DNA of 64,000 nt, from positions 151,686 through 215,685 of the forward strand of contig JAHBYU010000003.1 of assembly GCA_019635775.1 (NCBI GenBank), in the 5' to 3' direction. This stretch comes from Rhizobiaceae bacterium (GTDB taxonomy: Bacteria; Pseudomonadota; Alphaproteobacteria; Rhizobiales; Rhizobiaceae). The position numbers and the translations under genes were made by a program. Shown here in pieces: positions 1-64,000 of the stretch (positions are counted from its first letter, which is position 1; every line of letters begins with the position of its first letter). The notes under the pieces are model-generated. The model searched no databases. It worked only from the letters and a program-made list of their open reading frames with translations, and was not told where the DNA came from.

Positions 1-266
1 TTCAGTCCCGTGCAGGCTTGCGCCCATGCCTTCACCCACGGCTCGAAGGTGATCTCCACCGGCGGCGAGAACACGTTGCCGAGGCGGATTTCCGGCATGC
101 CCTTCAGGGAGGTCACCACCATCACGTAAAGCGGCAGCAGGTAATAGACAGAGACGACGATCAGAGTGCCGTAGATGAAGATGTTGCGGCGCGAGAACGC
201 CGCACGGGGCTTCGGGCCGCGTGGACCTGCAATCGCCTCGGTCTGGTGGAGCGCGATGTCAGCCAC
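1..266 (-). CDS. Sugar ABC transporter permease, MalG-like (3' part missing)
   Basis: Inner-membrane permease of a carbohydrate ABC importer; only the first 88 codons lie in the window. They encode a cytoplasmic leader of about 28 residues and one membrane segment (about residues 29-51), then the start of the periplasmic loop that follows TM1 in MalG-type permeases. The likely start is a GTG at 266, which overlaps the stop of the upstream permease gene by 8 bases; no ATG lies in frame nearby. It is the third gene of the binding protein-permease-permease operon, and an ATPase gene would be expected beyond the window edge. The family is clear from context and layout; the substrate is not shown. 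Confidence 0.8.
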   Translation of the reverse strand, partial: MADIALHQTEAIAGPRGPKPRAAFSRRNIFIYGTLIVVSVYYLLPLYVMVVTSLKGMPEIRLGNVFSPPVEITFEPWVKAWAQACTGL

Positions 267-1146
267 GGCGGTTCCTCCCGCCGAACTCGAGATAGGCCCA
301 GGGCACGAGAATGATTGCGATGGTCACCAGCATCATGGTCGACGCGGCGAAGCCCTGTCCGAGATTCTGGGCCTCGAACATCATGTTGATGACGTATTTG
401 GCCGGGACTTCGGAGGCGATTCCCGGTCCGCCGCCGGTCTGCGCCACGACAAGGTCGTAGACGCGCACGATGCCGGACGCGACGATCACGAGCGCCGTGA
501 CGAAGACCGGGCGCATCATCGGGATGACGATGAAGACATAGGTCTTCCACATCGGAATGCCGTCGACTCGCGCGGCCTTCCAGACGTCCTCGTCTATCCC
601 GCGCAGCCCGGCGAGCATCAGGCACATGACCAGCCCGGTACCCTGCCAGAGGCCGGCGATCAGGATGCCGTAGATCACGATGTCCTGATTGTAGAGCGGG
701 TCGAATGCAAAACTTTCCCAGCCCCACGAACGCACGATGCCCTGCAGGCCGAAATCGGGGTTGAGAAGCCACTGCCAGACGAGGCCGGTGACGATGAAGG
801 AGAGCGCGAAAGGATAGAGGAATATGGTGCGGAACGTGTCTTCGAAACGGATCTTCTGATCGAGGAGGGCTGCAAGCAGGAAGCCGATGACCATCGAGAA
901 GATCAGCGAAAGGGAACCGTAGATCAAAAGGTTCTCGATGGAGATGATCCAGCGCGGCGTGGACCAAAGCCGCTCATACTGGTCCAGCCCGACGAAATTC
1001 AGCCGCGGCAGCAGGCGGGAATTGGTGAAGGAGTAGACGATCGTCCAGATCGTGCCCCCGACGAAGACGACGAGCGCCGTCAGGATCATCGGGATGGAAG
1101 CGACCTTCGCGTTCAGGTTCCGGAACAGTTGGCTGGGGCGAGCCAT
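259..1146 (-). CDS. Sugar ABC transporter permease, MalF-like
   Basis: A 295-residue inner-membrane permease with about six hydrophobic segments, the usual length for MalF/UgpA-type subunits. The ATPase-contacting EAA loop is visible near residues 190-212 (AARVDGIPMWKTY, then a proline after the hydrophobic stretch). It should pair with the MalG-like permease that overlaps its 3' end and with the binding protein 92 bases upstream to import a sugar. The ATG start has a purine-rich ribosome site (AGAGAAGC). The set resembles glucose/mannose (GtsABC-type) importers, but the sugar is inferred only from the binding-protein resemblance. Confidence 0.9.
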   Translation of the reverse strand: MARPSQLFRNLNAKVASIPMILTALVVFVGGTIWTIVYSFTNSRLLPRLNFVGLDQYERLWSTPRWIISIENLLIYGSLSLIFSMVIGFLLAALLDQKIRFEDTFRTIFLYPFALSFIVTGLVWQWLLNPDFGLQGIVRSWGWESFAFDPLYNQDIVIYGILIAGLWQGTGLVMCLMLAGLRGIDEDVWKAARVDGIPMWKTYVFIVIPMMRPVFVTALVIVASGIVRVYDLVVAQTGGGPGIASEVPAKYVINMMFEAQNLGQGFAASTMMLVTIAIILVPWAYLEFGGRNRRG

Positions 1147-1238
1147 GCTTCTCTGGGTCTCGTGATGCGGGCGAAAAGGCCCAGACGCCGGCTCGTTGGG
1201 GATATACCGGCGCCTGGGAGGCCAAAGGCCTTATAAAG

Positions 1239-2474
1239 TCAGTCCGCGCTGGCGATGATGGCTGCGTAGCGCTTCTGCGCATCCGCGGGGTCCATGTCGC
1301 CGTTGAAGAATTCCGTCATCAGGTCGTTGATCTGGGTGACGCTGTCCTGGCTGAGCAGCTGTTCCACGGAGGGCACGACCTTGCCGGCTGCAAGGATTTC
1401 GAGGCCCTTCTTCATGCAGTCGTTGGCCGTCGCCAGATCGACGTCGCCGCGGACCGGCAGCGAGCCCTTCTTCAGGTTGAAGGCGACCTGCACCTCAGGC
1501 TTCAGCATGAGCGATGCGAGAGCGCCCTGAGCCTCGGTCTGGGCGGGGTCTTTCAGCACCGGGAAGTAGAAGGCGTCGCCGCCAGTGGCGATGACGTCGT
1601 GGACGCCGAGGCCCGGCAGGCAGGTATAGTCCTTGCCCGCGACCTGGCCGGCGACCTGGAACTCGCCTTGCGCCCAGTCGCCCATGATCTGGCCACCGGC
1701 CTGGCCGGTGATGACGAGGTTGGTCGCCTGGTTCCAGTCCTGCACGTTTGAGCCACGCGCCATTTCGCGCGCATCGGCCGCCGCGTCGAACACCATCTTC
1801 ACTTCCGGTCCGGCCGCCAGCTCCGCGTCCTTGTCGCCATGCACCTTGTTGAAAACCTCGGGCCCGGCAAGGCTGACCATCAAGACCTGGAACGCCCCGG
1901 CCGCCTGCCAGGGCTGGCCGCCTAGCGCCAGAGGGATCTTGCCTGCTTCACGCAGCTTCGGCCCGGCGGCGACGAATTCCTCCCAGTTCTTCGGAACGGG
2001 AACGCCGGCATCCTCGAACGCCTTGTTCGACAGCCATAGCCACTGCCACGAATGGATGTTTATCGGCACGCAGTAGATCTTGCCGTCGAGTGTGCATCCC
2101 TCGAGCAGGCTTGGCGGATTTATGATGTTCTTCCAGCCCTCGCTTTCGGCGATGTCGGTGAGGTCGCGCATCAGGCCCGCTTCGACCAGTTCCTCGGCCT
2201 GGCGGCCGTGATTGAACTGTGTGGCGCCCATCGGGTCACCGCCTGTTATGCGGCTGATGAACACGGTGCGGGCCGTCGGGCCGCCGCCCGCGATGGCTCC
2301 GTCCACCCACTTGTTGCCAGTGGCGTCGAACGCCTTTGCGAATTCCGCTACCGCAGCCGCTTCGCCGCCGGAGGTCCACCAATGCGTGACTTCAAGGTCG
2401 GTCGCGCCGGCGGAAACCGTGAATGGCAGCGCGGCAGACAGGGCAAGCGCAGTGGCCAAAAGCTTATAACGCAT
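1239..2474 (-). CDS. Sugar ABC transporter substrate-binding protein (glucose/mannose type)
   Basis: A periplasmic binding protein of 411 residues that captures a sugar for the two downstream permeases. It has a Sec signal peptide ending around residue 23 (ALPFTVSAGA) and the mature start DLEVTHWWTSGGE, typical of family-1 sugar-binding proteins of the glucose/mannose group. The reading frame stays open up to 2744, but the ATG at 2474 has an ideal GGGAGGA site and directly precedes the signal peptide, so it is the start. A 20-bp LacI-type operator lies 13 bases upstream of the ATG, so expression is probably repressed by the divergent LacI-family gene. Substrate specificity is inferred. Confidence 0.9.
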   Translation of the reverse strand: MRYKLLATALALSAALPFTVSAGATDLEVTHWWTSGGEAAAVAEFAKAFDATGNKWVDGAIAGGGPTARTVFISRITGGDPMGATQFNHGRQAEELVEAGLMRDLTDIAESEGWKNIINPPSLLEGCTLDGKIYCVPINIHSWQWLWLSNKAFEDAGVPVPKNWEEFVAAGPKLREAGKIPLALGGQPWQAAGAFQVLMVSLAGPEVFNKVHGDKDAELAAGPEVKMVFDAAADAREMARGSNVQDWNQATNLVITGQAGGQIMGDWAQGEFQVAGQVAGKDYTCLPGLGVHDVIATGGDAFYFPVLKDPAQTEAQGALASLMLKPEVQVAFNLKKGSLPVRGDVDLATANDCMKKGLEILAAGKVVPSVEQLLSQDSVTQINDLMTEFFNGDMDPADAQKRYAAIIASAD

Positions 2475-2486
2475 GGTTCCTCCCAA

Positions 2487-2506
2487 AATCTGAAACGTTA
2501 CAGATT
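2487..2506. promoter_or_regulatory. LacI-family operator, copy 1
   Basis: The near-palindrome AATCTGAAACGTTACAGATT with the central AACGTT typical of LacI-family operators. Its exact reverse complement recurs at 2764-2783. It sits 13 bases upstream of the sugar-binding protein start, where a bound repressor would block transcription or ribosome access. The likely ligand is the LacI-type protein encoded at 2858. Confidence 0.8.
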
Positions 2507-2763
2507 GGCAGGATATGGAAGTAAAGTCGGTCATGCAATGCTTCTTAAGGCGAAGCGACGAATTTTTTCGGAGGCGAAATTTATTTCGTCTGAAGCCTGG
2601 TGTGCGGCCTCCTGCGTATAAGTTGGCTGCCGCAGTGCAGCATTTGAAGACATTTGTGCCGGTAAGCGCCTGATTCGGAAGGCATCGCAGTGCGGTATCG
2701 GCAGACCTGATATGGATACGATCAAGGAGGCCGAGCGCAGGCATACTGTCAGGAGGAAAGAAA

Positions 2764-2783
2764 AATCTGTAACGTTTCAGATT
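2764..2783. promoter_or_regulatory. LacI-family operator, copy 2
   Basis: AATCTGTAACGTTTCAGATT, the exact reverse complement of the site at 2487-2506; the identity extends one more base (T) on one side. It lies 75 bases upstream of the lacI-family gene, which suggests autoregulation and possibly looping between two sites 277 bases apart. The rest of the 383-base gap between the divergent genes shows no ORF I would support. Confidence 0.8.
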
Positions 2784-2857
2784 TAAAACATGCTATGCAT
2801 CATCATAGTGGCGAACTTGCCGTTGCGTCCGCGAGGCGCAATCTGTAGGCGAGGGGC

Positions 2858-3928
2858 ATGGACGAGCACAGCGATACAGGCGCGAAGGAGATCAACCGTG
2901 GACGAGGCATTGTCCCGGAGGCGCAGTCCGGCCGTCCGACGCTGAAGACAATAGCCTTCATGACGGGCCTCGGCGTGACCACGGTTTCGCGCGCGCTGAA
3001 GGATGCGCCCGAGATCGGCGAGGAGACGCGCCGCCGCGTGCAGCTCGTCGCGCGCCAGGTGGGTTACAGGCCCAACAGGGCGGGCGTCAGGCTCAGGACA
3101 GGCAAGACCAACGTCATAAGCCTGGTGCTCAACACGGACGAGCAGATTGGCGGCTTCGTGTCGGACATGATCTACGGCATCTCGGAGCAGCTTGCGCAGA
3201 CGCCCTATCACCTGATCGTCACGCCCTATTCGCGCAACAATGATCCTCTCGAGCCGGTGCGTTATGTCGTGGAAACGGGTTCGGCCGACGGGGTCATCAT
3301 CTCGCGCACCGAGCCGGACGACAAGCGGGTGCACTATCTGCTGGAGCACGGCTTTCCCTTCGTGACGCACGGCCGCACCGAGATCGGTGTCGAGCATGCA
3401 TCGCACGACTTCGACAACTATGCCTTTGCCCGCGAAGGGGTGCGCAAGCTGGCCGAGCTTGGGCGCAGGCGGCTGGCGCTGCTTGGGCCACCCTCGGCGC
3501 TTTCCTACCACCATCACATGCGCAACGGCTTCCTCGACACCATGTCGGAAATCGGTCTCGCCGAGGTGCCCTTCAATGCCGTGACGGTCGATCATTCCAT
3601 TGAACAGATTCGTGCCCGAACACTGCAGATGATGCAGCGGCCGAACCGGCCTGACGGGATCGTCAGCGGTGCGGGAGGGGCCACCTTCGCGCTTGTCGCC
3701 GGTATCGAGGATGCAGGTTTGAGGCTTGGCCGTGACGTCGACATCGTTTCGAAACAGTCGGCGCGACTGCTCCATCTGTTCCGGCCGGAACTCCATGTCG
3801 TCAACGAGGACATCAGGCATGCCGGCCGCGAGCTGGCGCGTTCGATCGTCGCCCTGATCGCCGGCGCGCCCGCGGCGAGCCTCAGGAGCCTCAGCCAGCC
3901 GGGACCGGTGCTGGCAAGGGGTGAATAG
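2858..3928 (+). CDS. LacI-family transcriptional regulator
   Basis: A 356-residue LacI/GalR-type regulator. An N-terminal tail of about 24 residues precedes the helix-turn-helix (about 26-50, LKTIAFMTGLGVTTVSRALK) and the hinge helix region (GYRPNRAGVRLRTG), followed by a periplasmic-binding-protein-like sugar domain to the C terminus. The ATG at 2858 follows a GAGGGG stretch. It is divergent from the sugar importer, and the two identical operators in between make it the probable local repressor, with a sugar as inducer. The tail before the HTH is somewhat longer than usual, so a later start cannot be excluded. Confidence 0.9.
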   Translation: MDEHSDTGAKEINRGRGIVPEAQSGRPTLKTIAFMTGLGVTTVSRALKDAPEIGEETRRRVQLVARQVGYRPNRAGVRLRTGKTNVISLVLNTDEQIGGFVSDMIYGISEQLAQTPYHLIVTPYSRNNDPLEPVRYVVETGSADGVIISRTEPDDKRVHYLLEHGFPFVTHGRTEIGVEHASHDFDNYAFAREGVRKLAELGRRRLALLGPPSALSYHHHMRNGFLDTMSEIGLAEVPFNAVTVDHSIEQIRARTLQMMQRPNRPDGIVSGAGGATFALVAGIEDAGLRLGRDVDIVSKQSARLLHLFRPELHVVNEDIRHAGRELARSIVALIAGAPAASLRSLSQPGPVLARGE

Positions 3929-3944
3929 CGCTCAAGGCGCTGCT

Positions 3945-4283
3945 TCAGTGGAACGGACGGACCTCGACCGGGGCGCGGCATGCGATCGCCGCCTTGCGTC
4001 CCCATGTCTGCGCCTCATCGATGCTCGCGACCTCCAGTACCCAGAACCCGCCGACGTGCTCGCCGGACCGCAGGTACGGTCCTTCGCTGGCAAGCACCGC
4101 GCCACCTGATTGTGGTCGAAGCGACACGGCCTTCCCTGGTGATTGCAGGCCACCGACGAATACCCTGACGCCCGCAGCCACCATCTGGGCGTTCAGCGTG
4201 TCGATGGCGAGGGCCATCGCATCATCCTCGACGTCAGGGTCGTAGCCGTCGGGGCGATGGATCGAGACGAGATATCGCGGCAT
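3945..4283 (-). CDS. YCII/DGPF-domain protein
   Basis: A 112-residue YCII-related protein (ferredoxin-like fold, catalytic role unknown). The family pattern is visible as MPRYLVSIHRP at the start, a central GGLQSPGKAVSLRP and ASEGPYLRSGEHVGGFWVLE, followed by DEAQTWGRKAA. The start at 4283 was preferred to an upstream in-frame ATG because AAGGGAG precedes it at proper spacing and the N terminus then matches the family. It is the last gene of the ECF sigma operon, 37 bases after the VOC gene. Proteins of this family commonly accompany ECF42-type sigma factors. Confidence 0.85.
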   Translation of the reverse strand: MPRYLVSIHRPDGYDPDVEDDAMALAIDTLNAQMVAAGVRVFVGGLQSPGKAVSLRPQSGGAVLASEGPYLRSGEHVGGFWVLEVASIDEAQTWGRKAAIACRAPVEVRPFH

Positions 4284-4320
4284 GCCTTGCACTCCCTTGC
4301 CGGCTATCTTCCTCAGATGC

Positions 4321-4710
4321 TTAAGCCGGGCCGACAATACCCCAGGTGACACCGAAAGGGTCCTTTAGCTGACCGTATTTGTCGCCCCAGAAGGCGACGT
4401 CCAGCGGCACGACGACTTCGCCGCCGGCCTCGACCGCGCGCTTCCACCATGTGTCGGCGTCGTCCACCACCAGATGCAGGGTAATGTTCTTTGCCGGCTC
4501 GGCCAACACCCCATGCTCCGGGAACGGATCGTTGAAGAACATCGAGCCGCCATTGATCTCGACATGAACATGCATCGAGCGGCCATCATCGTCTTCGCGA
4601 CGGTCGACCAGCGCCGCGCCGAACGCCTTCTCGTAGAAGGCTGTTGCCGCCTTGCTGTCGCTTACGGTGAAGTAGGCAATGACCCCGGGTATCTTCGTGG
4701 CTTCCGCCAT
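4321..4710 (-). CDS. VOC (glyoxalase/bleomycin-resistance-like, PhnB-type) protein
   Basis: A 129-residue vicinal-oxygen-chelate fold protein. It shows the paired beta-alpha-beta layout: VIAYFTVSDSKAATAFYEKAFGA at the start and NITLHLVVDDADTWWKRAVEAG in the second half, ending DPFGVTWGIV. PhnB-like members often lack a full metal site, and no enzyme activity can be assigned from sequence. It sits 13 bases after the SRPBCC gene and 37 bases before the YCII gene in the sigma-factor operon, a common companion set. Confidence 0.88.
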   Translation of the reverse strand: MAEATKIPGVIAYFTVSDSKAATAFYEKAFGAALVDRREDDDGRSMHVHVEINGGSMFFNDPFPEHGVLAEPAKNITLHLVVDDADTWWKRAVEAGGEVVVPLDVAFWGDKYGQLKDPFGVTWGIVGPA

Positions 4711-4723
4711 TGGCTGGTTCTCC

Positions 4724-5224
4724 TCAGATCGTCTTCAGAAGTTGTGCGAGCTGGTCGGCGCACTGGCCCCAGCCCTCATGGAAGCCCATCTTCTCATGTG
4801 CTTCGCGGTCCTCGACCGTCCAGTGGCGCACGCGCGCCGTGTAGCGCGTGCCGGCTCCTGCATCCGTCTGCACGTCCTCGAAGGTAACGATGGCCAGCAT
4901 GAAAGGCTTCTCGGAAGGTTCCCAGGCGCTCGTGAAGGCGTCGGTGAAAACCAGGCGCTGGTTTTTGACCACTTCGAGGTAGACGCCAGAGCTTGGATAG
5001 TCCTTGCCGTCTGGATCACGCATGACGATCTGGCTCTGCCCGCCGGGGCGAACGTCGAGAGCAGCGCCCGGCGTTGTCCAGGGCAGCGGCGCGAACCATT
5101 GCTTGAGGAGCTTCGGCTCGACCCAGGCGCTGTAAACCTTTTCGCGCGGCGCTTCGAAAATGCGCTCGATCACGAGCTCGCGCTCGGCCGGAAAGTTGTT
5201 GTCGATCGTCGCACGGATGTTCAT
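4724..5224 (-). CDS. SRPBCC-family protein (AHSA1-like)
   Basis: A 166-residue START/Bet v1-like fold protein of the AHSA1 group, a hydrophobic-pocket family that binds small ligands; its function here is unknown. The N-terminal ELVIERIFEAPREKVYSAWVEP and the C-terminal GFHEGWGQCADQLAQLL are characteristic. The ATG at 5224 is preceded by TGAGGAAACG, a good ribosome site; the longer in-frame start at 5296 has none. It is cotranscribed with the sigma factor (86-base gap) and the VOC gene. Confidence 0.88.
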   Translation of the reverse strand: MNIRATIDNNFPAERELVIERIFEAPREKVYSAWVEPKLLKQWFAPLPWTTPGAALDVRPGGQSQIVMRDPDGKDYPSSGVYLEVVKNQRLVFTDAFTSAWEPSEKPFMLAIVTFEDVQTDAGAGTRYTARVRHWTVEDREAHEKMGFHEGWGQCADQLAQLLKTI

Positions 5225-5310
5225 CGTTTCCTCACAAGGCCGTTGTTCACGGACGGAGGACGAAACGACGCGGCCGATCCCGACATGGGGCTGCAAAAAA
5301 TGTCATCGGA

Positions 5311-6591
5311 TCAAAAGGAGGGACCAGGGCCTGGGGCCGAGTCCGTCGTTTTCTCTTTGGAGAGCCGGTCCAGATGCATGCGAATATGGGCGGCTTCGGC
5401 AGGCGAATTGGCGAGCGAGATAGCTTTGCAGAAGGCATCGCGCGCTTCGTCGTTTCGGCCAAGCTGCAGCAGCAGCGATCCCCTGACGCCGTAATAGTGG
5501 AAATAGTTGGACAGCTTGCCGGCAAGCGGTTCGATCATGGCAAGCGCGGCTTCAGGGCCGTCCGCCTTGGAAACCGCGACGGCACGGTTGAGCGTGATGA
5601 CCGGTGACGGCTGCATCGCCTCGAGCGCGCTGTACAACAATTCGATCTGTTTCCAGTCAGTGTCCTCTGGCCGTTTTGCCCTTGCATGCAGTGCGGCGAT
5701 GGCTGCCTGCACCTGGTAGGCTCCGGGGCTGCGGTGCAGCATCGCCTTGTCGATCAGCGCCAGACCTTCCGCTATCAGCTTGCCGTTCCATGCGGTGCGA
5801 TCCTGATCCTCCAGAAGGATCACAGCGCCGTGGGCGTCGAAGCGCGCCCGCGTCCGGGCATGCTGCAGAAGCAGAAGCGCCGTCAGTCCCATGATTTCGG
5901 GCTCGGCCGGGTAGAGACGCAGAAGAAGCCGCGCCAGCCTTATCGCCTCGTCGCAAAGCGGTGCGCGCATCGGCGCGTCTCCGCCGCTGGCCGAGTAGCC
6001 TTCGTTGAAGACGAGATAGATCATGGCGGCGACAGCACCAAGGCGCTCCGCCCGTTCGACAGGTCCGGGCGCCTCGAAGGGCACCGATGCGTTGGCGATC
6101 TTGGCCTTGGCGCGCGTGATGCGCTGTTCCATCGCGCTTTCGCCGACCAGAAATGCGCGCGCGATCTGCTTCACCGAAAGGCCTGAGATGATGCGCAGGG
6201 CCAGCGCGATCTGCTGCGTCGCAGGCAGATCGGGATGGCAGCAGATGAAGAGCAGCCGCAGGATGTCGTCGCGGTAGTCGGACCCGTCCAGCCGCTCGGC
6301 GATCGCCGTCTCGGCGTCATCCAGGTCGGACAGATGCTCTTCATCCGGCAAAGGCTGCTGTTTGGAGCGCTTGCGCACCGCGTCGATTGCCGCGTTGCGT
6401 CCCACGAAGATCAGCCATGCGGTCGGATCGCGCGGTGGACCGTTCTGCGGCCAGTTCTTCAAGGCACGCAGGCAGGCATCCTGGAAAGCTTCCTCCGCCA
6501 TGTCGAGGTCGCGGAAATAGCGCAGCAGCGCCGCCACCGCCTGAGGCCGCGCCGTGGTCAGAAGTGAATCGATCCAGGAAATGTCCGTCAT
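5311..6591 (-). CDS. RNA polymerase sigma factor, ECF42-like with C-terminal extension
   Basis: A 426-residue extracytoplasmic-function sigma factor. Region 2 is near residues 10-80 (EEAFQDACLRALKNWP and AWLIFVGRNAAIDAVRKR) and region 4 near 110-170 (GLSVKQIARAFLVGESAMEQRI). A long C-terminal helical extension of about 240 residues looks TPR-like. This architecture, and the DGPF/YCII gene ending in an ATGA overlap with its start, match the ECF42 group, whose extension is known to be needed for activity in studied members. No anti-sigma factor gene is present, which is also usual for that group. Its target promoter cannot be given from this sequence. Confidence 0.9.
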   Translation of the reverse strand: MTDISWIDSLLTTARPQAVAALLRYFRDLDMAEEAFQDACLRALKNWPQNGPPRDPTAWLIFVGRNAAIDAVRKRSKQQPLPDEEHLSDLDDAETAIAERLDGSDYRDDILRLLFICCHPDLPATQQIALALRIISGLSVKQIARAFLVGESAMEQRITRAKAKIANASVPFEAPGPVERAERLGAVAAMIYLVFNEGYSASGGDAPMRAPLCDEAIRLARLLLRLYPAEPEIMGLTALLLLQHARTRARFDAHGAVILLEDQDRTAWNGKLIAEGLALIDKAMLHRSPGAYQVQAAIAALHARAKRPEDTDWKQIELLYSALEAMQPSPVITLNRAVAVSKADGPEAALAMIEPLAGKLSNYFHYYGVRGSLLLQLGRNDEARDAFCKAISLANSPAEAAHIRMHLDRLSKEKTTDSAPGPGPSF

Positions 6592-6962
6592 ATGGTGGGG
6601 GCTACGGGGTTGAGTACACCGACCGGACGTATCTCGTAGGAGCCGCCTGCCGGGTTGACGTCGGAAATCTCACGCGCGAAAGCCACAGCCTCCTCGAGGT
6701 CGTTGCATTCGACCATGTAGAAGCCGAGCAGCTGTTCCTTGGTCTCGGCGAAGGGCCCATCGAGAATGACAGATTCTCCCCGCAGCTTGCGGACCGTTGT
6801 CGCGGCCGTCGTCGGGAGCAGCCGCGCCACGGGGCCAAGCTTGCCGGCAGCGGCATATCTCTGCTGCACTGCGGCGAGCTTGCCCATCACCGCCTCATCC
6901 TGTTCCTTGCTCCAGGCGGTGACGGCGTCTTCCTGCGCATAACACAGTACGGCGTACAGCAT
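6588..6962 (-). CDS. YCII/DGPF-domain protein, first gene of the ECF operon
   Basis: A 124-residue DGPF-type YCII protein. The name-giving motif is present as ILDGPFAETKEQLLGFYMVE, and the C terminus reads SYEIRPVGVLNP. The start at 6962 has GGAGAGGATATCCCG upstream, whereas the open frame extends to 7136 without a better site. It overlaps the sigma factor gene as ATGA (6588-6591), so the two are translationally coupled. With the second YCII gene at 3945, the operon has two such proteins. The family is the usual partner of ECF42 sigma factors, but the biochemical role is unknown. Confidence 0.88.
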   Translation of the reverse strand: MLYAVLCYAQEDAVTAWSKEQDEAVMGKLAAVQQRYAAAGKLGPVARLLPTTAATTVRKLRGESVILDGPFAETKEQLLGFYMVECNDLEEAVAFAREISDVNPAGGSYEIRPVGVLNPVAPTI

Positions 6963-7409
6963 CGGGATATCCTCTCCTTCTTGAATGACGAACCAACCCG
7001 AACAGCGCCGACAGCGCTCCGGCACTATTTCGCAGCAGCCGCTTTTTGCGACGGCTTGGCCATACGATCCAGCTTCATTGCGGCCAACGCGTGAACCTTT
7101 CCCCAGTTCGCCGCGACTGACAACACGGGGCCGCAATCACGCGGCCCTGATGGAAAGGAAAGATCCATGACCGGACATCGACTGTCGGGGTCAAGGACAT
7201 CATCCGGCATCCGGCGAGCGGGCAGACAAAGCCCGGGCGCGGCGGGTGCCGCCTTGATTCAATTGACCCAAGGTAAAGAGCGGCATACTCTCGAAACAAG
7301 GGACCGCGAAAAGATCGTTGGGGGAGAACGTGCCGGAACGATGCATTCGGCTCCCCGCCGTTTGTCGCGCCCGGCGCGGTCTCCCGACCCACAAGGGAGG
7401 AGAGGCCCA
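6963..7409. other. Intergenic region between divergent ECF operon and secreted-protein operon
   Basis: About 450 bases with no gene I can support. Open frames run through it on both strands but lack ribosome sites and recognisable protein. The promoter of the sigma-factor operon should lie at the left part and that of the secreted-protein operon at the right. I could not pick a convincing -35/-10 pair or palindrome. Confidence 0.5.
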
Positions 7410-9386
7410 ATGTTTCGCAGCCGCAGTGTTCTGCGTTCGCTTACCCTCAAATTGAGGTCGGGAGCGCTGAGAGGAAGGCTCGCCGCCGGCTGCGCGCTGG
7501 TTGCGCTGGTGCTGGGAACAGGTTTTTCCGTGCCGGCGCGGGCCCAGGAAACCAGCATCATCAATGCAGGTTCGATGGCCGTGACGGGTTTTTCCGGAAC
7601 CGTTATTCCGGGACTGGAAGAAGGGCTACCGCCCGGCGTCGATCCGGTGGACGAAACCTTCATCGACACCGAGCGCGCGACCCTGCGCATCTTTGACGTT
7701 TCGGCTCTCGGCGGCGCGCCATCAGGACAGCTGGTCAACACGCCGCTTCCCTTCGAGGTGCTCGCCGGGCAGATCGGCCAGGTTTTCGCGCTCACCTATG
7801 ACGACGGCGTGCGAGACGGAACCCCGTCCGGCGTGCCGGATCTATACACCGGGGCGACGTCGCTGCACGGCATCCGGATCGTATCCCCGGATGCAGATGG
7901 CGACGGAAGGCCCGAGCGCGAGCGCCGTGGCAAGGCCGGCACGACCTTCATGGAAGGCCAGTTTGCCGAAGAAAATGGCGGCTCGCCCGGCGCAATCTGG
8001 AGAATAGATGGACTGACCGGCGCTGTTTCGCTGTTCACCACCATAGAGGGCAACAGCGGACCGGGCATAGGCGACATTGCCTTCGACAAGGCTTCGCGCC
8101 AGTTCTTCGCCTCGGATCTCGACAGCGGGCTGATCCATCGCATCGCCGTCGACGGCACTGTTGTCGACACGTTCGACCACGGCGTTGCCGGCCGGCCCGC
8201 TCGCGGGCTTGCGGCCATTGAAGATGATGGCGCCGTCATGGACATCCAGGGTGCGGCCTTTGACAGTGAAAATCCCGATACGTGGGGTTTTACGCAGGAT
8301 GACCGCCGCGTCTGGGGTGTCGCCGTCCACGGCGGCCGCGTCTACTATGCGGTCGGCGAAGAGGCGGAGATCTGGTCGGTCGGCATCGCGCGCGACGGTT
8401 CCTTCGCTGGTGATCCGCGCTGGGAACTGACCGTCGATGCGGACGATGACCTGCCGGTCACCGACATCGCATTCGACAACCAGGGCTTCATGTATCTCGC
8501 GCAGCGCGGCGAGACGGAAAACCGCTACGACTATTCCCAGTTCGCCGATTCCGGAGACGGCGAGGTCCTGCGCTACTGGCGCGAGAGCCCCGACGATCCG
8601 GCGACCGAATCGATCTGGGTGCCGGTGCCCCAGTCCTATGCGATCGGTTTTCCCCCCGGCCATCGTCAGTCGGCGGGCGGCATAGACCTGCAATATGGCT
8701 ACGACGCCCAAGGCAACTTCAATACCAATGCCTGCGCCGCAACGCTGGTGGCCACAGGCGACAAGCTGCGCGACAATCCCACGCTGCAGGAGCAGCTCGC
8801 CGCCGGCGGGCCGCTTGCGGTTCACGGCGTCCAGATCAATTCGACGACGCTGGTCAGGCCGCAGAACGAGCCGCCCTTCGCCTCATGGTTCGTCGATTTC
8901 GACGGGTTTTTCGAAGACCCGGAGGTCGAAGGCCATGTCGGCGACGTCGAAGTCTGGCGTCCCTGCGAAGGCCGTGCGGGATACTACGAGCGCATTCCCT
9001 ATCCGGGCGGATACCTGCCGCCGTTCTGGCCGCCGGAATTTCCGCCGCCAGGCAACTATCCGCCGTGCCTCGATGTCGAGGCGGTTGACTATTTCTGCAC
9101 GCCCGCCGGTCTCGAGGCGGATGTGTATGTGCGAGACGTGGCGGGCATCGGCGGCGACAGCGTCAAGGCCGATTCCCGCACGCCGGGCGTGAGCGTTTAC
9201 CCGTTGCAGCAGACGAAGGCACCGGGCGCGCCCTTCACGATCGGCATGAGCGGTTTCTTCCCCGGCGACAGGGTCGATGTCGGTCTCTGCTTCTACAGGC
9301 AGTCCGACGCCGATGCCGGCGGCTACTACCCCTGCTGCAAGGTGGTGGTGCCGCTTGATACGCCACCCGTAAGCTGCGAACCGTGA
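7410..9386 (+). CDS. Secreted protein with propeller-like region and C-terminal TPGV/CC module, unknown function
   Basis: 658 residues; I do not recognise a named family. A long N-region is followed by a hydrophobic stretch and a signal-peptidase site near residue 46 (VPARAQ). The middle (about 60-450) has repeated short segments such as IGDIAFDKASRQFFASDL and VTDIAFDNQGFMYLAQRG, like SMP-30/NHL-type beta-propeller blades. Residues 561-658 form a Cys-containing module (YFCTPAG, RTPGVSVYPLQ, FFPGDRVDVG, PCCKVVVPL) that recurs in the next gene. The ATG at 7410 follows AAGGGAGGAGAGG, so the 81 in-frame codons upstream are excluded. The next gene starts 12 bases after its stop, giving a two-gene operon. 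A surface or periplasmic role is inferred. Confidence 0.8.
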   Translation: MFRSRSVLRSLTLKLRSGALRGRLAAGCALVALVLGTGFSVPARAQETSIINAGSMAVTGFSGTVIPGLEEGLPPGVDPVDETFIDTERATLRIFDVSALGGAPSGQLVNTPLPFEVLAGQIGQVFALTYDDGVRDGTPSGVPDLYTGATSLHGIRIVSPDADGDGRPERERRGKAGTTFMEGQFAEENGGSPGAIWRIDGLTGAVSLFTTIEGNSGPGIGDIAFDKASRQFFASDLDSGLIHRIAVDGTVVDTFDHGVAGRPARGLAAIEDDGAVMDIQGAAFDSENPDTWGFTQDDRRVWGVAVHGGRVYYAVGEEAEIWSVGIARDGSFAGDPRWELTVDADDDLPVTDIAFDNQGFMYLAQRGETENRYDYSQFADSGDGEVLRYWRESPDDPATESIWVPVPQSYAIGFPPGHRQSAGGIDLQYGYDAQGNFNTNACAATLVATGDKLRDNPTLQEQLAAGGPLAVHGVQINSTTLVRPQNEPPFASWFVDFDGFFEDPEVEGHVGDVEVWRPCEGRAGYYERIPYPGGYLPPFWPPEFPPPGNYPPCLDVEAVDYFCTPAGLEADVYVRDVAGIGGDSVKADSRTPGVSVYPLQQTKAPGAPFTIGMSGFFPGDRVDVGLCFYRQSDADAGGYYPCCKVVVPLDTPPVSCEP

Positions 9387-9397
9387 GGGAGGGAAAG

Positions 9398-12300
9398 ATG
9401 ACACACGTTTCTTCCCCGCTCGCGACACGCGCAAACACAACGCTCATGGAGACGATCATGCAACCGCTGTCCTACGCCAGGCGCACCGCGCGCTGGCTTA
9501 TGGCGGCCGGGCTCGCGCTCGCCGCCATGCAATCCGCCCCGGCTTCCGCACAGACAGTGGAAGGTCTGACCCTGGAACGGCGTCCGACACATCCCGGTCG
9601 TGGCGAGGCCGAGCCGTTCTTCACCAAGGTCGGCCGGCAACTGAACTGCGACTATGTGCAATACCGGCTGCGCTTCGGCGCTGAGGGCGATCCTGAAAAG
9701 TTCCTCAATCCTGCCTTCACGGCCGATCTGCAGAATGTCCGGATGGATTTCCGCGACACGCTGCCGGCCGGTCTGGAGATCGTGGACGTGCAGGTTACAG
9801 GCGACGGCACCGGACCTGGTGGCGGGGCGCTGCCCGCGCCTGTCGTATCCACCACGACCAATCCCAACGACACGGTGAAGCTGGAAGACTTCCGCCTCTC
9901 GACGAGCGATCTCGACGGGTCGGGCGAGGCCGACCGGCGCTACATCGATTTCGTCATCACGGCGAAGATCGACCATGCGGCGTTTCCGGCGCCCACCGTT
10001 GTCGCCAATCAGGGCTTCGTGACGATTGCGGTCGTGGGCGGGCCGCTGGTCGAGGTGGCCTCGCACGACCCGGCGTTGCCGGACGACGGCGACTTCGCCA
10101 CAGGCGATCCGACCAGGATCACCATCGACGTCAGCGATTGTGAACCGCCGCCGCCACCACCTCCTCCGGGCGAAGCCTGCTTCAAGACCGAAGCCGGCGA
10201 GGTCGATTGCGTGCCCGGTGGCGGCGCGTTCATCTACCACATGCCTGTCGGGCCGGAGCTTGGCGGCAAGTGGGTGCAGCTGCGCACCACCACGCCTGGC
10301 GTACTGGTCGCTCCGGCGATGCAGATCGCGCCGGTGGGCGGTGGAGTTCTGAACTGGACCATTACCGGCGCGCTGCCGGGTGAAACGGTGCATCTCATCG
10401 TCACGGGCATCGAGACATATGCCGGACCCGAGGAAGGTGTCGGGCTCTGCTGTTCGCAGGTGATCGACATCGAAATTCCGGAGGACATCGAATGCCCGCC
10501 GGATGACCGTGGCGAGCCCGACATCAAGGTCGAGAAGCGCGCGGACGTTGCACGCTGCACGCTTGAGGGCGGCTGCGACTTCACCATACGCGTCACCAAT
10601 GTCGGCGATGCTCCGTATAACGGTCCGATCGCACTGGAAGAGGTGACCGGCCCGGGCAACGCGACTGTCGTTTCCGGTCCCAACGCGCCGTGGGCCTGCG
10701 TGCCGATGGCAAGCCCGATGATGTGCACTCATCCCGCAACCACGCTGAACCCCGGCGAATGGGTCGAGCTGAAGCTCGGCTTTGCTCCGGGGCCGGGCTG
10801 GAACGCGCCAGGAATTCGCAACTGCGCCGAATACGACTACGCGGCGAGCGACCAGCCCGAAGTCTTCGGCTCGACCGCGAATGACAGGGCCTGCGCCTCA
10901 GTACCGATCTGCCGCCGCGGCGATCCCCGCTGCGAACCGCCGGTCGAGAAGAGGACGGACCTGCGCATAACGAAGGATCCGCGTTCCCAGGTATGCAGCG
11001 CCGACGGTGTCTGCTCCTTCCTGATCCGGGTCTTCAACAACGGGACCGAGCCTTATGTCGGTCCGCTCACGGTGGTTGACGAGTATCCGACGGGCGCGCC
11101 GGCTTCGTCGACCTTCGCGCCGATGCCTCCCTGGGCCTGTGCGCCGGCAGGCGGCGGGCAGTTCCAGTGCGACCATCCGGGCGTCAACCTTGTTCCGGGT
11201 GCGTTTATCCCGATCGCGGTGCTGGCTGTCGTGGGACCGGACTATCAGGGCGACCTGATCCGCAACTGCGCCGAGGTAAACGGCATCGAGGGAGAGACCA
11301 ACCTCGAGAACAACCGTGCATGCGCTGAAATGCGCATACCGGGCCGCGAGCCGGAAAGGCCTGACATCCGGGTCGAGAAAACCGGCGACAGGGAGTGCCG
11401 TGTCGGCGAGCCGTGCACGTTCGAGATCACGATCACCAATGGTGGCACGAACGCCTTCGACGGCCCCGTGCGCATTGGAGACGCGATCGGCGTGGACGGC
11501 ATCGGACGGCTGGAGGGTGTTGAGATCACCGAGATCTCGCCGCCATTCGGCTGCACGCCAGAGCCGACTACCCTGCCAATGTCCTGCGTCGCAGACCTGA
11601 CGCTGGGCGCTGGCGAAACGCGTGTCCACCAGGTGACCGTGGTCATTCCCGATGACGGGGCGCTTGGCAATATCCGGGAGTCGGTCCCGGCGCGGAACTG
11701 CGTCGGCGTAGTGCCGCCGGACACGCCTGTCGCCACGGCTGAGCGGATGATGTCGGAGGCGCCGCAAACGACCGGGCGTCCGGGCGAAGGCCCCTACGCG
11801 TGCCACGACTTCACGATCGTCAAAGAGGTCGCGGAACAGTGCTCCAAGGGCTTCGTGATGAATGCCGACGGCCGCTGCGTCTGCCCTGAGGGCACGCGCT
11901 TCCGCGACGGGCAGTGCCGGACGGTCGGCGGTGGCGAACCACCACCACCGCCGCCGCCACCCCCGCCGCCACCACCACCCCCGCCGCCGGCGGAGCGGTG
12001 TGTCCTGAAGCCCGGCCAGATCCGGACGCAGGACGGCCGTTGCGTCTGCCCCCGCGGCACCAGCCTGGTGCGTGGCCAGTGCCGGAAGGATCCGCCGCCA
12101 CAGTGCAAGCTGTTGCCGGGTCAGATCCTCACACAGGATGGGCGTTGCATCTGCCCGCGTGGTACGAGCCTCGTGCGGGGTCAATGCCGCAAGGATGCAC
12201 CGCCGCAGTGCCGGCTGCTGCCGGGCCAGATACGCACCGAGGACGGACGTTGCGTCTGCCCACGCGGTACGCGGCTGGTGCAGGGCGAATGCCGCCGCCG

Positions 12301-12592
12301 TCAGGTGGAATGCCCCAGAGGCACGGTGCTGCGCAACGGACGCTGTGTGACGATCGAGCGGGAATGCCCCCGCGGGACTGTGCTGCGTAATGGCCGCTGC
12401 GTGAAGGTCGAGCGCGAATGCCCGCGCGGAACCGTACTGCGCAACGGACGCTGCGTAAAAATCCAGATCGAGGCCTGCCCGCCCGGCTTCATCGGGACGC
12501 CGCCCAACTGCCGTCGGCTGAAGATCGACCGCAATCAGGGCCAGCTCGTCGATCCAAAGCGGCTGCAGTTGCAGAAACAGCAGGTGCAATAG
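9398..12592 (+). CDS. Large secreted DUF11-like protein with Cys-rich tandem repeats, unknown function
   Basis: 1064 residues. A signal peptide (LALAAMQSAPASAQ) precedes an N-terminal domain, a TPGV/CC module (about 258-365) shared with the upstream protein, and three DUF11-like segments starting near PDIKVEKRADV, TDLRITKDPRS and PDIRVEKTGDR, each ending with a cysteine-bearing NCAE or similar strand. A 17-proline tract follows, and then the repeats: four units of CxxxxG-DGRCxCPxGT-xxGxC (first and degenerate one before the prolines) and three 18-residue units of ECPRGTVLRNGRCV. The ATG at 9398 has GGAGG with a 5-base spacer; an ATG at 9461 with GGAG would give a more compact signal peptide. 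DUF11 repeats are typical of surface proteins. A strong terminator follows. Confidence 0.8.
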   Translation: MTHVSSPLATRANTTLMETIMQPLSYARRTARWLMAAGLALAAMQSAPASAQTVEGLTLERRPTHPGRGEAEPFFTKVGRQLNCDYVQYRLRFGAEGDPEKFLNPAFTADLQNVRMDFRDTLPAGLEIVDVQVTGDGTGPGGGALPAPVVSTTTNPNDTVKLEDFRLSTSDLDGSGEADRRYIDFVITAKIDHAAFPAPTVVANQGFVTIAVVGGPLVEVASHDPALPDDGDFATGDPTRITIDVSDCEPPPPPPPPGEACFKTEAGEVDCVPGGGAFIYHMPVGPELGGKWVQLRTTTPGVLVAPAMQIAPVGGGVLNWTITGALPGETVHLIVTGIETYAGPEEGVGLCCSQVIDIEIPEDIECPPDDRGEPDIKVEKRADVARCTLEGGCDFTIRVTNVGDAPYNGPIALEEVTGPGNATVVSGPNAPWACVPMASPMMCTHPATTLNPGEWVELKLGFAPGPGWNAPGIRNCAEYDYAASDQPEVFGSTANDRACASVPICRRGDPRCEPPVEKRTDLRITKDPRSQVCSADGVCSFLIRVFNNGTEPYVGPLTVVDEYPTGAPASSTFAPMPPWACAPAGGGQFQCDHPGVNLVPGAFIPIAVLAVVGPDYQGDLIRNCAEVNGIEGETNLENNRACAEMRIPGREPERPDIRVEKTGDRECRVGEPCTFEITITNGGTNAFDGPVRIGDAIGVDGIGRLEGVEITEISPPFGCTPEPTTLPMSCVADLTLGAGETRVHQVTVVIPDDGALGNIRESVPARNCVGVVPPDTPVATAERMMSEAPQTTGRPGEGPYACHDFTIVKEVAEQCSKGFVMNADGRCVCPEGTRFRDGQCRTVGGGEPPPPPPPPPPPPPPPPPAERCVLKPGQIRTQDGRCVCPRGTSLVRGQCRKDPPPQCKLLPGQILTQDGRCICPRGTSLVRGQCRKDAPPQCRLLPGQIRTEDGRCVCPRGTRLVQGECRRRQVECPRGTVLRNGRCVTIERECPRGTVLRNGRCVKVERECPRGTVLRNGRCVKIQIEACPPGFIGTPPNCRRLKIDRNQGQLVDPKRLQLQKQQVQ
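11839..12514 (+). repeat. Coding tandem repeats (Cys-rich, two classes)
   Basis: Within the large secreted protein, three well-conserved units of about 33 codons (about 12000-12300) are preceded by one degenerate unit at 11839. They are followed by three 54-base units (about 12305-12466) encoding ECPRGTVLRNGRCV plus a short linker, then one diverged unit (CPPGFIGTPPNC). Each long unit carries four cysteines and each short unit two. The DNA copies differ mainly at third codon positions, so selection is on the protein. Confidence 0.85.
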
Positions 12593-12606
12593 GATACCAG
12601 ACAATG

Positions 12607-12640
12607 AAAAGCCCCGCCGGCGATGCCTGCGGGGCTTTTT
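12607..12640. terminator. Rho-independent terminator, probably bidirectional
   Basis: AAAAGCCCCGC and GCGGGGCTTTTT form an 11-base stem around an inner GGC/GCC pair, with A and T tracts on both sides. It lies between the convergent secreted-protein gene and nagA and can serve both strands. Confidence 0.92.
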
Positions 12641-12664
12641 CTATCCGAGATTTTCGATCCGGCT

Positions 12665-13828
12665 TCAGGTTGCGGGCGAAACGCGCCTGCCGCCAATCCA
12701 GACGCCCGAAACATTCAGCTTGTGCGTCAACGCCACCATGTCAGCGGCGTTGCCTTTGACAAGGCGACCGAGCGTGGCGTCGCGTCCGATGGCCTGCGCG
12801 GGATAGAGCGATGCCATGCGCAGCGCCTCGCCCAGTTCGACGCCGATCCTACGATGCATGAACTGCACAGCCGAGATCATGTCGAGGTCGGCACCCGCAA
12901 GAGTGCCGTCGGCGAGCGTCAGCCTGCCGTCCCTGCGATGAATGGTGCGGCCGTTCAGCGTGAAGGAGGTCATCGTCGTGCCGATGGTTGCCATCGCATC
13001 GGTGACGAGCACGATGCGTCCGGGTCCGCGCTTGGCGCGCATGGCCACGCCGATGCTGGCTGGATCCACGTGGAAGCCATCGGCGATCAGCCCGGCAAAG
13101 AGCCGGCCATCGTCGAGCGCAGCGCCGACGACGCCTGGCTCCCGGTTCGTCAACTGGCTCATCGCGTTGAAGAGATGGGTGGCGAGCGAGGCACCGGCAT
13201 CGGCATAGGCAATCGCCGTGGCGTAGGTCGTGTCGGTGTGGCCGAGGCTGACGATGACGCCTGCGCCGGCAAGAGCGGAGACCTGCTGTGGCGTGACGGA
13301 TTCCGGCGCGACGGTGCTGAGCAGCGTCGGCAGGTCTCGGGCCGCAGCCACCAGTTCCGAAAGGTCGTCCTCGGTCATGGGACGGATGAGTTGCGGATCG
13401 TGCGCACCCTTGCGCGCGATGGAGAGATGGGGCCCCTCGAGATGCAGGCCGGCGAAGCCTGCAACCTTGCGCTTGCCGGCTTCGATGCCGGCGGCGATCG
13501 CGGCCGCAGTGACATCAGGCAGGTCCGTGATAAGCGTCGGCAGCAGCGCAGTCGTGCCGAACACCTGATGCGCACGACAGATCGCCTCGATGCCCTCGAC
13601 GGTAGGCTGGTCGTTGAGCATGACCCCGCCGCCGCCATTGACCTGGATGTCGACGAAGCCCGGAGCGAGGATCTCGGCTCCGGTGTCGGATTGTTCGACG
13701 TTCGGGGGAATCGCATCGAACGGGACGATGCCTTCGATAGTGCCATCGCGCACAAGCAGCGCCGCACCCACGTGCCATTCTTCGCCGTCGAAGATGCGCC
13801 GCGCCGTGAATGCCGTTTGCCCGCTCAT
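12665..13828 (-). CDS. nagA: N-acetylglucosamine-6-phosphate deacetylase
   Basis: Removes the acetyl group from GlcNAc-6-phosphate to give glucosamine-6-phosphate and acetate in the cytoplasm. The 387-residue amidohydrolase has all key positions: the HLEGPH motif with metal ligand E131, H197 in SLGHTD, H218 in THLFNAM, the substrate-binding ADGFH, and the catalytic D277 in LVTDAMAT. Its start overlaps the stop of the SIS gene as ATGA (13825-13828). It is the last gene of a kinase-isomerase-deacetylase operon that turns N-acetylglucosamine into fructose-6-phosphate. Confidence 0.96.
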   Translation of the reverse strand: MSGQTAFTARRIFDGEEWHVGAALLVRDGTIEGIVPFDAIPPNVEQSDTGAEILAPGFVDIQVNGGGGVMLNDQPTVEGIEAICRAHQVFGTTALLPTLITDLPDVTAAAIAAGIEAGKRKVAGFAGLHLEGPHLSIARKGAHDPQLIRPMTEDDLSELVAAARDLPTLLSTVAPESVTPQQVSALAGAGVIVSLGHTDTTYATAIAYADAGASLATHLFNAMSQLTNREPGVVGAALDDGRLFAGLIADGFHVDPASIGVAMRAKRGPGRIVLVTDAMATIGTTMTSFTLNGRTIHRRDGRLTLADGTLAGADLDMISAVQFMHRRIGVELGEALRMASLYPAQAIGRDATLGRLVKGNAADMVALTHKLNVSGVWIGGRRVSPAT

Positions 13829-14859
13829 ACCGTCTCCGTAACCTTGCGAAGATGCGTGGGCTGGTCCGGATTCAACCCGCGATGCCGCGCGAAGGCCTCA
13901 ACGAAGCCGTAGTAGGAAGCGATCAGCGCAAGCGGGTCGGTCAACGGGTGGCCGGTCGCAGCGAAGGGCAGGGCAGCCGCGCGCCCGGCGCGGTCGGATG
14001 TTATGAACACGGATGCACCCTTTCCGGCCAGCAGGTCGGCAGCCTCGATCATCGACGGCTCGGAAGCGTCGCGCGCGGCCAGCGCCACGACAGGGAAGCC
14101 GGGGCCGATCAGCGCCATCGGGCCGTGCATGACTTCGGCTGCGCTGTAGGCTTCCGCATGCATCGAACAGGCTTCCTTGAATTTCAGAGCAGCCTCGTTG
14201 GCGATGGCCGCGGACGGGCCTCGTCCGAGGATGAAGAGCGATGTCTCGTCCTTCAGTGCACCGCCGATGCTCATCCAGTCGCATTCGACCGCCCTGCGCA
14301 GATGGCCGGGGAGGCCGCGCAGGGCGGAGAGAAGCGCCTCGTCACCGATCCAGTGCGCGAGAAGAAGAAGTCCTGCGGCTGCCGAGTTGACGAAGCTCTT
14401 GGTCGCCGCGACGCTCTTTTCGACGCCGGCCAGAATGTCCATGGCATGGTCGCAAGCACTGGCGAGCGGCGAGCCAGCGGTGTTGGTCAGCGCGATCGTC
14501 AGGGCGCCGCCAGTGCGTGCGGTTTCGGCCATGGCCACGATGTCCGGGCTCTTGCCGGATTGTGAGATGGTCAGGCATGCGGCCCCGTCGAGCTTCAGCT
14601 TCGCATGATAGATCGATGCGATGGACGGTCCGAGCGACGCCACGGGAACACCGGCAGTCAGTTCGATCGCGTATTTCAGGAAGGATGCGGCGTGGTCCGA
14701 GGAGCCTCGCGCAACGGTGACGATCACGCGTGGCGACAGCTCGCGCAACCGGCTCCCGGCGTCGGTCAGCGCATCATCGGTCGCATCGAGCAGACGCGCC
14801 ACCGCGTCCGGTATCTCGAGGATTTCGCGACGCATGTGCGTCATGGAGCTTTCCGGCAT
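13825..14859 (-). CDS. SIS-domain glucosamine-6-phosphate deaminase/isomerase (NagB-II/AgaS-like)
   Basis: A 344-residue protein with two SIS (sugar isomerase) domains, like the isomerase half of GlmS but without a glutaminase domain. The first domain shows ARGSSDHAASFLKYAIE and SQSGKSPDIV, the phosphosugar-binding pattern, and the second shows GRGPSAAIANEAALKFKE. Such stand-alone proteins deaminate and isomerise glucosamine-6-phosphate to fructose-6-phosphate, replacing NagB. It starts in a TGATG overlap with the kinase gene and overlaps nagA by ATGA, so the three are coupled. Exact substrate (glucosamine or galactosamine phosphate) is inferred from nagA. Confidence 0.92.
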   Translation of the reverse strand: MPESSMTHMRREILEIPDAVARLLDATDDALTDAGSRLRELSPRVIVTVARGSSDHAASFLKYAIELTAGVPVASLGPSIASIYHAKLKLDGAACLTISQSGKSPDIVAMAETARTGGALTIALTNTAGSPLASACDHAMDILAGVEKSVAATKSFVNSAAAGLLLLAHWIGDEALLSALRGLPGHLRRAVECDWMSIGGALKDETSLFILGRGPSAAIANEAALKFKEACSMHAEAYSAAEVMHGPMALIGPGFPVVALAARDASEPSMIEAADLLAGKGASVFITSDRAGRAAALPFAATGHPLTDPLALIASYYGFVEAFARHRGLNPDQPTHLRKVTETV

Positions 14860-15737
14860 CAGGACGTTCCTTCCTGGCCGAACAGGCGCACGGCCATCGA
14901 TACAGCGCCGCCAAGCGCGTCGGTGCGCGGTGCCTTGAGCAAGGCCCGGAAGGGCGGCGACAGTCTTCCGGCGTAGAATTGCGACAATCCGCCGAGCAGG
15001 CTGAGCGGTGTCGTCTCATCGAGGTTCAGCGCGGACAGCGATGCTTCGACGGCGGCAAGCGCGCGCGTCACGATCGCTTCGCCAACACTATCACCTTGCG
15101 CGGCATGGTCGAGGACCGTCGGCGCAAACTTACCGAAATCGCCGGGTCTTGCATCCAGCGTGAACTCGACGATCGCATTGGGATCGTTTCCGAATGAGGA
15201 AAGGATAGCGTCTGTCAGCGGCGACGCTGGCCTCACACCGTCGTGGGCGAGCAGTGCCTCCTCCAGCGCCTCGCGTCCGATGCGGCTGCCCGCACCCTGG
15301 TCGCCGACCTGGAACCCCCAGCCGCCAATCGCGCGCTCGACGCCATCGCGGCGCAGGAGATAGGCCGTGCCGGTGCCCAGAATGGCAATGGCGCCATCGC
15401 CGCCGTCGCCGACCGCGCCTTCAAGCGCGATCAGCGCATCGGTGACAACGCGGCTGCGGGCGAAAGGCAACATCCCCGCCAGCCGCTGCGCATAATCGCC
15501 GACATTGACACCGGCCAGTCCAAGAACCGCGCCGGCGCTTGCCATCAGTTCGGGATCGCGGCCTGCCTCGTCAAACGCCTGCCGGGCGGCATCGACGATG
15601 TTGGCGCGAGCACCGGCAAGGTCGGTGCGGATGTTGGCGGGTCCGCTTTTCCCGCGCCCGATGATCTCGCCGGAGGCAAGCGCAAGCGCTGCCCGGCAGC
15701 CTGTACCGCCTCCATCCACACCCAGCAGAAAATCCAA
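14859..15737 (-). CDS. BadF/BadG-type ATPase, probable N-acetylglucosamine kinase
   Basis: A sugar kinase of the ASKHA fold, about 292 residues, expected to phosphorylate N-acetylglucosamine to feed the SIS and NagA enzymes. The phosphate-1 loop is LLGVDGGGTGCRAALA at the N terminus, with ILGTGTAYLL and IGGWGFQVGDQGAGSRIG further on, all typical of GlcNAc kinases. The likely start is TTG at 15737, because CAGGAG lies 9 bases upstream of it; the ATG at 15791 would place 18 non-family residues before the fold and has no good site. It is the first gene of the operon and diverges from an orphan sugar-binding protein. Confidence 0.88.
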   Translation of the reverse strand: MDFLLGVDGGGTGCRAALALASGEIIGRGKSGPANIRTDLAGARANIVDAARQAFDEAGRDPELMASAGAVLGLAGVNVGDYAQRLAGMLPFARSRVVTDALIALEGAVGDGGDGAIAILGTGTAYLLRRDGVERAIGGWGFQVGDQGAGSRIGREALEEALLAHDGVRPASPLTDAILSSFGNDPNAIVEFTLDARPGDFGKFAPTVLDHAAQGDSVGEAIVTRALAAVEASLSALNLDETTPLSLLGGLSQFYAGRLSPPFRALLKAPRTDALGGAVSMAVRLFGQEGTS

Positions 15738-15881
15738 GGGTCGAAACTCCTGTTCGGGGGCGGTGATGCCAACAAGATGCCGGTTTGCCAAGCTTTATTT
15801 GGCGCGTATGCCTGTTGCGCGCCATGCCGGCTTCGCCGCAAGGTGCGGGCAGGGCAATCGGAACGGAGGAGGCTGCCGGAC

Positions 15882-17135
15882 GTGCTGGCGATGCGCATGA
15901 CAATGGCGGGGCTTTTGCTCGCAATCGGGGCAGGCAGCGTGGCTGCCCAGGACAGGACGATCGTCATCGAGAGCTGGCGCGACTACGACCTGCCGATCTG
16001 GCAGGAAACGATCATCCCCGCCTTCGAGGCAGGGCATCCGGGGATCAAGGTCCTGTTCCAGCCGTCGACGGATGCGGGATATGACAGCGCTCTGACACAA
16101 AGACTCGATGCCGGAACGGCAGGCGACCTCATCGCCTGTCGCCCGTCACGTGCATCGCTCGAGCTGTTCGATAAGGGGCATCTGGCTGGGCTGAACGATC
16201 TGCCGGAACTCGCCGGTTTCTCCGAATTCGAAAGATCTGCATGGACCACCGATGACGGCAAGATCACTTTCTGCGTGCCGGTCGCTTCGGTCATCCATGG
16301 CTTCATCTACAATGCAGACGCATTCGAGCAATTGGGCGTTGCGGTTCCGGTCACGGAAGCTGACTTCTTCGCGGCGCTGGAGAAGATCAAGGAAGAAGGC
16401 AGCTACGTCCCGCTTGCGCTGGGAACGAAGGATGTCTGGGAGGCCGGCATTCTCGGCTACCAGAACATCGGCCCGACCTACTGGAAGGGCGAGGAAGGCA
16501 GGCTTGCGCTGATTGCGGGCGAACAGAAGCTGACCGATCCGCAATGGATCGCGCCCTTGGCGACACTGTCCCGCTGGAAGGATTTCCTCGGTGAAGGCTT
16601 CGAGACGCGCGCTTACACCGAGAGCCAGAAACTGTTTGTCTCGGGCCGTGCCGCGATCTATCCGGCCGGGTCCTGGGAAATCGCAGGTTTCGAGGCGCAG
16701 GCGCGGTTCCGCATGGGAGCGTTCCCGCCGCCGGTGAAAAGCGCGGGCGACGACTGCTACATAACCGACGAGGCCGATATCGGCCTCGGCCTCAATGCCA
16801 GAAGCGCGAATGCCGAAGCGGCACGGGCTTTCCTGGCATGGGTCGCGTCGCCACAGTTCGCAGCGCTTTACACCGGAGCGCTGACCGGCTTCTTCAGCCC
16901 GAACGCGCAGCCCGCCAGCGCCAACGATCCCCTGTCGCGTGAATTCCTGTCCTGGCGCGCGCGATGCCGCTCCACATCACGGTTCACTGACGGGGTCCTG
17001 TCGCGTGGGGAACCCAGCCTTGCTGTCGAGAGCTGGGTTCGCTCGGCAGATGTCATCAACGGTACCGAGACGCCGGACGATGCCGCCGAGGCATTGCAGA
17101 AAGGTCTGGCGGGCTGGTACCGGCCTGCGGACTGA
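15882..17135 (+). CDS. Sugar ABC transporter substrate-binding protein, without adjacent permeases
   Basis: A family-1 periplasmic sugar-binding protein, about 417 residues, with a short signal peptide (MTMAGLLLAIGAGSVAAQ) and the mature sequence DRTIVIESWRDYDLPIWQE. The probable start is GTG at 15882 with GGAGGAGG 9 bases before it; the ATG at 15891 is too far from that site. It is divergent from the GlcNAc kinase operon (144-base gap), so it may bind an amino sugar. No permease or ATPase gene accompanies it: a terminator and an unrelated hydrolase follow. It must borrow a membrane complex encoded elsewhere or be a remnant. Confidence 0.85.
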   Translation: MLAMRMTMAGLLLAIGAGSVAAQDRTIVIESWRDYDLPIWQETIIPAFEAGHPGIKVLFQPSTDAGYDSALTQRLDAGTAGDLIACRPSRASLELFDKGHLAGLNDLPELAGFSEFERSAWTTDDGKITFCVPVASVIHGFIYNADAFEQLGVAVPVTEADFFAALEKIKEEGSYVPLALGTKDVWEAGILGYQNIGPTYWKGEEGRLALIAGEQKLTDPQWIAPLATLSRWKDFLGEGFETRAYTESQKLFVSGRAAIYPAGSWEIAGFEAQARFRMGAFPPPVKSAGDDCYITDEADIGLGLNARSANAEAARAFLAWVASPQFAALYTGALTGFFSPNAQPASANDPLSREFLSWRARCRSTSRFTDGVLSRGEPSLAVESWVRSADVINGTETPDDAAEALQKGLAGWYRPAD

Positions 17136-17184
17136 CTGCAGTGGATGCGCTTTCACAGCCCCGAATAATGAGCGCCCCAAAAGC

Positions 17185-17213
17185 AAAAAGCGGCCCCTGT
17201 GGAGCCGCTTTTT
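17185..17213. terminator. Rho-independent terminator, bidirectional
   Basis: AAAAAGCGGC and GCCGCTTTTT form a 10-base stem with a 9-base loop between the convergent sugar-binding protein and FAH-family genes. A and T tracts flank it on both strands. Confidence 0.9.
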
Positions 17214-17252
17214 CGGTTGCCGCCGGAGCGGCCGTCAAACCATTGTAGTGGA

Positions 17253-18104
17253 CTACTTGTCCTGCACGAAGGTCTGCTTCTGCGTGCCCAGGCCCTCGAT
17301 GCCGAGTTCGACCACGTCGCCGTTCTTCAGATATTTCGGCGGCTTCATGCCCATGCCGACGCCGGGAGGCGTGCCGGTCGAGATGATGTCGCCGGGAAGC
17401 AGCGACATGAACTGCGAAAGATACGAAACGAGATGAGCAACGCCATAGACCATCGTCTTGGTGGAGCCGTCCTGGCGCTTCTTGCCGTTGACCGTCAGCC
17501 ACATCTTCAGGTTCTGAGGGTCGGCGATCTCGTCCTTTGTGACGAGCCAAGGGCCGATCGGGCCGAACGTGTCGCAGCTCTTGCCCTTTGTCCACTGACC
17601 CTGCCGTTCGGTCTGGAAGGCGCGCTCCGAAACGTCGTGCGCGACGCAGTAGCCAGCGACATAGTCCAGCGCCTCGGCCTCTGAAACGTACTTGGCCTTC
17701 TTGCCGATCACGACGCCGAGCTCGACTTCCCAGTCGGTCTTCTTGGAGCCGCGCGGGATGAGCACGTCGTCGTTGGGGCCGACGATGGCCGATGACGCCT
17801 TCATGAAGACGACCGGCTCGGAAGGCACCGGCAGATTGGATTCGGCGGCGTGGTCGGCGTAGTTGAGACCGATGCAGATGAACTTGCCGGTTTCGGCAAC
17901 GCAGGGCCCCAGCCTCGGGTTTCCACGCACCAGCGGCAACGAGTTCGGGTCGATCTTGGCAAGCTTCTTCAGGCTAGCAGGCGCGAGCGCCGCACCGGCG
18001 ATATCGCCGACCTGCTCCGACAGGTCGCGAATCTTTCCATCGGCATCGAGCAGGCCCGGACGCTCCTTGCCCGGCTTTCCATAACGCAGCAGTTTCAAGG
18101 ACAT
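17253..18104 (-). CDS. Fumarylacetoacetate hydrolase (FAH) family protein
   Basis: A 283-residue FAH-superfamily enzyme, a Mg-dependent group that cleaves or isomerises beta-keto acid-type substrates. The FAH fold is seen from ICIGLNYADHAAE (about 74) through EPVVFMKASSAIVGPNDDV and DWEVELGVVIG to LLPGDIISTGTPPGVG. Residues E, E and D of the metal site fall in the DWEVELG region and the preceding segment. The start at 18104 has AGGAGGGA upstream. The gene stands alone, with a terminator downstream and a 20-bp inverted repeat 105 bases upstream. The substrate cannot be told; aromatic or sugar-acid catabolism are both possible. Confidence 0.88.
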   Translation of the reverse strand: MSLKLLRYGKPGKERPGLLDADGKIRDLSEQVGDIAGAALAPASLKKLAKIDPNSLPLVRGNPRLGPCVAETGKFICIGLNYADHAAESNLPVPSEPVVFMKASSAIVGPNDDVLIPRGSKKTDWEVELGVVIGKKAKYVSEAEALDYVAGYCVAHDVSERAFQTERQGQWTKGKSCDTFGPIGPWLVTKDEIADPQNLKMWLTVNGKKRQDGSTKTMVYGVAHLVSYLSQFMSLLPGDIISTGTPPGVGMGMKPPKYLKNGDVVELGIEGLGTQKQTFVQDK

Positions 18105-18209
18105 TCCCTCCTGAGGTCCGGCCCGTGACAGCGTTGCGGCCGGCATGATCGCGTTAGGCGGAGGATGATATCGGAAAAGTCCGACAAATGGTCACGACCG
18201 CCAGAGTCT

Positions 18210-18229
18210 ACCGTACCGGCGGGTACGGT
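18210..18229. promoter_or_regulatory. 20-bp inverted repeat, candidate operator
   Basis: ACCGTACC and GGTACGGT are perfect 8-base arms around GGCG. It lies 105 bases upstream of the FAH-family start and 68 bases beyond the fpr stop. There is no T tract, so a regulator-binding site is more likely than a terminator. The regulator is not identified. Confidence 0.5.
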
Positions 18230-18297
18230 TCATCCGCGCACCTTTTTGCAGGTGTAGGCTTTCCGGACAAGTGGAAATCGGCCCGGACGCGCCGAAA

Positions 18298-19134
18298 TCA
18301 GCCGACGAAGGCGCGTTCGACCACAAAATCGGCAGGTTGGTTCAGCGAACCTTCCTCGAACCCGATCTTCTCGACCAGTTCCTTGACGTCCTTGAGCATG
18401 TGCATGGAACCGCAGATCATAACGCGGTCGGTCGCTGGCGACAGCGGGGCAAGGCCCGTATCCTCATAGAACCGGCCATTCTCGATCAGGCGCGTGATGC
18501 GGCCCATGCGCGGCGTGATCTCGCGTGTCGTGGTCGAGTAGAGCGTCACCCTGCCCTGTGTCAGTTCGCCGATCAGCGGATCGGCGGCGAGATTCTCGAA
18601 AAGCTCGACGCCATAGGCCAGCTCGGCATGGTCGCGGCAGGTATGGGTGAGGATGATCTCCTCGAATTTCTCGTAGGTGTCTGGATCGCGCACCAGGCTT
18701 GCAAACGGCGCGATGCCGGTTCCGGTCGAGATCATGAACAGGCGCTTCGCAGGCATCAGTGCGTCGGTGACCAGCGTGCCGGTGGACTTCTGCCGCAGCA
18801 GCACGGTGTCGCCGGGCTGTATCTTCTGGAGATGCGAGGTCAGCGGGCCATCCGGCACCTTGATCGAGAAGAACTCGATCTCCTCGTCCCATGCCGGGCT
18901 GGCGATGGAATAGGCGCGGAAGACCGGCTTCTCGGCATTCGGCAGCCCGATCATCACGAACTCGCCCGATCTGAACCGGAAGGACTGCGGCCGTGTCACG
19001 CGAAACGAGAAAAGACGATCCGTGTAGTGGCGCACGGATACGACGGTCTCGGCGTACACATTGGCCGGGATCGGGAAGGACGCGGGGCTTTCGGCCGCCG
19101 CGTCCTCTATCCTTGCGGTTGATGTCTGCTGCAT
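18298..19134 (-). CDS. fpr: Ferredoxin--NADP(+) reductase
   Basis: A cytosolic FAD enzyme that moves electrons between NADPH and ferredoxin or flavodoxin. The 278-residue protein has the FAD motif RAYSIASP, the NADP motif GTGIAPFASLVRDP, and the C-terminal VVERAFVG tail typical of bacterial subclass II enzymes. The start at 19134 has AAAGG upstream; the open frame to 19311 has no coding character. It diverges from hyuA, and the 194-base gap holds a palindromic site shared with the hydroxylase/pncA promoter region, so it may supply reduced ferredoxin to the 6-hydroxynicotinate-reductase-like enzyme. Fpr can also be a general stress or housekeeping enzyme. Confidence 0.93.
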   Translation of the reverse strand: MQQTSTARIEDAAAESPASFPIPANVYAETVVSVRHYTDRLFSFRVTRPQSFRFRSGEFVMIGLPNAEKPVFRAYSIASPAWDEEIEFFSIKVPDGPLTSHLQKIQPGDTVLLRQKSTGTLVTDALMPAKRLFMISTGTGIAPFASLVRDPDTYEKFEEIILTHTCRDHAELAYGVELFENLAADPLIGELTQGRVTLYSTTTREITPRMGRITRLIENGRFYEDTGLAPLSPATDRVMICGSMHMLKDVKELVEKIGFEEGSLNQPADFVVERAFVG

Positions 19135-19234
19135 TCTCGAGCCTTTCGACAACACGACACTCCGCGCTGGATCTTCTAGCATCCGGCGCGTCGGGCAAAG
19201 CGGCTGGAACGGTGATGCCTTGTTTGGGGAATTT

Positions 19235-19250
19235 ATTAGTATACAAATGA
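19235..19250. promoter_or_regulatory. Shared palindromic site 1 (fpr/hyuA divergent region)
   Basis: ATTAGTATACAAATGA, a near-palindrome around GTATAC. It matches the site in the pncA/hydroxylase gap (ATTCGTATGCAAATGA) at 14 of 16 positions. It lies 100 bases from the fpr start and 78 bases from the hyuA start. The MarR-family gene at 23767 is the only regulator in the island and so the best candidate to bind it. Confidence 0.65.
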
Positions 19251-19328
19251 ATATCGGGTCAAGATATCGAGGCGGAACGGGCTTCCAACTTGTCGGCCTA
19301 GAGCAGTTCATCGTTCCGGATTTCGTGC

Positions 19329-21413
19329 ATGGCTGAGAAAAATCGGGCGGGGCATGATGTTTCTACTGGCGGCGGCGTCGTTGCCGGCATCGATGTCGGC
19401 GGAACTTTCACCGACCTTATCCTGATCGACGATCGCAACGGCGGGGTGCGCATAGCAAAGGTGCCGACGACGCCCGACAACCAGGCTTTCGGTGTCGTGG
19501 AGGCGCTGGGCGCGACCGGCGTCGGCGTGGCCGGCATCGATCTGATCGTCCATGGAACGACGACCACGACAAATGCCGTGCTGGAACGGCGGCTGGCTAA
19601 AACCGGCATGATCACCACGCGCGGCTTTCGTGACGTGATCGAACTTGGCCGGCGCACGCGCCCGCAACCCTACGGCATGACGGGCAGTTTCGTTCCGGTC
19701 ATTGCGCGCAACCTGCGCCTTGAGGTGTCGGAACGCGTCGAGGCGGGCGGCAGGGTGCGTACGCCGCTCGATGAGGATGAGGTCAGGGCTGCGGTACGGC
19801 AATTGCTCGAAGCCGGCTGCGAGTCTCTGGTCATCCATTTCCTGCATGCCTACGCCAACCCGGCGCATGAAAGACGCGCAGCCGAAATCGCGCGAGAGTC
19901 CTGGCCCAATAGCTACATCACGACCGGCCATTCGCTGCTTTCGGAGGCGCGCGAATTCGAGCGCGGCGTGACAGCATCGGTGAATGCCTCCGTGCAGCCG
20001 ATCCTCGAGCGCTATGTCGAGAAATTGCGCAACGAACTGGAAGGAAGGGGCTATGCTCGCGACTTCCTGATCATGAACGGAAATGGCGGCATGATCTCGG
20101 CGCGCTTCGTGGCGCGGGAAGCCGCCAAGACGGTGATGTCTGGGCCGGCTTCGGGCGTCATTGCCGCTGCCAGCACCGGCAGGCGCGCCGGCTACAGGAA
20201 CCTCGTTACCTACGACATGGGCGGCACGTCGAGCGATGTGGCGTTGATCCTCGACGCCGAGCCTGCCGTCTCCAACGAGACCGAGATCGAGTATGCGATG
20301 CCGATCCATGTACCCATGGTGGCGGTGCACACGGTGGGCGCTGGTGGCGGCTCGATCGCGCGCGTTGACGCATCGGGCCTGATCCAGGTCGGCCCGGAAA
20401 GCGCCGGTGCGACGCCGGGTCCGGTCTGCTACGGCCGTGGGGGTTCGGAGCCCACCATCACGGATGCCAACCTGGTGCTGGGCAGGCTCGACCCGAAACG
20501 GCTTCTGGCCGTCGATACGCCGGTGACAGTCGAGCAGGTGAGGGAAGTCTTCGAACAGAGGATCGGACGGGTCGCGGGGCTCGATTCCATTGCTGCCGCT
20601 GGCGCCGTTCTCAAGCTCGGCAACCTGAAGATGGCCGGCGCCATCCGCATGGTGTCGGTGAGCAGGGGCCACGACCCGCGCGACTTTGCCCTGTTCGCCT
20701 TCGGCGGCGCCGGACCGCTGCACGCTTCGGCGTTGGCGCGCGAGCTTGGACTGCCGACCGTGCTCGTCCCGGCGCGACCCGGCATCACGAATGCGTTGGG
20801 CTGCGTGGTCGCAGATCTGCGCCACGATTTCGTCAACACGATCAACCAGCCTCTGCCCCAGCTCGACGAGGCCAATGTCCGCGCGGTCCTGGAGCGACAT
20901 CGCGCCCAGGGCGAGGCGCTGATCGCAAAGGAAGCCGTCCGGCCGGAGAAGATCCGCACCGTCCATTCGGCCGACATGCAGTTCGTCGGCCAGACCCATA
21001 TCCTCACTGTGCCGCTACCATCCTCCGACGTGTCGCGGGAGCAGCTTCAGACATTGTTCGAGAAAGCCTACTTCGCGCGCTTCCGCGTCGAGCTTCCGGA
21101 AATCCGCGCCAATCTGGTCAATCTCAACACGTCCGTGATCGGGGTGAGGCAGGCCGTCGATCTCGGGCAACTGATAGACCCTGCGGGCAGGGCGAAGGAT
21201 CTGGACGGAGCGCTACGCGAGGTCCGGCCGGTCTGGTATGAAGGCGCGTGGTTCGATACGCCGGTTTACCTGCGTGAGAAATTGCCGCTAGATGCCATCT
21301 TGCATGGGCCAGCCATCCTCGAACAGCTGGACGCGACGACGGTTCTGGAGCCTGGCGATGTCGCGAGGAGCGATGCTGACGGAAATCTTCTGATCGAGGT
21401 GGGAAAGGCATGA
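19329..21413 (+). CDS. hyuA: Hydantoinase/oxoprolinase family protein, subunit A
   Basis: The ATP-binding subunit of an ATP-dependent cyclic-amide hydrolase or related enzyme, 694 residues, the standard length. The N-terminal ASKHA motif is AGIDVGGTFTDLILIDD (about 19) with VHGTTTTTNAVLERR, and the second phosphate motif is YDMGGTSSDVALI. Members open hydantoins or 5-oxoproline, or carboxylate acetone-type ketones. It overlaps hyuB by ATGA. In this island it could open the lactam made by the hydroxylase and reductase, but substrate cannot be read from sequence. The ATG at 19329 has only a weak GGAT ribosome site. Confidence 0.92.
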   Translation: MAEKNRAGHDVSTGGGVVAGIDVGGTFTDLILIDDRNGGVRIAKVPTTPDNQAFGVVEALGATGVGVAGIDLIVHGTTTTTNAVLERRLAKTGMITTRGFRDVIELGRRTRPQPYGMTGSFVPVIARNLRLEVSERVEAGGRVRTPLDEDEVRAAVRQLLEAGCESLVIHFLHAYANPAHERRAAEIARESWPNSYITTGHSLLSEAREFERGVTASVNASVQPILERYVEKLRNELEGRGYARDFLIMNGNGGMISARFVAREAAKTVMSGPASGVIAAASTGRRAGYRNLVTYDMGGTSSDVALILDAEPAVSNETEIEYAMPIHVPMVAVHTVGAGGGSIARVDASGLIQVGPESAGATPGPVCYGRGGSEPTITDANLVLGRLDPKRLLAVDTPVTVEQVREVFEQRIGRVAGLDSIAAAGAVLKLGNLKMAGAIRMVSVSRGHDPRDFALFAFGGAGPLHASALARELGLPTVLVPARPGITNALGCVVADLRHDFVNTINQPLPQLDEANVRAVLERHRAQGEALIAKEAVRPEKIRTVHSADMQFVGQTHILTVPLPSSDVSREQLQTLFEKAYFARFRVELPEIRANLVNLNTSVIGVRQAVDLGQLIDPAGRAKDLDGALREVRPVWYEGAWFDTPVYLREKLPLDAILHGPAILEQLDATTVLEPGDVARSDADGNLLIEVGKA

Positions 21414-23092
21414 CTCTCGACGCCATCACGCTTTCGGTGATCCAGGCAGCACTGCAGCAGACCTGCGACGAGATGGACCTGACTTTCAGCCGCGCCGCGT
21501 TCTCGCCCGTCATTGCGGAGGCGAACGACCGATCGGACGGAATCTATTCGGCCGTCGATGGCTCGCTGATCGCACAGGGCTCTCAGGGACTACCGGTGTT
21601 TGTCGGCGTCATGCAGTACTCTACGAAGACGATCATCGAGATGATCGCCGACAGGCGCTGCCTGCCGCCCGAAGAGGGCGACATCTACATCGTCAACGAC
21701 CCCTATCTCGGCGGCACGCACCTGATGGACGTGCGTTTCGCCATGCCGGTCTACAGGGGCGACACGATTTTCTGCTGGCTCTCCAACACCGGCCACTGGC
21801 CTGACATTGGTGGTGCGGTGCCGGGCGGTTTCTCCGCATCCGCGACCGCAGTCGAGCAGGAAGGCCTGCGCCTGCCGCCGGTGAAGCTCTTCAAGAAGGG
21901 AAAGCTCGATCCCGAGATCTACGCGATCATCACCTCCAATATACGCGTAGCCGACCAGCGCATCGGTGACATCCGGGCACAGGCGGCGGCGTTGCGCGTG
22001 GGGCAAGAGCGGCTTTTCGCAATCCTCGACCGCTATGGCGACGACACGGTGACCGAGGCGATCGCCGAGTTGCGCAAACGCGCGGCCGAGCAGATGCGCG
22101 CCAGCATCGCGGATATACCCGACGGCATCTACCGCGCGAAAGCCTTCGTGGACTCCGACGGCGTCGTGAACGAGCCGCTGACCATAACGCTGGCAGTGGA
22201 GAAAAAGGGCGACGGCCTGACTTTCGATTTCTCGGGCTCATCGAAACCCTGCGCGGGTCCGATGAACAGCGTGCTCGCAACCACGCTGTCGTCGGTCTAT
22301 CTGGCGATGCGGCACATCTTCCCGCAAGTGCCTATCAGCGCGGGCGCATTCGAGCCGCTGAACGTGCTTACACCGGAAGGCACTTTCCTTGACGCTAAAT
22401 ATCCGCGTCCCGTCTCAGGCTGCGCCGCTGAGGTGTCGCAGCGCATAGCAGAAGCGGTATTCGCGGCGATGGTGCAGGCCCTGCCGGACAGGGTGACGGC
22501 GGCTCCGGCGGGTTCAAGCGGAAATTTTGCCCTCGGCGGCCACGATCCGGCGCGGGGTCGCGATTTTGTCATGTACCAGATTTCCGGCGGAGGCTATGGC
22601 GGCAATCTGCGCGAAGACGGGCTGACCAATGGATGCTCAACCATCGGCATCTCCAAGTCTCCGCCGGTTGAAATCATGGAGCAGGCCTTTCCGGTGCTCT
22701 ATCGGCACTATGCGTTGCGCGAGGGTTCCGGCGGCGCAGGCAGGCATCGCGGCGGCTTCGGCCTGTCCTACGAAGTTGAGTTGCTTCGCGGAGAAGCGCG
22801 TGCGTCCTTCGTCATGGATCACGGTCGTTTCGGCCCGCAAGGCGTGCTTGGCGGAAAGGACGGCGCGGTCAACACGGTCACCGTCTTCCGCGACGGCCAG
22901 GCGCATGTGCCCGTTCATCTCTCCAAGGAGCAGGACATTCCGTTGAAGGCCGGCGACCGCGTCCGTGTCGGCACGCCAGGCGGGGGTGGTTACGGCGATC
23001 CCGCAAAGCGGGACCGCGACCTCGTCAGGCGTGACATTGCGCTTGGCTACTACACGGCGGACGAAGCGGACAGGCTGTTCGGATCAGCCTGA
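21410..23092 (+). CDS. hyuB: Hydantoinase B/oxoprolinase family protein, subunit B
   Basis: Partner of HyuA, 560 residues. The family is evident from DEMDLTFSRAAFSPVIAEAND, the metal-binding region YLGGTHLMDVRFAMPVY with NTGHWPDIGG, and the C-terminal RVGTPGGGGYGDP. Subunit B carries the metal site that activates the ring or ketone substrate in characterised relatives. The start overlaps the hyuA stop (ATGA at 21410-21413), so the two are made together. Its 3' end overlaps the convergent glycolipid-binding-like gene by 43 bases. Confidence 0.92.
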   Translation: MTLDAITLSVIQAALQQTCDEMDLTFSRAAFSPVIAEANDRSDGIYSAVDGSLIAQGSQGLPVFVGVMQYSTKTIIEMIADRRCLPPEEGDIYIVNDPYLGGTHLMDVRFAMPVYRGDTIFCWLSNTGHWPDIGGAVPGGFSASATAVEQEGLRLPPVKLFKKGKLDPEIYAIITSNIRVADQRIGDIRAQAAALRVGQERLFAILDRYGDDTVTEAIAELRKRAAEQMRASIADIPDGIYRAKAFVDSDGVVNEPLTITLAVEKKGDGLTFDFSGSSKPCAGPMNSVLATTLSSVYLAMRHIFPQVPISAGAFEPLNVLTPEGTFLDAKYPRPVSGCAAEVSQRIAEAVFAAMVQALPDRVTAAPAGSSGNFALGGHDPARGRDFVMYQISGGGYGGNLREDGLTNGCSTIGISKSPPVEIMEQAFPVLYRHYALREGSGGAGRHRGGFGLSYEVELLRGEARASFVMDHGRFGPQGVLGGKDGAVNTVTVFRDGQAHVPVHLSKEQDIPLKAGDRVRVGTPGGGGYGDPAKRDRDLVRRDIALGYYTADEADRLFGSA

Positions 23093-23658
23093 CCGTCGGA
23101 ACCAAGTTCCAGCTCCCAGAGATCGGGATAGAGCCTGACGAAGCCGCTCTTGTCCATTTCGAGAATTGCCTCGTAGCCTGACGGCGGCGAGGAGTACCAG
23201 TAATGAGTCTCGTCGCGCCGCTCATAGATCTGGGGAAGTTCGACGAGCCGTTCCTGGCCGATATCGAACCATGCTACCGAAAATTCCGCGCGCTCCCCGA
23301 TCTCCAGCTTTGCGCGACCAAGCTGCTGAAGATTGGTGGCCGGCGTGAAGCCGAAATCGAGATCTGCGATGTCGGCAAATCCCTGCGGCTTGCCGTCGAG
23401 CTTCCAGCCCTCCGGTGTGCGTTCCATCGCATGGAAAAAGCGCCGCCCGCCCGATATGCCGCGAATGCTGCCGCGCTTGCTGTTCCATGCGTCATCCATT
23501 TCCAGCGTATAGTTCACCGCGACAGGGCCGTCTTCGCCAAGGAAGGACGACATGCCCGTTAGGTGCCAGCCGGTCAGGGCCTGCGCCAGCAGTGCGGCGT
23601 CATGGCCTGGCGTATGCAGGGTGCGCCACAAAACGGATTCGGAGGTTCGGTCGAGCAT
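23050..23658 (-). CDS. Putative glycolipid-binding family protein (DUF1089)
   Basis: A 202-residue cytoplasmic protein of the putative glycolipid-binding (DUF1089) family, whose beta-barrel fold has been proposed to hold lipids; no function is proven. The pattern includes HLTGMSSFLGEDGPVAVNYT, GWKLDGKP and a C-terminal LYPDLWELE. It has no signal peptide. It lies 108 bases downstream of the MarR gene on the same strand but is not overlapped with it, so membership in the catabolic operon is uncertain. Confidence 0.8.
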   Translation of the reverse strand: MLDRTSESVLWRTLHTPGHDAALLAQALTGWHLTGMSSFLGEDGPVAVNYTLEMDDAWNSKRGSIRGISGGRRFFHAMERTPEGWKLDGKPQGFADIADLDFGFTPATNLQQLGRAKLEIGERAEFSVAWFDIGQERLVELPQIYERRDETHYWYSSPPSGYEAILEMDKSGFVRLYPDLWELELGSDGQADPNSLSASSAV

Positions 23659-23766
23659 GGCTGGCCTTCATCTTCTTGTTGTCAGCCGCCCGCGATTTGC
23701 TCATAGCAGGTCCATCAAGGAGTTTTTGAGGCGAAAGAGCGGCTTTTGGCGGACACGTACGCTGCG

Positions 23767-24222
23767 TCACGCTATCCGGGCGAGTAGCCTCATCAGTGTC
23801 GCCGCCTCCCGCTGTGACAGCGGCTGCAGGGTCTCGGCGGTGATCTCTTCCGCGAGCGGAACGAGCCGATCCAGCGTTTCCCGTCCTTGCGAAGTCAGGC
23901 TGACCATCAGGCGACGCCTGTCGACTTTGTGCCTGCTGACCTCAACAAGCCCACGCGCCTTCAGCCGGTCGATGACGCCCTTGATCGTTGCCGCATCCAT
24001 TGCGACCATGCTGCCGAGCTGGTTTTGCGAGGTTTCGCCAACATCGGCCAGCTTGGCGAGCGCTGCGAACTGCGGCGGCGTCATGTCTGCGATCCGGCCA
24101 GCAAAGATCGCGACGTGGCGCTGGTGTGCCCGTCGCAGTATGAAACCGATCTGTTCCTGAAGGCGATAGCTTGCGTCCTGCGACTCGGGATCGAGAAGCC
24201 TGACCTCGCTTTCGCCGGTCAT
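23767..24222 (-). CDS. MarR-family transcriptional regulator
   Basis: A 151-residue winged-helix regulator. The dimerisation helices run from SYRLQEQIGFILRRAHQRH, followed by the HTH (PPQFAALAKLADVGETSQNQLG and AATIKGVIDRLKARGLVEV) and the wing (KVDRRRLMVSLTSQG). The start at 24222 gives standard MarR length; the frame upstream to 24441 overlaps the DUF1185 gene and is not coding. It is the last gene of the hydroxylase operon, 13 bases after DUF1185. MarR proteins of catabolic clusters commonly sense the aromatic substrate; here the two shared palindromes are its likely targets. Confidence 0.9.
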   Translation of the reverse strand: MTGESEVRLLDPESQDASYRLQEQIGFILRRAHQRHVAIFAGRIADMTPPQFAALAKLADVGETSQNQLGSMVAMDAATIKGVIDRLKARGLVEVSRHKVDRRRLMVSLTSQGRETLDRLVPLAEEITAETLQPLSQREAATLMRLLARIA

Positions 24223-24235
24223 GCTGGCGATCCGT

Positions 24236-24820
24236 TCATCGCAATCCGTCCTCTCCCTTGACCTGCGATGCTTCCAGCCCGCCCATCCGACTATGCACGC
24301 GACCGCCGATCGACATGGCAAGGGCGAACAGGATTTCGTCGGGTCGCGGACCCTCCGGATCAGCAACGGTGATCGCATCGAAATGACTGCGAACATAGGC
24401 GGCGTTGGTGTGGCCGAGTGGCACGTCGAGGCTGGCGCCAAAGGCGCCGCGCTTCATAGCCGAGGGTACGATGGCTTTCGATGCGCCGAGGCTCTCGCGC
24501 ATCGAGTAGCCTCCCGGGACGTGCCAGAGAGCCCCGTGCTCGAGCTCGCCCGCAGTTCCGACGATCGCTCCCTTGCCATAGCCGTCGATGACAGATGCGT
24601 CGCCGCCGAGAACGGCAAGCAGGCGCTCGGTCAAAAGCCGGCCGAGTGGCTTCAGATCGTCCATCGCCGGTTGAAGCTCTGCCGAATAGGCACCGGCGAA
24701 CGGATTCTTCACGATCGCCCACGCTGCCGCCCGTTTGCGCGGGTGCTCAGGCGACGGACCGCCGTCATGATGGATTTCTTCATTGAGCACCGCGATCTTG
24801 CGGATCGGAAATTCAGGCAT
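24236..24820 (-). CDS. Amino acid synthesis family protein (DUF1185)
   Basis: A 194-residue protein of Pfam family DUF1185 (AA_synth), recognised by the N-terminal RKIAVLNEEIHHDGG and the conserved VIDGYGKGAIVGTAGELEHGA and GHTNAAYVRSHFDA segments. No enzyme activity is established for the family. It overlaps the UPF0280 gene by 8 bases and precedes the MarR gene. The glycine-rich segments and conserved His and Glu residues would suit a small catalytic role, perhaps on a ring-opening intermediate; that is inference. Confidence 0.85.
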   Translation of the reverse strand: MPEFPIRKIAVLNEEIHHDGGPSPEHPRKRAAAWAIVKNPFAGAYSAELQPAMDDLKPLGRLLTERLLAVLGGDASVIDGYGKGAIVGTAGELEHGALWHVPGGYSMRESLGASKAIVPSAMKRGAFGASLDVPLGHTNAAYVRSHFDAITVADPEGPRPDEILFALAMSIGGRVHSRMGGLEASQVKGEDGLR

Positions 24821-25712
24821 GCATCTCTTCCCTGTGCATTTCGTTCTTCAGGCCTCGACCGGCCGGTCGATCCTCGCCTACGTCGCCACAAATACGGTCT
24901 TCTCCATTGAGGAAAAGCGCAGCCGCCTCGATCAGCCGATTCCGGCGCAGGTCTTGCGCAATCGCCAGCCCGTTTTCGAGCGCGGCGGCAACGTCTCCGC
25001 TCGAAAGTGCTCCGACATCCGTCGTCACCAGGATGTCGCCGAGGTCGCTGTCTGGTGAAAGCGAATTCGCAGGCACACGCGTGATCGCAGCATGTCCGGG
25101 CAGGTCGACGGCATTGGCGATGATGGTCGCGGCCGCGTCCGCTTCGGCTCCCGAGCGCGCCAGAACGGTCACCGCATCGGCGATGCCGAGTGAAAGGGAC
25201 CGTCCGCGCCAGCCGCTGGTTGCGACCCCGCGCACCGCATCTTCCGCGCTCACCGCAACCGTGTCGGCAAGTCCATTGCCCGTTCCGGCGATGGCAAGCC
25301 GCATGGAGAAACCAGGCGCCAGGTGCAACGCGCTGTCGCCACCATTGTTGACATAGGCTTTCTCAAGCCTGCGCCCCGCGACCAGGCTCGACAGTATTTC
25401 GTCGGCTACCGAACCGGCAACGGCGGCCATCGGCGTGATGAACGTCCGGCCGGCCAGCGGCGAGACTGCCGCCTCCATCCTCTGTGCGGTCCTGCTCCTG
25501 AATAAGCGCGGTGTAGGCGGCGAGGCGCTGCGCAAAGCGGGCAGCTCCTCGACCAGTTCAGTCAGAACCGTCTGGAACCGATCGATCGCCTGCGTGTATG
25601 CGGCTTCGACCTCGCCGGCTTGTCCGAACGCCTCCACCACGAGATCGATCGGCCCGTGATTCAGGTGGAGCCGCCGGCCATCCGGCAGGAGAGCCGCCTG
25701 AGGACCGGTCAT
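24813..25712 (-). CDS. UPF0280-family protein
   Basis: A 299-residue protein of UPF0280, a family related to ApbE-like folds and without a proven function. Visible features are FITPMAAVAGSVADEILSSL, the KAYVNNGGDSALHLAPG segment, and VATSGWRGRSLSLGIADAVTVLA followed by DLPGHAAI. It overlaps the reductase-like gene by ATGA at its start and the DUF1185 gene by 8 bases at its end, so it is made in fixed proportion with them. It may handle a reduced pyridine intermediate or help cofactor assembly; neither can be decided here. Confidence 0.85.
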   Translation of the reverse strand: MTGPQAALLPDGRRLHLNHGPIDLVVEAFGQAGEVEAAYTQAIDRFQTVLTELVEELPALRSASPPTPRLFRSRTAQRMEAAVSPLAGRTFITPMAAVAGSVADEILSSLVAGRRLEKAYVNNGGDSALHLAPGFSMRLAIAGTGNGLADTVAVSAEDAVRGVATSGWRGRSLSLGIADAVTVLARSGAEADAAATIIANAVDLPGHAAITRVPANSLSPDSDLGDILVTTDVGALSSGDVAAALENGLAIAQDLRRNRLIEAAALFLNGEDRICGDVGEDRPAGRGLKNEMHREEMHA

Positions 25713-27238
25713 GCCACGCGTCCTCCCGCATCGCCAAGATGTAGCTGGGCCAGCGGCGGCCAGGGATTTGCCCGCGGGGCGCCTGTCTCACGTCGTGGGT
25801 TGTGGTATTCTCCGCCGTTCTCCAGCACGTCGGCAACGCTCCGGATATGGTCGGCATGTCCGCCGAGCGCAACGTAGTCGTCACGGCGCAGGGTGAACTC
25901 GATCGGAGCGACCAGCGCTGGCGTGGGCACATAGCCGAACGCGTTGTCAGGCACGCGCATCACGTCGACCATCAGCGTGATGCCGCCGCCTGGCCAAACA
26001 TAGACCGGCGCTCCCCCGACCGTCACATAGGTCTGGAGCCCCTGCACCGAGCGGGTGAGGAGAACGGGATTCTCGACAACGCCGGCGCGTAGCGACCCGC
26101 CTGCCCCTCCGACGAAAAGAACCGTGCACAAGGCCGGCTCGCAGTTCTCCTCGATCAGTTCCACCGACTTTCTGAGCCGCTCTGGAAAAGGCTTTTCGAC
26201 GGGCGTCAACGTCTCGTCCAGTTCATAATAGGCGAATTGCTCGCCGGTCGTGGACACCATCAGCAGAGAAAGTCCGGGCCGCGCGCCCTTCTTTGCGTTC
26301 CAGTCCCCGAGGATGGCGAGGGGATCGGAGATTGCAGTGCCGCCCCAGCCGAGCCCCGGCTCGGACACCTTGAAATAGCGACCGGGCGTCGAGCGGCGAC
26401 CGATGATCTTGATGCCAGTGTCCTCCCACCCCAGCACCTTGCCGGCCTGGTGCTCGGAGACGACGCCCGTGATGTGGTCGTCGACAACGACGACTTCATC
26501 GACGAGCCCGCGCCACTGCGCCGCAAACATTCCAATGGTTGCCGAGCCGCAGCCGACGCGCATGCGGTTTTCCAGCTTGCCGTCGATCACCGGCGGCCTC
26601 CCCGCCTGAACGACGACGCTTGCGCCGCCGTCTATGGTCAGTTCCACGGGCTGCTTGTTGCAGAGGTTGAGCAGCGCGTCGCATGTAACGCGACCCTCGG
26701 ACTTTGAGCCTCCGGTCAGGTGATGCACGCCGCCGAGCGAAAGCATCTGCGAGCCATATTCGCCGGTCGTCACATGGCCGATCGCTTCGCCGCCTGCACG
26801 CACGGTCGCGGCCTCCGGACCTATGTGGCGGTCCGTGTCGATCTTCACCTTGACGCCGCAGTAGGAGAAGATGCCCTCGGTCACCACTGTGACGAGATCG
26901 ACGCCCTCCACCTCCTGGCTGACGATGAAGGGCGCCGGCTTGTAGTCGGGATAGGTGGTGCCTGCGCCGATGGCCGTCACGAAGCGCTGGCCGGTGTTGA
27001 CCAGTCCGCCATCGCCAGCCTGCCCGGCGTCGAACGAGATTGCCTCCGCAGCCCGCTCGAGGATCGTCAGCGGATCGAGTCTGACGATCCGCCCCTCGAC
27101 ATTTCCATAGCGGTCGCATGCGCCCGAGCGCCCGTCGGCGATGTAGCACATGACGGGACAGGCATCGCAGCGGATCTTCTCGGCGACCTGCTTCTCGCCG
27201 GGTTCATGCGTTTCAAAACGTTCGGCCAGCTCGCTCAT
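25709..27238 (-). CDS. 6-hydroxynicotinate-reductase-like iron-sulfur protein
   Basis: A 509-residue protein of the family annotated as 6-hydroxynicotinate reductase, which in anaerobes reduces 6-hydroxynicotinate with ferredoxin to 1,4,5,6-tetrahydro-6-oxonicotinate. The N terminus has Cys24, Cys27, Cys31 and Cys41 (CDACPVMC then SGAC), a likely 4Fe-4S site. The long remainder is rich in conserved glycine segments such as VGCGSATIGMFA and GRRSTPGRYFKV. It is coupled by ATGA overlaps to the Mo-hydroxylase gene before it and UPF0280 after it. The assignment rests on family resemblance and context, and the true substrate could be another oxo-pyridine. Confidence 0.75.
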   Translation of the reverse strand: MSELAERFETHEPGEKQVAEKIRCDACPVMCYIADGRSGACDRYGNVEGRIVRLDPLTILERAAEAISFDAGQAGDGGLVNTGQRFVTAIGAGTTYPDYKPAPFIVSQEVEGVDLVTVVTEGIFSYCGVKVKIDTDRHIGPEAATVRAGGEAIGHVTTGEYGSQMLSLGGVHHLTGGSKSEGRVTCDALLNLCNKQPVELTIDGGASVVVQAGRPPVIDGKLENRMRVGCGSATIGMFAAQWRGLVDEVVVVDDHITGVVSEHQAGKVLGWEDTGIKIIGRRSTPGRYFKVSEPGLGWGGTAISDPLAILGDWNAKKGARPGLSLLMVSTTGEQFAYYELDETLTPVEKPFPERLRKSVELIEENCEPALCTVLFVGGAGGSLRAGVVENPVLLTRSVQGLQTYVTVGGAPVYVWPGGGITLMVDVMRVPDNAFGYVPTPALVAPIEFTLRRDDYVALGGHADHIRSVADVLENGGEYHNPRRETGAPRANPWPPLAQLHLGDAGGRVA

Positions 27239-29988
27239 GGGGCAGCCTCCTTCGCCCTGATCGCCTCCAGGATCCGAGTCGGCGTGGCAGGCACCTTGGC
27301 CGGCAAGACGCCGGTTGCGTGGCGGATCGCATTCAGGATCGCAGGCGCTGTGGGGATCAGCACATGCTCGCCAAGGCCCTTGGCGCCGAAAGGCCCTTCC
27401 GGATCGGGCACTTCGACGATGATGGATTCGATCTCGGGTACGTCGCCGATGGTCGGGATCAGGTAATCGTGCAGGTTCTCGGTGCGGCCGGGGATATACT
27501 CTTCCATCAGCGCCAGCCCGATGCCTTGCGCTATGCCGCCTTCGATCTGGCCCTCGACCAGAAGTGGATTGATGGCGCGACCGACATCGTGGGCGGCAGT
27601 GATCTTGATCAGCTTCACGGTGCCGAGTCTCATGTCGACTTCCAGCTCGGCAATCTGAGCGCCGTAGCCGTAGACCGCATAAGGCTTGCCTTGCCCCTTT
27701 TCGTCGAGCGCCTCTGTCGGCGGATCGTAGCTCTCCTGCACGCAGAAGACGTAGCCCTCTCCGTCGAGGGGCAATTGCCCGAGTTCCACGCGTCGCGATG
27801 CCTCGCCTTCCCGGATCACGATCGTGCCCATCTCGAAGGAGAGCTGCGCGCCGGACGATACGTTTGCGCAGCGCGTGATCGATTCCCTCAGCGCACGGGC
27901 CGCCTTTTGCGCTGCCTTGCCCGAAATGTAGGTCTGGCGTGAGGCCGAGGTCTTGCCGGCATCCGGCGTTATCGTCGTATCGGCTCCGACCAGCTCAAGG
28001 TCGGCGAGAGGAAGGCCGAGCGTGTCCGAGAATATCTGCGCGATGACGGTGTTGGCGCCCTGCCCGATATCCACCGCTCCCTGATGCAGGATTACTTTTC
28101 CTTCGGCGGTGATGCCGGCCTTGATCGTCGAGGGATTGGCGATCGAGGTGTTGCCGCAGCCGTACCAGCAGGACGCGACGCCGACACCCCGCCTGCGTTC
28201 GCGATGCTGCTCGTTGAACGCAGACGCGTCCGCCAGGGCACGCGACCAATGGGGCCGGAGCGCCGTCAGGCACGCTTCGATGCCGACGCCGCTTTCCAGC
28301 TTCTGGCCCGTTACGGTGGAATCGCCGTCACGCAGCGCGTTCCTCAGCCGGAACTCCAGCCGATCCATCCCGAGCTTGTCCGCGAGAGCGTCGTAGAGCG
28401 TTTCCTGCGCGATGGTGGCCTGTGGGACGCCGAAGCCACGAAACGCTCCGCCGTTCGGCCCGTTCGTATGGATGGCGCGACCCGCGGCGCGGTAGTTCGG
28501 CGTACGGTAGGGTCCGGAAGCATGCACGGGCACACGGTTGGCGACAGTCGGCCCGAAGCTGGCATAGGGGCCGGTGTTGAATATCGCCTCGAATGTCATG
28601 GCGACTATATTGCCGTCGGCATCGGCGCCGATCGTGGCCTGCATTTCGGCCGGATGACGTTTGGTCGTCGATGTCATCGACTCGGTTCTGGTGTAGGCGA
28701 GCGCGGCTGGTCGGCCCGTTTTCAACGCGACCAGGCCGATCAGCGGTTGAACGGAGACATCGATTTTCGAGCCGAAGCCTCCGCCAGTTGCGGACGGCAT
28801 GATACGCACCTTCTCCAAAGGAAGGCCGAGAACCTGCGCCGTATCTTCGCGATCCATATGCGGCGCCTGCGTGCAGGCGGAGATCACCACCGTGTCGCCA
28901 TCCATGCGGGCAAAGCCGGCCTCCGGCTCGATATAGGCATGCTCGACCCAGGAGGTCTCGATGGCGCCCGAAACCACATGGGCGGCGGCGCGCAGGGCAG
29001 CCTCCGGATCGCCTCGCTCGACCAGACCGGCGGTCAGGAGGTTGTTGGGCCGGCCGGCATTGAGCAGCGTGGCGCCCGGCTTTTGCGCGTCGTGCACCGA
29101 CAGCGCATGCGGCTCTTCCGACCACAAGACAGGGAAGTTCGTGACGTCGAGGTCGGCCATGGCGGCCCGCTCTGCAGCGATCAGTGCAATCGCCTCGCCA
29201 CGGAAACGCACGATACCTTCGGCCAGCGCAGGCTGGTCAGCAAAGGCGGGAATGACGCCGAAGACGTTACGACCCGGAATGTCGGCTGCCGTGAAGACGG
29301 CGACAATCCCGGGATTGGCTTTGCGCCAAGCCACGAGATCGCCGAAACTGAAACGCGCATGATGGTATGGCGAACGCACGACGCATACCGCCAGCGCGTC
29401 AAGAGGAAAACCGTCCGCGCCAAACGTCTCTTCGCCCTTCACCTTCGGTAGGCCGTCAAGTCTTCGCGGCGAGGAGCCGACAGCCTTGCCGGCTTGTGGA
29501 AACCCATGAACCAGATCGCCCTCGTGCCGCCAGGCCTCCATTACCGCAGTCACGATCTTGCGGTAACCGGTACAACGGCAGAGAACGCCGCCAAGCGCGT
29601 CCTGCACCTCGGCCACGCTGGGTTTCGGCTTGCGCGCCAGCAGCGCCGTCGCAGTCACCAGCAGTCCCGGCGTGCAGATTCCGCATTGCGCCGCTCCATG
29701 GTGCAGGAACGAGGCCTGCAGCGCCGACAGGCGCTCGCCGGCAAGGCCTTCGACGGTGGATATGGAACGTCCTTCGGCCGAGGCCGCCGGCACGAGACAG
29801 GCGCAGGCCGGCTCTCCGTCCAGCAGCACGGTGCAAGCCCCGCAGTCGCCGGCGTCGCAGCCGACCTTGGTTCCGGTGAGACGAAGCTCGTCGCGCAGCA
29901 CCGATGAAAGCCGCGTCAGCGGATGCACTGAAACCGTAGCCGGCGCACCGTTGACCTCGAAGGTGATGGCATTGCCGTGAACGTTCAT
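27235..29988 (-). CDS. Molybdenum hydroxylase, fused 2Fe-2S and Mo-cofactor subunits
   Basis: A xanthine-dehydrogenase-family enzyme of 917 residues that hydroxylates a ring carbon with water. Residues 1-155 are the two 2Fe-2S domains: Cys44, 49, 52 and 64 (GCDAGDCGACTV), then Cys102, 105, 137 and 139 (CGICTPG and CRCTGYRK). The rest is the molybdopterin domain, with GGFGSKIDVSVQP, GGAFRGFGVPQ and the C-terminal GPFGAKGLGE segment that carries the active-site Glu in the family. The FAD subunit is encoded just upstream (ATGA overlap). A fusion of the small and large subunits is less common than separate genes. Nicotinate or a related N-heterocycle is inferred from the neighbouring reductase and pncA. 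Confidence 0.92.
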   Translation of the reverse strand: MNVHGNAITFEVNGAPATVSVHPLTRLSSVLRDELRLTGTKVGCDAGDCGACTVLLDGEPACACLVPAASAEGRSISTVEGLAGERLSALQASFLHHGAAQCGICTPGLLVTATALLARKPKPSVAEVQDALGGVLCRCTGYRKIVTAVMEAWRHEGDLVHGFPQAGKAVGSSPRRLDGLPKVKGEETFGADGFPLDALAVCVVRSPYHHARFSFGDLVAWRKANPGIVAVFTAADIPGRNVFGVIPAFADQPALAEGIVRFRGEAIALIAAERAAMADLDVTNFPVLWSEEPHALSVHDAQKPGATLLNAGRPNNLLTAGLVERGDPEAALRAAAHVVSGAIETSWVEHAYIEPEAGFARMDGDTVVISACTQAPHMDREDTAQVLGLPLEKVRIMPSATGGGFGSKIDVSVQPLIGLVALKTGRPAALAYTRTESMTSTTKRHPAEMQATIGADADGNIVAMTFEAIFNTGPYASFGPTVANRVPVHASGPYRTPNYRAAGRAIHTNGPNGGAFRGFGVPQATIAQETLYDALADKLGMDRLEFRLRNALRDGDSTVTGQKLESGVGIEACLTALRPHWSRALADASAFNEQHRERRRGVGVASCWYGCGNTSIANPSTIKAGITAEGKVILHQGAVDIGQGANTVIAQIFSDTLGLPLADLELVGADTTITPDAGKTSASRQTYISGKAAQKAARALRESITRCANVSSGAQLSFEMGTIVIREGEASRRVELGQLPLDGEGYVFCVQESYDPPTEALDEKGQGKPYAVYGYGAQIAELEVDMRLGTVKLIKITAAHDVGRAINPLLVEGQIEGGIAQGIGLALMEEYIPGRTENLHDYLIPTIGDVPEIESIIVEVPDPEGPFGAKGLGEHVLIPTAPAILNAIRHATGVLPAKVPATPTRILEAIRAKEAAP

Positions 29989-30845
29989 GCTGCGGCCTCC
30001 GCTTCGGCAAGCCCGAGAGCGTCACGGACCGTGCGGCGAACGAGTTCGCGCGCCGCGGCAAGGCGATAGCCGGCGCTGCCGCGCACGTCGTCGATAGGGG
30101 TGAGCGGGGCGAGCGGATCGGAACCGATCGCGCGGTTGATCTCGCCTGGAGTCCGCAGGCCGATCAATGTCGCCTCAAGCTGTCGAAGACGTTGCGCCAC
30201 GGCCGAACAGGAACCGACCGAAACGGAAGCGTCGGTGATCCGCCCCTCCGGATCCGTGACAAGACGTGCAGCGACCATCGCGATGGAGATGACGAGGTAT
30301 CGCCGTGCGCCCAGTTTGCGGAAGGCAGACGTTCCCGAAAGCACCTTGCGCGGAATACGTATGGCGGTGACCATCTCGTCAGGTTGAAGTGCGGTCTTCC
30401 GGTTACCGAGGATGAAAGCGTCCAGCGCCATCAATCGTTGCCCTGCCTGTGAGCGCAGTTCCACCTCGGCGTCGAGCGCCAGCAAGGCCGGGACGCCATC
30501 GGCCGCCGGGGATGCGTTGCAGAGATTGCCTGCTATGGTCGCGACATTCTGGATCTGTGGCGAGCCGACTTCGAGCGCGACCTGTTTCAGCATATCGAAG
30601 GCGGGCGGCAGGTTTTGTCGGATCACGTCTGTCCACGTCGTGCGCGCGCCGATGATGAAATGGGCGTCCGTCTCGCAGAAGCCGCGCAGCGTCTTAAGCG
30701 CATTGATATCGAGAACGTTTTCCAGAACCGGCCGGCTGCCGAGCGCGGGATAGAAGTCCGTTCCGCCGGCGATGATCTTCCATGGCGCTTCGCCCAGCAG
30801 CGCCAGCGCTTCATCGATGTCCCTGGGTTTCGCGTAACGGATCAC
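29985..30845 (-). CDS. Molybdenum hydroxylase FAD-binding subunit
   Basis: The CoxM/FAD-binding subunit of a xanthine-dehydrogenase-type enzyme, 286 residues. FAD pyrophosphate motifs are IIAGGTDFYPALGS near residue 24 and TIAGNLCNASPAAD near residue 103, with the family C-terminal domain after residue 175. It passes electrons from the 2Fe-2S centres of the fused subunit to an acceptor. It is the first gene of the six-gene operon that runs to the MarR gene, and a palindromic site 46 bases upstream of its ATG probably controls it. Confidence 0.93.
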   Translation of the reverse strand: MIRYAKPRDIDEALALLGEAPWKIIAGGTDFYPALGSRPVLENVLDINALKTLRGFCETDAHFIIGARTTWTDVIRQNLPPAFDMLKQVALEVGSPQIQNVATIAGNLCNASPAADGVPALLALDAEVELRSQAGQRLMALDAFILGNRKTALQPDEMVTAIRIPRKVLSGTSAFRKLGARRYLVISIAMVAARLVTDPEGRITDASVSVGSCSAVAQRLRQLEATLIGLRTPGEINRAIGSDPLAPLTPIDDVRGSAGYRLAAARELVRRTVRDALGLAEAEAAA

Positions 30846-30890
30846 GCAATGCCTCGCGGCTCCTCACGGCCCCTTCAGGCCATGAGAAAA

Positions 30891-30910
30891 ATCATTCGTA
30901 TGCAAATGAT
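30891..30910. promoter_or_regulatory. Shared palindromic site 2 (hydroxylase operon/pncA divergent region)
   Basis: ATCATTCGTATGCAAATGAT has perfect 6-base arms (ATCATT/AATGAT). Its inner 16 bases (30894-30909) match the site between fpr and hyuA at 14 of 16 positions. It lies 46 bases upstream of the FAD-subunit start and 116 bases upstream of pncA, so one bound regulator could control both directions. Confidence 0.7.
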
Positions 30911-31025
30911 ATCAGCGACCTGTCGAATGTCAAAGAGAAGCGACAGAAAACCGTTGACGGCAGCGTGCCGACAGTCGAACCTCGACCTTGGGAACACAGC
31001 TTGTTGGGGTCGTCTGGAGAAGTTC

Positions 31026-31631
31026 ATGGGTGCCGAGGCATTGATTGTCGTCGATCTGCAAAACGATTTCTGCCCCGGAGGTGCGCTTGCCGTCGAAGGC
31101 GGCCACGAGATCGTGCCGATCATCAACCGGCTGGTGCATGACTTCGAGCATGTCATCCTGACGCAGGACTGGCACCCGCGCCATCACTCCAGCTTTGCCT
31201 CGAGTCATCCCGGTCGCCAGCCGTTCGAAACGGTCCAGATGCCTTATGGCCCGCAGACGCTTTGGCCGGATCATTGCATACAGGGAACGCATGGCGCGGC
31301 CTTCCATCCCGACTTCTTCCATGACAAGGCGGAACTCATTATCCGCAAAGGCTTTCGCCCGGCCATCGACAGCTACTCGGCTTTCTTCGAGAACGATCAC
31401 AAGACCCAGACCGGACTGGCCGGATACCTGCGCGAGCGAGGCATCCGCACGGTAACGATAGCCGGACTGGCCACAGACTATTGCGTCGCCTATTCGGCTC
31501 TTGATTCGGTCGGACGCGGCTTCATCACGAAAATCAGGCTCGACGCTTGCCGGGGCATAGATCTGGGCGGTTCCATGGCCACCATGACCTCCGAGATGAA
31601 GGCGGCGGGCGTCACTTTGCTTGAGGGCTGA
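31026..31631 (+). CDS. pncA: Nicotinamidase
   Basis: Hydrolyses nicotinamide to nicotinate and ammonia in the cytoplasm. The 201-residue protein has the catalytic triad Asp10 (VVDLQNDFCPGGAL), Lys108 (IIRKGF) and Cys153 (ATDYCVAYSALD), and metal ligands Asp48, His50 and His83 (TQDWHP and WPDHCIQG). The near-full match to the PncA consensus makes a different amidase unlikely. The start at 31026 follows GGAGA. It is divergent from the hydroxylase operon across the shared palindrome and convergent with the Liv-type transporter. It would supply nicotinate either to PncB or to the breakdown route. Confidence 0.95.
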   Translation: MGAEALIVVDLQNDFCPGGALAVEGGHEIVPIINRLVHDFEHVILTQDWHPRHHSSFASSHPGRQPFETVQMPYGPQTLWPDHCIQGTHGAAFHPDFFHDKAELIIRKGFRPAIDSYSAFFENDHKTQTGLAGYLRERGIRTVTIAGLATDYCVAYSALDSVGRGFITKIRLDACRGIDLGGSMATMTSEMKAAGVTLLEG

Positions 31632-31637
31632 GCGCCC

Positions 31638-32345
31638 TCAGGTCACGCCGACATAACGCTTCACGATATCCGGATCCTCGCGCAACCGATCGACCTCGAC
31701 CGTTTCGCGAACCCGACCATTTTCGATGAATGATACGCGGTCGGCGACCTTCAGCACCGCGTCTACCCGCTGTTCCACGAGGATCGTCGAGACGCCACGA
31801 TCTCTCAGGGTCGCGACCGACTGGCGGATCTTCGCAATCATCGAAGGCATCAGGCCCTCGGTGGGTTCGTCAAGCAGCAGGACTCGCGGTTCCAGACAAA
31901 GCGCACGCGCCATTGCCAACTGCTGCTGCTCGCCTCCCGACAATGTGCCGGAGCGCTGCCTCAATCTTTCGCGCAGGACGGGAAAGAGGTCGAGCACCGC
32001 TTCGCGCACGTCACTGCCCATGTGCCGCGCCATCAAGCCGATCTCGATGTTCTCTGCGACCGTCATCTCGGCGAACAGCCGCCTGCCCTGCGGAACATAG
32101 GCGACACCGGCCCTAGGAACCTCATGCGGGGGCAATCGCGTGAGTTCCACGTCGCCGAGCCTGATCGATCCGGCTCGCGCCGGCACGAGCCCCATGATGC
32201 ATTTCAGGGCGGTGGTCTTGCCCGCTCCGTTGCGGCCGAGCAGGCAATGAACCTCGCCCTGCCTGAGGGACAGGTCCAGGCTATAGAGGACCTGCGTCTC
32301 CCCATAGAAGCAGTCAACGCCACGAACCGAAAGCGCGTCAGCCAT
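31638..32345 (-). CDS. Branched-chain-type ABC transporter ATP-binding protein (LivF-like)
   Basis: A 235-residue ATPase of the HAAT (Liv) importer family. Walker A is GRNGAGKTT, the signature LSGGEQQQLAMARAL, and Walker B VLLLDEPTEGL. The start at 32345 overlaps the LivG-like stop by 8 bases; the longer open frame to 32444 lies inside the LivG-like gene. It is the last gene of the five-gene transporter operon. Its genomic place suggests uptake of the island's substrate, such as a nicotinamide-like amide, but these importers also carry amino acids, urea and amides. Confidence 0.93.
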   Translation of the reverse strand: MADALSVRGVDCFYGETQVLYSLDLSLRQGEVHCLLGRNGAGKTTALKCIMGLVPARAGSIRLGDVELTRLPPHEVPRAGVAYVPQGRRLFAEMTVAENIEIGLMARHMGSDVREAVLDLFPVLRERLRQRSGTLSGGEQQQLAMARALCLEPRVLLLDEPTEGLMPSMIAKIRQSVATLRDRGVSTILVEQRVDAVLKVADRVSFIENGRVRETVEVDRLREDPDIVKRYVGVT

Positions 32346-33081
32346 CCTCGTCTCCCTCTTCGGGAGTGCCCAGATAGGCATGCTGGACGGCTGCGTTTGA
32401 GCGGATCTGTTCCGGTGTTCCTTCGGCGAGGATGCGCCCGGCATTCAGGACCGTGATGCGGTCGGCCAATTCCATGACAACGGGCATGTTGTGCTCGATC
32501 AGGAGGACGGTGGCGTCGCGCGCGATCTCGCGCACCAGCCCGATGAAATTCTCGATCTCGCCGTCCGAAAGGCCCTGGGTCGGTTCATCGAGGATGAGAA
32601 GTCGCGGTTTCAGCGCCAATCCCATGGCAACCTCCAGGAGGCGCTGGTGCCCGTAGGACAGGGTGCCTGCTACGATGTCCTCCCGGCCGGCCAGCCCGAC
32701 CCGCTCGAGCGCGGCCATCACGCCGGCATGCACCGCGCCATGCCGTCTGCCGTCGGTCAGCGTACGTTGGATCGGAAGCGCGACGTTGTCATAGGCAGTC
32801 AGGTTCGCGAACACGCTGGTGATCTGGAACGTATAGGCGATGCCGTGCCGTACGCGTTCGTGCGGCGGCATGTTGGTGATGTCGTTGCCGTCGAAAACGA
32901 TCATGCCCGAAGAGGATTCGATTCGCCCGCAGATCAGGCTGACGAAGGTGGTCTTGCCGGCTCCATTCGGGCCGATGATGGCGCGGATCTCACCCTGCAT
33001 GACCGCAAAGTCGATATTGTCCACCGCCTTCAGCCCGCCGAATTGGCGACTTAGGTCCTTTGTTGTCAGAAGCGGCGTCAT
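32338..33081 (-). CDS. Branched-chain-type ABC transporter ATP-binding protein (LivG-like)
   Basis: A 247-residue ATPase with Walker A GPNGAGKTTFVSL, a family GTLSYGHQRLLEVAMGL signature and Walker B LLILDEPTQGLS. The Liv-G group pattern THNMPVVMELADRI is seen as IEHNMPVVMELADRI. The start at 33081 forms an ATGA overlap with the LivM-like gene; an ATG six codons upstream is less likely. It forms the nucleotide-binding pair with the LivF-like protein. Confidence 0.93.
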   Translation of the reverse strand: MTPLLTTKDLSRQFGGLKAVDNIDFAVMQGEIRAIIGPNGAGKTTFVSLICGRIESSSGMIVFDGNDITNMPPHERVRHGIAYTFQITSVFANLTAYDNVALPIQRTLTDGRRHGAVHAGVMAALERVGLAGREDIVAGTLSYGHQRLLEVAMGLALKPRLLILDEPTQGLSDGEIENFIGLVREIARDATVLLIEHNMPVVMELADRITVLNAGRILAEGTPEQIRSNAAVQHAYLGTPEEGDEDG

Positions 33082-34061
33082 GGCAGCCACCTCGCCCAAC
33101 GATCCCGGATCGTGCCGAGGATGCCTTTCGGGAAGAACAGCACGAGGATGATCAGCGCCGCGCCGACAATGCCGAGATGGCTTATGTTCCAGCCAGGTGC
33201 ATATGTCTTGAGCAGGTCGCCGGAGCCGTCAATGAGATAGAACATCAACACGGTTCCAACCAGAGGCCCGAGCGTGGTGGATGCACCGCCGAGCAATACC
33301 CACAGCAGCGGCAGGATCGAGTACTGGATCGATGCGAAGGTGGAGCCGACATAGCCGAACAAGATGAGATAGGCTGCGCCTGCAGCGCCGCAGATCGCGC
33401 CTGAGGCGACCATCGCCACAAGCTTGTTGGCGAACGTGTCGTAGCCCAGCATCCGTGTCCGCTCCTCGTTTTCGCGGATGGCGATGAGCACGCGGCCGAA
33501 GGACGAGCGAACAAGCGCGAACGTCACAAGGAGCACAACCGAGAACAGGAAAAGGGCTGTCATGTAGCGTGTAGTTGGCTCTGTGAGGTCCAGCGTTGTC
33601 GCGCCGATCTCGATTGCCCGCGCATGCTGCTGAATGACGAGGCCTTCGTCACCGCGTGTCCATGATCCGAAATAGTAGACGAGCAGGTATCCCACCTGCG
33701 CGAACATCATCGTGACGATCATGAACGCCACGCCCTTCGTGCGCAGAGCCAGCATTCCGATGACGAACGCAAGGATCGTGGCCGCAGAAAGCCCCGAAAG
33801 GAAGGCAGCCAGTACCCCCCAACCGAAATGATACATGGGCAGACCGGCACCATAGAGGCCGGCGGCGAAGAACATGGCGTGACCGAGGCTGAGAAGCCCG
33901 GCATAGCCGAACAGGAGATTGTAGCCCATGGCGAAAACGGCTAGGACCAGGACACGAGCCAGCACACCGTGATGGTACTCGGGTAGCACGAAGTTCAGCG
34001 CGAACAACGCCGCGATGACACCGCCGTGCAGAGCGATTGCCTTGCCGTCTCGCCCTGTCAT
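33078..34061 (-). CDS. Branched-chain-type ABC transporter permease (LivM-like)
   Basis: A 327-residue polytopic permease with about nine or ten hydrophobic segments. The family motifs NLLFGYAGLLSLGHAMFFAAGLYGA near residue 48 and GATTLGPLVGT near residue 260 (seen as GGASTTLGPLVGTVLM) identify it as LivM. It overlaps the LivH-like and LivG-like genes by ATGA at both ends. Confidence 0.92.
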   Translation of the reverse strand: MTGRDGKAIALHGGVIAALFALNFVLPEYHHGVLARVLVLAVFAMGYNLLFGYAGLLSLGHAMFFAAGLYGAGLPMYHFGWGVLAAFLSGLSAATILAFVIGMLALRTKGVAFMIVTMMFAQVGYLLVYYFGSWTRGDEGLVIQQHARAIEIGATTLDLTEPTTRYMTALFLFSVVLLVTFALVRSSFGRVLIAIRENEERTRMLGYDTFANKLVAMVASGAICGAAGAAYLILFGYVGSTFASIQYSILPLLWVLLGGASTTLGPLVGTVLMFYLIDGSGDLLKTYAPGWNISHLGIVGAALIILVLFFPKGILGTIRDRWARWLP

Positions 34062-34939
34062 CGTGCTGCCGTCCCGAACAGGCCTTGCGGTCGGAACACC
34101 AGCACCATCGCGACGACGAAGGTTGCGATGATCTTGGCAAGGGTCGGCGAGAAGAAGACGGAGATGATGCCATCCGATACGCCGATCAGCAGTGCTGCAA
34201 CGACGGTGCCACGCAGACTTCCCAGCCCACCGATGATGACCACGATGAAGGAGAGCAGGAGTGGATCGCGCCCCATGAGGTAATGCGCCTGGCTGATCGG
34301 CACGATGAGAACCGCCGCGACAGCCGCCAGCATCGCGCCGACGGCGAAGACACCGGTATAGACGCGCCCAACCGGGATGCCGAAGGCCTGTGCGGTCTCG
34401 CTGTCATACTGGGTGGCGCGCATGATCATGCCGATACGCGTGCGCGACAGAACAAACCAGGTAGCGAGAAGCAACAGGATCGACGCGCCGATCACGGCGA
34501 GCTTGTATCCGGAATAGCCAAACCAAGGCAGCGAGACGCGATAGGTGAAAGGTGCCTGCACAGGCCTCGCCTCCGGGCCGTAGAAGGTCAGCGCGACCTG
34601 CTGGAGGATATAGAGAAGGCCGATAGTCGCCACAATCGTCGCCTCGGGATTGTAGTCGAGGCGCTTCAACACAAGGCGGTCTGCGACGAGCGCGACGCCG
34701 CCTACGATCAGCGGAGAGATGACAAGAGCCGCCAGAAAGCCAATCGATGGATGCCCGCCAAAGGCCGAGGCGATTGCCCATGCCAGCACCGCGCCAAGCA
34801 TGTAGAATTCGCCATGCGCGACATTGACGACGCGCATGACGCCGAACACCAGCGAGAGCCCGAGCGCCATCAGGGCGAGCACCGCTGACGTTACAAGCCC
34901 TTCCAGCGTGGCCAGAATGAGGTGCGGCCCGAACGCCAT
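34058..34939 (-). CDS. Branched-chain-type ABC transporter permease (LivH-like)
   Basis: A 293-residue permease, the usual LivH length, with about eight membrane segments. Family motifs include GLSLVFGVMRVVNVAHGEFYMLGA near residue 27 and VIIGGLGSLRGTVVAALLIG near residue 237. Its ATG lies 47 bases after the binding-protein stop, and its stop overlaps the LivM-like start by ATGA. Confidence 0.93.
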   Translation of the reverse strand: MAFGPHLILATLEGLVTSAVLALMALGLSLVFGVMRVVNVAHGEFYMLGAVLAWAIASAFGGHPSIGFLAALVISPLIVGGVALVADRLVLKRLDYNPEATIVATIGLLYILQQVALTFYGPEARPVQAPFTYRVSLPWFGYSGYKLAVIGASILLLLATWFVLSRTRIGMIMRATQYDSETAQAFGIPVGRVYTGVFAVGAMLAAVAAVLIVPISQAHYLMGRDPLLLSFIVVIIGGLGSLRGTVVAALLIGVSDGIISVFFSPTLAKIIATFVVAMVLVFRPQGLFGTAAR

Positions 34940-34986
34940 TCAGGCGGCCCCCTTCTTCGCGGCGAAAGGCGAAGACCCCGCGAGAA

Positions 34987-36279
34987 TCACAGGGGCTGGG
35001 TCGTGTAGTCGCCCTCGGGTTCGTAGAGGCCGTCCTCAATGGTCGTCTTGTGGACGACCTTGAGCTTGCCGTCCTCGACCACCGAGATGTTCTGGATTCC
35101 GAAGCACTGATGAATCTTGCCGTTGAAGGTCTTCGGACCCTGTGGGTGCTCCGGTCCTTCCGCGAATTCGGTCAGCGCCTCGGTAGCCTCGACAAGCTTG
35201 CCCCGATCCTCCGGGCCCTTGTAATCGGCATTCTCCATCGCCTTCTTGATGACGTAGAGCGTCTCCCAGCAGCCGAACATATGCGCGGCGGTCGAGACGT
35301 CCTTGGGATCGTCGACCGAAGCGCCGTTTTCGTCGATGCCGACAGCCGCGCGATAGGCTTTCATGGCATCGGTATCGTTGTCCTGTGCGTAGCGCGGCGC
35401 GCCTTCCCAGAAGTGGCTCCCATTGAGGAATTCGAGGCCCGGGCTGTTGATGTCGACCGCTTCGAGGCTGTCGATGAAGCCGAACAGTTTCGGACCGCTG
35501 CCGCCGTAGAACTCGCCGAGTTCCTTGACGAAGGTAAGCACAGCCGGTCCGACCATCACATGATAGATGACGTCCGTGTCTGCGGGAATTTGCGGGAAGT
35601 ATTTTGTGAAGCTGCTCTCCGTCGGCGGGATGGCGATCTGCGCTATGACGTCGGCACCCTGGGCCTTGAGGGCTGGCGGCAGGTAATCGCGATGGTCGTA
35701 GCCAAAGGCGAAGTCGGGAAATATCTGCGTGACCTTCTTGCCGGCATAGGCCGAGATCCAGGGAGCCATCGCCTGAATCTGGCTCTTCACGTCGGTGATG
35801 CCGGGCTGGAACACATAACGGTTCAGCTTGGTGGACGCGACGTGGTGGCCCTCGGAAACGACGAAATAGGGCAGCTTCATCTCACCGGCGACCGGAGCGG
35901 AGCCAATGACGACATGGCTGAACAATGTGCCGTAGGCGACATCCACCTTGTATTGCGTGGCGAACTTGCCGACGATCTCCGCGCCACGGCCCGGATCGGT
36001 CCCGTCGTCCTCTACGATCACCTCGACCATGCGCCCGTTTATGCCGCCTGCGTCGTTGATGGCCTTGATGGCGGCATTTGTGGTCTTCTCGTACCAGCGG
36101 CCATAGGCGGCTCCGATGCCGGTGCGGTGCGCCTGGAAGCCGATCTTGATAGGCGCTGAGCTTTGTGCCTGAGCATAGCGGACGAACCCCGGACCAGCGA
36201 CGATGCCGGTGGCGGCCGCGCCGAGACCCTTCAACGTGCTGCGGCGGGAAATCTTCTTGCCGAAGATCGAACTGGTCAT
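34987..36279 (-). CDS. Branched-chain-type ABC transporter substrate-binding protein, Tat-exported
   Basis: A 430-residue periplasmic binding protein of the Leu/Ile/Val or short-chain-amide group. The N terminus has the twin-arginine motif SRRSTLKG followed by a hydrophobic stretch and a cleavage site near AQAQ, so it is exported folded by the Tat system. The mature protein begins with PIKIGFQAHRTG, the family start. It is the first gene of the transporter operon. Proteins of this group bind amino acids, urea or amides; nicotinamide or a related compound is suggested only by pncA and the catabolic genes next to it. Confidence 0.9.
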   Translation of the reverse strand: MTSSIFGKKISRRSTLKGLGAAATGIVAGPGFVRYAQAQSSAPIKIGFQAHRTGIGAAYGRWYEKTTNAAIKAINDAGGINGRMVEVIVEDDGTDPGRGAEIVGKFATQYKVDVAYGTLFSHVVIGSAPVAGEMKLPYFVVSEGHHVASTKLNRYVFQPGITDVKSQIQAMAPWISAYAGKKVTQIFPDFAFGYDHRDYLPPALKAQGADVIAQIAIPPTESSFTKYFPQIPADTDVIYHVMVGPAVLTFVKELGEFYGGSGPKLFGFIDSLEAVDINSPGLEFLNGSHFWEGAPRYAQDNDTDAMKAYRAAVGIDENGASVDDPKDVSTAAHMFGCWETLYVIKKAMENADYKGPEDRGKLVEATEALTEFAEGPEHPQGPKTFNGKIHQCFGIQNISVVEDGKLKVVHKTTIEDGLYEPEGDYTTQPL

Positions 36280-36329
36280 GCGGGCTCCCCTTTTTTGTAA
36301 ACGGTCAAGAAACTCAGTACGCCAGTCCG

Positions 36330-36341
36330 GCCCGTACGGGC
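36330..36341. promoter_or_regulatory. Perfect 12-bp palindrome upstream of the Liv-type operon
   Basis: GCCCGTACGGGC lies 51 bases upstream of the binding-protein start. It may be an operator, but at 12 bases and high GC it could also occur by chance. It does not resemble the two shared palindromes in the island. Confidence 0.3.
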
Positions 36342-36418
36342 GGCGGCTACAATTGGTCCATACGGGAAAACTAAATCACCAATCCCAAGAGGTGGCAACT
36401 GCGATGCTGCATTGCACC

Positions 36419-37891
36419 TTATGCCGCCGTGGGTGTGGACAGGAGCCAGAGGCCGAACACCGTATAGGCGATCATGAGCAATGTAAGCGGCAACTGACCG
36501 AGTGTCGCAGACCACCCGACACCGTACAGCCGGTATGCCAGAAGGTGCGCCACCAGTACCGCAAGCACATGCCCGCCCACGATCGCCGCCGCCTGCGCGT
36601 TCCAGATCAGCCATGCTGCATCCGACCCGGCTGCGATCCCCGCCATCACCGGCATGTGGGCCATTCCGAACAGGTTCCATCCGAGCGAAAACGGATCGGA
36701 GAGCGCGACGGCGGCATATTGGCCGTTGACGAGCAGCAGGGTGAGATAGTGCGAGAAATGGTAGGCGAGCGCGATGGGCACGATGGACCAGACCAGCGTG
36801 CCTGTTGCAAGGGTGATCGTTGCGCGGCGGCTCGCAAGCCGATCTCCAAGCGCGACGCAAGCGAAGAAGATTCCCGCAAGTGCCATGCATGATGCCACAA
36901 GGCCGATGCCGTTCACCTGCATCAGCGCGGTCCTGCCTGGAAATTCCAGCGGGTTCAGCCCGTTCAACCAGAACCAGAAGAACGTCTTCGAAAAGCCGTC
37001 GAATGAAACCGACGCCAACGCGCAGAGCAGGAAGATCGTACCGCTGATGTCGAGCGGTCTTGTGTCCGCGAGTTTTGACCCGGGCAGACGAAGAAACAGT
37101 GTTTCGTCGCGGCCGGCTCCGATGATTCCAAAACGACCCATCATGCGCAGGAACACGGACAGGAATTCCCCGCGGCGGCTCCATTCATCAAATCCGAAGA
37201 GCAGCATCATGACGAAACTGAAAAGCCAGTAGCTGCCGACCGCCCATGCCAGCCGCTCCGGATCGTCGGGTGCCGGGTAGATCAGTTCGAACCAAGCAAA
37301 GACCAGCAACGATCCAACAGCCGGCCACATGCCGACCCATCCGGGAAGCCTGAAAACCGAGGTTTCGGTTTCCCCAGTCGATTGTTTTCGTATCAGACGC
37401 CAGGGTCCGTACCACGGGTTGATAAAGCGCCAGATATCGCCGAACACACCCTGCAGCAGGGTCAGACCAACCCAGAGCAACGTCCAGACTGTCAACGGCA
37501 GCGGATTTGATAGCGGATCCCGGCTACCGATGAAGCCTGCAACGACCAGCGCAACGAAGAACACAAAGGACAAGAGGCTAAGCGTCAGTCGAAGGCCTTG
37601 CGGGACATGCCCGATACGATGACGCAGCCTTGCGGTTTTCTCGAGCGTTTCCGGGGACACCGCCAGCAGCACCAGAAAGCTAGCCGCGACGGCGAGCGCC
37701 CCTCCCACCATGTAATGGCCTGTCGGAAGAAGCAGGACATGGCCGCGATCGGAAGCGTGGGCGAGTGCGTCGGTTGGCAGGGACGCGCACAGCAGACAAA
37801 GCACGGCCAGAATGAACCGACTTTGACACCGCGCAAGCGGTGCACACGAATGCCCCGTGCTGCCGGTTTGCTCAGACGGTAACGTCCGCAC
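36419..37891 (-). CDS. Polytopic membrane protein, fenitrothion-hydrolase-like, unknown function
   Basis: A 490-residue integral membrane protein with a possible signal segment (FILAVLCLLCASLPTDALA) and about eleven or twelve hydrophobic segments. Landmarks are ASDRGHVLLLPTGHY after the signal and FGDIWRFINPWYGPWRLIRK near residue 150. They remind me of membrane proteins annotated as fenitrothion hydrolase, but no catalytic residues can be confirmed. The start is GTG at 37891, abutting the pncB stop, with GAAGG before it, so translation is probably coupled to pncB. A transporter role cannot be excluded. Confidence 0.7.
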   Translation of the reverse strand: MRTLPSEQTGSTGHSCAPLARCQSRFILAVLCLLCASLPTDALAHASDRGHVLLLPTGHYMVGGALAVAASFLVLLAVSPETLEKTARLRHRIGHVPQGLRLTLSLLSFVFFVALVVAGFIGSRDPLSNPLPLTVWTLLWVGLTLLQGVFGDIWRFINPWYGPWRLIRKQSTGETETSVFRLPGWVGMWPAVGSLLVFAWFELIYPAPDDPERLAWAVGSYWLFSFVMMLLFGFDEWSRRGEFLSVFLRMMGRFGIIGAGRDETLFLRLPGSKLADTRPLDISGTIFLLCALASVSFDGFSKTFFWFWLNGLNPLEFPGRTALMQVNGIGLVASCMALAGIFFACVALGDRLASRRATITLATGTLVWSIVPIALAYHFSHYLTLLLVNGQYAAVALSDPFSLGWNLFGMAHMPVMAGIAAGSDAAWLIWNAQAAAIVGGHVLAVLVAHLLAYRLYGVGWSATLGQLPLTLLMIAYTVFGLWLLSTPTAA

Positions 37892-39196
37892 TCAAACCTT
37901 CACCAGTTGCTCGACGCGATCCTCCTCGCCGAACACGCGCAGATAACGCTCGATTTCCCTGCGGTCGCCGGTCGCCTTCGCCGGATTGTCCGACAGCTTC
38001 ACGGCGGGATTCCCATTTGCCTCGGTCACCTTGCACACGAGCGAAATGGCGCCCAGCCCATCGGTCTCTTCCGGCGCGCAATCTTCGAAATCGTTGGTGA
38101 GGTTCGTACCCCAGCCGAAGGACATGCGGACCTTTCCCTCAAAGTGCTTGTAGGTGTCGATGATCGTATCGACATCAAGGCCGTCGGAAAAGATCAGCAG
38201 CTTCTTGCGCGGGTCCACCCCCTTTTCGCGCCACCATGAGAGGATTCTCTCCCCGCCTTCGATCGGAGGGGCGCTGTCCGGGCGAAATCCCGTCCAGCCG
38301 GCGACCCAGTCGGGCGCGTCGCGCAGGAAGGCGGCGGTGCCGAAGGCGTCGGGCAGCACGATGAGGAGATTGCCGCCATAATAGCGCTGCCAGTCCTGCA
38401 ACACGTTGTAGGGGGCCGCGCGAAGTTCGGTTTCGTTGCGCGCCAGCGCGGCCAGGACCATAGGCAGTTCATGCGCGTTGGTGCCCAGCGCCTCGAGGTC
38501 CGTATCCATTGCCAGCAGTACGTTGGAGGTGCCGGTGAAGGCCTCGCCGATGCCTTCCTTCAGAGCCTCCACGCACCAGCGCTGCCACAGGAAGGAGTGC
38601 CGCCGCCGCGTTCCGAAGTCCGAAATCCTGAGATCCGGCAACGCACGCAGCCGTTCGGTCTTCGCCCACATCTTGGCCTTCGCGCGCGCATAGAGCACAT
38701 CCAGACCGAACGGGCCAAAGCTCTTCATGGCCGCGCGCGAGCGCAACTCGTTGATGATCGCAAGCGCCGGTATTTCCCACAGCGTCGTGTACATCCACGG
38801 GCCAGGGAACTCGAGTTCGTACTGGCCGTCGCGCTTCGTCAACTGATATTCCGGCAGGCGGAAATCCTCGAGCCACGTCAGGAATTCCGGTTCGAAGATC
38901 TGTTTGCGGCCATAGAATGTGTTGCCACCCAGCCAGATCATTTCCTTCTTGGTGAACCGCAAGCTGCGGGCATGATCGAGCTGGTCACGCAATTCGTGCT
39001 CGTCGATCTCGTCGGCAAGCCGCACGGAGGTCTTGCGATTTATGAGCGAGAAGGTCGCGTTGACCTTGGGATACATGCCCCAGATCATCTGGAGCATCAG
39101 CAGCTTGTAGAAGTCCGTATCGAGCAGGCTGCGCACGATCGGATCGAGCTTCCAGGTGTGGTTGTACACACGCTGCGCTATATCTGTTCTTGTCAT
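37892..39196 (-). CDS. pncB: Nicotinate phosphoribosyltransferase
   Basis: Joins nicotinate and PRPP to nicotinate mononucleotide in NAD salvage, with ATP hydrolysis. The 434-residue protein shows [16 protein letters not shown] at the N terminus and the phosphate-binding [11 protein letters not shown] near residue 343, plus the central [15 protein letters not shown] segment where the family carries its active-site residues. The start at 39196 is preceded by GGGAGAGGA. It follows iunH on the same strand (147-base gap) and precedes the membrane protein without a gap. With pncA 7 kb away, both salvage steps from nicotinamide are encoded here. Confidence 0.95.
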
Positions 39197-39343
39197 CGGC
39201 GCGTCCTCTCCCGCCGTCCCTCCGGCGGCCTTGAATGGAAACGCCTATAGCATTGATTTTTCTGCAGCGCGCGCCCGTCGCGCCTGCTGGCACGACGGAA
39301 AGTCATTCTGGCGGGTAGCACCCGTCGCCGCATACGGATGCGG

Positions 39344-40285
39344 CTAGAGCCGCCCGATCCTTTCGATCAGAAGCTGGAAAAGGGCTTCGTGGTCGACATC
39401 GCGCAGATAGGTGGCGTTTGCCGGCTTGTTCGTCACACCCCACCAGTCCGCCACCGTCATGCCCAGCGTCAGTTCGGAAACCGTTTCTATGCTTACATTG
39501 ATGAACCGGCCTGAGAACAGATCAGGCTTCAACAGATAGGCGATGACACAGGGATCGTGCAGAGGCCCGCCATCCGTGCCGTACTTGCTTTCGTCGAAGC
39601 GTTCGAAGAATTCGAGCATCTCGGCGACCGCAATGCCAGGTCTCGTAGCCAGCCCGCGGAATGCCGCGACCCGTTTTGCCGTTGTCAGGACCTTGTGGGT
39701 GCAATCCAGCGGAACGATGACGGTCGGTATGCCGGACGCCAGAACCAGCGCGGCTGCATGTGGATCGACATAGATGTTGAACTCCGCGGCCGGCGTGACA
39801 TTGCCACCCTCGAAGAGCCCGCCGCCCATGAGAACGATCTCACGTATGCGCGGTGCTATTTTCGGTTCGCGTTTCAGCGCGAGCCCGAGATTGGTCAGCG
39901 GGCCAAGTGCACAGATCGTGACGGCTCCACTTTCCTCGCGCTTCAGCGTCTCGATAATGAAGTCTACCGCGTCCTGGTCCTGGAGCGGCATGGTCGGCTC
40001 GGGCAGCGTCGGGCCGTCGAGGCCTGTCTTGCCGTGCACATTCTCCGCAGTGACGAGCTTGCGAACCATTGGATGCTCAGCCCCGGCGAAAACCCTGGTG
40101 TCGGGTCTGCCGGCCAGTTCGCAGATCTTGCGTGCGTTCTTCTCGGTCAGGGTAAGGGGAACATTACCTGCGACAGCGGTGATGCCAAGGATTTCAAGTT
40201 CCGGACTGGCGAGCGCCGTCATTATGGCGACGGCGTCGTCCTGACCGGGATCGGTATCGATGATTATCTTTCTGATTTCAGGCAT
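39344..40285 (-). CDS. Nucleoside hydrolase (IunH family)
   Basis: Cleaves the N-glycosidic bond of ribonucleosides to base and ribose. The 313-residue enzyme has the calcium-binding signature DTDPGQDDAVAIMTAL near residue 10, the VPLDCTHKV segment, and the C-terminal DPCVIAYLL with the family Asp. The start has AAGGACAGGAA before it. It is upstream of pncB on the same strand. Nicotinamide riboside or a purine/pyrimidine nucleoside could be the substrate; the pncB link makes the former worth testing. Its 5' side lies close to the hsp20 heat-shock promoter on the other strand. Confidence 0.93.
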   Translation of the reverse strand: MPEIRKIIIDTDPGQDDAVAIMTALASPELEILGITAVAGNVPLTLTEKNARKICELAGRPDTRVFAGAEHPMVRKLVTAENVHGKTGLDGPTLPEPTMPLQDQDAVDFIIETLKREESGAVTICALGPLTNLGLALKREPKIAPRIREIVLMGGGLFEGGNVTPAAEFNIYVDPHAAALVLASGIPTVIVPLDCTHKVLTTAKRVAAFRGLATRPGIAVAEMLEFFERFDESKYGTDGGPLHDPCVIAYLLKPDLFSGRFINVSIETVSELTLGMTVADWWGVTNKPANATYLRDVDHEALFQLLIERIGRL

Positions 40286-40314
40286 TTCCTGTCCTTGGGC
40301 GATGTAATGGCCAT

Positions 40315-40343
40315 CTTGAAGTCGATGGCGGCGCGGACCATAT
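40315..40343 (+). promoter_or_regulatory. RpoH-type heat-shock promoter for hsp20
   Basis: CTTGAA (40315-40320), a 17-base spacer and CCATAT (40338-40343). This is the alphaproteobacterial sigma-32 consensus without mismatch. Transcription would start near 40350, giving a leader of about 60 bases before the hsp20 ATG. Confidence 0.82.
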
Positions 40344-40410
40344 CAGCACCAGCGGGAGAAATGCCATCCGGGTTTTTCCCCATTATGTCGCTCGCAGAGG
40401 ACACAGTTAC

Positions 40411-40836
40411 ATGAGTCGAATGACGCCTTTTTCGAGCCCGCTGTTGCTTGGGTTCGACGCGATGGAAAAGACGCTTGAGCGCCTGGCCAAGAGCGGCGAT
40501 TCCTATCCACCCTATAATATCGAGCGCCTTCGTGGCGCAGACGGGGAGGCCGAAAAGCTGCGGATCACGTTGGCCGTTGCCGGTTTCGCGGACAACGATC
40601 TCGAAGTGACGACTGAAGAGAATCAACTGGTGGTGCGAGGCCGTCAGGCGGAAGAGACCGACCGTGAATATCTGCACCGCGGCATAGCAGCCCGGCAGTT
40701 TCAGCGTTGTTTCGTTCTTGCCGAAGGAATGCGCGTGACCGGCGCAGAACTCAGGAATGGACTGCTCTCCATAGATCTTGAACGGCCTGAGCCGGAGCGG
40801 CTGGTGCGCAAGATCGACATAGCGGTGAGGGATTGA
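40411..40836 (+). CDS. Hsp20/alpha-crystallin small heat-shock protein
   Basis: A 141-residue small heat-shock protein that binds unfolded proteins. The alpha-crystallin domain spans about residues 35-135, with ITLAVAGFADNDLEV, QLVVRGRQAEE and the GLLSIDLERP strand near the end. It belongs to the IbpA-like class A group of rhizobia. A consensus RpoH promoter lies about 60 bases upstream of the start. The DUF1150 gene follows after 91 bases. Confidence 0.94.
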   Translation: MSRMTPFSSPLLLGFDAMEKTLERLAKSGDSYPPYNIERLRGADGEAEKLRITLAVAGFADNDLEVTTEENQLVVRGRQAEETDREYLHRGIAARQFQRCFVLAEGMRVTGAELRNGLLSIDLERPEPERLVRKIDIAVRD

Positions 40837-40927
40837 TCCCCTGCCGCGACACCGCCGGCGATCAACCGGGAAACCTTAGCTCTAAAGCGGGAGGGTCCGT
40901 GGCGACACCCGCAACAAGGAGGCTGAC

Positions 40928-41185
40928 ATGACCAGCAACAACGAAGTCCAGATTTTCTCCGAAGCTGAACTCGCCCATCTGGGCGAAGGTACCGTTGCGT
41001 ATCTGCGCGAGATGGGTGGAAAGGAACTCAACGGCAAGTTCCCCGGCCTGCCGGAGATTGCACCCGACGCAAGGCTGTGGGCGCTATTCGCCGCCAACGG
41101 CCAGCCGATCCTGATCTCCGATGCGCGCGACCGTGCCATAGCGGGCGCCTTGGAGAACGACCTGACACCGGTCAGCATCCACTGA
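40928..41185 (+). CDS. DUF1150 family protein
   Basis: An 85-residue alphaproteobacterial protein of unknown function, recognised by VAYLREMGGKEL, FPGLPEIAPDARLWALFAANGQPILISD. The start at 40928 follows AAGGAGG (AACAAGGAGGCTGAC). It often follows an hsp20 gene, as here, so a heat-shock-linked role is inferred. A terminator lies 28 bases after the stop. Confidence 0.9.
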   Translation: MTSNNEVQIFSEAELAHLGEGTVAYLREMGGKELNGKFPGLPEIAPDARLWALFAANGQPILISDARDRAIAGALENDLTPVSIH

Positions 41186-41213
41186 TCCGCGACCAGCGAC
41201 AAACAGACACAAA

Positions 41214-41236
41214 AAGGGCGGCTCAAGGCCGCCCTT
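41214..41236. terminator. Rho-independent terminator
   Basis: AAGGGCGGC and GCCGCCCTT make a 9-base stem with a 5-base loop, preceded by AAA and followed by CGTTT. It lies between the convergent DUF1150 and ptsN genes, and its A tract also allows it to end ptsN transcripts. Confidence 0.85.
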
Positions 41237-41264
41237 CGTTTGCCGGATGGCTTCCCGCCGCAGC

Positions 41265-41729
41265 TCAGGCGGCCTTGGAGTCCTGCGTATCCGAGAGCAA
41301 TTCGCGAATTGCGGACGCGTCCCGTGTACCGCGCACCTTGGCGACCGTTTCCCCTTCACGCAGGACGCGCGCTATGCGCGACAGCGCCTTCAGGTGATCG
41401 GCGCCCGCGCCTTCGGGCGCCAGAAGCAGAAACACCAGGTCCACCGGTTCGTCATCCAAAGCCTCGAAGTCGACGGGAGTGTCGAGCCTGGCAAACACGC
41501 CGGTAATGCGGTCGACGCCGGCCAGCTTGCCGTGGGGTATGGCGATGCCGTTGCCGACGCCCGTCGAGCCCAAGCGCTCACGCTGCAGTACGGTGTCGAA
41601 AATTTCACGCTCCGGTATGCCGGTGATCGCCGAAGCGCGCTCTGACAGAAGCTGCAGCAGCTGCTTCTTGGAGTTCGCCTTTACCGCTGGCATGATCGCC
41701 GGCACATCGATGAGATCGCTGAGATCCAT
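41265..41729 (-). CDS. ptsN: PTS IIA-Ntr protein
   Basis: The terminal phosphoacceptor of the nitrogen PTS, 154 residues, regulating potassium, carbon and nitrogen functions. The phosphorylated His66 sits in GIAIPHGKL, and the fold is seen from DTVLQRERLGSTGVG to DLVFLLLAPEGAGADHLKAL. It follows hpf by 68 bases, the conserved rpoN-hpf-ptsN order. Confidence 0.96.
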   Translation of the reverse strand: MDLSDLIDVPAIMPAVKANSKKQLLQLLSERASAITGIPEREIFDTVLQRERLGSTGVGNGIAIPHGKLAGVDRITGVFARLDTPVDFEALDDEPVDLVFLLLAPEGAGADHLKALSRIARVLREGETVAKVRGTRDASAIRELLSDTQDSKAA

Positions 41730-41797
41730 TCCAACAAATCCTTGTGCTCGTCCTGTCGCCGCATAATAGGCTGGCGTGGTCGATGCCCTCGTTGCGT

Positions 41798-42373
41798 CTA
41801 GGCCGTCATGGCTTTGGACGGGTCAATCCAGCCGATATTGCCGTCGGCACGGCGATAGACGATGTTGACCTGGTCATTGCCCGCGTTTCGGAACACGAAG
41901 ACCGGACTGTCCTTCACGTCCAGTTCGATGATCGCATTGGCAACGGACATTGTTTTAAGCGAAACCGTCGACTCGGCGACGATCGCGGGAGAGAAATCTT
42001 CCGGGACCTCTTCCACATCCTCCGCGACCGAGGCCATGATGCGGTATGAAACGTCCTCTTCGATCGCTGCCTGTGCCGTGGAATGCGAACGCAGCTTGCG
42101 TTTGTAGCGGCGCAGGCGCTTTTCGATGCGCTCCGCAGCTGCGTCGAAGGCAGCTTGCGGCTCGTAGGCCTGTCCAGTCGCCTGAAGGCCCATACCGGTA
42201 TCGAGGAAGATCACGCAATCCGCGGAGAAGCGGGGTCCGGATTTTTCAACGGTCACATGCCCTGAAAAGCCGCCGTCGAAATACTTCTCGACCATCTCGC
42301 CGATCCGGCCGTTTATACGAGACCGGAACGATTCGCCGATCTCCATATGTTTTCCCGATATCCGCAGGCTCAT
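41798..42373 (-). CDS. hpf: Ribosome hibernation promoting factor, long form
   Basis: A 191-residue long-type HPF that dimerises 70S ribosomes in stationary phase. The N-terminal S30AE domain runs to about residue 110 (HMEIGESFRSRINGRIGEMV), and the C-terminal dimerisation domain covers about 130-190 (PVFVFRNAGNDQVNIVYRR). The 242-base gap upstream holds no gene and should carry its promoter. Confidence 0.96.
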   Translation of the reverse strand: MSLRISGKHMEIGESFRSRINGRIGEMVEKYFDGGFSGHVTVEKSGPRFSADCVIFLDTGMGLQATGQAYEPQAAFDAAAERIEKRLRRYKRKLRSHSTAQAAIEEDVSYRIMASVAEDVEEVPEDFSPAIVAESTVSLKTMSVANAIIELDVKDSPVFVFRNAGNDQVNIVYRRADGNIGWIDPSKAMTA

Positions 42374-42615
42374 CTCGTTTTAGACCTTCCCTGTTCAGAC
42401 TCTGGACGCCCGGAGTTTATACCCGTCTCGCTTGGGTACAAGCTCCACAGCGGCCTCAGGGCCGATTTCCAGTCCGAACTTTATGATTGATCACAAGCCG
42501 TCTCCAGACGGATCCAAAACGGTCGGGAAAGCTACCCGTCCCATGCGGGCGGGCTTCTAGTCACTTAGATCGTGAATGTCAACGAAGCCGAAGCCCGCCG
42601 TTGCGCGCGCGGCCC

Positions 42616-44142
42616 CTATCGGCCAGCCGAGATCCGCGCACGCTTCTCGCGCCTGCGCTGTACAGAGGACGGAATGCTCATGCTTTCCCGATACTTGGCG
42701 ACCGTGCGCCTGGCGATATCGACGCCGCTTTTCCTCAGCATATCCACAATGGCATCGTCGGAGAGCACATCCGCGGGTTTCTCACCATCGATCATCTCGC
42801 GGATGCGGTCCCGGACAGCCTCGGAGGAATGCGCCTCCCCGCCTCCAGCGGCGGCAATGGACGCGGTGAAGAAATAGCGCAACTCGAATACGCCGCGCGG
42901 CGTGGACATGTATTTGTTTGCGGTCACGCGGCTGACAGTCGACTCGTGCATGCCGATAGCATCCGCGATGGTCCGCAGGTTCAGCGGCCTGAGATGGCGT
43001 ACGCCATGGGCAAGGAATGCGTCCTGCTGCCGCACGATTTCCGAAGCCACCTTGAGGATGGTCTTGGCGCGTTGGTCGAGACTTCTGGTCAGCCAGTTGG
43101 CATTCTGCAGGCACTCGGAGAGGAAGTCTTTCTCCGCCTGATCCTTCGCGTGGCCTGCGACCTGAGCGTAGTAGATATTGTCGACGAGTACCTTGGGCAG
43201 CGTTTCGGGATTGAGTTCGACGGCCCAGCTGCCGTCACCTGCAGCGCGAACCTCGACATCGGCGACAATTGTGTCGGTGTTCCCTCCCGAAAACCTTGTC
43301 CCCGGCCGGGGATCCAGCGCACGGATCTCGGCGAGCATGTCGAGCAGGTCCTCCTCCTCGACGCTGCATATGCGTTTCAGCGACTGAAAGTCCCTCCGTG
43401 CAAGCAAGTCGAGATTGTCCAGCAGGGCCTGCATTGCCGGATCCAGCCTGTTGGATTGGGCAAGTTGCAGGGCAAGGCATTCCGCCAGGTTCCGGGCGAA
43501 CAGGCCGGAAGGCTCAAATCCCTGGCAGGTCGCGAGCACCGCTTCCACCTCGCTCCCGCTTGCGCCCAGCCTGCTCGCCATTTCGCCCAGGTCCTCCCGG
43601 ATGTAACCATCATCGTCGAGATGGTCTGACAGTTCGCTTGCTATCAGCCGTTCGGCAGGATCCGGAAAGGCGAAGGCGATCTGTTCGGCGACGTGATCGC
43701 GCAGGCTGACAGGCGCCGCGGCCATGTCATCCATGTTGAAGCCTTCTCCGGGCCGCCCGACTCCGGTCGGGCCCGCGGATTTCCACTGCGCGGCCAGGTC
43801 GGGAGTGAGCCGTTCCATCGTACCCGGATCGTCGGGGAATACATTCTCGAGCGAACTGTCGATCTTTTCGGACATGGCTTCCGAGGACCATCCCTGCTCT
43901 GTCGCGAACCAGTCCTCGTCCGTGCCGCTGTCGGGGAGAGCCGCTTGCTTCTGCATCTGGTCGGCAACCGCGTCGTCCCGCGGCTCGGCTCGGTCGAGCA
44001 GCGGGTTCCGCTCTATTTCGTCGTCAACGAATCGTTCCAGTTCGACATGGGTAAGCTGAAGCAGCCTGATCGACTGCATCAGCTGCGGCGTCATCACCAG
44101 CGACTGCGACTGCCTCAGCTGAAGTCTGGCATTCAGTCCCAT
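42616..44142 (-). CDS. rpoN: RNA polymerase sigma-54 factor
   Basis: Sigma-54, 508 residues. The Q-rich activator region is QLRQSQSLVMTPQLMQSIRL at residues 9-28, the core-binding domain follows after an acidic linker, and the HTH (MHESTVSRVTANKYM) and the C-terminal RpoN box ARRTVAKYRE are intact. It directs nitrogen and other activator-dependent genes. The gene lies between lptB and hpf, as in most rhizobia, with a 154-base gap from lptB that probably carries its own promoter. Confidence 0.97.
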   Translation of the reverse strand: MGLNARLQLRQSQSLVMTPQLMQSIRLLQLTHVELERFVDDEIERNPLLDRAEPRDDAVADQMQKQAALPDSGTDEDWFATEQGWSSEAMSEKIDSSLENVFPDDPGTMERLTPDLAAQWKSAGPTGVGRPGEGFNMDDMAAAPVSLRDHVAEQIAFAFPDPAERLIASELSDHLDDDGYIREDLGEMASRLGASGSEVEAVLATCQGFEPSGLFARNLAECLALQLAQSNRLDPAMQALLDNLDLLARRDFQSLKRICSVEEEDLLDMLAEIRALDPRPGTRFSGGNTDTIVADVEVRAAGDGSWAVELNPETLPKVLVDNIYYAQVAGHAKDQAEKDFLSECLQNANWLTRSLDQRAKTILKVASEIVRQQDAFLAHGVRHLRPLNLRTIADAIGMHESTVSRVTANKYMSTPRGVFELRYFFTASIAAAGGGEAHSSEAVRDRIREMIDGEKPADVLSDDAIVDMLRKSGVDIARRTVAKYRESMSIPSSVQRRREKRARISAGR

Positions 44143-44296
44143 CGGGTTGAACTCGTCCTACGCCCTTACGGCACCTACGCTGCCGCATCCATGGCCTACA
44201 TAGAAAGTGGCCCGGCTTTTGCTTGTCAAGCTCAAGGAGTTAGCAATTGCTTCCTAACCAGACGTTTAGAGCGCGGCAAAAAGCGCCTAAGCGCCG

Positions 44297-45109
44297 TCAG
44301 AGCGTGAAACCCTCGCCGAGGTAAAGACGGCGCACGTCGGGATTGGCTACGATTTCGTCGGCCTGACCGTGGGTCAGGACCTCGCCGGCGTGGATGATGT
44401 AGGCGCGGTCGATGAGACCAAGCGTTTCGCGCACATTGTGGTCCGTCACGAGTACTCCGATGCCCCGTGCTGTGAGGTGTCGCACAAGCTGCTGGATGTC
44501 GGAGACAGCGATGGGATCGATGCCCGCGAACGGTTCGTCAAGAAGCATGTAGCTCGGGCGACTGGCCAGTGCCCGTGCGATTTCCAGCCTGCGCCGTTCG
44601 CCGCCGGACAAGGCCAGCGAAGGGGACTTCCTCAGATGCGCGATGTGGAACTCGTCAAGCAGCGCGTCGAGATCGTGATCCCGCTGACGGCGGCTTTTCT
44701 CGACAACTTCGAGAATGGCGCGAATGTTCTGTTCGACGGTCAGTCCACGGAAGATCGACGACTCCTGCGGAAGATAGCCGATGCCAAGCCGGGCACGCCG
44801 ATACATGGGCATCGACGTCACATCGTAACCGTCTATTTCGATCGTTCCCTGATCCACCGGCACAAGGCCGGTAACCATATAGAAACAGGTCGTCTTGCCC
44901 GCGCCGTTCGGCCCAAGCAGTCCTACGGCCTCTCCGGCCCGAACACCCAGCGAGACGCCGTTGACAACACGACGGCTCTTGTAGCTCTTGGTCAGACCCT
45001 TGGCGATCAGGGTGCCCTTGAAAACCATGGAGTCGTCGCTGCGCTTGACCGCAGGCCCGACGACCTTGCGCCCAAACAGACGCGACATCAGCGAAGGCTT
45101 TTCGGCCAT
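44297..45109 (-). CDS. lptB: LPS export ABC transporter ATP-binding protein
   Basis: The cytoplasmic ATPase that drives lipopolysaccharide out of the inner membrane. Of 270 residues, the first 28 or so are an N-terminal extension common in rhizobia. Walker A is GPNGAGKTTCFY, signature LSGGERRRLEIARAL, Walker B MLLDEPFAGID. It starts in a TAATG overlap with lptA. Confidence 0.96.
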   Translation of the reverse strand: MAEKPSLMSRLFGRKVVGPAVKRSDDSMVFKGTLIAKGLTKSYKSRRVVNGVSLGVRAGEAVGLLGPNGAGKTTCFYMVTGLVPVDQGTIEIDGYDVTSMPMYRRARLGIGYLPQESSIFRGLTVEQNIRAILEVVEKSRRQRDHDLDALLDEFHIAHLRKSPSLALSGGERRRLEIARALASRPSYMLLDEPFAGIDPIAVSDIQQLVRHLTARGIGVLVTDHNVRETLGLIDRAYIIHAGEVLTHGQADEIVANPDVRRLYLGEGFTL

Positions 45110-45654
45110 TACTGTCTGGATGAAGGGTCGAGCTTCATCTGAACGCGGCCGCCCTTCGAGCAGCCATCGACCTGTGCGCGACCCGTCTTCATCTGTACGG
45201 TCAGCTTGCAGCCGCGCAGAACGTTGTTGCCTTCGGAGAGAACGACCTCTTTTCCGGAAAGCACAAGAACCTCGGTCTTCATGTCGAAGACGCCACTATC
45301 GCCGGTTGCCACCTGCTTGTCCGACTTGACGTAGACACTTCCATCGACTTCAAGCCGTTCGATGTTGGATGATCCGGTTGCCGCCGAACCGCCGTCCTTG
45401 GCATAGAAGACGGTCATGATGCCCGATTTCAGGACCGTCGGACCCTGCGTCACGGCGACATTGCCGGTAAAGATCGCCTTGTTCTCGGCTTCCTTCACTT
45501 CAAGCTTGTCGCTCTCGATCTCGATGGGTTCGTTGCCGTTGAGACGAAGCCCCGTCAGCCTACTCTCGACGCCGCTCTGCGCGGCGGCGTGGCCACAGAC
45601 GAGCGCGATCGCGACGGCCGACAGTGACGCAGCAGACCACCTAATTTGACGCAT
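45109..45654 (-). CDS. lptA: LPS transport periplasmic protein
   Basis: A 181-residue periplasmic bridge protein with a signal peptide (LSAVAIALVCGHAAAQ) and the OstA-type beta-jellyroll, seen as PIEIESDKLEVKEAENKAIFTGNVAVTQGP. It joins LptC to the outer-membrane translocon. It overlaps lptC by 14 bases and lptB by one base. Confidence 0.95.
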   Translation of the reverse strand: MRQIRWSAASLSAVAIALVCGHAAAQSGVESRLTGLRLNGNEPIEIESDKLEVKEAENKAIFTGNVAVTQGPTVLKSGIMTVFYAKDGGSAATGSSNIERLEVDGSVYVKSDKQVATGDSGVFDMKTEVLVLSGKEVVLSEGNNVLRGCKLTVQMKTGRAQVDGCSKGGRVQMKLDPSSRQ

Positions 45655-46342
45655 CGGCTTCTCCTTTGGCTGCTTGCTCAGCCTTCAAACGGGCCAGATC
45701 GATATGGACTTTGACGCGCGACTCGAAGACCACGAGCTTGCCATTCTCCTGCACCTGCATGCTGTCGGCGGTGATGCGCGATCCGTTTGACTGGATATCG
45801 ACAGGAGTAGCGGTTTTCAAGCTGCCGTTGTTTATGTCCAGGAACGCCGATTTCAGCCGGGCGACAAGTCCGTCAGTTGTGGTCACGACAATGTCGCTCG
45901 GCACGTCCAGCGTGTTGGCCAACCTGTCGTAGGTTCCGTTAGCGGTTTCGACTGTCGCCCAGTTTTCCTGTTCGATCGGCATCTTGGCGTCGATGCCCTC
46001 GAGATTGATGATATCCTGGCGATCGTAGTCCTGGATTGCGCGGGTTGCGTTCACGGAATAGGGCCTCCCGTCCCCGGTGAAGCCCTCCAGCCGCGGCGCG
46101 TCCATCACCAGCTTTCCTTCTGTAGGGGCCGGTCCCTGCGTTTCCACCGTCACGCGGCCGGGCATGGTCATGATGGAATATCCGACGAGACCGCCAGTCA
46201 TCAGAAGCGCGAGGGCGGGCAGCAAGACCTTGAGCCGGCGCACCCGTCGCGAATGGCGTTCCGCGCGACGGAATGCATCCGAACGCGCAAAATCTGCGTC
46301 TCTCCAGTCGGAGAGCGCAAAACCTGCTTCGTCGTCCGCCAT
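45641..46342 (-). CDS. lptC: LPS export protein, inner-membrane anchored
   Basis: A bitopic protein of about 233 residues. One membrane segment (KVLLPALALLMTGGLVGYSIM, about residues 38-58) anchors a periplasmic LptC domain (LVMDAPRLEGFTGDGRPY to the C terminus). It takes LPS from the LptBFG complex to LptA. The ATG at 46342 gives normal family length; the frame stays open to 46480 but the added residues are not family-like. The ribosome site for 46342 is weak, so the start is moderately sure. Confidence 0.9.
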   Translation of the reverse strand: MADDEAGFALSDWRDADFARSDAFRRAERHSRRVRRLKVLLPALALLMTGGLVGYSIMTMPGRVTVETQGPAPTEGKLVMDAPRLEGFTGDGRPYSVNATRAIQDYDRQDIINLEGIDAKMPIEQENWATVETANGTYDRLANTLDVPSDIVVTTTDGLVARLKSAFLDINNGSLKTATPVDIQSNGSRITADSMQVQENGKLVVFESRVKVHIDLARLKAEQAAKGEADASN

Positions 46343-46661
46343 TCCTGTTGCCTGCGCCAAGGCGCCGCCTTTCTTCCAAATACCTGCATCACCAGCGCTT
46401 ACCGGCCGCCCAAGCTGTCTGACCCGCCCAAGGCCGTCTTGATGCAGAACCGGCCACGCCTGAACCATCGGCGCCGCCAACCATCAATCACGAAATCTTA
46501 CACAATCGCGAATTGCACCCCAATATGTTTATTTTGGGAAGTTTGGCCAGCGTCAATCTGGCCCGCTTCTGCCGTTGCGGAAAGACTGTCGGGGAAAATC
46601 AGGTGGCGACGGTGCCTGCCATGTTCTAAAATGAAGCACTTGCATCATTCGGGAGCTTTTC
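46343..46661. other. Divergent intergenic region lptC/sppA
   Basis: About 320 bases without a gene I support. It contains CCCAA (46519-46523) and TTGGG (46534-46538) as a short inverted repeat in an AT-rich stretch, which could be part of a promoter. No RNA gene is recognisable. Confidence 0.45.
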
Positions 46662-47636
46662 ATGGCGATGCGCGCCGACGATCTGATCGACCGACGACGC
46701 CTGCGTCGCAAGCTGACCTTCTGGCGTGTCCTGGCTCTCGCGGCAGCGGCCGTGGCGCTGGTCGGCGCTTCGGCGTGGCTGCTGCGCGGCGACCTTGCCG
46801 GAGTGGGCGCAGACCACATAGCCAAGGTGCGCATCGAAGGGACGATCACGGAAGACGATGAGTTGCTGGAGCGCCTTGAGAAGGTTCGAAAAGCAGCGTC
46901 GGTCAAGGGCGTTATTCTGTCCATAGATTCGCCAGGCGGCACCACCGCAGGCGGCGAAGCAATCTTCGAGGCCGTTCGAAAACTCGCAGCTGATAAGCCT
47001 GTCGTGGCTCAGGTTGGTACGCTCGCGGCTTCAGCCGGCTACATGATCGCCACCGCCACCGACCATATCGTTTCGCGCCAGTCGTCGATCGTGGGTTCTA
47101 TCGGTGTGCTCGTACAGTTTCCGGATGTCACGGGCCTGATGGACAAGATCGGCATCAAGCTGGAGGAGGTCAAATCATCGCCGCTCAAGGCCGAGCCTTC
47201 ACCCTTCAATCCTACCACGGACGAAGAGCACGCCATGATCCGGTCCATGATCATGGACAGCTACGAATGGTTCGTCGGACTGGTAGAGGAACGCCGTCCA
47301 ATGACCAGGGCGGAAGTCATGGCCGTGGCGGACGGTTCGGTGTTCACCGGGCGCCAGGCGCTGCAGAAAAAGCTCGTCGATGAACTGGGTGGCGAAGAGG
47401 CGGCGATCGGCTGGCTGGGCACCAAGGGGGTGGACGGAGGCCTCGAAGTCGTGGAATGGAAGGCGAGGAGCAGCGGGTGGTTTATGTCGTCGGAAGCGAT
47501 AGCTGTGGCGTTCTACCGATTGGCGGGGCTTCCTGAGAACGGTGTGGCGCTCATCAAGGAACTTGGGGGAGAGCGCTTGTTCCTTGACGGTCTGCTATCA
47601 GTCTGGCAACCTGATCGCAGCGTTTTGACGGATTGA
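46662..47636 (+). CDS. sppA: Signal peptide peptidase, S49 family
   Basis: An inner-membrane Ser/Lys peptidase that degrades leftover signal peptides. The 324-residue short form has one membrane anchor (about 20-41), the catalytic Ser124 in GTLAASAGYMIA and Lys176 in SSPLKAEP. The ATG follows GGGAGC (TTCGGGAGCTTTTC). It diverges from the lpt genes and precedes ihfB by 60 bases. Confidence 0.93.
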   Translation: MAMRADDLIDRRRLRRKLTFWRVLALAAAAVALVGASAWLLRGDLAGVGADHIAKVRIEGTITEDDELLERLEKVRKAASVKGVILSIDSPGGTTAGGEAIFEAVRKLAADKPVVAQVGTLAASAGYMIATATDHIVSRQSSIVGSIGVLVQFPDVTGLMDKIGIKLEEVKSSPLKAEPSPFNPTTDEEHAMIRSMIMDSYEWFVGLVEERRPMTRAEVMAVADGSVFTGRQALQKKLVDELGGEEAAIGWLGTKGVDGGLEVVEWKARSSGWFMSSEAIAVAFYRLAGLPENGVALIKELGGERLFLDGLLSVWQPDRSVLTD

Positions 47637-47661
47637 AAAAGACAATAAAATCATTAACATA
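47634..47661 (+). promoter_or_regulatory. Candidate promoter for ihfB
   Basis: TTGAAA (47634-47639), a 16-base spacer and TAACAT (47656-47661). It starts at the sppA stop and lies 36 bases before the ihfB ATG, in an AT-rich stretch unusual for this region. Not verified. Confidence 0.35.
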
Positions 47662-47696
47662 CTGTACTGTACCGGATATTGGCGGGGACTGCGCTC

Positions 47697-47981
47697 ATGA
47701 TAAAATCGGAACTTGTGCAGATTATCGCATCACGAAATCCGCATCTGTTTCTCAGGGATGTCGAGAACATCGTCGGCGCTGTTTTCGATGAGATTTCGGA
47801 TGCGCTTGCGGAGGGAAATCGCGTTGAGTTGCGCGGCTTCGGCGCATTCTCGGTTAAAAATCGTCCTGCTCGCACCGGTCGAAATCCCCGCACCGGCGAG
47901 TCCGTGGACGTCGAGGAGAAGTGGGTCCCTTTCTTCAAGACAGGCAAAGAACTGCGCGAAAGGCTGAATGGCGGCAAATGA
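47697..47981 (+). CDS. ihfB: Integration host factor subunit beta
   Basis: A 94-residue DNA-bending protein that pairs with IHF alpha and assists sigma-54 promoters among others. The family start is [17 protein letters not shown], and the DNA-contact arm [12 protein letters not shown] is intact. The ATG at 47697 is the conventional start; the in-frame codons upstream to 47679 add only six residues. Confidence 0.95.
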
Positions 47982-48002
47982 CGCCGCCCGAATGATTGCA
48001 GG

Positions 48003-48329
48003 ATGCTCAACCGTTTTGTTCTGATCGCCGTCTTCGTCCCGCTCGCCATCGTATTGGTGGCCCTGGCCGTGGCGAATCGCGGCATGGTTCCGTTCACGCT
48101 CGATCCGTTCAATCCCGGAAACCCGGCGCTTACCTGGCAGCTTCCGCTTTTTGCCCTGCTGTTCGCAGCCGCTGCTGCCGGCATGATTATCGGCAGCGTG
48201 GCGACTTGGCTGAAGCAGGGGCGCTATCGCAAACTTGCGCGGCAAAAGTCCCAGGAAGCGGAGGGGTTGAAGCAGAGCGTCTCGAGCCGTTCCGCCCCTG
48301 TTGCCGTTCCGCAGCTGCCACGTTCGTGA
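48003..48329 (+). CDS. LapA-domain (DUF1049) membrane protein
   Basis: A 108-residue inner-membrane protein with two hydrophobic segments (about 4-20 and 43-70) and a basic cytoplasmic C-terminal tail (GRYRKLARQKSQEAEGL). It resembles the LapA/LapB-linked family that in enterobacteria touches LPS regulation. It lies 21 bases after ihfB, a frequent pairing. Confidence 0.85.
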   Translation: MLNRFVLIAVFVPLAIVLVALAVANRGMVPFTLDPFNPGNPALTWQLPLFALLFAAAAAGMIIGSVATWLKQGRYRKLARQKSQEAEGLKQSVSSRSAPVAVPQLPRS

Positions 48330-48377
48330 TTTGCGATACCGGCTGCATAAAATATTGATAATGGCCCGGGAGCTGGC

Positions 48378-49340
48378 ATGCTGACGATCTCGTCCGAAGA
48401 CGTCGACCGTTCACTGACATTTGCAGGACTGGTGGAGACGCTGCGCGAAGCGTTCAGGGCAGGCGCCGTTCAGCCTGTCCGTCACCATCACGCGATTGAA
48501 AGGCCGACGGGCGCGGCGTCCACGCTGCTGCTCATGCCCGCATGGACGGACTTCTTCATGCCGGAAGCTTCGGGTGACGGCTATATCGGCGTCAAGGTTG
48601 TCACTGTTTCGCCCGACAACAATGCGCTGGGCAAGCCAGCGGTTATGGGCGTTTACCTGCTGCTGGACGGCAAGACCGGCGAACCCAGGGCCCTGATAGA
48701 CGGCCAGCGCCTGACCCAGTGGCGCACGGCTGCCGCGTCGGCGCTCGCGGCAGACTATCTTGCGCGCAAGGATGCCTCGAAGCTTCTGGTCGTGGGGGCA
48801 GGTGCACTTGCTCCATTCCTGGCGCGCGCGCATTCGGCAGTAAGGCCGATCCGCGAGATAAGAATCTGGAACCGAACCAGGGCGAATGCAGAGAAGGTCG
48901 CGTCCGAGTTGTCCGGTGACGGAATGCCCGTAACCGTGGTCGATGACCTCGATGCGTCGCTCGGCTGGGCGGATATCGTCTCGTGCGCGACGATCACCAC
49001 TTCGCCGATAGTCAGGGGCTCGCTGCTCGGTCCCGGCACGCATGTCGATCTCGTGGGAGCCTTCACGCCGACCATGCGCGAAAGCGACGACGACACGATC
49101 AAGCGGGCCCGGGTCTATGTCGATACTCGCGCCGGCGCGACGAAGGAGGCGGGCGATATCGTCCAACCTCTCGCGACAGGCGTGCTGATGCCGGAGGCGA
49201 TCGTCGCCGACCTTCATGAACTCGCGCGCAACGAGAAGAAGGGGCGCAAAAGCGAAACCGAAATCACCCTCTTCAAGTCGGTAGGAGCCGCTCTGGAAGA
49301 CCTCGCAGCCGCGGTCTCGGTCTTCGACAACACCAGGTAG
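48378..49340 (+). CDS. Ornithine cyclodeaminase/mu-crystallin family protein
   Basis: A 320-residue NAD(P)-dependent protein of the OCD/mu-crystallin family, whose members deaminate ornithine, make or reduce cyclic imino acids, or act on alanine. The Rossmann segment is KLLVVGAGALAPFLARAHS near residue 136, and RHHHAIERP and QRLTQWRTAAASALAADYL carry the family substrate-site residues. The reaction cannot be chosen from sequence alone. It begins 48 bases after the LapA-type gene. Confidence 0.88.
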   Translation: MLTISSEDVDRSLTFAGLVETLREAFRAGAVQPVRHHHAIERPTGAASTLLLMPAWTDFFMPEASGDGYIGVKVVTVSPDNNALGKPAVMGVYLLLDGKTGEPRALIDGQRLTQWRTAAASALAADYLARKDASKLLVVGAGALAPFLARAHSAVRPIREIRIWNRTRANAEKVASELSGDGMPVTVVDDLDASLGWADIVSCATITTSPIVRGSLLGPGTHVDLVGAFTPTMRESDDDTIKRARVYVDTRAGATKEAGDIVQPLATGVLMPEAIVADLHELARNEKKGRKSETEITLFKSVGAALEDLAAAVSVFDNTR

Positions 49341-49423
49341 CGTATCGCGACAGCGGGACGGGAAAACCTGAGCCGGTCGCCGGCTGCGGCAAACTGCGTC
49401 CGCCTTGCTCAGGCAGGTCTACT

Positions 49424-50539
49424 ATGGCAGAAGCGCAAAAAGCGCATCAGGAGCCCATTACGTTGAAGCATACGCGCGACAAGCGCCGCGACGACCGTCC
49501 GAGCCATGCCGGCGCCCGAGCGCAGGGCACCCGTCAAGAGAAGAACTTCGGGCGCGCTGAAAAACCTGTCCGGAATGAAAGCTTGCCACGTGGGGAAACC
49601 ATTCCTCCACACCGTGAACATGTTGCGCGCCGCGCGGGCGCGCTGCCGGCAGAAAGACTTCCGCTGATCCTTGAGGTCAGCCCAAATGCCGATTACGCGC
49701 TGCTCGACAGCGGTGATTGCGAAAAGCTCGAACAATACGGCCCCTACAGGATCGTCCGTCCGGAAGGCCAGGCCATCTGGCGGCCAGCGTTGCCAGCGGC
49801 TGAGTGGAATCGCGCGGACGCTATCTTCACCGGTGACACGGACGAAGAAGGCATGGGGCGTTGGCGATTCCCCAAAGCGCCGCTCGGCGAAACATGGCCG
49901 ATGAAGCATGATGGGGTCCATTATCTCGGGCGTTTCACCTCGTTTCGCCATGTCGGGGTGTTTCCCGAACAGGCGTCGCACTGGGACCACATGGCCGGGA
50001 TGATCGAGAAAGCGAGGCGGCCCGTCAAGGTCCTCAACCTCTTCGGCTATACCGGTCTTGCATCGCTCATCGCTGCGCGCGCCGGGGCAGAGGTGACGCA
50101 TGTAGACGCGTCCAAGAAGGCGATCGGCTGGGCACGCGAGAACCAGGAAATATCCGGCTTGTCGCAAAAACCCATTCGCTGGATCTGCGAGGATGCGATG
50201 AAGTTTGCCGAGCGCGAGGCACGCCGCGGCAGCCTCTACGATATTGTTCTGTTCGATCCGCCCGCCTATGGCCGCGGGCCGAAGGGCGAAGTCTGGCAAC
50301 TCTTCGAAGACCTGCCGAGGTTGACGGATCTTTGCCGGCAGATACTGACGCCGAGGCCATTGGCCGTGGTGTTGACTGCCTATTCGATCCGTTCGTCCTT
50401 CTTCGCAATACATGCGCTGATGCGCGACAGTTTCGCGGGCATGGGAGGCATGGTGGAATCTGGAGAACTCATCATCCGCGAGAAGTCTGCAGGCCGCGCG
50501 CTCTCGACATCTCTCTTTTCACGATGGATTGCGCCATGA
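49424..50539 (+). CDS. Class I SAM-dependent RNA methyltransferase (RlmI/RlmL-like)
   Basis: A 371-residue methyltransferase. A basic, low-complexity N terminus of about 75 residues is followed by a small domain and the Rossmann fold with LNLFGYTGLASLIAARAGAEVTHVD (SAM loop, near 204) and the catalytic FDPPAYGRG near 276. This resembles the 23S rRNA m5C/m2G methyltransferase group. It overlaps the SpoU-type gene by ATGA, so two RNA-modifying enzymes are coupled. Confidence 0.87.
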   Translation: MAEAQKAHQEPITLKHTRDKRRDDRPSHAGARAQGTRQEKNFGRAEKPVRNESLPRGETIPPHREHVARRAGALPAERLPLILEVSPNADYALLDSGDCEKLEQYGPYRIVRPEGQAIWRPALPAAEWNRADAIFTGDTDEEGMGRWRFPKAPLGETWPMKHDGVHYLGRFTSFRHVGVFPEQASHWDHMAGMIEKARRPVKVLNLFGYTGLASLIAARAGAEVTHVDASKKAIGWARENQEISGLSQKPIRWICEDAMKFAEREARRGSLYDIVLFDPPAYGRGPKGEVWQLFEDLPRLTDLCRQILTPRPLAVVLTAYSIRSSFFAIHALMRDSFAGMGGMVESGELIIREKSAGRALSTSLFSRWIAP

Positions 50540-51396
50540 GTGGGCAACGCGCCGGTGGCGCGCCGGGGCAGGTGAAGGAGGTCACCAGCCTCGCAAACCC
50601 CCTCATCAAGGACATCAAGGCCCTGTCGTTGAAGAAATTCCGCGACGAGCAACGTGCCTTCATGGCCGAGGGACTGAAGCTCGTGATCGATGCCCTCGAT
50701 CTCGGCTGGACGATCCGCACCCTCGTTTTCGCCAAGAACGCGCGCGGCAACAATGCGGTTGAGAAGGTTGCCGCCCGCACCGTCGCCGCGGGCGGTACCG
50801 TGCTGGAAGTGTCGGAGAAGATACTCACCGCAATTACGCGTCGCGACAATCCGCAGGCAGTTGTCGGGGTCTTCGAGCAACGTCTGACGCCGCTGAGGGA
50901 CATACGCCCTGTTGCCGGTGATGTCTGGGTTGCCCTCGATCGTGTCCGGGATCCTGGCAACCTGGGCACCGTCATACGAACGGTAGATGCCGTCGGCGCC
51001 AGAGGCGTGATCCTCGTCGGCGAGGCGACCGATCCATTTTCGCTTGAGACGGTGCGCGCCACGATGGGATCGATCTTTGCGGTGCCGGTGGCCAAGGCGT
51101 CCCAGGACGCGTTTCTTGCATGGCGTGGAAACTTCCGCGGTCTTGTTGCCGGCACGCATCTCAAGGGTGCGGTTGACTATCGCTCTGTGGATTTCCGCGA
51201 CAAGCCGGTTTTGCTTTTGATGGGAAACGAGCAGCAGGGCCTGACGGAGGAACTGGCGGCGGCCTGCGACAGGCTGGTTCGCATTCCACAGGCGGGACGG
51301 GCGGATTCGCTCAACCTTGCCGTCGCGACGGGCGTGATGCTCTTCGAGGTCAGACGCGCAGACCTTTCCCTTAATGACGACAGGGCGGATTCTTGA
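50536..51396 (+). CDS. TrmH/SpoU-family RNA methyltransferase
   Basis: A 286-residue SPOUT-class 2'-O-methyltransferase. An N-terminal substrate-binding domain (EVTSLANPLIKDIKALSLKK, then FMAEGLKLVIDALD) precedes the knotted SAM domain with DRVRDPGNLGTVIRTVDAVG, LLMGNEQQGLTEE and IPQAGRADSLNLAVATGV, the three SpoU motifs. The start at 50536 overlaps the upstream stop by ATGA. The target nucleotide is not known. It overlaps lspA by four bases. Confidence 0.92.
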   Translation: MSGQRAGGAPGQVKEVTSLANPLIKDIKALSLKKFRDEQRAFMAEGLKLVIDALDLGWTIRTLVFAKNARGNNAVEKVAARTVAAGGTVLEVSEKILTAITRRDNPQAVVGVFEQRLTPLRDIRPVAGDVWVALDRVRDPGNLGTVIRTVDAVGARGVILVGEATDPFSLETVRATMGSIFAVPVAKASQDAFLAWRGNFRGLVAGTHLKGAVDYRSVDFRDKPVLLLMGNEQQGLTEELAAACDRLVRIPQAGRADSLNLAVATGVMLFEVRRADLSLNDDRADS

Positions 51397-51878
51397 GGCA
51401 GCTTCCTTTCTATGCCGGGCTGGTGGTGGTGCTGGTGGCTATCGACCAGTGGATCAAATATCTCGTGGAAACGCGTCTTGTGCTGCACGAGATGGTCGAA
51501 CTGCTGCCTTTTCTTGCGCTCTATCGCACCTACAACACAGGCGTTGCATTCTCGATGTTCGCCTCTTTCAGCGATACGATCCTGATCGTCGTATCGATAG
51601 CGGTTATTGTCTTCATCCTATACCTCGCCAGCCGATCCACGTCCCGGCAGTGGTTCGCCCGCATCGGGTTTACCCTCATTATCGGCGGGGCACTCGGTAA
51701 TCTCATAGACCGTGCGGTCTACGGCCATGTCATCGATTATATTTTCTTCCACACGCCAGTGTGGTCCTTTGCCGTATTCAATCTGGCCGATGTCTTCATC
51801 ACGATTGGCGCCGGGATGGTGCTTCTTGAGGAATTCCTGCTCTGGCGTCATCAGCGCAGCAAGGGATCGACCCGGTAA
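51393..51878 (+). CDS. lspA: Lipoprotein signal peptidase (signal peptidase II)
   Basis: An inner-membrane aspartyl peptidase of 161 residues that removes lipoprotein signal peptides. Four hydrophobic segments and the conserved blocks [29 protein letters not shown] and [14 protein letters not shown] (the catalytic Asp pair) are present. The start is TTG at 51393, overlapping the previous stop, with AGGGCGG upstream; no ATG fits. Confidence 0.95.
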
Positions 51879-51894
51879 TCGGAAAGGCACAAGC

Positions 51895-52884
51895 ATGGCA
51901 GACCCTTTCAAGGCCATCCTGATCAGCCGGGATGAAGACAAGAGGCAGTCTGTCGCGGTCACCGAACTCGCAGAAGCCGATCTCATGGATGGTGACGTTA
52001 CGGTTGCCGTCGAAGCGACTACGGTAAACTACAAGGACGGACTGGCGATTACCGGTCGCGCACCCGTGGTGCGTCGCTTCCCCATGATACCGGGTGTGGA
52101 TTTCGCAGGCACGGTGACGCACTCGAACCATCCGGAGTGGAAGAAGGGTGACAAGGTCATTCTCAATGGCTGGGGTGTCGGCGAGGTGCACTATGGAGCT
52201 TATGCCGGCAAGGCGCGCGTCAAGGGAGAGTGGCTGATTCCGCTTCCCGCCGGGATGAGCGTGCGGGATGCCATGGCGATCGGGACCGCCGGCTACACGG
52301 CGATGCTCTGCGTGATGGCGCTGGAAAGGAACGGCATTACACCGGGGCAGGGTCCTGTGGTCGTGACGGGCGCTGCGGGTGGCGTCGGCTCGGTAGCCGT
52401 CGCGCTCCTTTCGGGGCTCGGCTACCATGTCGTCGCATCGACCGGGCGTACATCGGAGACGGAATATCTGAAAGGCCTTGGTGCTGCAGAGGTTATCGCG
52501 CGCGAAGAACTTGCCGGGGCGGCAAAGCCTCTGGGCAAGGAACGCTGGGTAGCCGGGGTCGACACAGTCGGGAGCCATACGCTCGCCAATGTGCTGTCCA
52601 TGACGTCCTATGGCGGCGCTGTTGCGGCCTGCGGCCTGGCCGGAGGCATGGACCTGCCGTCGAGCGTCGCTCCGTTCATACTGCGCGGGATATCGCTGCT
52701 TGGCATTGATTCCGTAATGGCCCCGAAGCAGCTTCGTCTGGACGCATGGCGCCGCCTCGGTACAGACCTCGACATGTCCCGGCTTGCCGCGTTGACGACG
52801 GTCGCGGGTTTTGACGACATAATCGGCATCGCCCATGACATCGTCGACGGGAAGGTCAGGGGACGGGTCGTCATTGAGATGTGA
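51895..52884 (+). CDS. Acrylyl-CoA reductase-like MDR oxidoreductase (AcuI/YhdH family)
   Basis: A 329-residue NADPH-dependent medium-chain reductase. The AcuI/YhdH signs are [17 protein letters not shown] near residue 41, [12 protein letters not shown], and the nucleotide loop [22 protein letters not shown] near 152. Relatives reduce acryloyl-CoA to propionyl-CoA, protecting the cell from acrylate. The ATG at 51895 follows GGAAAGG. It lies 16 bases after lspA. Confidence 0.92.
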
Positions 52885-52982
52885 GTCCCTGAACCCAACG
52901 TTTCCCTGCGTCCAGACCGACAGTTAAAATTCGAACGATCCGTCCAAAGCTTCTCTAATCAGTGTCTGCCATACCGGATAGC

Positions 52983-55268
52983 ATGACCACCAAGAGCCTC
53001 AAAGACAACCGGCTGTCGGATGACCGCGATGGTGCGGTGGCGCCGGTACGCGCGCTTGTCAAGGCTCCGCCACTCGTTCCCGAACCTCTCGGACGGACGG
53101 CACGGCCGCTTTCCTTTGCAACGGTCGTCGCCATCATGTTGCTGGCCGGCGTCGCGCAACTTACAGGGGCTCCTGATTTTCTGGTTGCTTCGCTGGCCTT
53201 TCTCGGACTGGCCTGCCTGCTCGTCGTCGCGCGCGCAATGCGTGCGGAAGGCAGGGCGCGGGCAGTGATTGCCGAAAATGCCGCTCGCAGCAGGGCCGAG
53301 GTGGAAACGCTTGCAGACCGGATGTGGGAGCTCCAGGAAAGCGAGGAGCGCTTCCGGGGTTTGATCGATGCGCTGGGCGACCTTGTCGTCCACCGCGACC
53401 GCGAAGGCTGCATCGTCTATGCCAACAAGGTATTTGCCGATCTCGTCGGAGTGGATCAGCGCGATCTCGTGGGGCAAAGTCTGGCGCAACTCGGCATCGA
53501 CGTGGGTGTCGTTCCGGATGCCGCCTTTGCCGACGGCGAGTGCCTCAGCTCCACCGATGTGGCCGTGCGTTCGGCGAATGGCACGCGCTGGTTTTCGTGG
53601 ATCGAGCTGTCGGTGCGCGACAAGGTCAGCGACCATGTCTCACACCGCGCCATCGCGCGCGACATCACCTCGCGAAAGCGCGCAGAGACAGCACTCATAA
53701 ATGCGCGCGAGCGCGCCGAATTTGCGAGCCAGGCCAAGTCGCGTTTTCTTGCAACGGTGAGCCACGAGATACGCACGCCGATGAACGGCATAATGGGCAT
53801 GGCGAAGCTTCTGGCCGACACCGAACTGTCGCTTGAGCAGCGGACCTATGTTGGCGCCGTATCGACGTCGGCTTCAGCCTTGCTCGCCCTCATCGAGGAT
53901 CTGCTTGACTACACCAAGATCGAGGCGGGCAGGTTCGATGCCGAGCCACAACCGATGTCTCCACGCGAAATTGCCGACAACGTTGTCGAGCTTCTGGCCG
54001 CCAAGGCCTTTGCAAAGGACATAGGACTGGGCTGCCACGTAGCGCCCGATGTGCCGCAGATGATTACTTCGGACCCGGGGCGGATCAGGCAGGTTTTGCT
54101 CAATCTTCTTGGCAACGCTGTCAAGTTCACGGATGCCGGCGGCGTCCTCCTCACCGTGACGAAACGCAGTGACGGCGACGGCGATTCAATCCGCTTCTCG
54201 GTGTCCGATACCGGGCCAGGCCTGAGGCCCGAGGACAGGGAGCGGATATTCGAGGAGTTCGAGCAGGCCGACGGAAGTTCCACCCGCACGCATGGCGGCG
54301 CGGGCCTCGGGCTGGCGATCTCGAAGCGTCTTGTTGGCTCACTGGGCGGGACGATCGGCCTGGAAAGCCAGCCAGGCAAGGGTTCGGATTTCTACTTCGA
54401 TATTCCCGCTAGCGACTCGGCCGAAGGCTCGGCCATGCATGGCGAGGCTCTTGCGGGCCGCAAGGTCGTCATTCTTTCGGTGAACACGGTGGAAGCCGAG
54501 GCCATCGCCATGACCGTGCGCGCGCATGGCGGTGAGGCGGAGATCGCCGCAACGGTGGCGCAGGCAGCAACCTACGCGGACGACTGCACAACGCTTCTGG
54601 TCGACGCCGCAATCGAAAAAAGCGACGGGCGGGTGCTTGGCCGGCTAAGGCAGGCAGGTTTCGCCGGTGCGAACGCGGTTACCCTGATCACGCCGACGGA
54701 TCGTGGATTGCTGGGCGAATTTCGAGCCAATGGCTATTCGACCTTCCTCGTCCGTCCAGTGCGGGGAGAGACCCTCTTGCGGGTGCTTCTAGCGGGCTTG
54801 AATGCGCCCGTGGCGGCAAGCCTGCCTTCGGCCGGGGAGCCCTCCCTGGCAAAGTCCCAGCGCGTGAACAATCGCCTGCCGGGGCTGGCGATCCTCGTGG
54901 CGGAAGACAACGACATCAACGCCATGCTGGCGAGGGCGACACTCCTGAAGGCGGGCCACAGGGTGGATATCGTCGGCAACGGCAAGGCAGCGGTCGAGGC
55001 CGTTACCGGAGGCGGCCGCCGGCGACGCTATGATGTCGTGCTTATGGACCTGCACATGCCGGTCATGGATGGACTCGACGCAATCGCCGCCATCCGGCGC
55101 TACGAAGAGGAAGTGGGCCTCCCGCCGGTGCCGATCATGGTGCTTTCGGCCGACAGCCAGGAAAAGACCCGCCATGCTGTGCTTGCGCATGGCGCAAGCG
55201 GGTTTGTCACGAAGCCGCTTGACCCCGATGCTCTCGTCAGGACGGTCGAAGAGCGCGCCGCCGCCTGA
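52983..55268 (+). CDS. PAS-domain hybrid sensor histidine kinase/response regulator
   Basis: An inner-membrane hybrid kinase, about 761 residues. One or two membrane segments lie near residues 40-82, then a coiled coil, a PAS domain (about 115-235), HisKA with phosphoacceptor His261 ([11 protein letters not shown]), HATPase_c with [27 protein letters not shown] and [11 protein letters not shown], and two receiver-like domains. The last receiver is complete with Asp689 ([11 protein letters not shown]); the first lacks the N-terminal acidic pair and looks degenerate. The start could also be GTG at 52962. No partner regulator is adjacent, and the signal is unknown. Confidence 0.92.
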
Positions 55269-55397
55269 TCAAGCTTTTTGCCGGCTGACTTGTCTTAAGC
55301 ATCGAGAGTTGATGCTCCGTCTGGGGCGCGCTATGTCACAGTCCTGTATCAGTTCGTGCGTATCCCCGGAAAGAAATTGCCCGAAGGAGAATCGCCC

Positions 55398-56282
55398 GTG
55401 CAGGCATCGTTGCCGGATTGTGATGCTCAACTGATTTCCACCCCGCCCGCATCGGCATGTATCCTTGAGAGTCGTCACCTCGACGCGCCCCTGGGGCGTC
55501 TCGGTCCTCTGGAGGTTCGGCTTGCCCGCAATGCGACAGAAGTGGCCGCGGCGCAGGAAGTTCGCTACCGCGTCTTCTATGATGAACTCGGCGCACGATA
55601 TCCCGGTCTCGAGGCCCAGGAAAGGCGGGACGCCGACCGCTTCGATGCCGTTTGCGATCATCTTCTCGTGTTCGACAATTCGCGGCCGGGACCGGATCAT
55701 CGCCGTATTGTCGGTACGTACCGACTTCTGCGTCAGGAAATCGCTTCCGGTACATGTGGATTTTATTCGCAGGATGAGTTCGACCTTGCCGCGCTGGTGG
55801 CGCGCCACGCTCACCTGAGGTTCCTCGAACTCGGCCGTTCCTGCGTATTGCCGGAATACAGATCCAGAGGGACAATCAGCGTCCTATGGCAGGGCATATG
55901 GAACTATGTCACCCATCATCGGATCGATGTCATGACGGGATGCGCTTCCTTCCCGGGCAGCGATCCCATGGTTCATGCACAGGCTCTTTCCTACCTTGCA
56001 TACAACTGCCGCGCCGACCTTGAATGGGACGCTTGTGCCGTGGCTGGCCGGAGCCATCCAATGAACCTGATCCCTCCGGGAGACGTGGATGCGAGGTCGG
56101 CTCTCTATGCGATGCCGCCGCTCATCAAAGCCTATCTTCGCATCGGCGCGAAGGTCGGCGACGGATGCGTCATCGACCACCAGTTCGATACGGTCGATGT
56201 GTTCATCATCATGCCGGTCAAGGCGATCGCGGCGCGATACATCAGCTTCTATTCAGGAGACGGCGTCTCGTTTGCTGCGTGA
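55398..56282 (+). CDS. olsB: Ornithine lipid N-acyltransferase (OlsB-like)
   Basis: Transfers a 3-hydroxyacyl group from ACP to ornithine to make lyso-ornithine lipid, the first step of phosphorus-free ornithine-lipid synthesis. The 294-residue GNAT-fold protein shows AAQEVRYRVFYDELGARYPG, RIVGTYRLLRQEIA and LELGRSCVLPEYRSRGTISVLWQG, the hemolysin-like acyltransferase pattern. The start is GTG at 55398 with GAAGGAG 8 bases before it; a GTG at 55356 is in frame but has a poorer site. OlsA is not in the window. Confidence 0.9.
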   Translation: MQASLPDCDAQLISTPPASACILESRHLDAPLGRLGPLEVRLARNATEVAAAQEVRYRVFYDELGARYPGLEAQERRDADRFDAVCDHLLVFDNSRPGPDHRRIVGTYRLLRQEIASGTCGFYSQDEFDLAALVARHAHLRFLELGRSCVLPEYRSRGTISVLWQGIWNYVTHHRIDVMTGCASFPGSDPMVHAQALSYLAYNCRADLEWDACAVAGRSHPMNLIPPGDVDARSALYAMPPLIKAYLRIGAKVGDGCVIDHQFDTVDVFIIMPVKAIAARYISFYSGDGVSFAA

Positions 56283-56309
56283 TCCGTTTGCCGGCTGACA
56301 ATAGGCTGA

Positions 56310-56942
56310 TCAGGGAATGTCGTCGGGATGCCGGCCCGGCCTTCCCCGGTATGTAGGAAAGCTCCAGCCGAACCGAAGCGCACCACCGCGGATTGCAAAG
56401 GCGGTCATGAAGGCGAGGAGCGCCGCCGCAGCGTCTGGCAGGCCAGCCAGGCTGACCGCTGTGAATACGGCGGCCCCGGCAAGCGCAGCGGAGACGTAGA
56501 TTTCCGGTCGCAGCAGAACGGAAGGCTCGCCAGCAAGCATGTCCCGCAGGATTCCCCCGAAGGTGGCGGTCAACATGCCCATCACCATCGCCACGACCGG
56601 TGAGCCCGTGACCTCAAGGCTTTTGTCCGCCCCGAGAGCTGCGAAGGCAGAAAGACCAATGGCATCGAGCCAGAGCAGGAGCCTGTAGCGGGACTCCAGC
56701 CTGTGCGCGGTGAAGAAAACGACAATGGCCACGATGGCGCAGACCACAACATAGGCATGGTCGAGAACCCAGAAGACGGGCACGCCCAGTATGAGATCCC
56801 GGACCGTACCTCCGCCTATGCCGGTTACGCTTGCAAGGAAGATGAAGCCGATCACGTCCAACTGCTTGCGCGAGGCCGCAAGGGCTCCGGTCGCGGCAAA
56901 TACGGCAACGCCGGCATAATCAAGCCAGAGTCCAGGATTCAT
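56310..56942 (-). CDS. Trimeric intracellular cation channel-like (UPF0126) membrane protein
   Basis: A 210-residue inner-membrane protein with seven hydrophobic segments in two UPF0126 repeats. Each repeat has the hallmark glycine-Arg-Asp motif: GIGGGTVRDLILG near residue 41 and ATFGGILRDMLAG near residue 125. Bacterial TRIC homologues conduct potassium and sodium ions. It lies 101 bases downstream of grpE on the same strand. Confidence 0.9.
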   Translation of the reverse strand: MNPGLWLDYAGVAVFAATGALAASRKQLDVIGFIFLASVTGIGGGTVRDLILGVPVFWVLDHAYVVVCAIVAIVVFFTAHRLESRYRLLLWLDAIGLSAFAALGADKSLEVTGSPVVAMVMGMLTATFGGILRDMLAGEPSVLLRPEIYVSAALAGAAVFTAVSLAGLPDAAAALLAFMTAFAIRGGALRFGWSFPTYRGRPGRHPDDIP

Positions 56943-57043
56943 GATGACGCCGCCGCCAGTTCCAACTCGCCTGCCTCCACGTGGAAGCAGTGTAGTTCAT
57001 CCGTCGAGAAAGCGGTACCGATTGATCGGGGCGGTTTAGGCTG

Positions 57044-57676
57044 TCAGGCGTCCGTTTCGGCCTGCCCGTTGACCGGGCCAGGCTCGGCAGGAGCGTCGCC
57101 CTGATGCTTTGGTCCGCCCTTCGCGACACCGACCATTGCAGGACGCAGAACCCGATCGCCGATCGAATAGCCAGGCTGGACCACCTGCACGACGGTGTTG
57201 GCCGGGAGGTCCGGGTTGGGTACCTCGAACATGGCCTGATGGAAATTCGGGTCGAACTTCTCTCCCTCGGGCTGAAGCTTCTTGACTCCATGGCGTTCGA
57301 GCGCCGCCAGCATGGCACGCTCGGTAAGCTCCACGCCCTCGATCAAACCCTTGAAACCGGCTTCGCCAGCTTCCCTCACTTCCGCCGGAATAGCTTCAAG
57401 GGCACGCCCAAGATTGTCCGAAACCGAAAGCATGTCGCGTGCGAAATTGGCGATGGCATAGGAACGTGCGTCATGAACGTCGCGCGCCGTGCGTCGACGA
57501 AGATTCTCCATCTCCGCGGCCACGCGCAGTGCGCGGTCCTTCAGTTCCTCATTCTCCTTCAGCAACCGAACGACGGCTTCATAGTCGCCGTCGACAGTGC
57601 CTTCGGTCCTCTCGGTAGTAGCGTCGGCGGACTGGGTCTCGTCGGACGCGCGTTCGTCTTTAGCGTGGTCGCTCAT
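57044..57676 (-). CDS. grpE: Nucleotide exchange factor for DnaK
   Basis: GrpE, 210 residues, releases ADP from DnaK. The long N-terminal coiled coil (about 30-75, [24 protein letters not shown]) precedes the beta domain with [32 protein letters not shown]. The ATG at 57676 has GGA before it; one at 57688 is possible. An upstream in-frame ATG at 57730 would lie within the predicted promoter. An RpoH-like promoter 34 bases upstream fits heat-shock control. Confidence 0.95.
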
Positions 57677-57709
57677 CACGGGATCCATCAATCTGGAAAG
57701 GTGCGCCGG

Positions 57710-57738
57710 ATATCGAGCTTCAGGCAGCAAAAATCAAG
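57710..57738 (-). promoter_or_regulatory. RpoH-like promoter for grpE
   Basis: On the minus strand, CTTGAT (57738-57733), a 17-base spacer and CGATAT (57715-57710). Each hexamer differs from the CTTGAA/CCATAT consensus by one base. Transcription would start near 57703, about 27 bases before the chosen ATG. Confidence 0.7.
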
Positions 57739-57907
57739 GCCGGATCTTGGAAAGTCGCAAGGCTAGGCGTGGTGTCCAGCACATTCGGGCAAATGAATCG
57801 ATATTAAATCAAACTTTACCTTGTTTGCGCGGAAATGGACCTTCCCGGGGTGCTGTGGGAACCATTCAAAGGCTGCGAGAGTTTCGCTGCCGAAAGGTTG
57901 GAAGAGT

Positions 57908-58129
57908 ATGGCAACAAACGCAAACGATAACACGAACGTCCTGCAGCAAGAGATCCGCAAGCAATTGGGATCGGCTGCCGTGAAGCGATTTGCGGAGAGT
58001 CTTCCAGCCTTCGGTGTCGAGAAATCGATACCGGACAGCTTCCTCAGCCTTCTGGCAGAACTCGATGCCGCCGAATCGCTAAGGCCGGACGGCCGGTCAG
58101 GCGGTGAGGATCATTCAACAGCTGTTTGA
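57908..58129 (+). CDS. Small protein of unknown function
   Basis: A 73-residue polypeptide (start MATNANDNTNVLQQEIRKQ) with an amphipathic helical centre and an acidic C terminus. GGAAGAG just before the ATG is a plausible ribosome site. It has no signal peptide or membrane segment. I do not recognise the family. It diverges from grpE. Confidence 0.6.
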   Translation: MATNANDNTNVLQQEIRKQLGSAAVKRFAESLPAFGVEKSIPDSFLSLLAELDAAESLRPDGRSGGEDHSTAV

Positions 58130-58142
58130 CGGATTGACTCGG

Positions 58143-58298
58143 TCAACCCAGGGCGGCGGGAGCATTGCATGACCCGCCGTTGCGCCGTGCGCAGGCAGGC
58201 CCGGGGCCACGCATATAGTGGCGCTCAGGGCGATAGGTGGGCGCGACGAATTCGCGAACCGCAAACGCGAAATGCGATATGTGTCTGAGTATCGTCAT
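58143..58298 (-). CDS. Small hypothetical protein
   Basis: A 51-residue ORF (MTILRHISHFAFAVREFVAP) rich in Arg, with AGGGA 8 bases before the ATG at 58298; an in-frame ATG at 58343 is also open. The N-terminal helix is amphipathic. No family recognised, and coding status is uncertain. It ends 13 bases from the convergent small gene. Confidence 0.4.
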   Translation of the reverse strand: MTILRHISHFAFAVREFVAPTYRPERHYMRGPGPACARRNGGSCNAPAALG

Positions 58299-58829
58299 GC
58301 TGTCAGTCCCTGGCACTCGGATGTCCCTTCCGATTGCAGACAAGTTTAGCGTTCAGTCGTGAATCTTCCGTGAACGTGATGTTAATCTTCGGCGTGTGTC
58401 GCCCGTGAGCATGGCCGAATCAGGCCGAACTTCGAGACTTTTTCCGGCCGCGCTCAACTTCTTTCGGCCTGTGCCTTTTCCAGCACAGGCGTTTCCTGTC
58501 CATGCTGCCCGAACGGATTTTTGTTTCGTCTAGATGTCGAGAATAAGCGCTGCCGATCAGCACCCCGGTGGCAAAGACAAGGCTGCCGCCAAGCCCGATC
58601 TACATGGCGATGGATGTTGCAAGGCGGAAGTCGGGAATGAGATAGGGCGAGCGTGGGCAAGGCCATCCAATGTCGTCATGATGACATTTGCAAGGCCGCG
58701 CTTGAGCGGAGAGACACCCTCTGAGCGGCAGAAGCAGCTTGGGCAAACCGCAACGTCGATGGACCTAACCTGTTGTTACAGCCGGTGGTTCACCTATATA
58801 GGCAAACGTAAAGCTATAGGGAAATTCCG
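58299..58829. other. Intergenic region with one hairpin and a candidate promoter
   Basis: About 530 bases without a supported gene. A perfect 8-base inverted repeat (GCCTGTGC 58467-58474, GCACAGGC 58483-58490) has an 8-base loop but no T tract. The right end has a promoter-like pair before the next gene. Base composition is slightly more AT-rich than nearby genes. Confidence 0.5.
58773..58800 (+). promoter_or_regulatory. Candidate sigma-70-type promoter for the 116-residue gene
   Basis: TTGTTA (58773-58778), a 16-base spacer and TATATA (58795-58800). It would start transcription about 22 bases before the ATG at 58830. The TATATA is unusual in this GC-rich sequence. Confidence 0.5.
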
Positions 58830-59180
58830 ATGTCGCATCAGAAGCCAGCGCCCAGACCCGCCACCTTTTCGCCCGATGAGCAGTTCGACCCAAAACCTAT
58901 GCTCGATCTCATAGCGGGCATACAGTCTGAACTGGATCGGCTTAGGAGCCTTGTGGAACAGGCTACTCCCAGATTCGATCCGGCAAATCCTTACAACAAG
59001 ACGGCTGACGGCAAGCTTTCCGAGGAAGGTGTGGAATGCTGCTACCGGATGTTCGACGACGGTGCGAGCCGATATTCGGTCTCGCGCGCCATGAAGATTT
59101 CCTTCGCTGCCGCGACGCATCGGTTCAACGCATGGCGCAAGGCGGGCGGTGAAAAGCGCACGCGCACGCTTCTCGGCTGA
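58830..59180 (+). CDS. Small protein with putative helix-turn-helix, unknown function
   Basis: A 116-residue protein. An N-terminal helical segment (MLDLIAGIQSELDRLRSLVEQ) precedes a C-terminal KLSEEGVECCYRMFDDG with SRYSVSRAMKISFAAATHRF, which looks like a resolvase-type HTH (a short helix, turn, recognition helix). AGGGAAA precedes the ATG. It may bind DNA, but no homologue is recognised. It is convergent with the ABC-2 permease gene. Confidence 0.65.
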   Translation: MSHQKPAPRPATFSPDEQFDPKPMLDLIAGIQSELDRLRSLVEQATPRFDPANPYNKTADGKLSEEGVECCYRMFDDGASRYSVSRAMKISFAAATHRFNAWRKAGGEKRTRTLLG

Positions 59181-59221
59181 GGTCCTGCTGCAGGAAGACG
59201 CTGCCGTTCCGAGCGCCGGGC

Positions 59222-60358
59222 TCAGTCGAGTGTGCGCCGGAAACGGAACAGTGCAAGCCCGGCAAAGAGAAACACGAACATGGCGAGCGCGGCGATTTCG
59301 CCGCTTACGGCAGCAAAGTCCGCCCCCTTCAGCATCACAGCGCGCGTGATGCGCAGGAAATGTGTGAGCGGGAATATCTCGCCAAAGACCTGCGCCCATT
59401 GCGGCATGCCGCGATAGGGGAACATGAATCCCGAAAGCAGGATGGAGGGCAGGAAGAAGAAGAAGGTAAGCTGTAGCGCCTGCATCTGGGTGCGGGCCAC
59501 GGTCGAGATCGTGTAGCCAAGAAGGACAAGCGCCATCACGAAGACGAGTATCGCCGACAGCAGGAGAAGGAGCGATCCCTGGAATGGGATTGAGAAGAGC
59601 ATCTTGGAGGCGACCAGCACGACGGCTACCTGCACGGCGCCGACCACAAAGTAGGGCAGCACCTTGCCGAGCATGATCTCGAATGGAGAAGCCGGCATGG
59701 CCAGCAGGTTCTCCATAGTGCCGCGCTCCGTCTCGCGCGTCAGGGCGATCGAGGTCATCATCACCATTGTCATTTGCAGGATGACGCCGAGCAGCCCCGG
59801 CACAATATTGTATTGCGAGATGCCCTCCGGATTGTAGCGCCGGTGAATAACCACCTCGAGCTGGCTGCGCGCCTGTTGGTCGAATTCCGCCTGCTTTCCC
59901 TGTTCACGAAGCAAGGCCTGCTGCGCGACTGTGCCGAGCGTGGAGATCGCGCCGCTTGCCACGGCGGGGTCGGTGGCGTCGGCCTCGATGAGGATCTGTG
60001 GGTTGTTCCCGCTCTCCAGGCGCGTCGCGAAATCGGCCGGAATCGTAACGAGAAAGGAAACCGTGCCCTTGGCCATCAGCGCCTCGGCTTCCGCTTCGCT
60101 CTGCACGACATGGTCGAAGCGGTAATATCCCGTCATCTGCAGCGCCGAAACCATTGCCCGTGTGTAGTTGTCGTTGCTCATGGCAACGAGCGCTGCGGGC
60201 AGGCTCTTGGGGTCGTTGTTGATCGCGTAGCCGAACAACACCAGCTGAATGAGAGGCACGCCAAGCATCATGGCGAAGGTGATGCGGTCGCGCCGCATCT
60301 GGATGAACTCCTTGATAAGCAGCGCGCCAAGCCGGGCGAAGGAGAAGATCGCGTTCAT
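59222..60358 (-). CDS. ABC-2 type export permease (YhhJ/YbhS-like)
   Basis: A 378-residue permease. One N-terminal membrane segment is followed by a large periplasmic domain (about 45-180) and five C-terminal segments, the layout of drug/lipid exporters of the YhhJ/YbhR group. Family signs are KEFIQMRRDRITFAMMLGVP and ERGTMENLLAMPASPFEIMLGK. It overlaps the ATPase gene by ATGA. In enterobacteria two permeases form the channel; here only one is encoded, so a homodimer is likely. Confidence 0.9.
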   Translation of the reverse strand: MNAIFSFARLGALLIKEFIQMRRDRITFAMMLGVPLIQLVLFGYAINNDPKSLPAALVAMSNDNYTRAMVSALQMTGYYRFDHVVQSEAEAEALMAKGTVSFLVTIPADFATRLESGNNPQILIEADATDPAVASGAISTLGTVAQQALLREQGKQAEFDQQARSQLEVVIHRRYNPEGISQYNIVPGLLGVILQMTMVMMTSIALTRETERGTMENLLAMPASPFEIMLGKVLPYFVVGAVQVAVVLVASKMLFSIPFQGSLLLLLSAILVFVMALVLLGYTISTVARTQMQALQLTFFFFLPSILLSGFMFPYRGMPQWAQVFGEIFPLTHFLRITRAVMLKGADFAAVSGEIAALAMFVFLFAGLALFRFRRTLD

Positions 60359-61272
60359 GACATGTTGTCCTTCGACCTGGCCATGAACTGGATGAACACG
60401 TCCTCAAGGCTCGTCTCGCCTGACCGGACAGTCGTTTCCTTCCTGCTCGCAAGATCCTTCAGCGAGCTCTCCAGAAGCATCCTGTCGGAGCCGACGACAT
60501 GCAGGGTCGCGCCGAAGGGCGCAATCTGCTCGACTCCGGGTCGCCCTTCGAGGAGTTCGGCAACCTGATCGAGCCTGGGGCCCTCGACCACAAAGGTCGT
60601 CAGACCGGCGTTCCTTACGACCTCCTCGACAGTGCCGGTGGCAAGCATCCTGCCGTAGGAGATGTAGCTGATACGGTGGCAGCGTTCCGCTTCGTCCATG
60701 TAGTGGGTGGAGACAAGAACGGTGAGCCCGCCTCGCGCCAGATGGTGGATTTCGTCCCAGAATTCTCGTCTGGCCTTCGGGTCGACGCCGGCCGTCGGTT
60801 CGTCGAGCAGCAACAGCCGCGGCTTGTGCATGATGCAGGCGGCAAGCGCGAGGCGCTGCTTCCAGCCGCCGGACAGCGTGCCCGCAAGCTGGTTGCGCCG
60901 GCTGGTCAGTCCCAGTTCCTGAAGTGTGCGCGAGACATGCTCTGCGACGGGGCGGAGCCGATAGAGCCGCGCCACAAATTCGAGGTTTTCGGCAATCGTC
61001 AGGTCCTCGTAAAAGGAAAAGCGCTGGGTCATGTATCCGACCTCGCGCTTGATCTTGAGGCTTTCCGTCCTGAGGTCATAGCCGAGCACCTGGCCCTCGC
61101 CAGCGTCTGGCGTCAGCAGCCCGCACATGATGCGGATGGTGGTCGTCTTTCCGGAGCCGTTTGGGCCGAGGAAGCCGACAATCTCACCCTGCGCCACCCG
61201 CATCGTGACATGGTCGACAACGGTCTTGTCGCCGAAGCGCTTTACCAGTCCGGTGACGTTGATGGCGTCCAT
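60355..61272 (-). CDS. ABC exporter ATP-binding protein
   Basis: A 305-residue ATPase with Walker A GPNGSGKTTTIRI, signature LSGGWKQRLALAA and Walker B LLLLDEPTAGVD. The signature LSGGWKQR is typical of YhiH/YbhF-type drug exporters, though those often have two ATPase halves while this has one. It is coupled to the permease by ATGA and follows the HlyD-like gene by 61 bases. Confidence 0.93.
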   Translation of the reverse strand: MDAINVTGLVKRFGDKTVVDHVTMRVAQGEIVGFLGPNGSGKTTTIRIMCGLLTPDAGEGQVLGYDLRTESLKIKREVGYMTQRFSFYEDLTIAENLEFVARLYRLRPVAEHVSRTLQELGLTSRRNQLAGTLSGGWKQRLALAACIMHKPRLLLLDEPTAGVDPKARREFWDEIHHLARGGLTVLVSTHYMDEAERCHRISYISYGRMLATGTVEEVVRNAGLTTFVVEGPRLDQVAELLEGRPGVEQIAPFGATLHVVGSDRMLLESSLKDLASRKETTVRSGETSLEDVFIQFMARSKDNMS

Positions 61273-61333
61273 TGCGGTTCCGACTTAAAGTCTAGTGGGG
61301 AGGCAAAGACATTTTGTCCTCTGTCTTCGAGGC

Positions 61334-62278
61334 CTATTCCGCCACTTCCACGTCCACGATCTGGCCCGGTTGCAGTGGCGAAGACTCTCCGACCGGTCTC
61401 GCCTCAACGAGATAAACGAGCTTCTGGCGCGTCTCGAGCGAGTAGATCACCGGTGGTGTGAACTCGGGATCGGGCGAGACATAGCTAATGCGAGCCTGCA
61501 ATCCGGTGGGGCATCCGTCGCAGCGTACGTTGAGCAATTTGCCGACCTCCACGCTGGAGAAAGACGTCTCGGGCACGAAGAGCGAGAGTTTCACGGCTCC
61601 GTCCGGCAACATCGAGATAACTGGTGCCGACGGGCCTGCGACGTCGCCCGGATTGCGGATCACGTCGTCGACGCGGCCTGATGAGGGCGCGGTCAGGGAC
61701 CGTTTCGACAGACGCCAGCGGGCCTGATCGAGTGCGGTCTGGGCCTGCTTCACAGCGCTTTCCGCAGCCTTTATTTCCTCGGGCCGCGCAGGCAATTTGC
61801 CAACCGCAAGGTTCGCCTGAGCCTGATTGATTGCCGCCTCCGCGACCTCGACCGCGGTTTGGGCCGCGTCGAACGCGGCCTGCGTAGCGGTGCCGCGCTT
61901 CAAAAGGTCGGTTATGCGCGAGAGCGTCCGGCGCTTCTCCTCTGCATCGGCTTCCGACGAGCGCACCATTGCGTCCAGAACGGCGATCTCCTCGGGACGC
62001 TTGCCCTTCTGCAGGTTGGCCAGTTGCGCCTGCGCCTGCGCGAGTGCCGCGTCGGCCTGTTCAACGGCGATGGTGGCATCGTCGGTTTCCATCTCGGCCA
62101 CCGTGGCACCTGCCGCCACCCGATCGCCCCGCCTGACGGAAATCGAGTCGACCTGCGCCACCTCGATGGGAGCCAGAAGAACGAAGTCGCCTTCCACGTA
62201 ACCCACGGCAAGCGGCGCGGGACTCGCGCACCCGGAAAGGAACGAGGCTACGACAGGGATGAAGCATAAGAAGCTCAC
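61334..62278 (-). CDS. HlyD/membrane-fusion protein of the exporter, probable lipoprotein
   Basis: A 314-residue periplasmic adaptor (YbhG-like). The N terminus has a lipobox LSGC at residue 17, so it is probably a lipid-anchored protein. A biotinyl-lipoyl-like half (about 30-60), a long coiled coil with repeated AQAQAQ and AEAAINQAQANL segments (about 70-195), and a beta-barrel part follow. It overlaps the regulator gene by ATGA. Confidence 0.9.
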   Translation of the reverse strand: MSFLCFIPVVASFLSGCASPAPLAVGYVEGDFVLLAPIEVAQVDSISVRRGDRVAAGATVAEMETDDATIAVEQADAALAQAQAQLANLQKGKRPEEIAVLDAMVRSSEADAEEKRRTLSRITDLLKRGTATQAAFDAAQTAVEVAEAAINQAQANLAVGKLPARPEEIKAAESAVKQAQTALDQARWRLSKRSLTAPSSGRVDDVIRNPGDVAGPSAPVISMLPDGAVKLSLFVPETSFSSVEVGKLLNVRCDGCPTGLQARISYVSPDPEFTPPVIYSLETRQKLVYLVEARPVGESSPLQPGQIVDVEVAE

Positions 62279-62943
62279 CGGGGAGGCTCCTTTCGCTGCG
62301 TGAGAAGGGCGTCCAGGTTGCCAACGGCGATGTCGGCGATGATCCTCGCTTCATCAAGACCAATGTCCGTCCATTCCATGCGGCGCAAAACGGCCTCTCG
62401 CGCGATGCGGAAATAGACGACCTGGCCGATCATCATGAACATGCGAATCCTAGTAGCCTCGCTCTCGGCAGGTTCTCCGGTTGCCTGTTCCCAAATGTGG
62501 CAAAGGCGTGCGTGCGTCGGCTGGATTGCACCGGAATAGATGCGCTCGAAGGCAGGACCGGGCACGGATAGCTCGCGCAGGATAAACTGGGCGAAATCGC
62601 CGACTTCCGGGCTGGCGACGAAGAAGCCGACAATGCGCTCGACGGAACGTTTCAGGCCTGCTGCGGCGTCCTCGGGCGTCGCAACGGCGGCAACTTCCGC
62701 GAGGGCCGGACGAGCTATCGACTGGATTGTCTCGACGATGAAATCGGCACAGGCCAGATGCAAGCCCTCCTTGCCGCCGAAGTGGTAGGCGATAGAGCCG
62801 ATATTGGCGCGGGCAAGCGCCGCGATCTCGCGCGTCGAGGTTCCTTCATAGCCCTTTCGTCCGAATAGCCGCAGACCTGCGCGCAACAGGGCGGCGCGGG
62901 TCTGTTCCGCGGGCGACTGATATATCTGACCAGGTTGGCTCAA
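62275..62943 (-). CDS. cecR: TetR-family regulator, CecR-like
   Basis: A 222-residue TetR regulator. The HTH is TREIAALARANIGSIAYHFGGKEGL (near 38-62), and the C-terminal domain matches the DUF1956/CecR group (GDFAQFILRELSVPGPAFERIY). In enterobacteria CecR governs its own gene, ybhG and the ybhFSR exporter, and the same gene set follows here. A perfect inverted repeat 31 bases upstream is its probable site. Confidence 0.88.
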   Translation of the reverse strand: MSQPGQIYQSPAEQTRAALLRAGLRLFGRKGYEGTSTREIAALARANIGSIAYHFGGKEGLHLACADFIVETIQSIARPALAEVAAVATPEDAAAGLKRSVERIVGFFVASPEVGDFAQFILRELSVPGPAFERIYSGAIQPTHARLCHIWEQATGEPAESEATRIRMFMMIGQVVYFRIAREAVLRRMEWTDIGLDEARIIADIAVGNLDALLTQRKEPPR

Positions 62944-62973
62944 GACGAAGTCCCAAGGATAGATTGCGTCGTA

Positions 62974-62993
62974 TTAATCAATCGAATGATTAA
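62974..62993. promoter_or_regulatory. Candidate CecR operator
   Basis: TTAATCA and TGATTAA are perfect 7-base arms around ATCGAA. It lies 31 bases upstream of the cecR-like start and 47 bases upstream of the CYTH gene, so it could control both. AT-rich palindromes of about 20 bases are usual TetR-family sites. Confidence 0.7.
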
Positions 62994-63039
62994 CGTCAAT
63001 ATCCTTGCATTTGCCGCCCTGCGTGGCTGAATGGAATTC

Positions 63040-63513
63040 ATGGCGAAAGAGATCGAACGCAAGTTTCTGGTTGCGAATGCGGATTGGCGCGATCAGGTCG
63101 AGGCGCAGATAAGCATCCGGCAGTTCTATCTCGCTACTGGACCGGGGCGATCTGTGCGAATCCGCATCAGCAATGGGTCGCAAGCCGTGCTGACCTTGAA
63201 ATTTTCAGGCGACGGACCCGGCCGCGACGAGTTCGAGTATCCCGTTCCGCTTGCCGAAGCGGAAGAGATGCAGGCCTTTGCCCTGGGTCGTGTCATCGAG
63301 AAGTCACGTCACCATGTTCGATTTGGCGGATATCTCTATGAGGTAGATGTTTTCGAAGGGAGCCTTGCGGGCCTTGTGATCGCGGAACTGGAAACGCCCG
63401 ACTTCGTGTCAACGGAGAAGTTGCCCGTGTGGCTGGGTGCCGAGGTGACGGACGATGGGCGCTACTACAACGCGCGCCTTGCTCTTGCAGAATGGCCGGA
63501 GCCTTTAGCGTGA
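63040..63513 (+). CDS. CYTH-domain phosphohydrolase-like protein
   Basis: A 157-residue CYTH (thiamine triphosphatase/adenylate-cyclase-fold) protein. The signature EIERKFLV is at residues 4-11, with RIRIS, AVLTLKFSG, EFEYPVP and EVDVFEGSLAGLVIAELE giving the acidic and basic residues lining the triphosphate tunnel. The usual start MAKEIERKF is at 63040; an ATG 9 bases earlier is possible. Its relatives hydrolyse inorganic triphosphate. It overlaps the CHAD gene by 22 bases. Confidence 0.92.
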   Translation: MAKEIERKFLVANADWRDQVEAQISIRQFYLATGPGRSVRIRISNGSQAVLTLKFSGDGPGRDEFEYPVPLAEAEEMQAFALGRVIEKSRHHVRFGGYLYEVDVFEGSLAGLVIAELETPDFVSTEKLPVWLGAEVTDDGRYYNARLALAEWPEPLA

Positions 63514-64000
63514 GCTTCCGTATCAACCCGCATTCGTCGCTTGGGGCCGAGATCAGGCGGATCGCTTCGGAGGAGCTGGAAGCCGCCCTCACTTGGGTTT
63601 CTTCGGTGTCTGAAGATCCCGACAAGGCCTTTCACGAGGCCAGGAAGCGGCTCAAGAATGTCAGGGCAGTACTCGGTCTTGTCCGGTCCGGCGACGAGGG
63701 TTTCGTGAAGGAGCAAAACGACCGCTGCCGCAATGCTGCGTCCCGGCTCGCCGGCCCGCGACAGGCCGGCGCGCTCATCGAAACGGTCGACCGCATGACC
63801 ACGGAGTTTCCCCGCGAAGCTGACCGGAAAGCCATGGCGGCTTTGCGCGAAAGGCTGCTTGCCCATCGCCATGAGGTTCTGGCCGGAGACATGAAGGACG
63901 TGGTCCACGACGCTGGAGAGGCTTGCCGGCACTGCATTGAACGGCTAGCTGGGCTTGCCCTGCCGGACAGCCCCGAAGAAGGCGCGGACGTGCTCGCGAC
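63492..64000 (+). CDS. CHAD-domain protein (3' part missing)
   Basis: The first 169 codons of a CHAD protein, an alpha-helical family with conserved histidines that binds polyphosphate. The motif VHEARKRLKN-type is seen as FHEARKRLKNVRAVLGLVR near residue 42, and the sequence remains in frame to the window end. The ATG at 63492 lies inside the CYTH gene in another frame. CYTH and CHAD are often fused; here they are separate but overlapping. Confidence 0.85.
   Translation, partial: MAGAFSVSFRINPHSSLGAEIRRIASEELEAALTWVSSVSEDPDKAFHEARKRLKNVRAVLGLVRSGDEGFVKEQNDRCRNAASRLAGPRQAGALIETVDRMTTEFPREADRKAMAALRERLLAHRHEVLAGDMKDVVHDAGEACRHCIERLAGLALPDSPEEGADVLA

Follow-up and report, generated by a model that had tools for sequence, protein, structure and literature searches.

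The stretch of DNA analysed here (the window; 64,000 nucleotides from a Rhizobiaceae bacterium) carries at positions 18298 to 40285 an island of genes that raises the question of which enzyme opens the reduced niacin ring where enamidase is missing. The reductive nicotinate route in aerobes and its gene cluster were described in 2012 for Azorhizobium, Bradyrhizobium and relatives (PMC3511419); according to the accessible part of that paper, SG-6C, which bears the described cluster, degrades nicotinate via 6-hydroxynicotinate, its Hnr shares 42% identity with the Eubacterium barkeri protein, and homology to E. barkeri places the first three steps within the cluster. Compared with the reductive clusters of Azorhizobium, Bradyrhizobium, Rhodopseudomonas and SG-6C as presented there, the window is distinguished by HyuAB and a fused hydroxylase. 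The reductive aerobic route and its cluster are already known; it is the ring-opening step that looks new. We put the probability at roughly 0.7 that the island degrades nicotinamide and nicotinate reductively, that HyuAB opens the ring in place of enamidase and that the MarR regulator controls both halves of the island, which comprises the following features:

18298..19134, minus strand: ferredoxin-NADP-reductase-like ORF (fnr; start chosen here)
19235..19250, no strand: palindromic operator-like site ATTAGTATACAAATGA, between fnr and hyuA
19329..21413, plus strand: HyuA, ATP-binding subunit of the ATP-dependent lactamase family (PF01968/PF05378)
21410..23092, plus strand: HyuB, metal subunit of the ATP-dependent lactamase family (PF02538)
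23050..23658, minus strand: PF06475 glycolipid-binding-like protein (Pfam)
23767..24222, minus strand: MarR regulator (start 24222 chosen here)
24236..24820, minus strand: DUF1185/AA_synth protein, conserved partner (PF06684, 216 bits)
24813..25712, minus strand: UPF0280 protein, conserved partner (NF003322, 382 bits, cut-off 290)
25709..27238, minus strand: 6-hydroxynicotinate-reductase-like protein (Hnr; from annotated homologues)
27235..29988, minus strand: fused 2Fe-2S/molybdopterin hydroxylase, proposed nicotinate hydroxylase (Pfam)
29985..30845, minus strand: FAD subunit of the hydroxylase (PF00941/PF03450)
30894..30909, no strand: second operator-like site ATTCGTATGCAAATGA, between the hydroxylase operon and pncA
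31026..31631, plus strand: nicotinamidase PncA (NF008623 above cut-off; start chosen here)
31638..34939, minus strand: LivF, LivG, LivM and LivH importer genes (named from translations)
34987..36279, minus strand: periplasmic binding protein of the Liv importer (PF13458)
36419..37891, minus strand: membrane protein without Pfam match, recurring beside this importer
37892..39196, minus strand: PncB, nicotinate phosphoribosyltransferase, salvage, a possible member of the degradation module (PF04095/PF17767)
39344..40285, minus strand: nucleoside hydrolase, salvage, likewise a possible member (PF01156)

The genes listed in an earlier note on this DNA were found in their places by ORF and family checks. 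Its single overlapping operon holds for the FAD subunit, hydroxylase, Hnr, UPF0280 and DUF1185 genes, which overlap by 4-8 bases, but not for the MarR gene, which follows 13 bases further on. The arrangement is not a product of chance: of the 297 genomes sampled from the order, 74 have Hnr, and the same partner gene families recur across 52 thinned hnr loci (DUF1185/AA_synth at 38, UPF0280 at 35); the PF06475 gene is present at 3 of 80 hnr loci, these being the best 80 of at least 588 relatives. The UPF0280 protein matched the solved structure 2o34 weakly (E 0.0003).

The name Hnr was assigned because homologues in plasmid records (8 of 26 matches retrieved) are annotated as 6-hydroxynicotinate reductase; the protein is orthologous to these annotated reductases and also occurs in named Bradyrhizobium loci. 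It carries an N-terminal cysteine cluster (C24/C27/C31/C41). Neither Pfam nor NCBIfam yielded a model for it at E 0.001, and phmmer found nothing in the PDB at E 1. An AlphaFold model based on 30 sequences was of poor quality (mean pLDDT 65.8, pTM 0.62) and gave no Foldseek match in the PDB at E 0.001. Azorhizobium and E. barkeri did not appear by name among the best 80 of at least 588 Hnr relatives kept in the locus scan. The Mo-hydroxylase that belongs to a reductive nicotinate cluster is, at the level of genes, present in the operon according to ORFs and Pfam. The fnr gene, previously unnamed, encodes a product with 67% identity to the ferredoxin--NADP reductase of a Sulfitobacter hnr cluster; its best match in a scan of the NCBIfam models was PRK10926 (135.8 bits, under the cut-off of 390), and it is a possible electron source for Hnr.

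Nicotinate uptake, deamidation, hydroxylation and reduction, as postulated earlier, are well supported by the gene context, and the supposed true nicotinamidase scored above the cut-off of its NCBIfam model (215.6 bits versus 174). LivH-type genes recur at hnr loci, and relatives of the Liv binding protein occur at hnr loci of both opener types. From gene content, the mutual exclusion of HyuAB and enamidase, the shared operator-like site and the conserved catalytic residues we infer the following substrates, electron path and regulation. The Liv-type importer would take up niacin, and PncA would convert nicotinamide to nicotinate, which the Mo-hydroxylase with its FAD subunit would hydroxylate to 6-hydroxynicotinate. 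Hnr, supplied by the ferredoxin-NADP-reductase-like protein, would reduce the latter to 1,4,5,6-tetrahydro-6-oxonicotinate, whose cyclic amide would be activated by HyuAB with ATP and hydrolysed to 2-formylglutarate and ammonium, the step that enamidase performs elsewhere. The MarR protein would repress both halves of the island via the common palindrome until a compound of the pathway, probably 6-hydroxynicotinate, releases it.

Hydroxylation, reduction and ring opening are thereby common to the window and to the nicotinate fermentation of E. barkeri (nicotinate dehydrogenase, Hnr, enamidase). E. barkeri uses enamidase, whereas a search of the window's whole genome, in agreement with the earlier note, found no enamidase orthologue at E 1e-60; none of 14 first-look enamidase-like candidates reached this value. 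The enamidase query itself matched the solved enamidase 2vun at E 1.2e-106. E. barkeri is an anaerobe, and its later nicotinate steps differ. Enamidase works without ATP, which makes an ATP-dependent replacement look costly.

The earlier note had rightly placed hyuAB in the island, but merely around the operon; the present analysis makes it likely that HyuAB opens the ring in place of enamidase. HyuA and HyuB possess the Hydantoinase_A and Hydantoinase_B domains of the two-subunit ATP-dependent lactamases (HyuAB/CapAB/OplAB). The best solved relatives are 7hk5 (N-methylhydantoinase) and 6yra for HyuA and 6yra for HyuB. Scored by the catalytic residues given in PMC8453981, both aspartates of the HyuA phosphate site and the Asp-His-Asp-His metal site of HyuB are conserved in 26/26 sequences, although the same motifs also occur in the carboxylases of the family. 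The caprolactamase CapAB of Pseudomonas jessenii (PMC8453981) is likewise ATP-dependent and shares the two-subunit family, phosphate-site aspartates and metal site; in contrast, the substrate proposed for HyuAB would be an unsaturated six-membered lactam acid. By description, OplAB of Pseudomonas putida (PMC11033972) resembles the HyuAB proposal in its ATP-dependent opening of the six-membered delta-valerolactam; a link to nicotinate is absent from the accessible part of that work.

The two openers were distributed almost without overlap. Of the 74 genomes in the order that are hnr-positive (including the fragments G183, G224 and G133, the G183 locus being left out of retrieval), 29 had HyuAB only, 39 enamidase only, one both and five neither, i.e. 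30 HyuB and 40 enamidase orthologues, with identity cut-offs that were set after a gap in the values was visible; an enamidase cut-off at 60% identity would add G209 and G248 to the genomes with both. In the whole sample of 297 genomes, 30 of the 31 with a HyuB orthologue and 40 of the 46 with an enamidase orthologue were hnr-positive; in some genomes the orthologue searches, here and in the class set below, scored only part of the first-look candidates. A further 66 hnr-positive Alphaproteobacteria, searched at E 1e-100 for enamidase and 1e-170 for HyuB, divided into 38 with HyuAB and 28 with enamidase, none having both or neither (G324, with hnr in two pieces, was kept; G000 and G035 had been counted already). 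Fisher tests on the opener counts are uncorrected for relatedness. Outside the Alphaproteobacteria, enamidase was present at all three hnr loci found. Of the named Bradyrhizobium loci, four (L168, L173, L190 and L191) are of the NicAB type, as judged within the compared stretches, and contained no opener in the stretch examined; a genus with the same arrangement (g39) had enamidase in 8/8 genomes.

Some homologues were rejected. G064, G159 and G245 have neither orthologue; their HyuB homologues, at 57% identity, were left out of the tally, other cluster genes being absent nearby (L194-L197) and homologues at 59% occurring in the hnr-negative G131 and G189. Enamidase-like proteins at 60-62% (G209, G248 and a second copy in G087), which sit in another cluster, were not taken as enamidase.

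Within the 52 thinned loci, restriction to one opener type was seen only for hyuA, hyuB and enamidase among families present in at least 16 loci (ORFs called mechanically and joined by single linkage; L133, L167 and L174 untyped, their hyuB match lying under the bit limit in the available stretch). One family of five loci was likewise restricted to enamidase-type loci and may be a wrong-frame ORF.

Both hyuAB and fnr sit behind the palindrome TTNGTATACNAA, which also stands ahead of hnr/hydroxylase operons; other species have it in front of enamidase genes as well. The 16-base pattern was built on the two sites in the window, which makes its shuffle value circular, and other genomes provide the real test. 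In 3.48 Mb of retrieved loci 70 sites were found, 69 of which lie directly upstream of a cluster gene; among these are hyuAB-fnr pairs located far from hnr and one enamidase-fnr pair at a distance of 11 kb from it. Some HyuAB loci are without an exact site. The window's own genome showed the pattern at three places, no more than the control with the reversed pattern gave (5 forward, 5 reverse); the third (C36:51629), where the ORF list holds no recognised cluster gene, was treated as chance.

The solved relative of the MarR protein we take to be the 6-hydroxynicotinate-responsive BpsR. Of the BpsR contacts Tyr15, His23, Arg26 and His32, three of four are kept, the His23 position being occupied by Phe. 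BpsR belongs to Bordetella, where it controls an aerobic-type (nicC/nicE) nic cluster (PMC6837509). In further MarR proteins, from loci of hyuAB-bearing genomes and plasmids, the His32 equivalent was absent in 12 of 12 examined.

These differences in the MarR effector pocket among clades would be consistent with HyuAB-type clusters degrading another oxo-azaarene than the enamidase-type ones, the two openers marking two substrates. We regard this as unlikely: the opener type changes at least five times on the Hnr tree (L110 and L111 excluded) and at least three times on the hydroxylase tree, so that the types interleave; no column of the Hnr alignment separated them under the criteria used; both hydroxylase kinds accompany both openers, as does pncA (at 13 of 81 hnr loci, in five families); and the palindrome precedes either opener. 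Still less probable is that HyuAB performs another step, e.g. on a later amide or a carboxylation, and that an unrelated amidohydrolase opens the ring. In its favour, the family also holds acetone and acetophenone carboxylases, and the genome has the 14 first-look enamidase-like candidates, all short of E 1e-60. Against it stand the nearly perfect exclusion of enamidase and HyuAB and the solved structures, of which those closest to HyuAB are hydrolases of cyclic amides and not carboxylases.

It appears very improbable that a purine or an aldehyde is the substrate of the hydroxylase and that the island has no link to niacin. Among models and structures, the hydroxylase is matched best by aldehyde and xanthine enzymes, with aldehyde oxidoreductases scoring above nicotinate dehydrogenase 3hrd, whose chains are split, but all models remained under their NCBIfam cut-offs, and Hnr, the nicotinamidase, the BpsR-like MarR protein and the alternation of enamidase and HyuAB all indicate nicotinate.

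As judged from sequence, HyuAB for enamidase appears to be a well-supported non-orthologous replacement, with putative substrate assignments read from gene context. Almost as probable as the proposal for the island itself is its extension to a HyuAB subfamily. Its members would be energy-coupled lactamases for tetrahydro-6-oxonicotinate and would have displaced enamidase on several occasions within the Alphaproteobacteria, with ATP spent on opening the reduced niacin ring in 68 of the 140 sampled hnr-positive genomes and with the replacement coming under the control of the same regulator and operator. If true, this would give a function to proteins whose present annotation is hydantoinase/oxoprolinase, N-methylhydantoinase or acetophenone carboxylase, and in many Alphaproteobacteria the upper part of the reductive niacin pathway would be complete. 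It would also be a clean example of an ATP-free hydrolase giving way repeatedly to a non-orthologous, ATP-dependent one inside one regulon. An enamidase-based scan overlooks about half of these 140 genomes. The apparent swap recurs in many related bacteria, and the replacement is directly testable in vitro and by gene exchange.

As to the downstream steps, the genome contains four CoA-transferase family III genes, one of which scored 696.5 bits for succinate-glutarate CoA-transferase (cut-off 750) and is suggestive of a glutarate step.

The genes that the earlier note had read in the window (Mo-hydroxylase, 6-hydroxynicotinate-reductase-like protein (Hnr), UPF0280, DUF1185, MarR, hyuAB, nicotinamidase, Liv importer, pncB and nucleoside hydrolase) are all present, arranged as follows:

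minus strand: FAD subunit, fused Fe-S/molybdopterin hydroxylase, Hnr-like, UPF0280 and DUF1185 genes, overlapping by 4-8 bases
minus strand: MarR gene, after the DUF1185 gene
plus strand: hyuAB and the nicotinamidase gene (pncA), flanking the hydroxylase/Hnr gene set
minus strand: ferredoxin-NADP-reductase-like gene (fnr), product 67% identical to its counterpart in a Sulfitobacter hnr cluster
minus strand: Liv importer and its binding protein
36419-37891, minus strand: 490-residue membrane protein without Pfam match
minus strand: pncB
minus strand: nucleoside hydrolase

The reductive nicotinate route itself is not new: nicotinate degradation with transient 6-hydroxynicotinate is reported for the Bradyrhizobiaceae strain SG-6C in a paper that also places the first three steps, by homology to Eubacterium barkeri, within a gene cluster (PMC3511419), and the window's Hnr is of the same kind as that of the described SG-6C-type route. 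Its closest named relatives among the matches listed (92% and 91%) are labelled Mesorhizobium, and 26 plasmid records match at 60-80% identity. Homologue searches in overlapping samples detected hnr at order level in 74 of 297 genomes, at class level in 68 of 385 and at phylum level in 32 of 398; in one genome it was read as two overlapping pieces (G324:C1:2969820-2971252), so that this gene may be broken or wrongly sequenced.

Enamidase hydrolyses exactly the lactam bond of tetrahydro-6-oxonicotinate. In annotated plasmid loci, hnr is accompanied either by hyuAB or by an amidohydrolase that is an enamidase by sequence, since it matches the solved structure 2vun (E 1.2e-106). According to the locus comparison, enamidase and the putative ring-opening enzyme HyuAB (the two openers) are exchanged for each other in hnr clusters: among 81 hnr loci (73 of the order, window included, and 8 of plasmids; stretches of at most about 20 kb, plasmids 31 kb, many ending at contig ends), 27 contained hyuB, 16 enamidase, none both and 38 neither. 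After addition of 80 named loci (the best 80 of at least 588 relatives), the 161 loci, partly from the same genomes, comprised 40 with HyuB, 20 with enamidase, none with both and 101 with neither. Whole-genome searches, with no limit on the distance from hnr, assigned a HyuB orthologue to 30 and enamidase to 40 of the order's 74 hnr-positive genomes, both to one (G098) and neither to five (G032, G064, G159, G245, G246); the cut-offs (at least 69% identity for HyuB, 68% for enamidase) were set in gaps visible in the results, the next values being 57% and 62%. As a prediction test, 66 other hnr-positive alphaproteobacterial genomes yielded HyuB in 38 and enamidase in 28 (values of at least 64% for each), with both or neither in none. 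Fisher p values for the exclusion, which ignore relatedness, were 2e-14 (74 genomes) and 3e-19 (66 genomes). Both openers are closely tied to hnr: within the order sample of 297 genomes, those that have the HyuB orthologue were hnr-positive in 30 of 31 cases and those that have enamidase (at least 65% identity) in 40 of 46. Title and abstract searches of open-licence papers, which leave absence elsewhere unproven, found no assignment of HyuAB to the opening of tetrahydro-6-oxonicotinate.

Three of the genomes lacking both orthologues (G064, G159, G245) have HyuB at 57%, and four congeners have enamidase. G098 holds HyuAB and enamidase together, and its congener G181 carries enamidase, hydroxylase and UPF0280 on a contig separate from that of hnr (loci L103, L107, L207 and L208 of the two genomes); possibly, a replacement of the opener has been caught midway here. 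In three further genomes (G209, G248, G087; loci L202, L203, L204), the gene of an enamidase-like protein with 60-62% identity to the reference has as neighbours a MarR gene, a pair of DUF1185 genes and two matches to nucleoside hydrolase, with hnr absent from the fetched stretches; L202, the sole one Pfam-scanned, also has a Bmp-type importer. Perhaps these loci represent a second enamidase pathway, one that a nucleoside would supply.

The exchange appears to have occurred repeatedly: a quick Hnr tree of 84 proteins (78 typed by opener) required at least five opener changes, with HyuAB in four separate groups, and a fused-hydroxylase tree of 48 proteins at least three. No Hnr alignment column separated the two types by the criteria applied. 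The 52 thinned loci comprised 20 of HyuAB type (hyuA in 20, hyuB in 18, enamidase in 0), 29 of enamidase type (enamidase in 16, hyuA and hyuB in 0) and 3 untyped; the other families present in at least 16 of the 52 (hnr, importer parts, UPF0280, DUF1185, hydroxylase, FAD subunit, MarR, FNR) were common to both types, as was pncA (9 loci). Both openers together occurred in none of 12 further loci from the phylum search; the three loci outside the class all have enamidase, which may thus be the older state.

Several features mark HyuAB as a probable lactamase. The solved structures closest to HyuA and HyuB are 7hk5 (N-methylhydantoinase) and 6yra, followed by acetone and acetophenone carboxylases; the 6yra chains (696 and 581 residues) agree in length with CapA and CapB, the Pseudomonas jessenii caprolactamase, as reported. 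Mutations that abolished CapAB activity (PMC8453981) lie at residues that are each kept in 26 of 26 HyuA/HyuB proteins, in motifs common to the whole family, carboxylases included. Tetrahydro-6-oxonicotinate is a six-membered lactam, as is the delta-valerolactam opened with ATP by OplAB of Pseudomonas putida (PMC11033972).

The fnr-hyuA and FAD subunit-pncA intergenic stretches have ATTNGTATRCAAATGA, with a palindromic core, in common. The pattern TTNGTATACNAA occurred 70 times (65 distinct contexts) in 3.48 Mb of fetched loci and 0, 0, 1, 0 and 0 times in five first-order random versions; 69 of the 70 sites lie between 450 bases before and 60 inside a cluster gene, counted from its extrapolated start, a figure that measures placement, as all fetched loci were centred on cluster genes. 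The site also precedes hyuAB-fnr about 70 kb (L205) and 100 kb (L206) from hnr or with hnr on another contig (L213), an enamidase-fnr pair 11 kb away from hnr (L212) and the enamidase of Chelatococcus (L165); the exact site is absent from some HyuAB loci (L063, L107, L108, L149). Within the own genome (36 contigs, 4.95 Mb), TTNGTATRCNAA was found in three places, two being the fnr-hyuA and FAD subunit-pncA promoters, and is not enriched there compared with the reversed control pattern (5 forward, 5 reverse). Judged by the common site, the hnr/hydroxylase and opener genes would constitute one regulon, and we infer that the window's MarR binds the palindrome.

Niacin as substrate is indicated by the nicotinamidase, which passed the NCBIfam nicotinamidase model; pncA is present in 13 of the 81 hnr loci (five families, both opener types) and in two of three hnr loci outside the class. 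The window's MarR is related to the solved structure 6pcp (E 3e-28), which is taken to be the Bordetella regulator BpsR: the residues of 6pcp in the alignment carry exactly the numbers of the BpsR 6-hydroxynicotinate contacts (Tyr15, His23, Arg26, His32; PMC6837509). Three of these four are kept in the window's protein, the His23 position being Phe; among 39 pattern-fitting MarR proteins (64 examined), 32 have Phe at this position and 7 have Tyr. The His32 equivalent was missing in all 12 other MarR proteins inspected (from hyuAB-bearing genomes or plasmids), and both deviations count against niacin.

Beyond the observed gene content, opener exclusion, common operator-like site and kept catalytic residues, the proposed mechanism would proceed from niacin import and hydroxylation of nicotinate to reduction of 6-hydroxynicotinate by Hnr, the FNR-like protein supplying the electrons, and ATP-dependent ring opening by HyuAB to 2-formylglutarate and ammonium; a pathway compound would derepress the genes. 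The later steps would be those of the Azorhizobium pathway: decarboxylation, glutarate and glutaryl-CoA.

DUF1185 proteins have been tied to amino-acid metabolism from context (PMC2954203); for one in coumarin breakdown, a role as stimulating partner was proposed, and the attempt to show stimulation was unsuccessful (PMC7913881). The DUF1185 gene at 24236-24820 is a single copy in the window and in the seven fetched loci of the window's bacterial family; many hnr loci have two DUF1185 genes, and in another bacterial family (f35) the other kind alone is present. The membrane protein at 36419-37891 is found next to this kind of Liv importer across several families; three reference proteins share 36-43% identity with one another. 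The window also encodes, at 9383-12592, a large protein that carries DUF7929 and DUF11 domains and has no relation to the niacin island.
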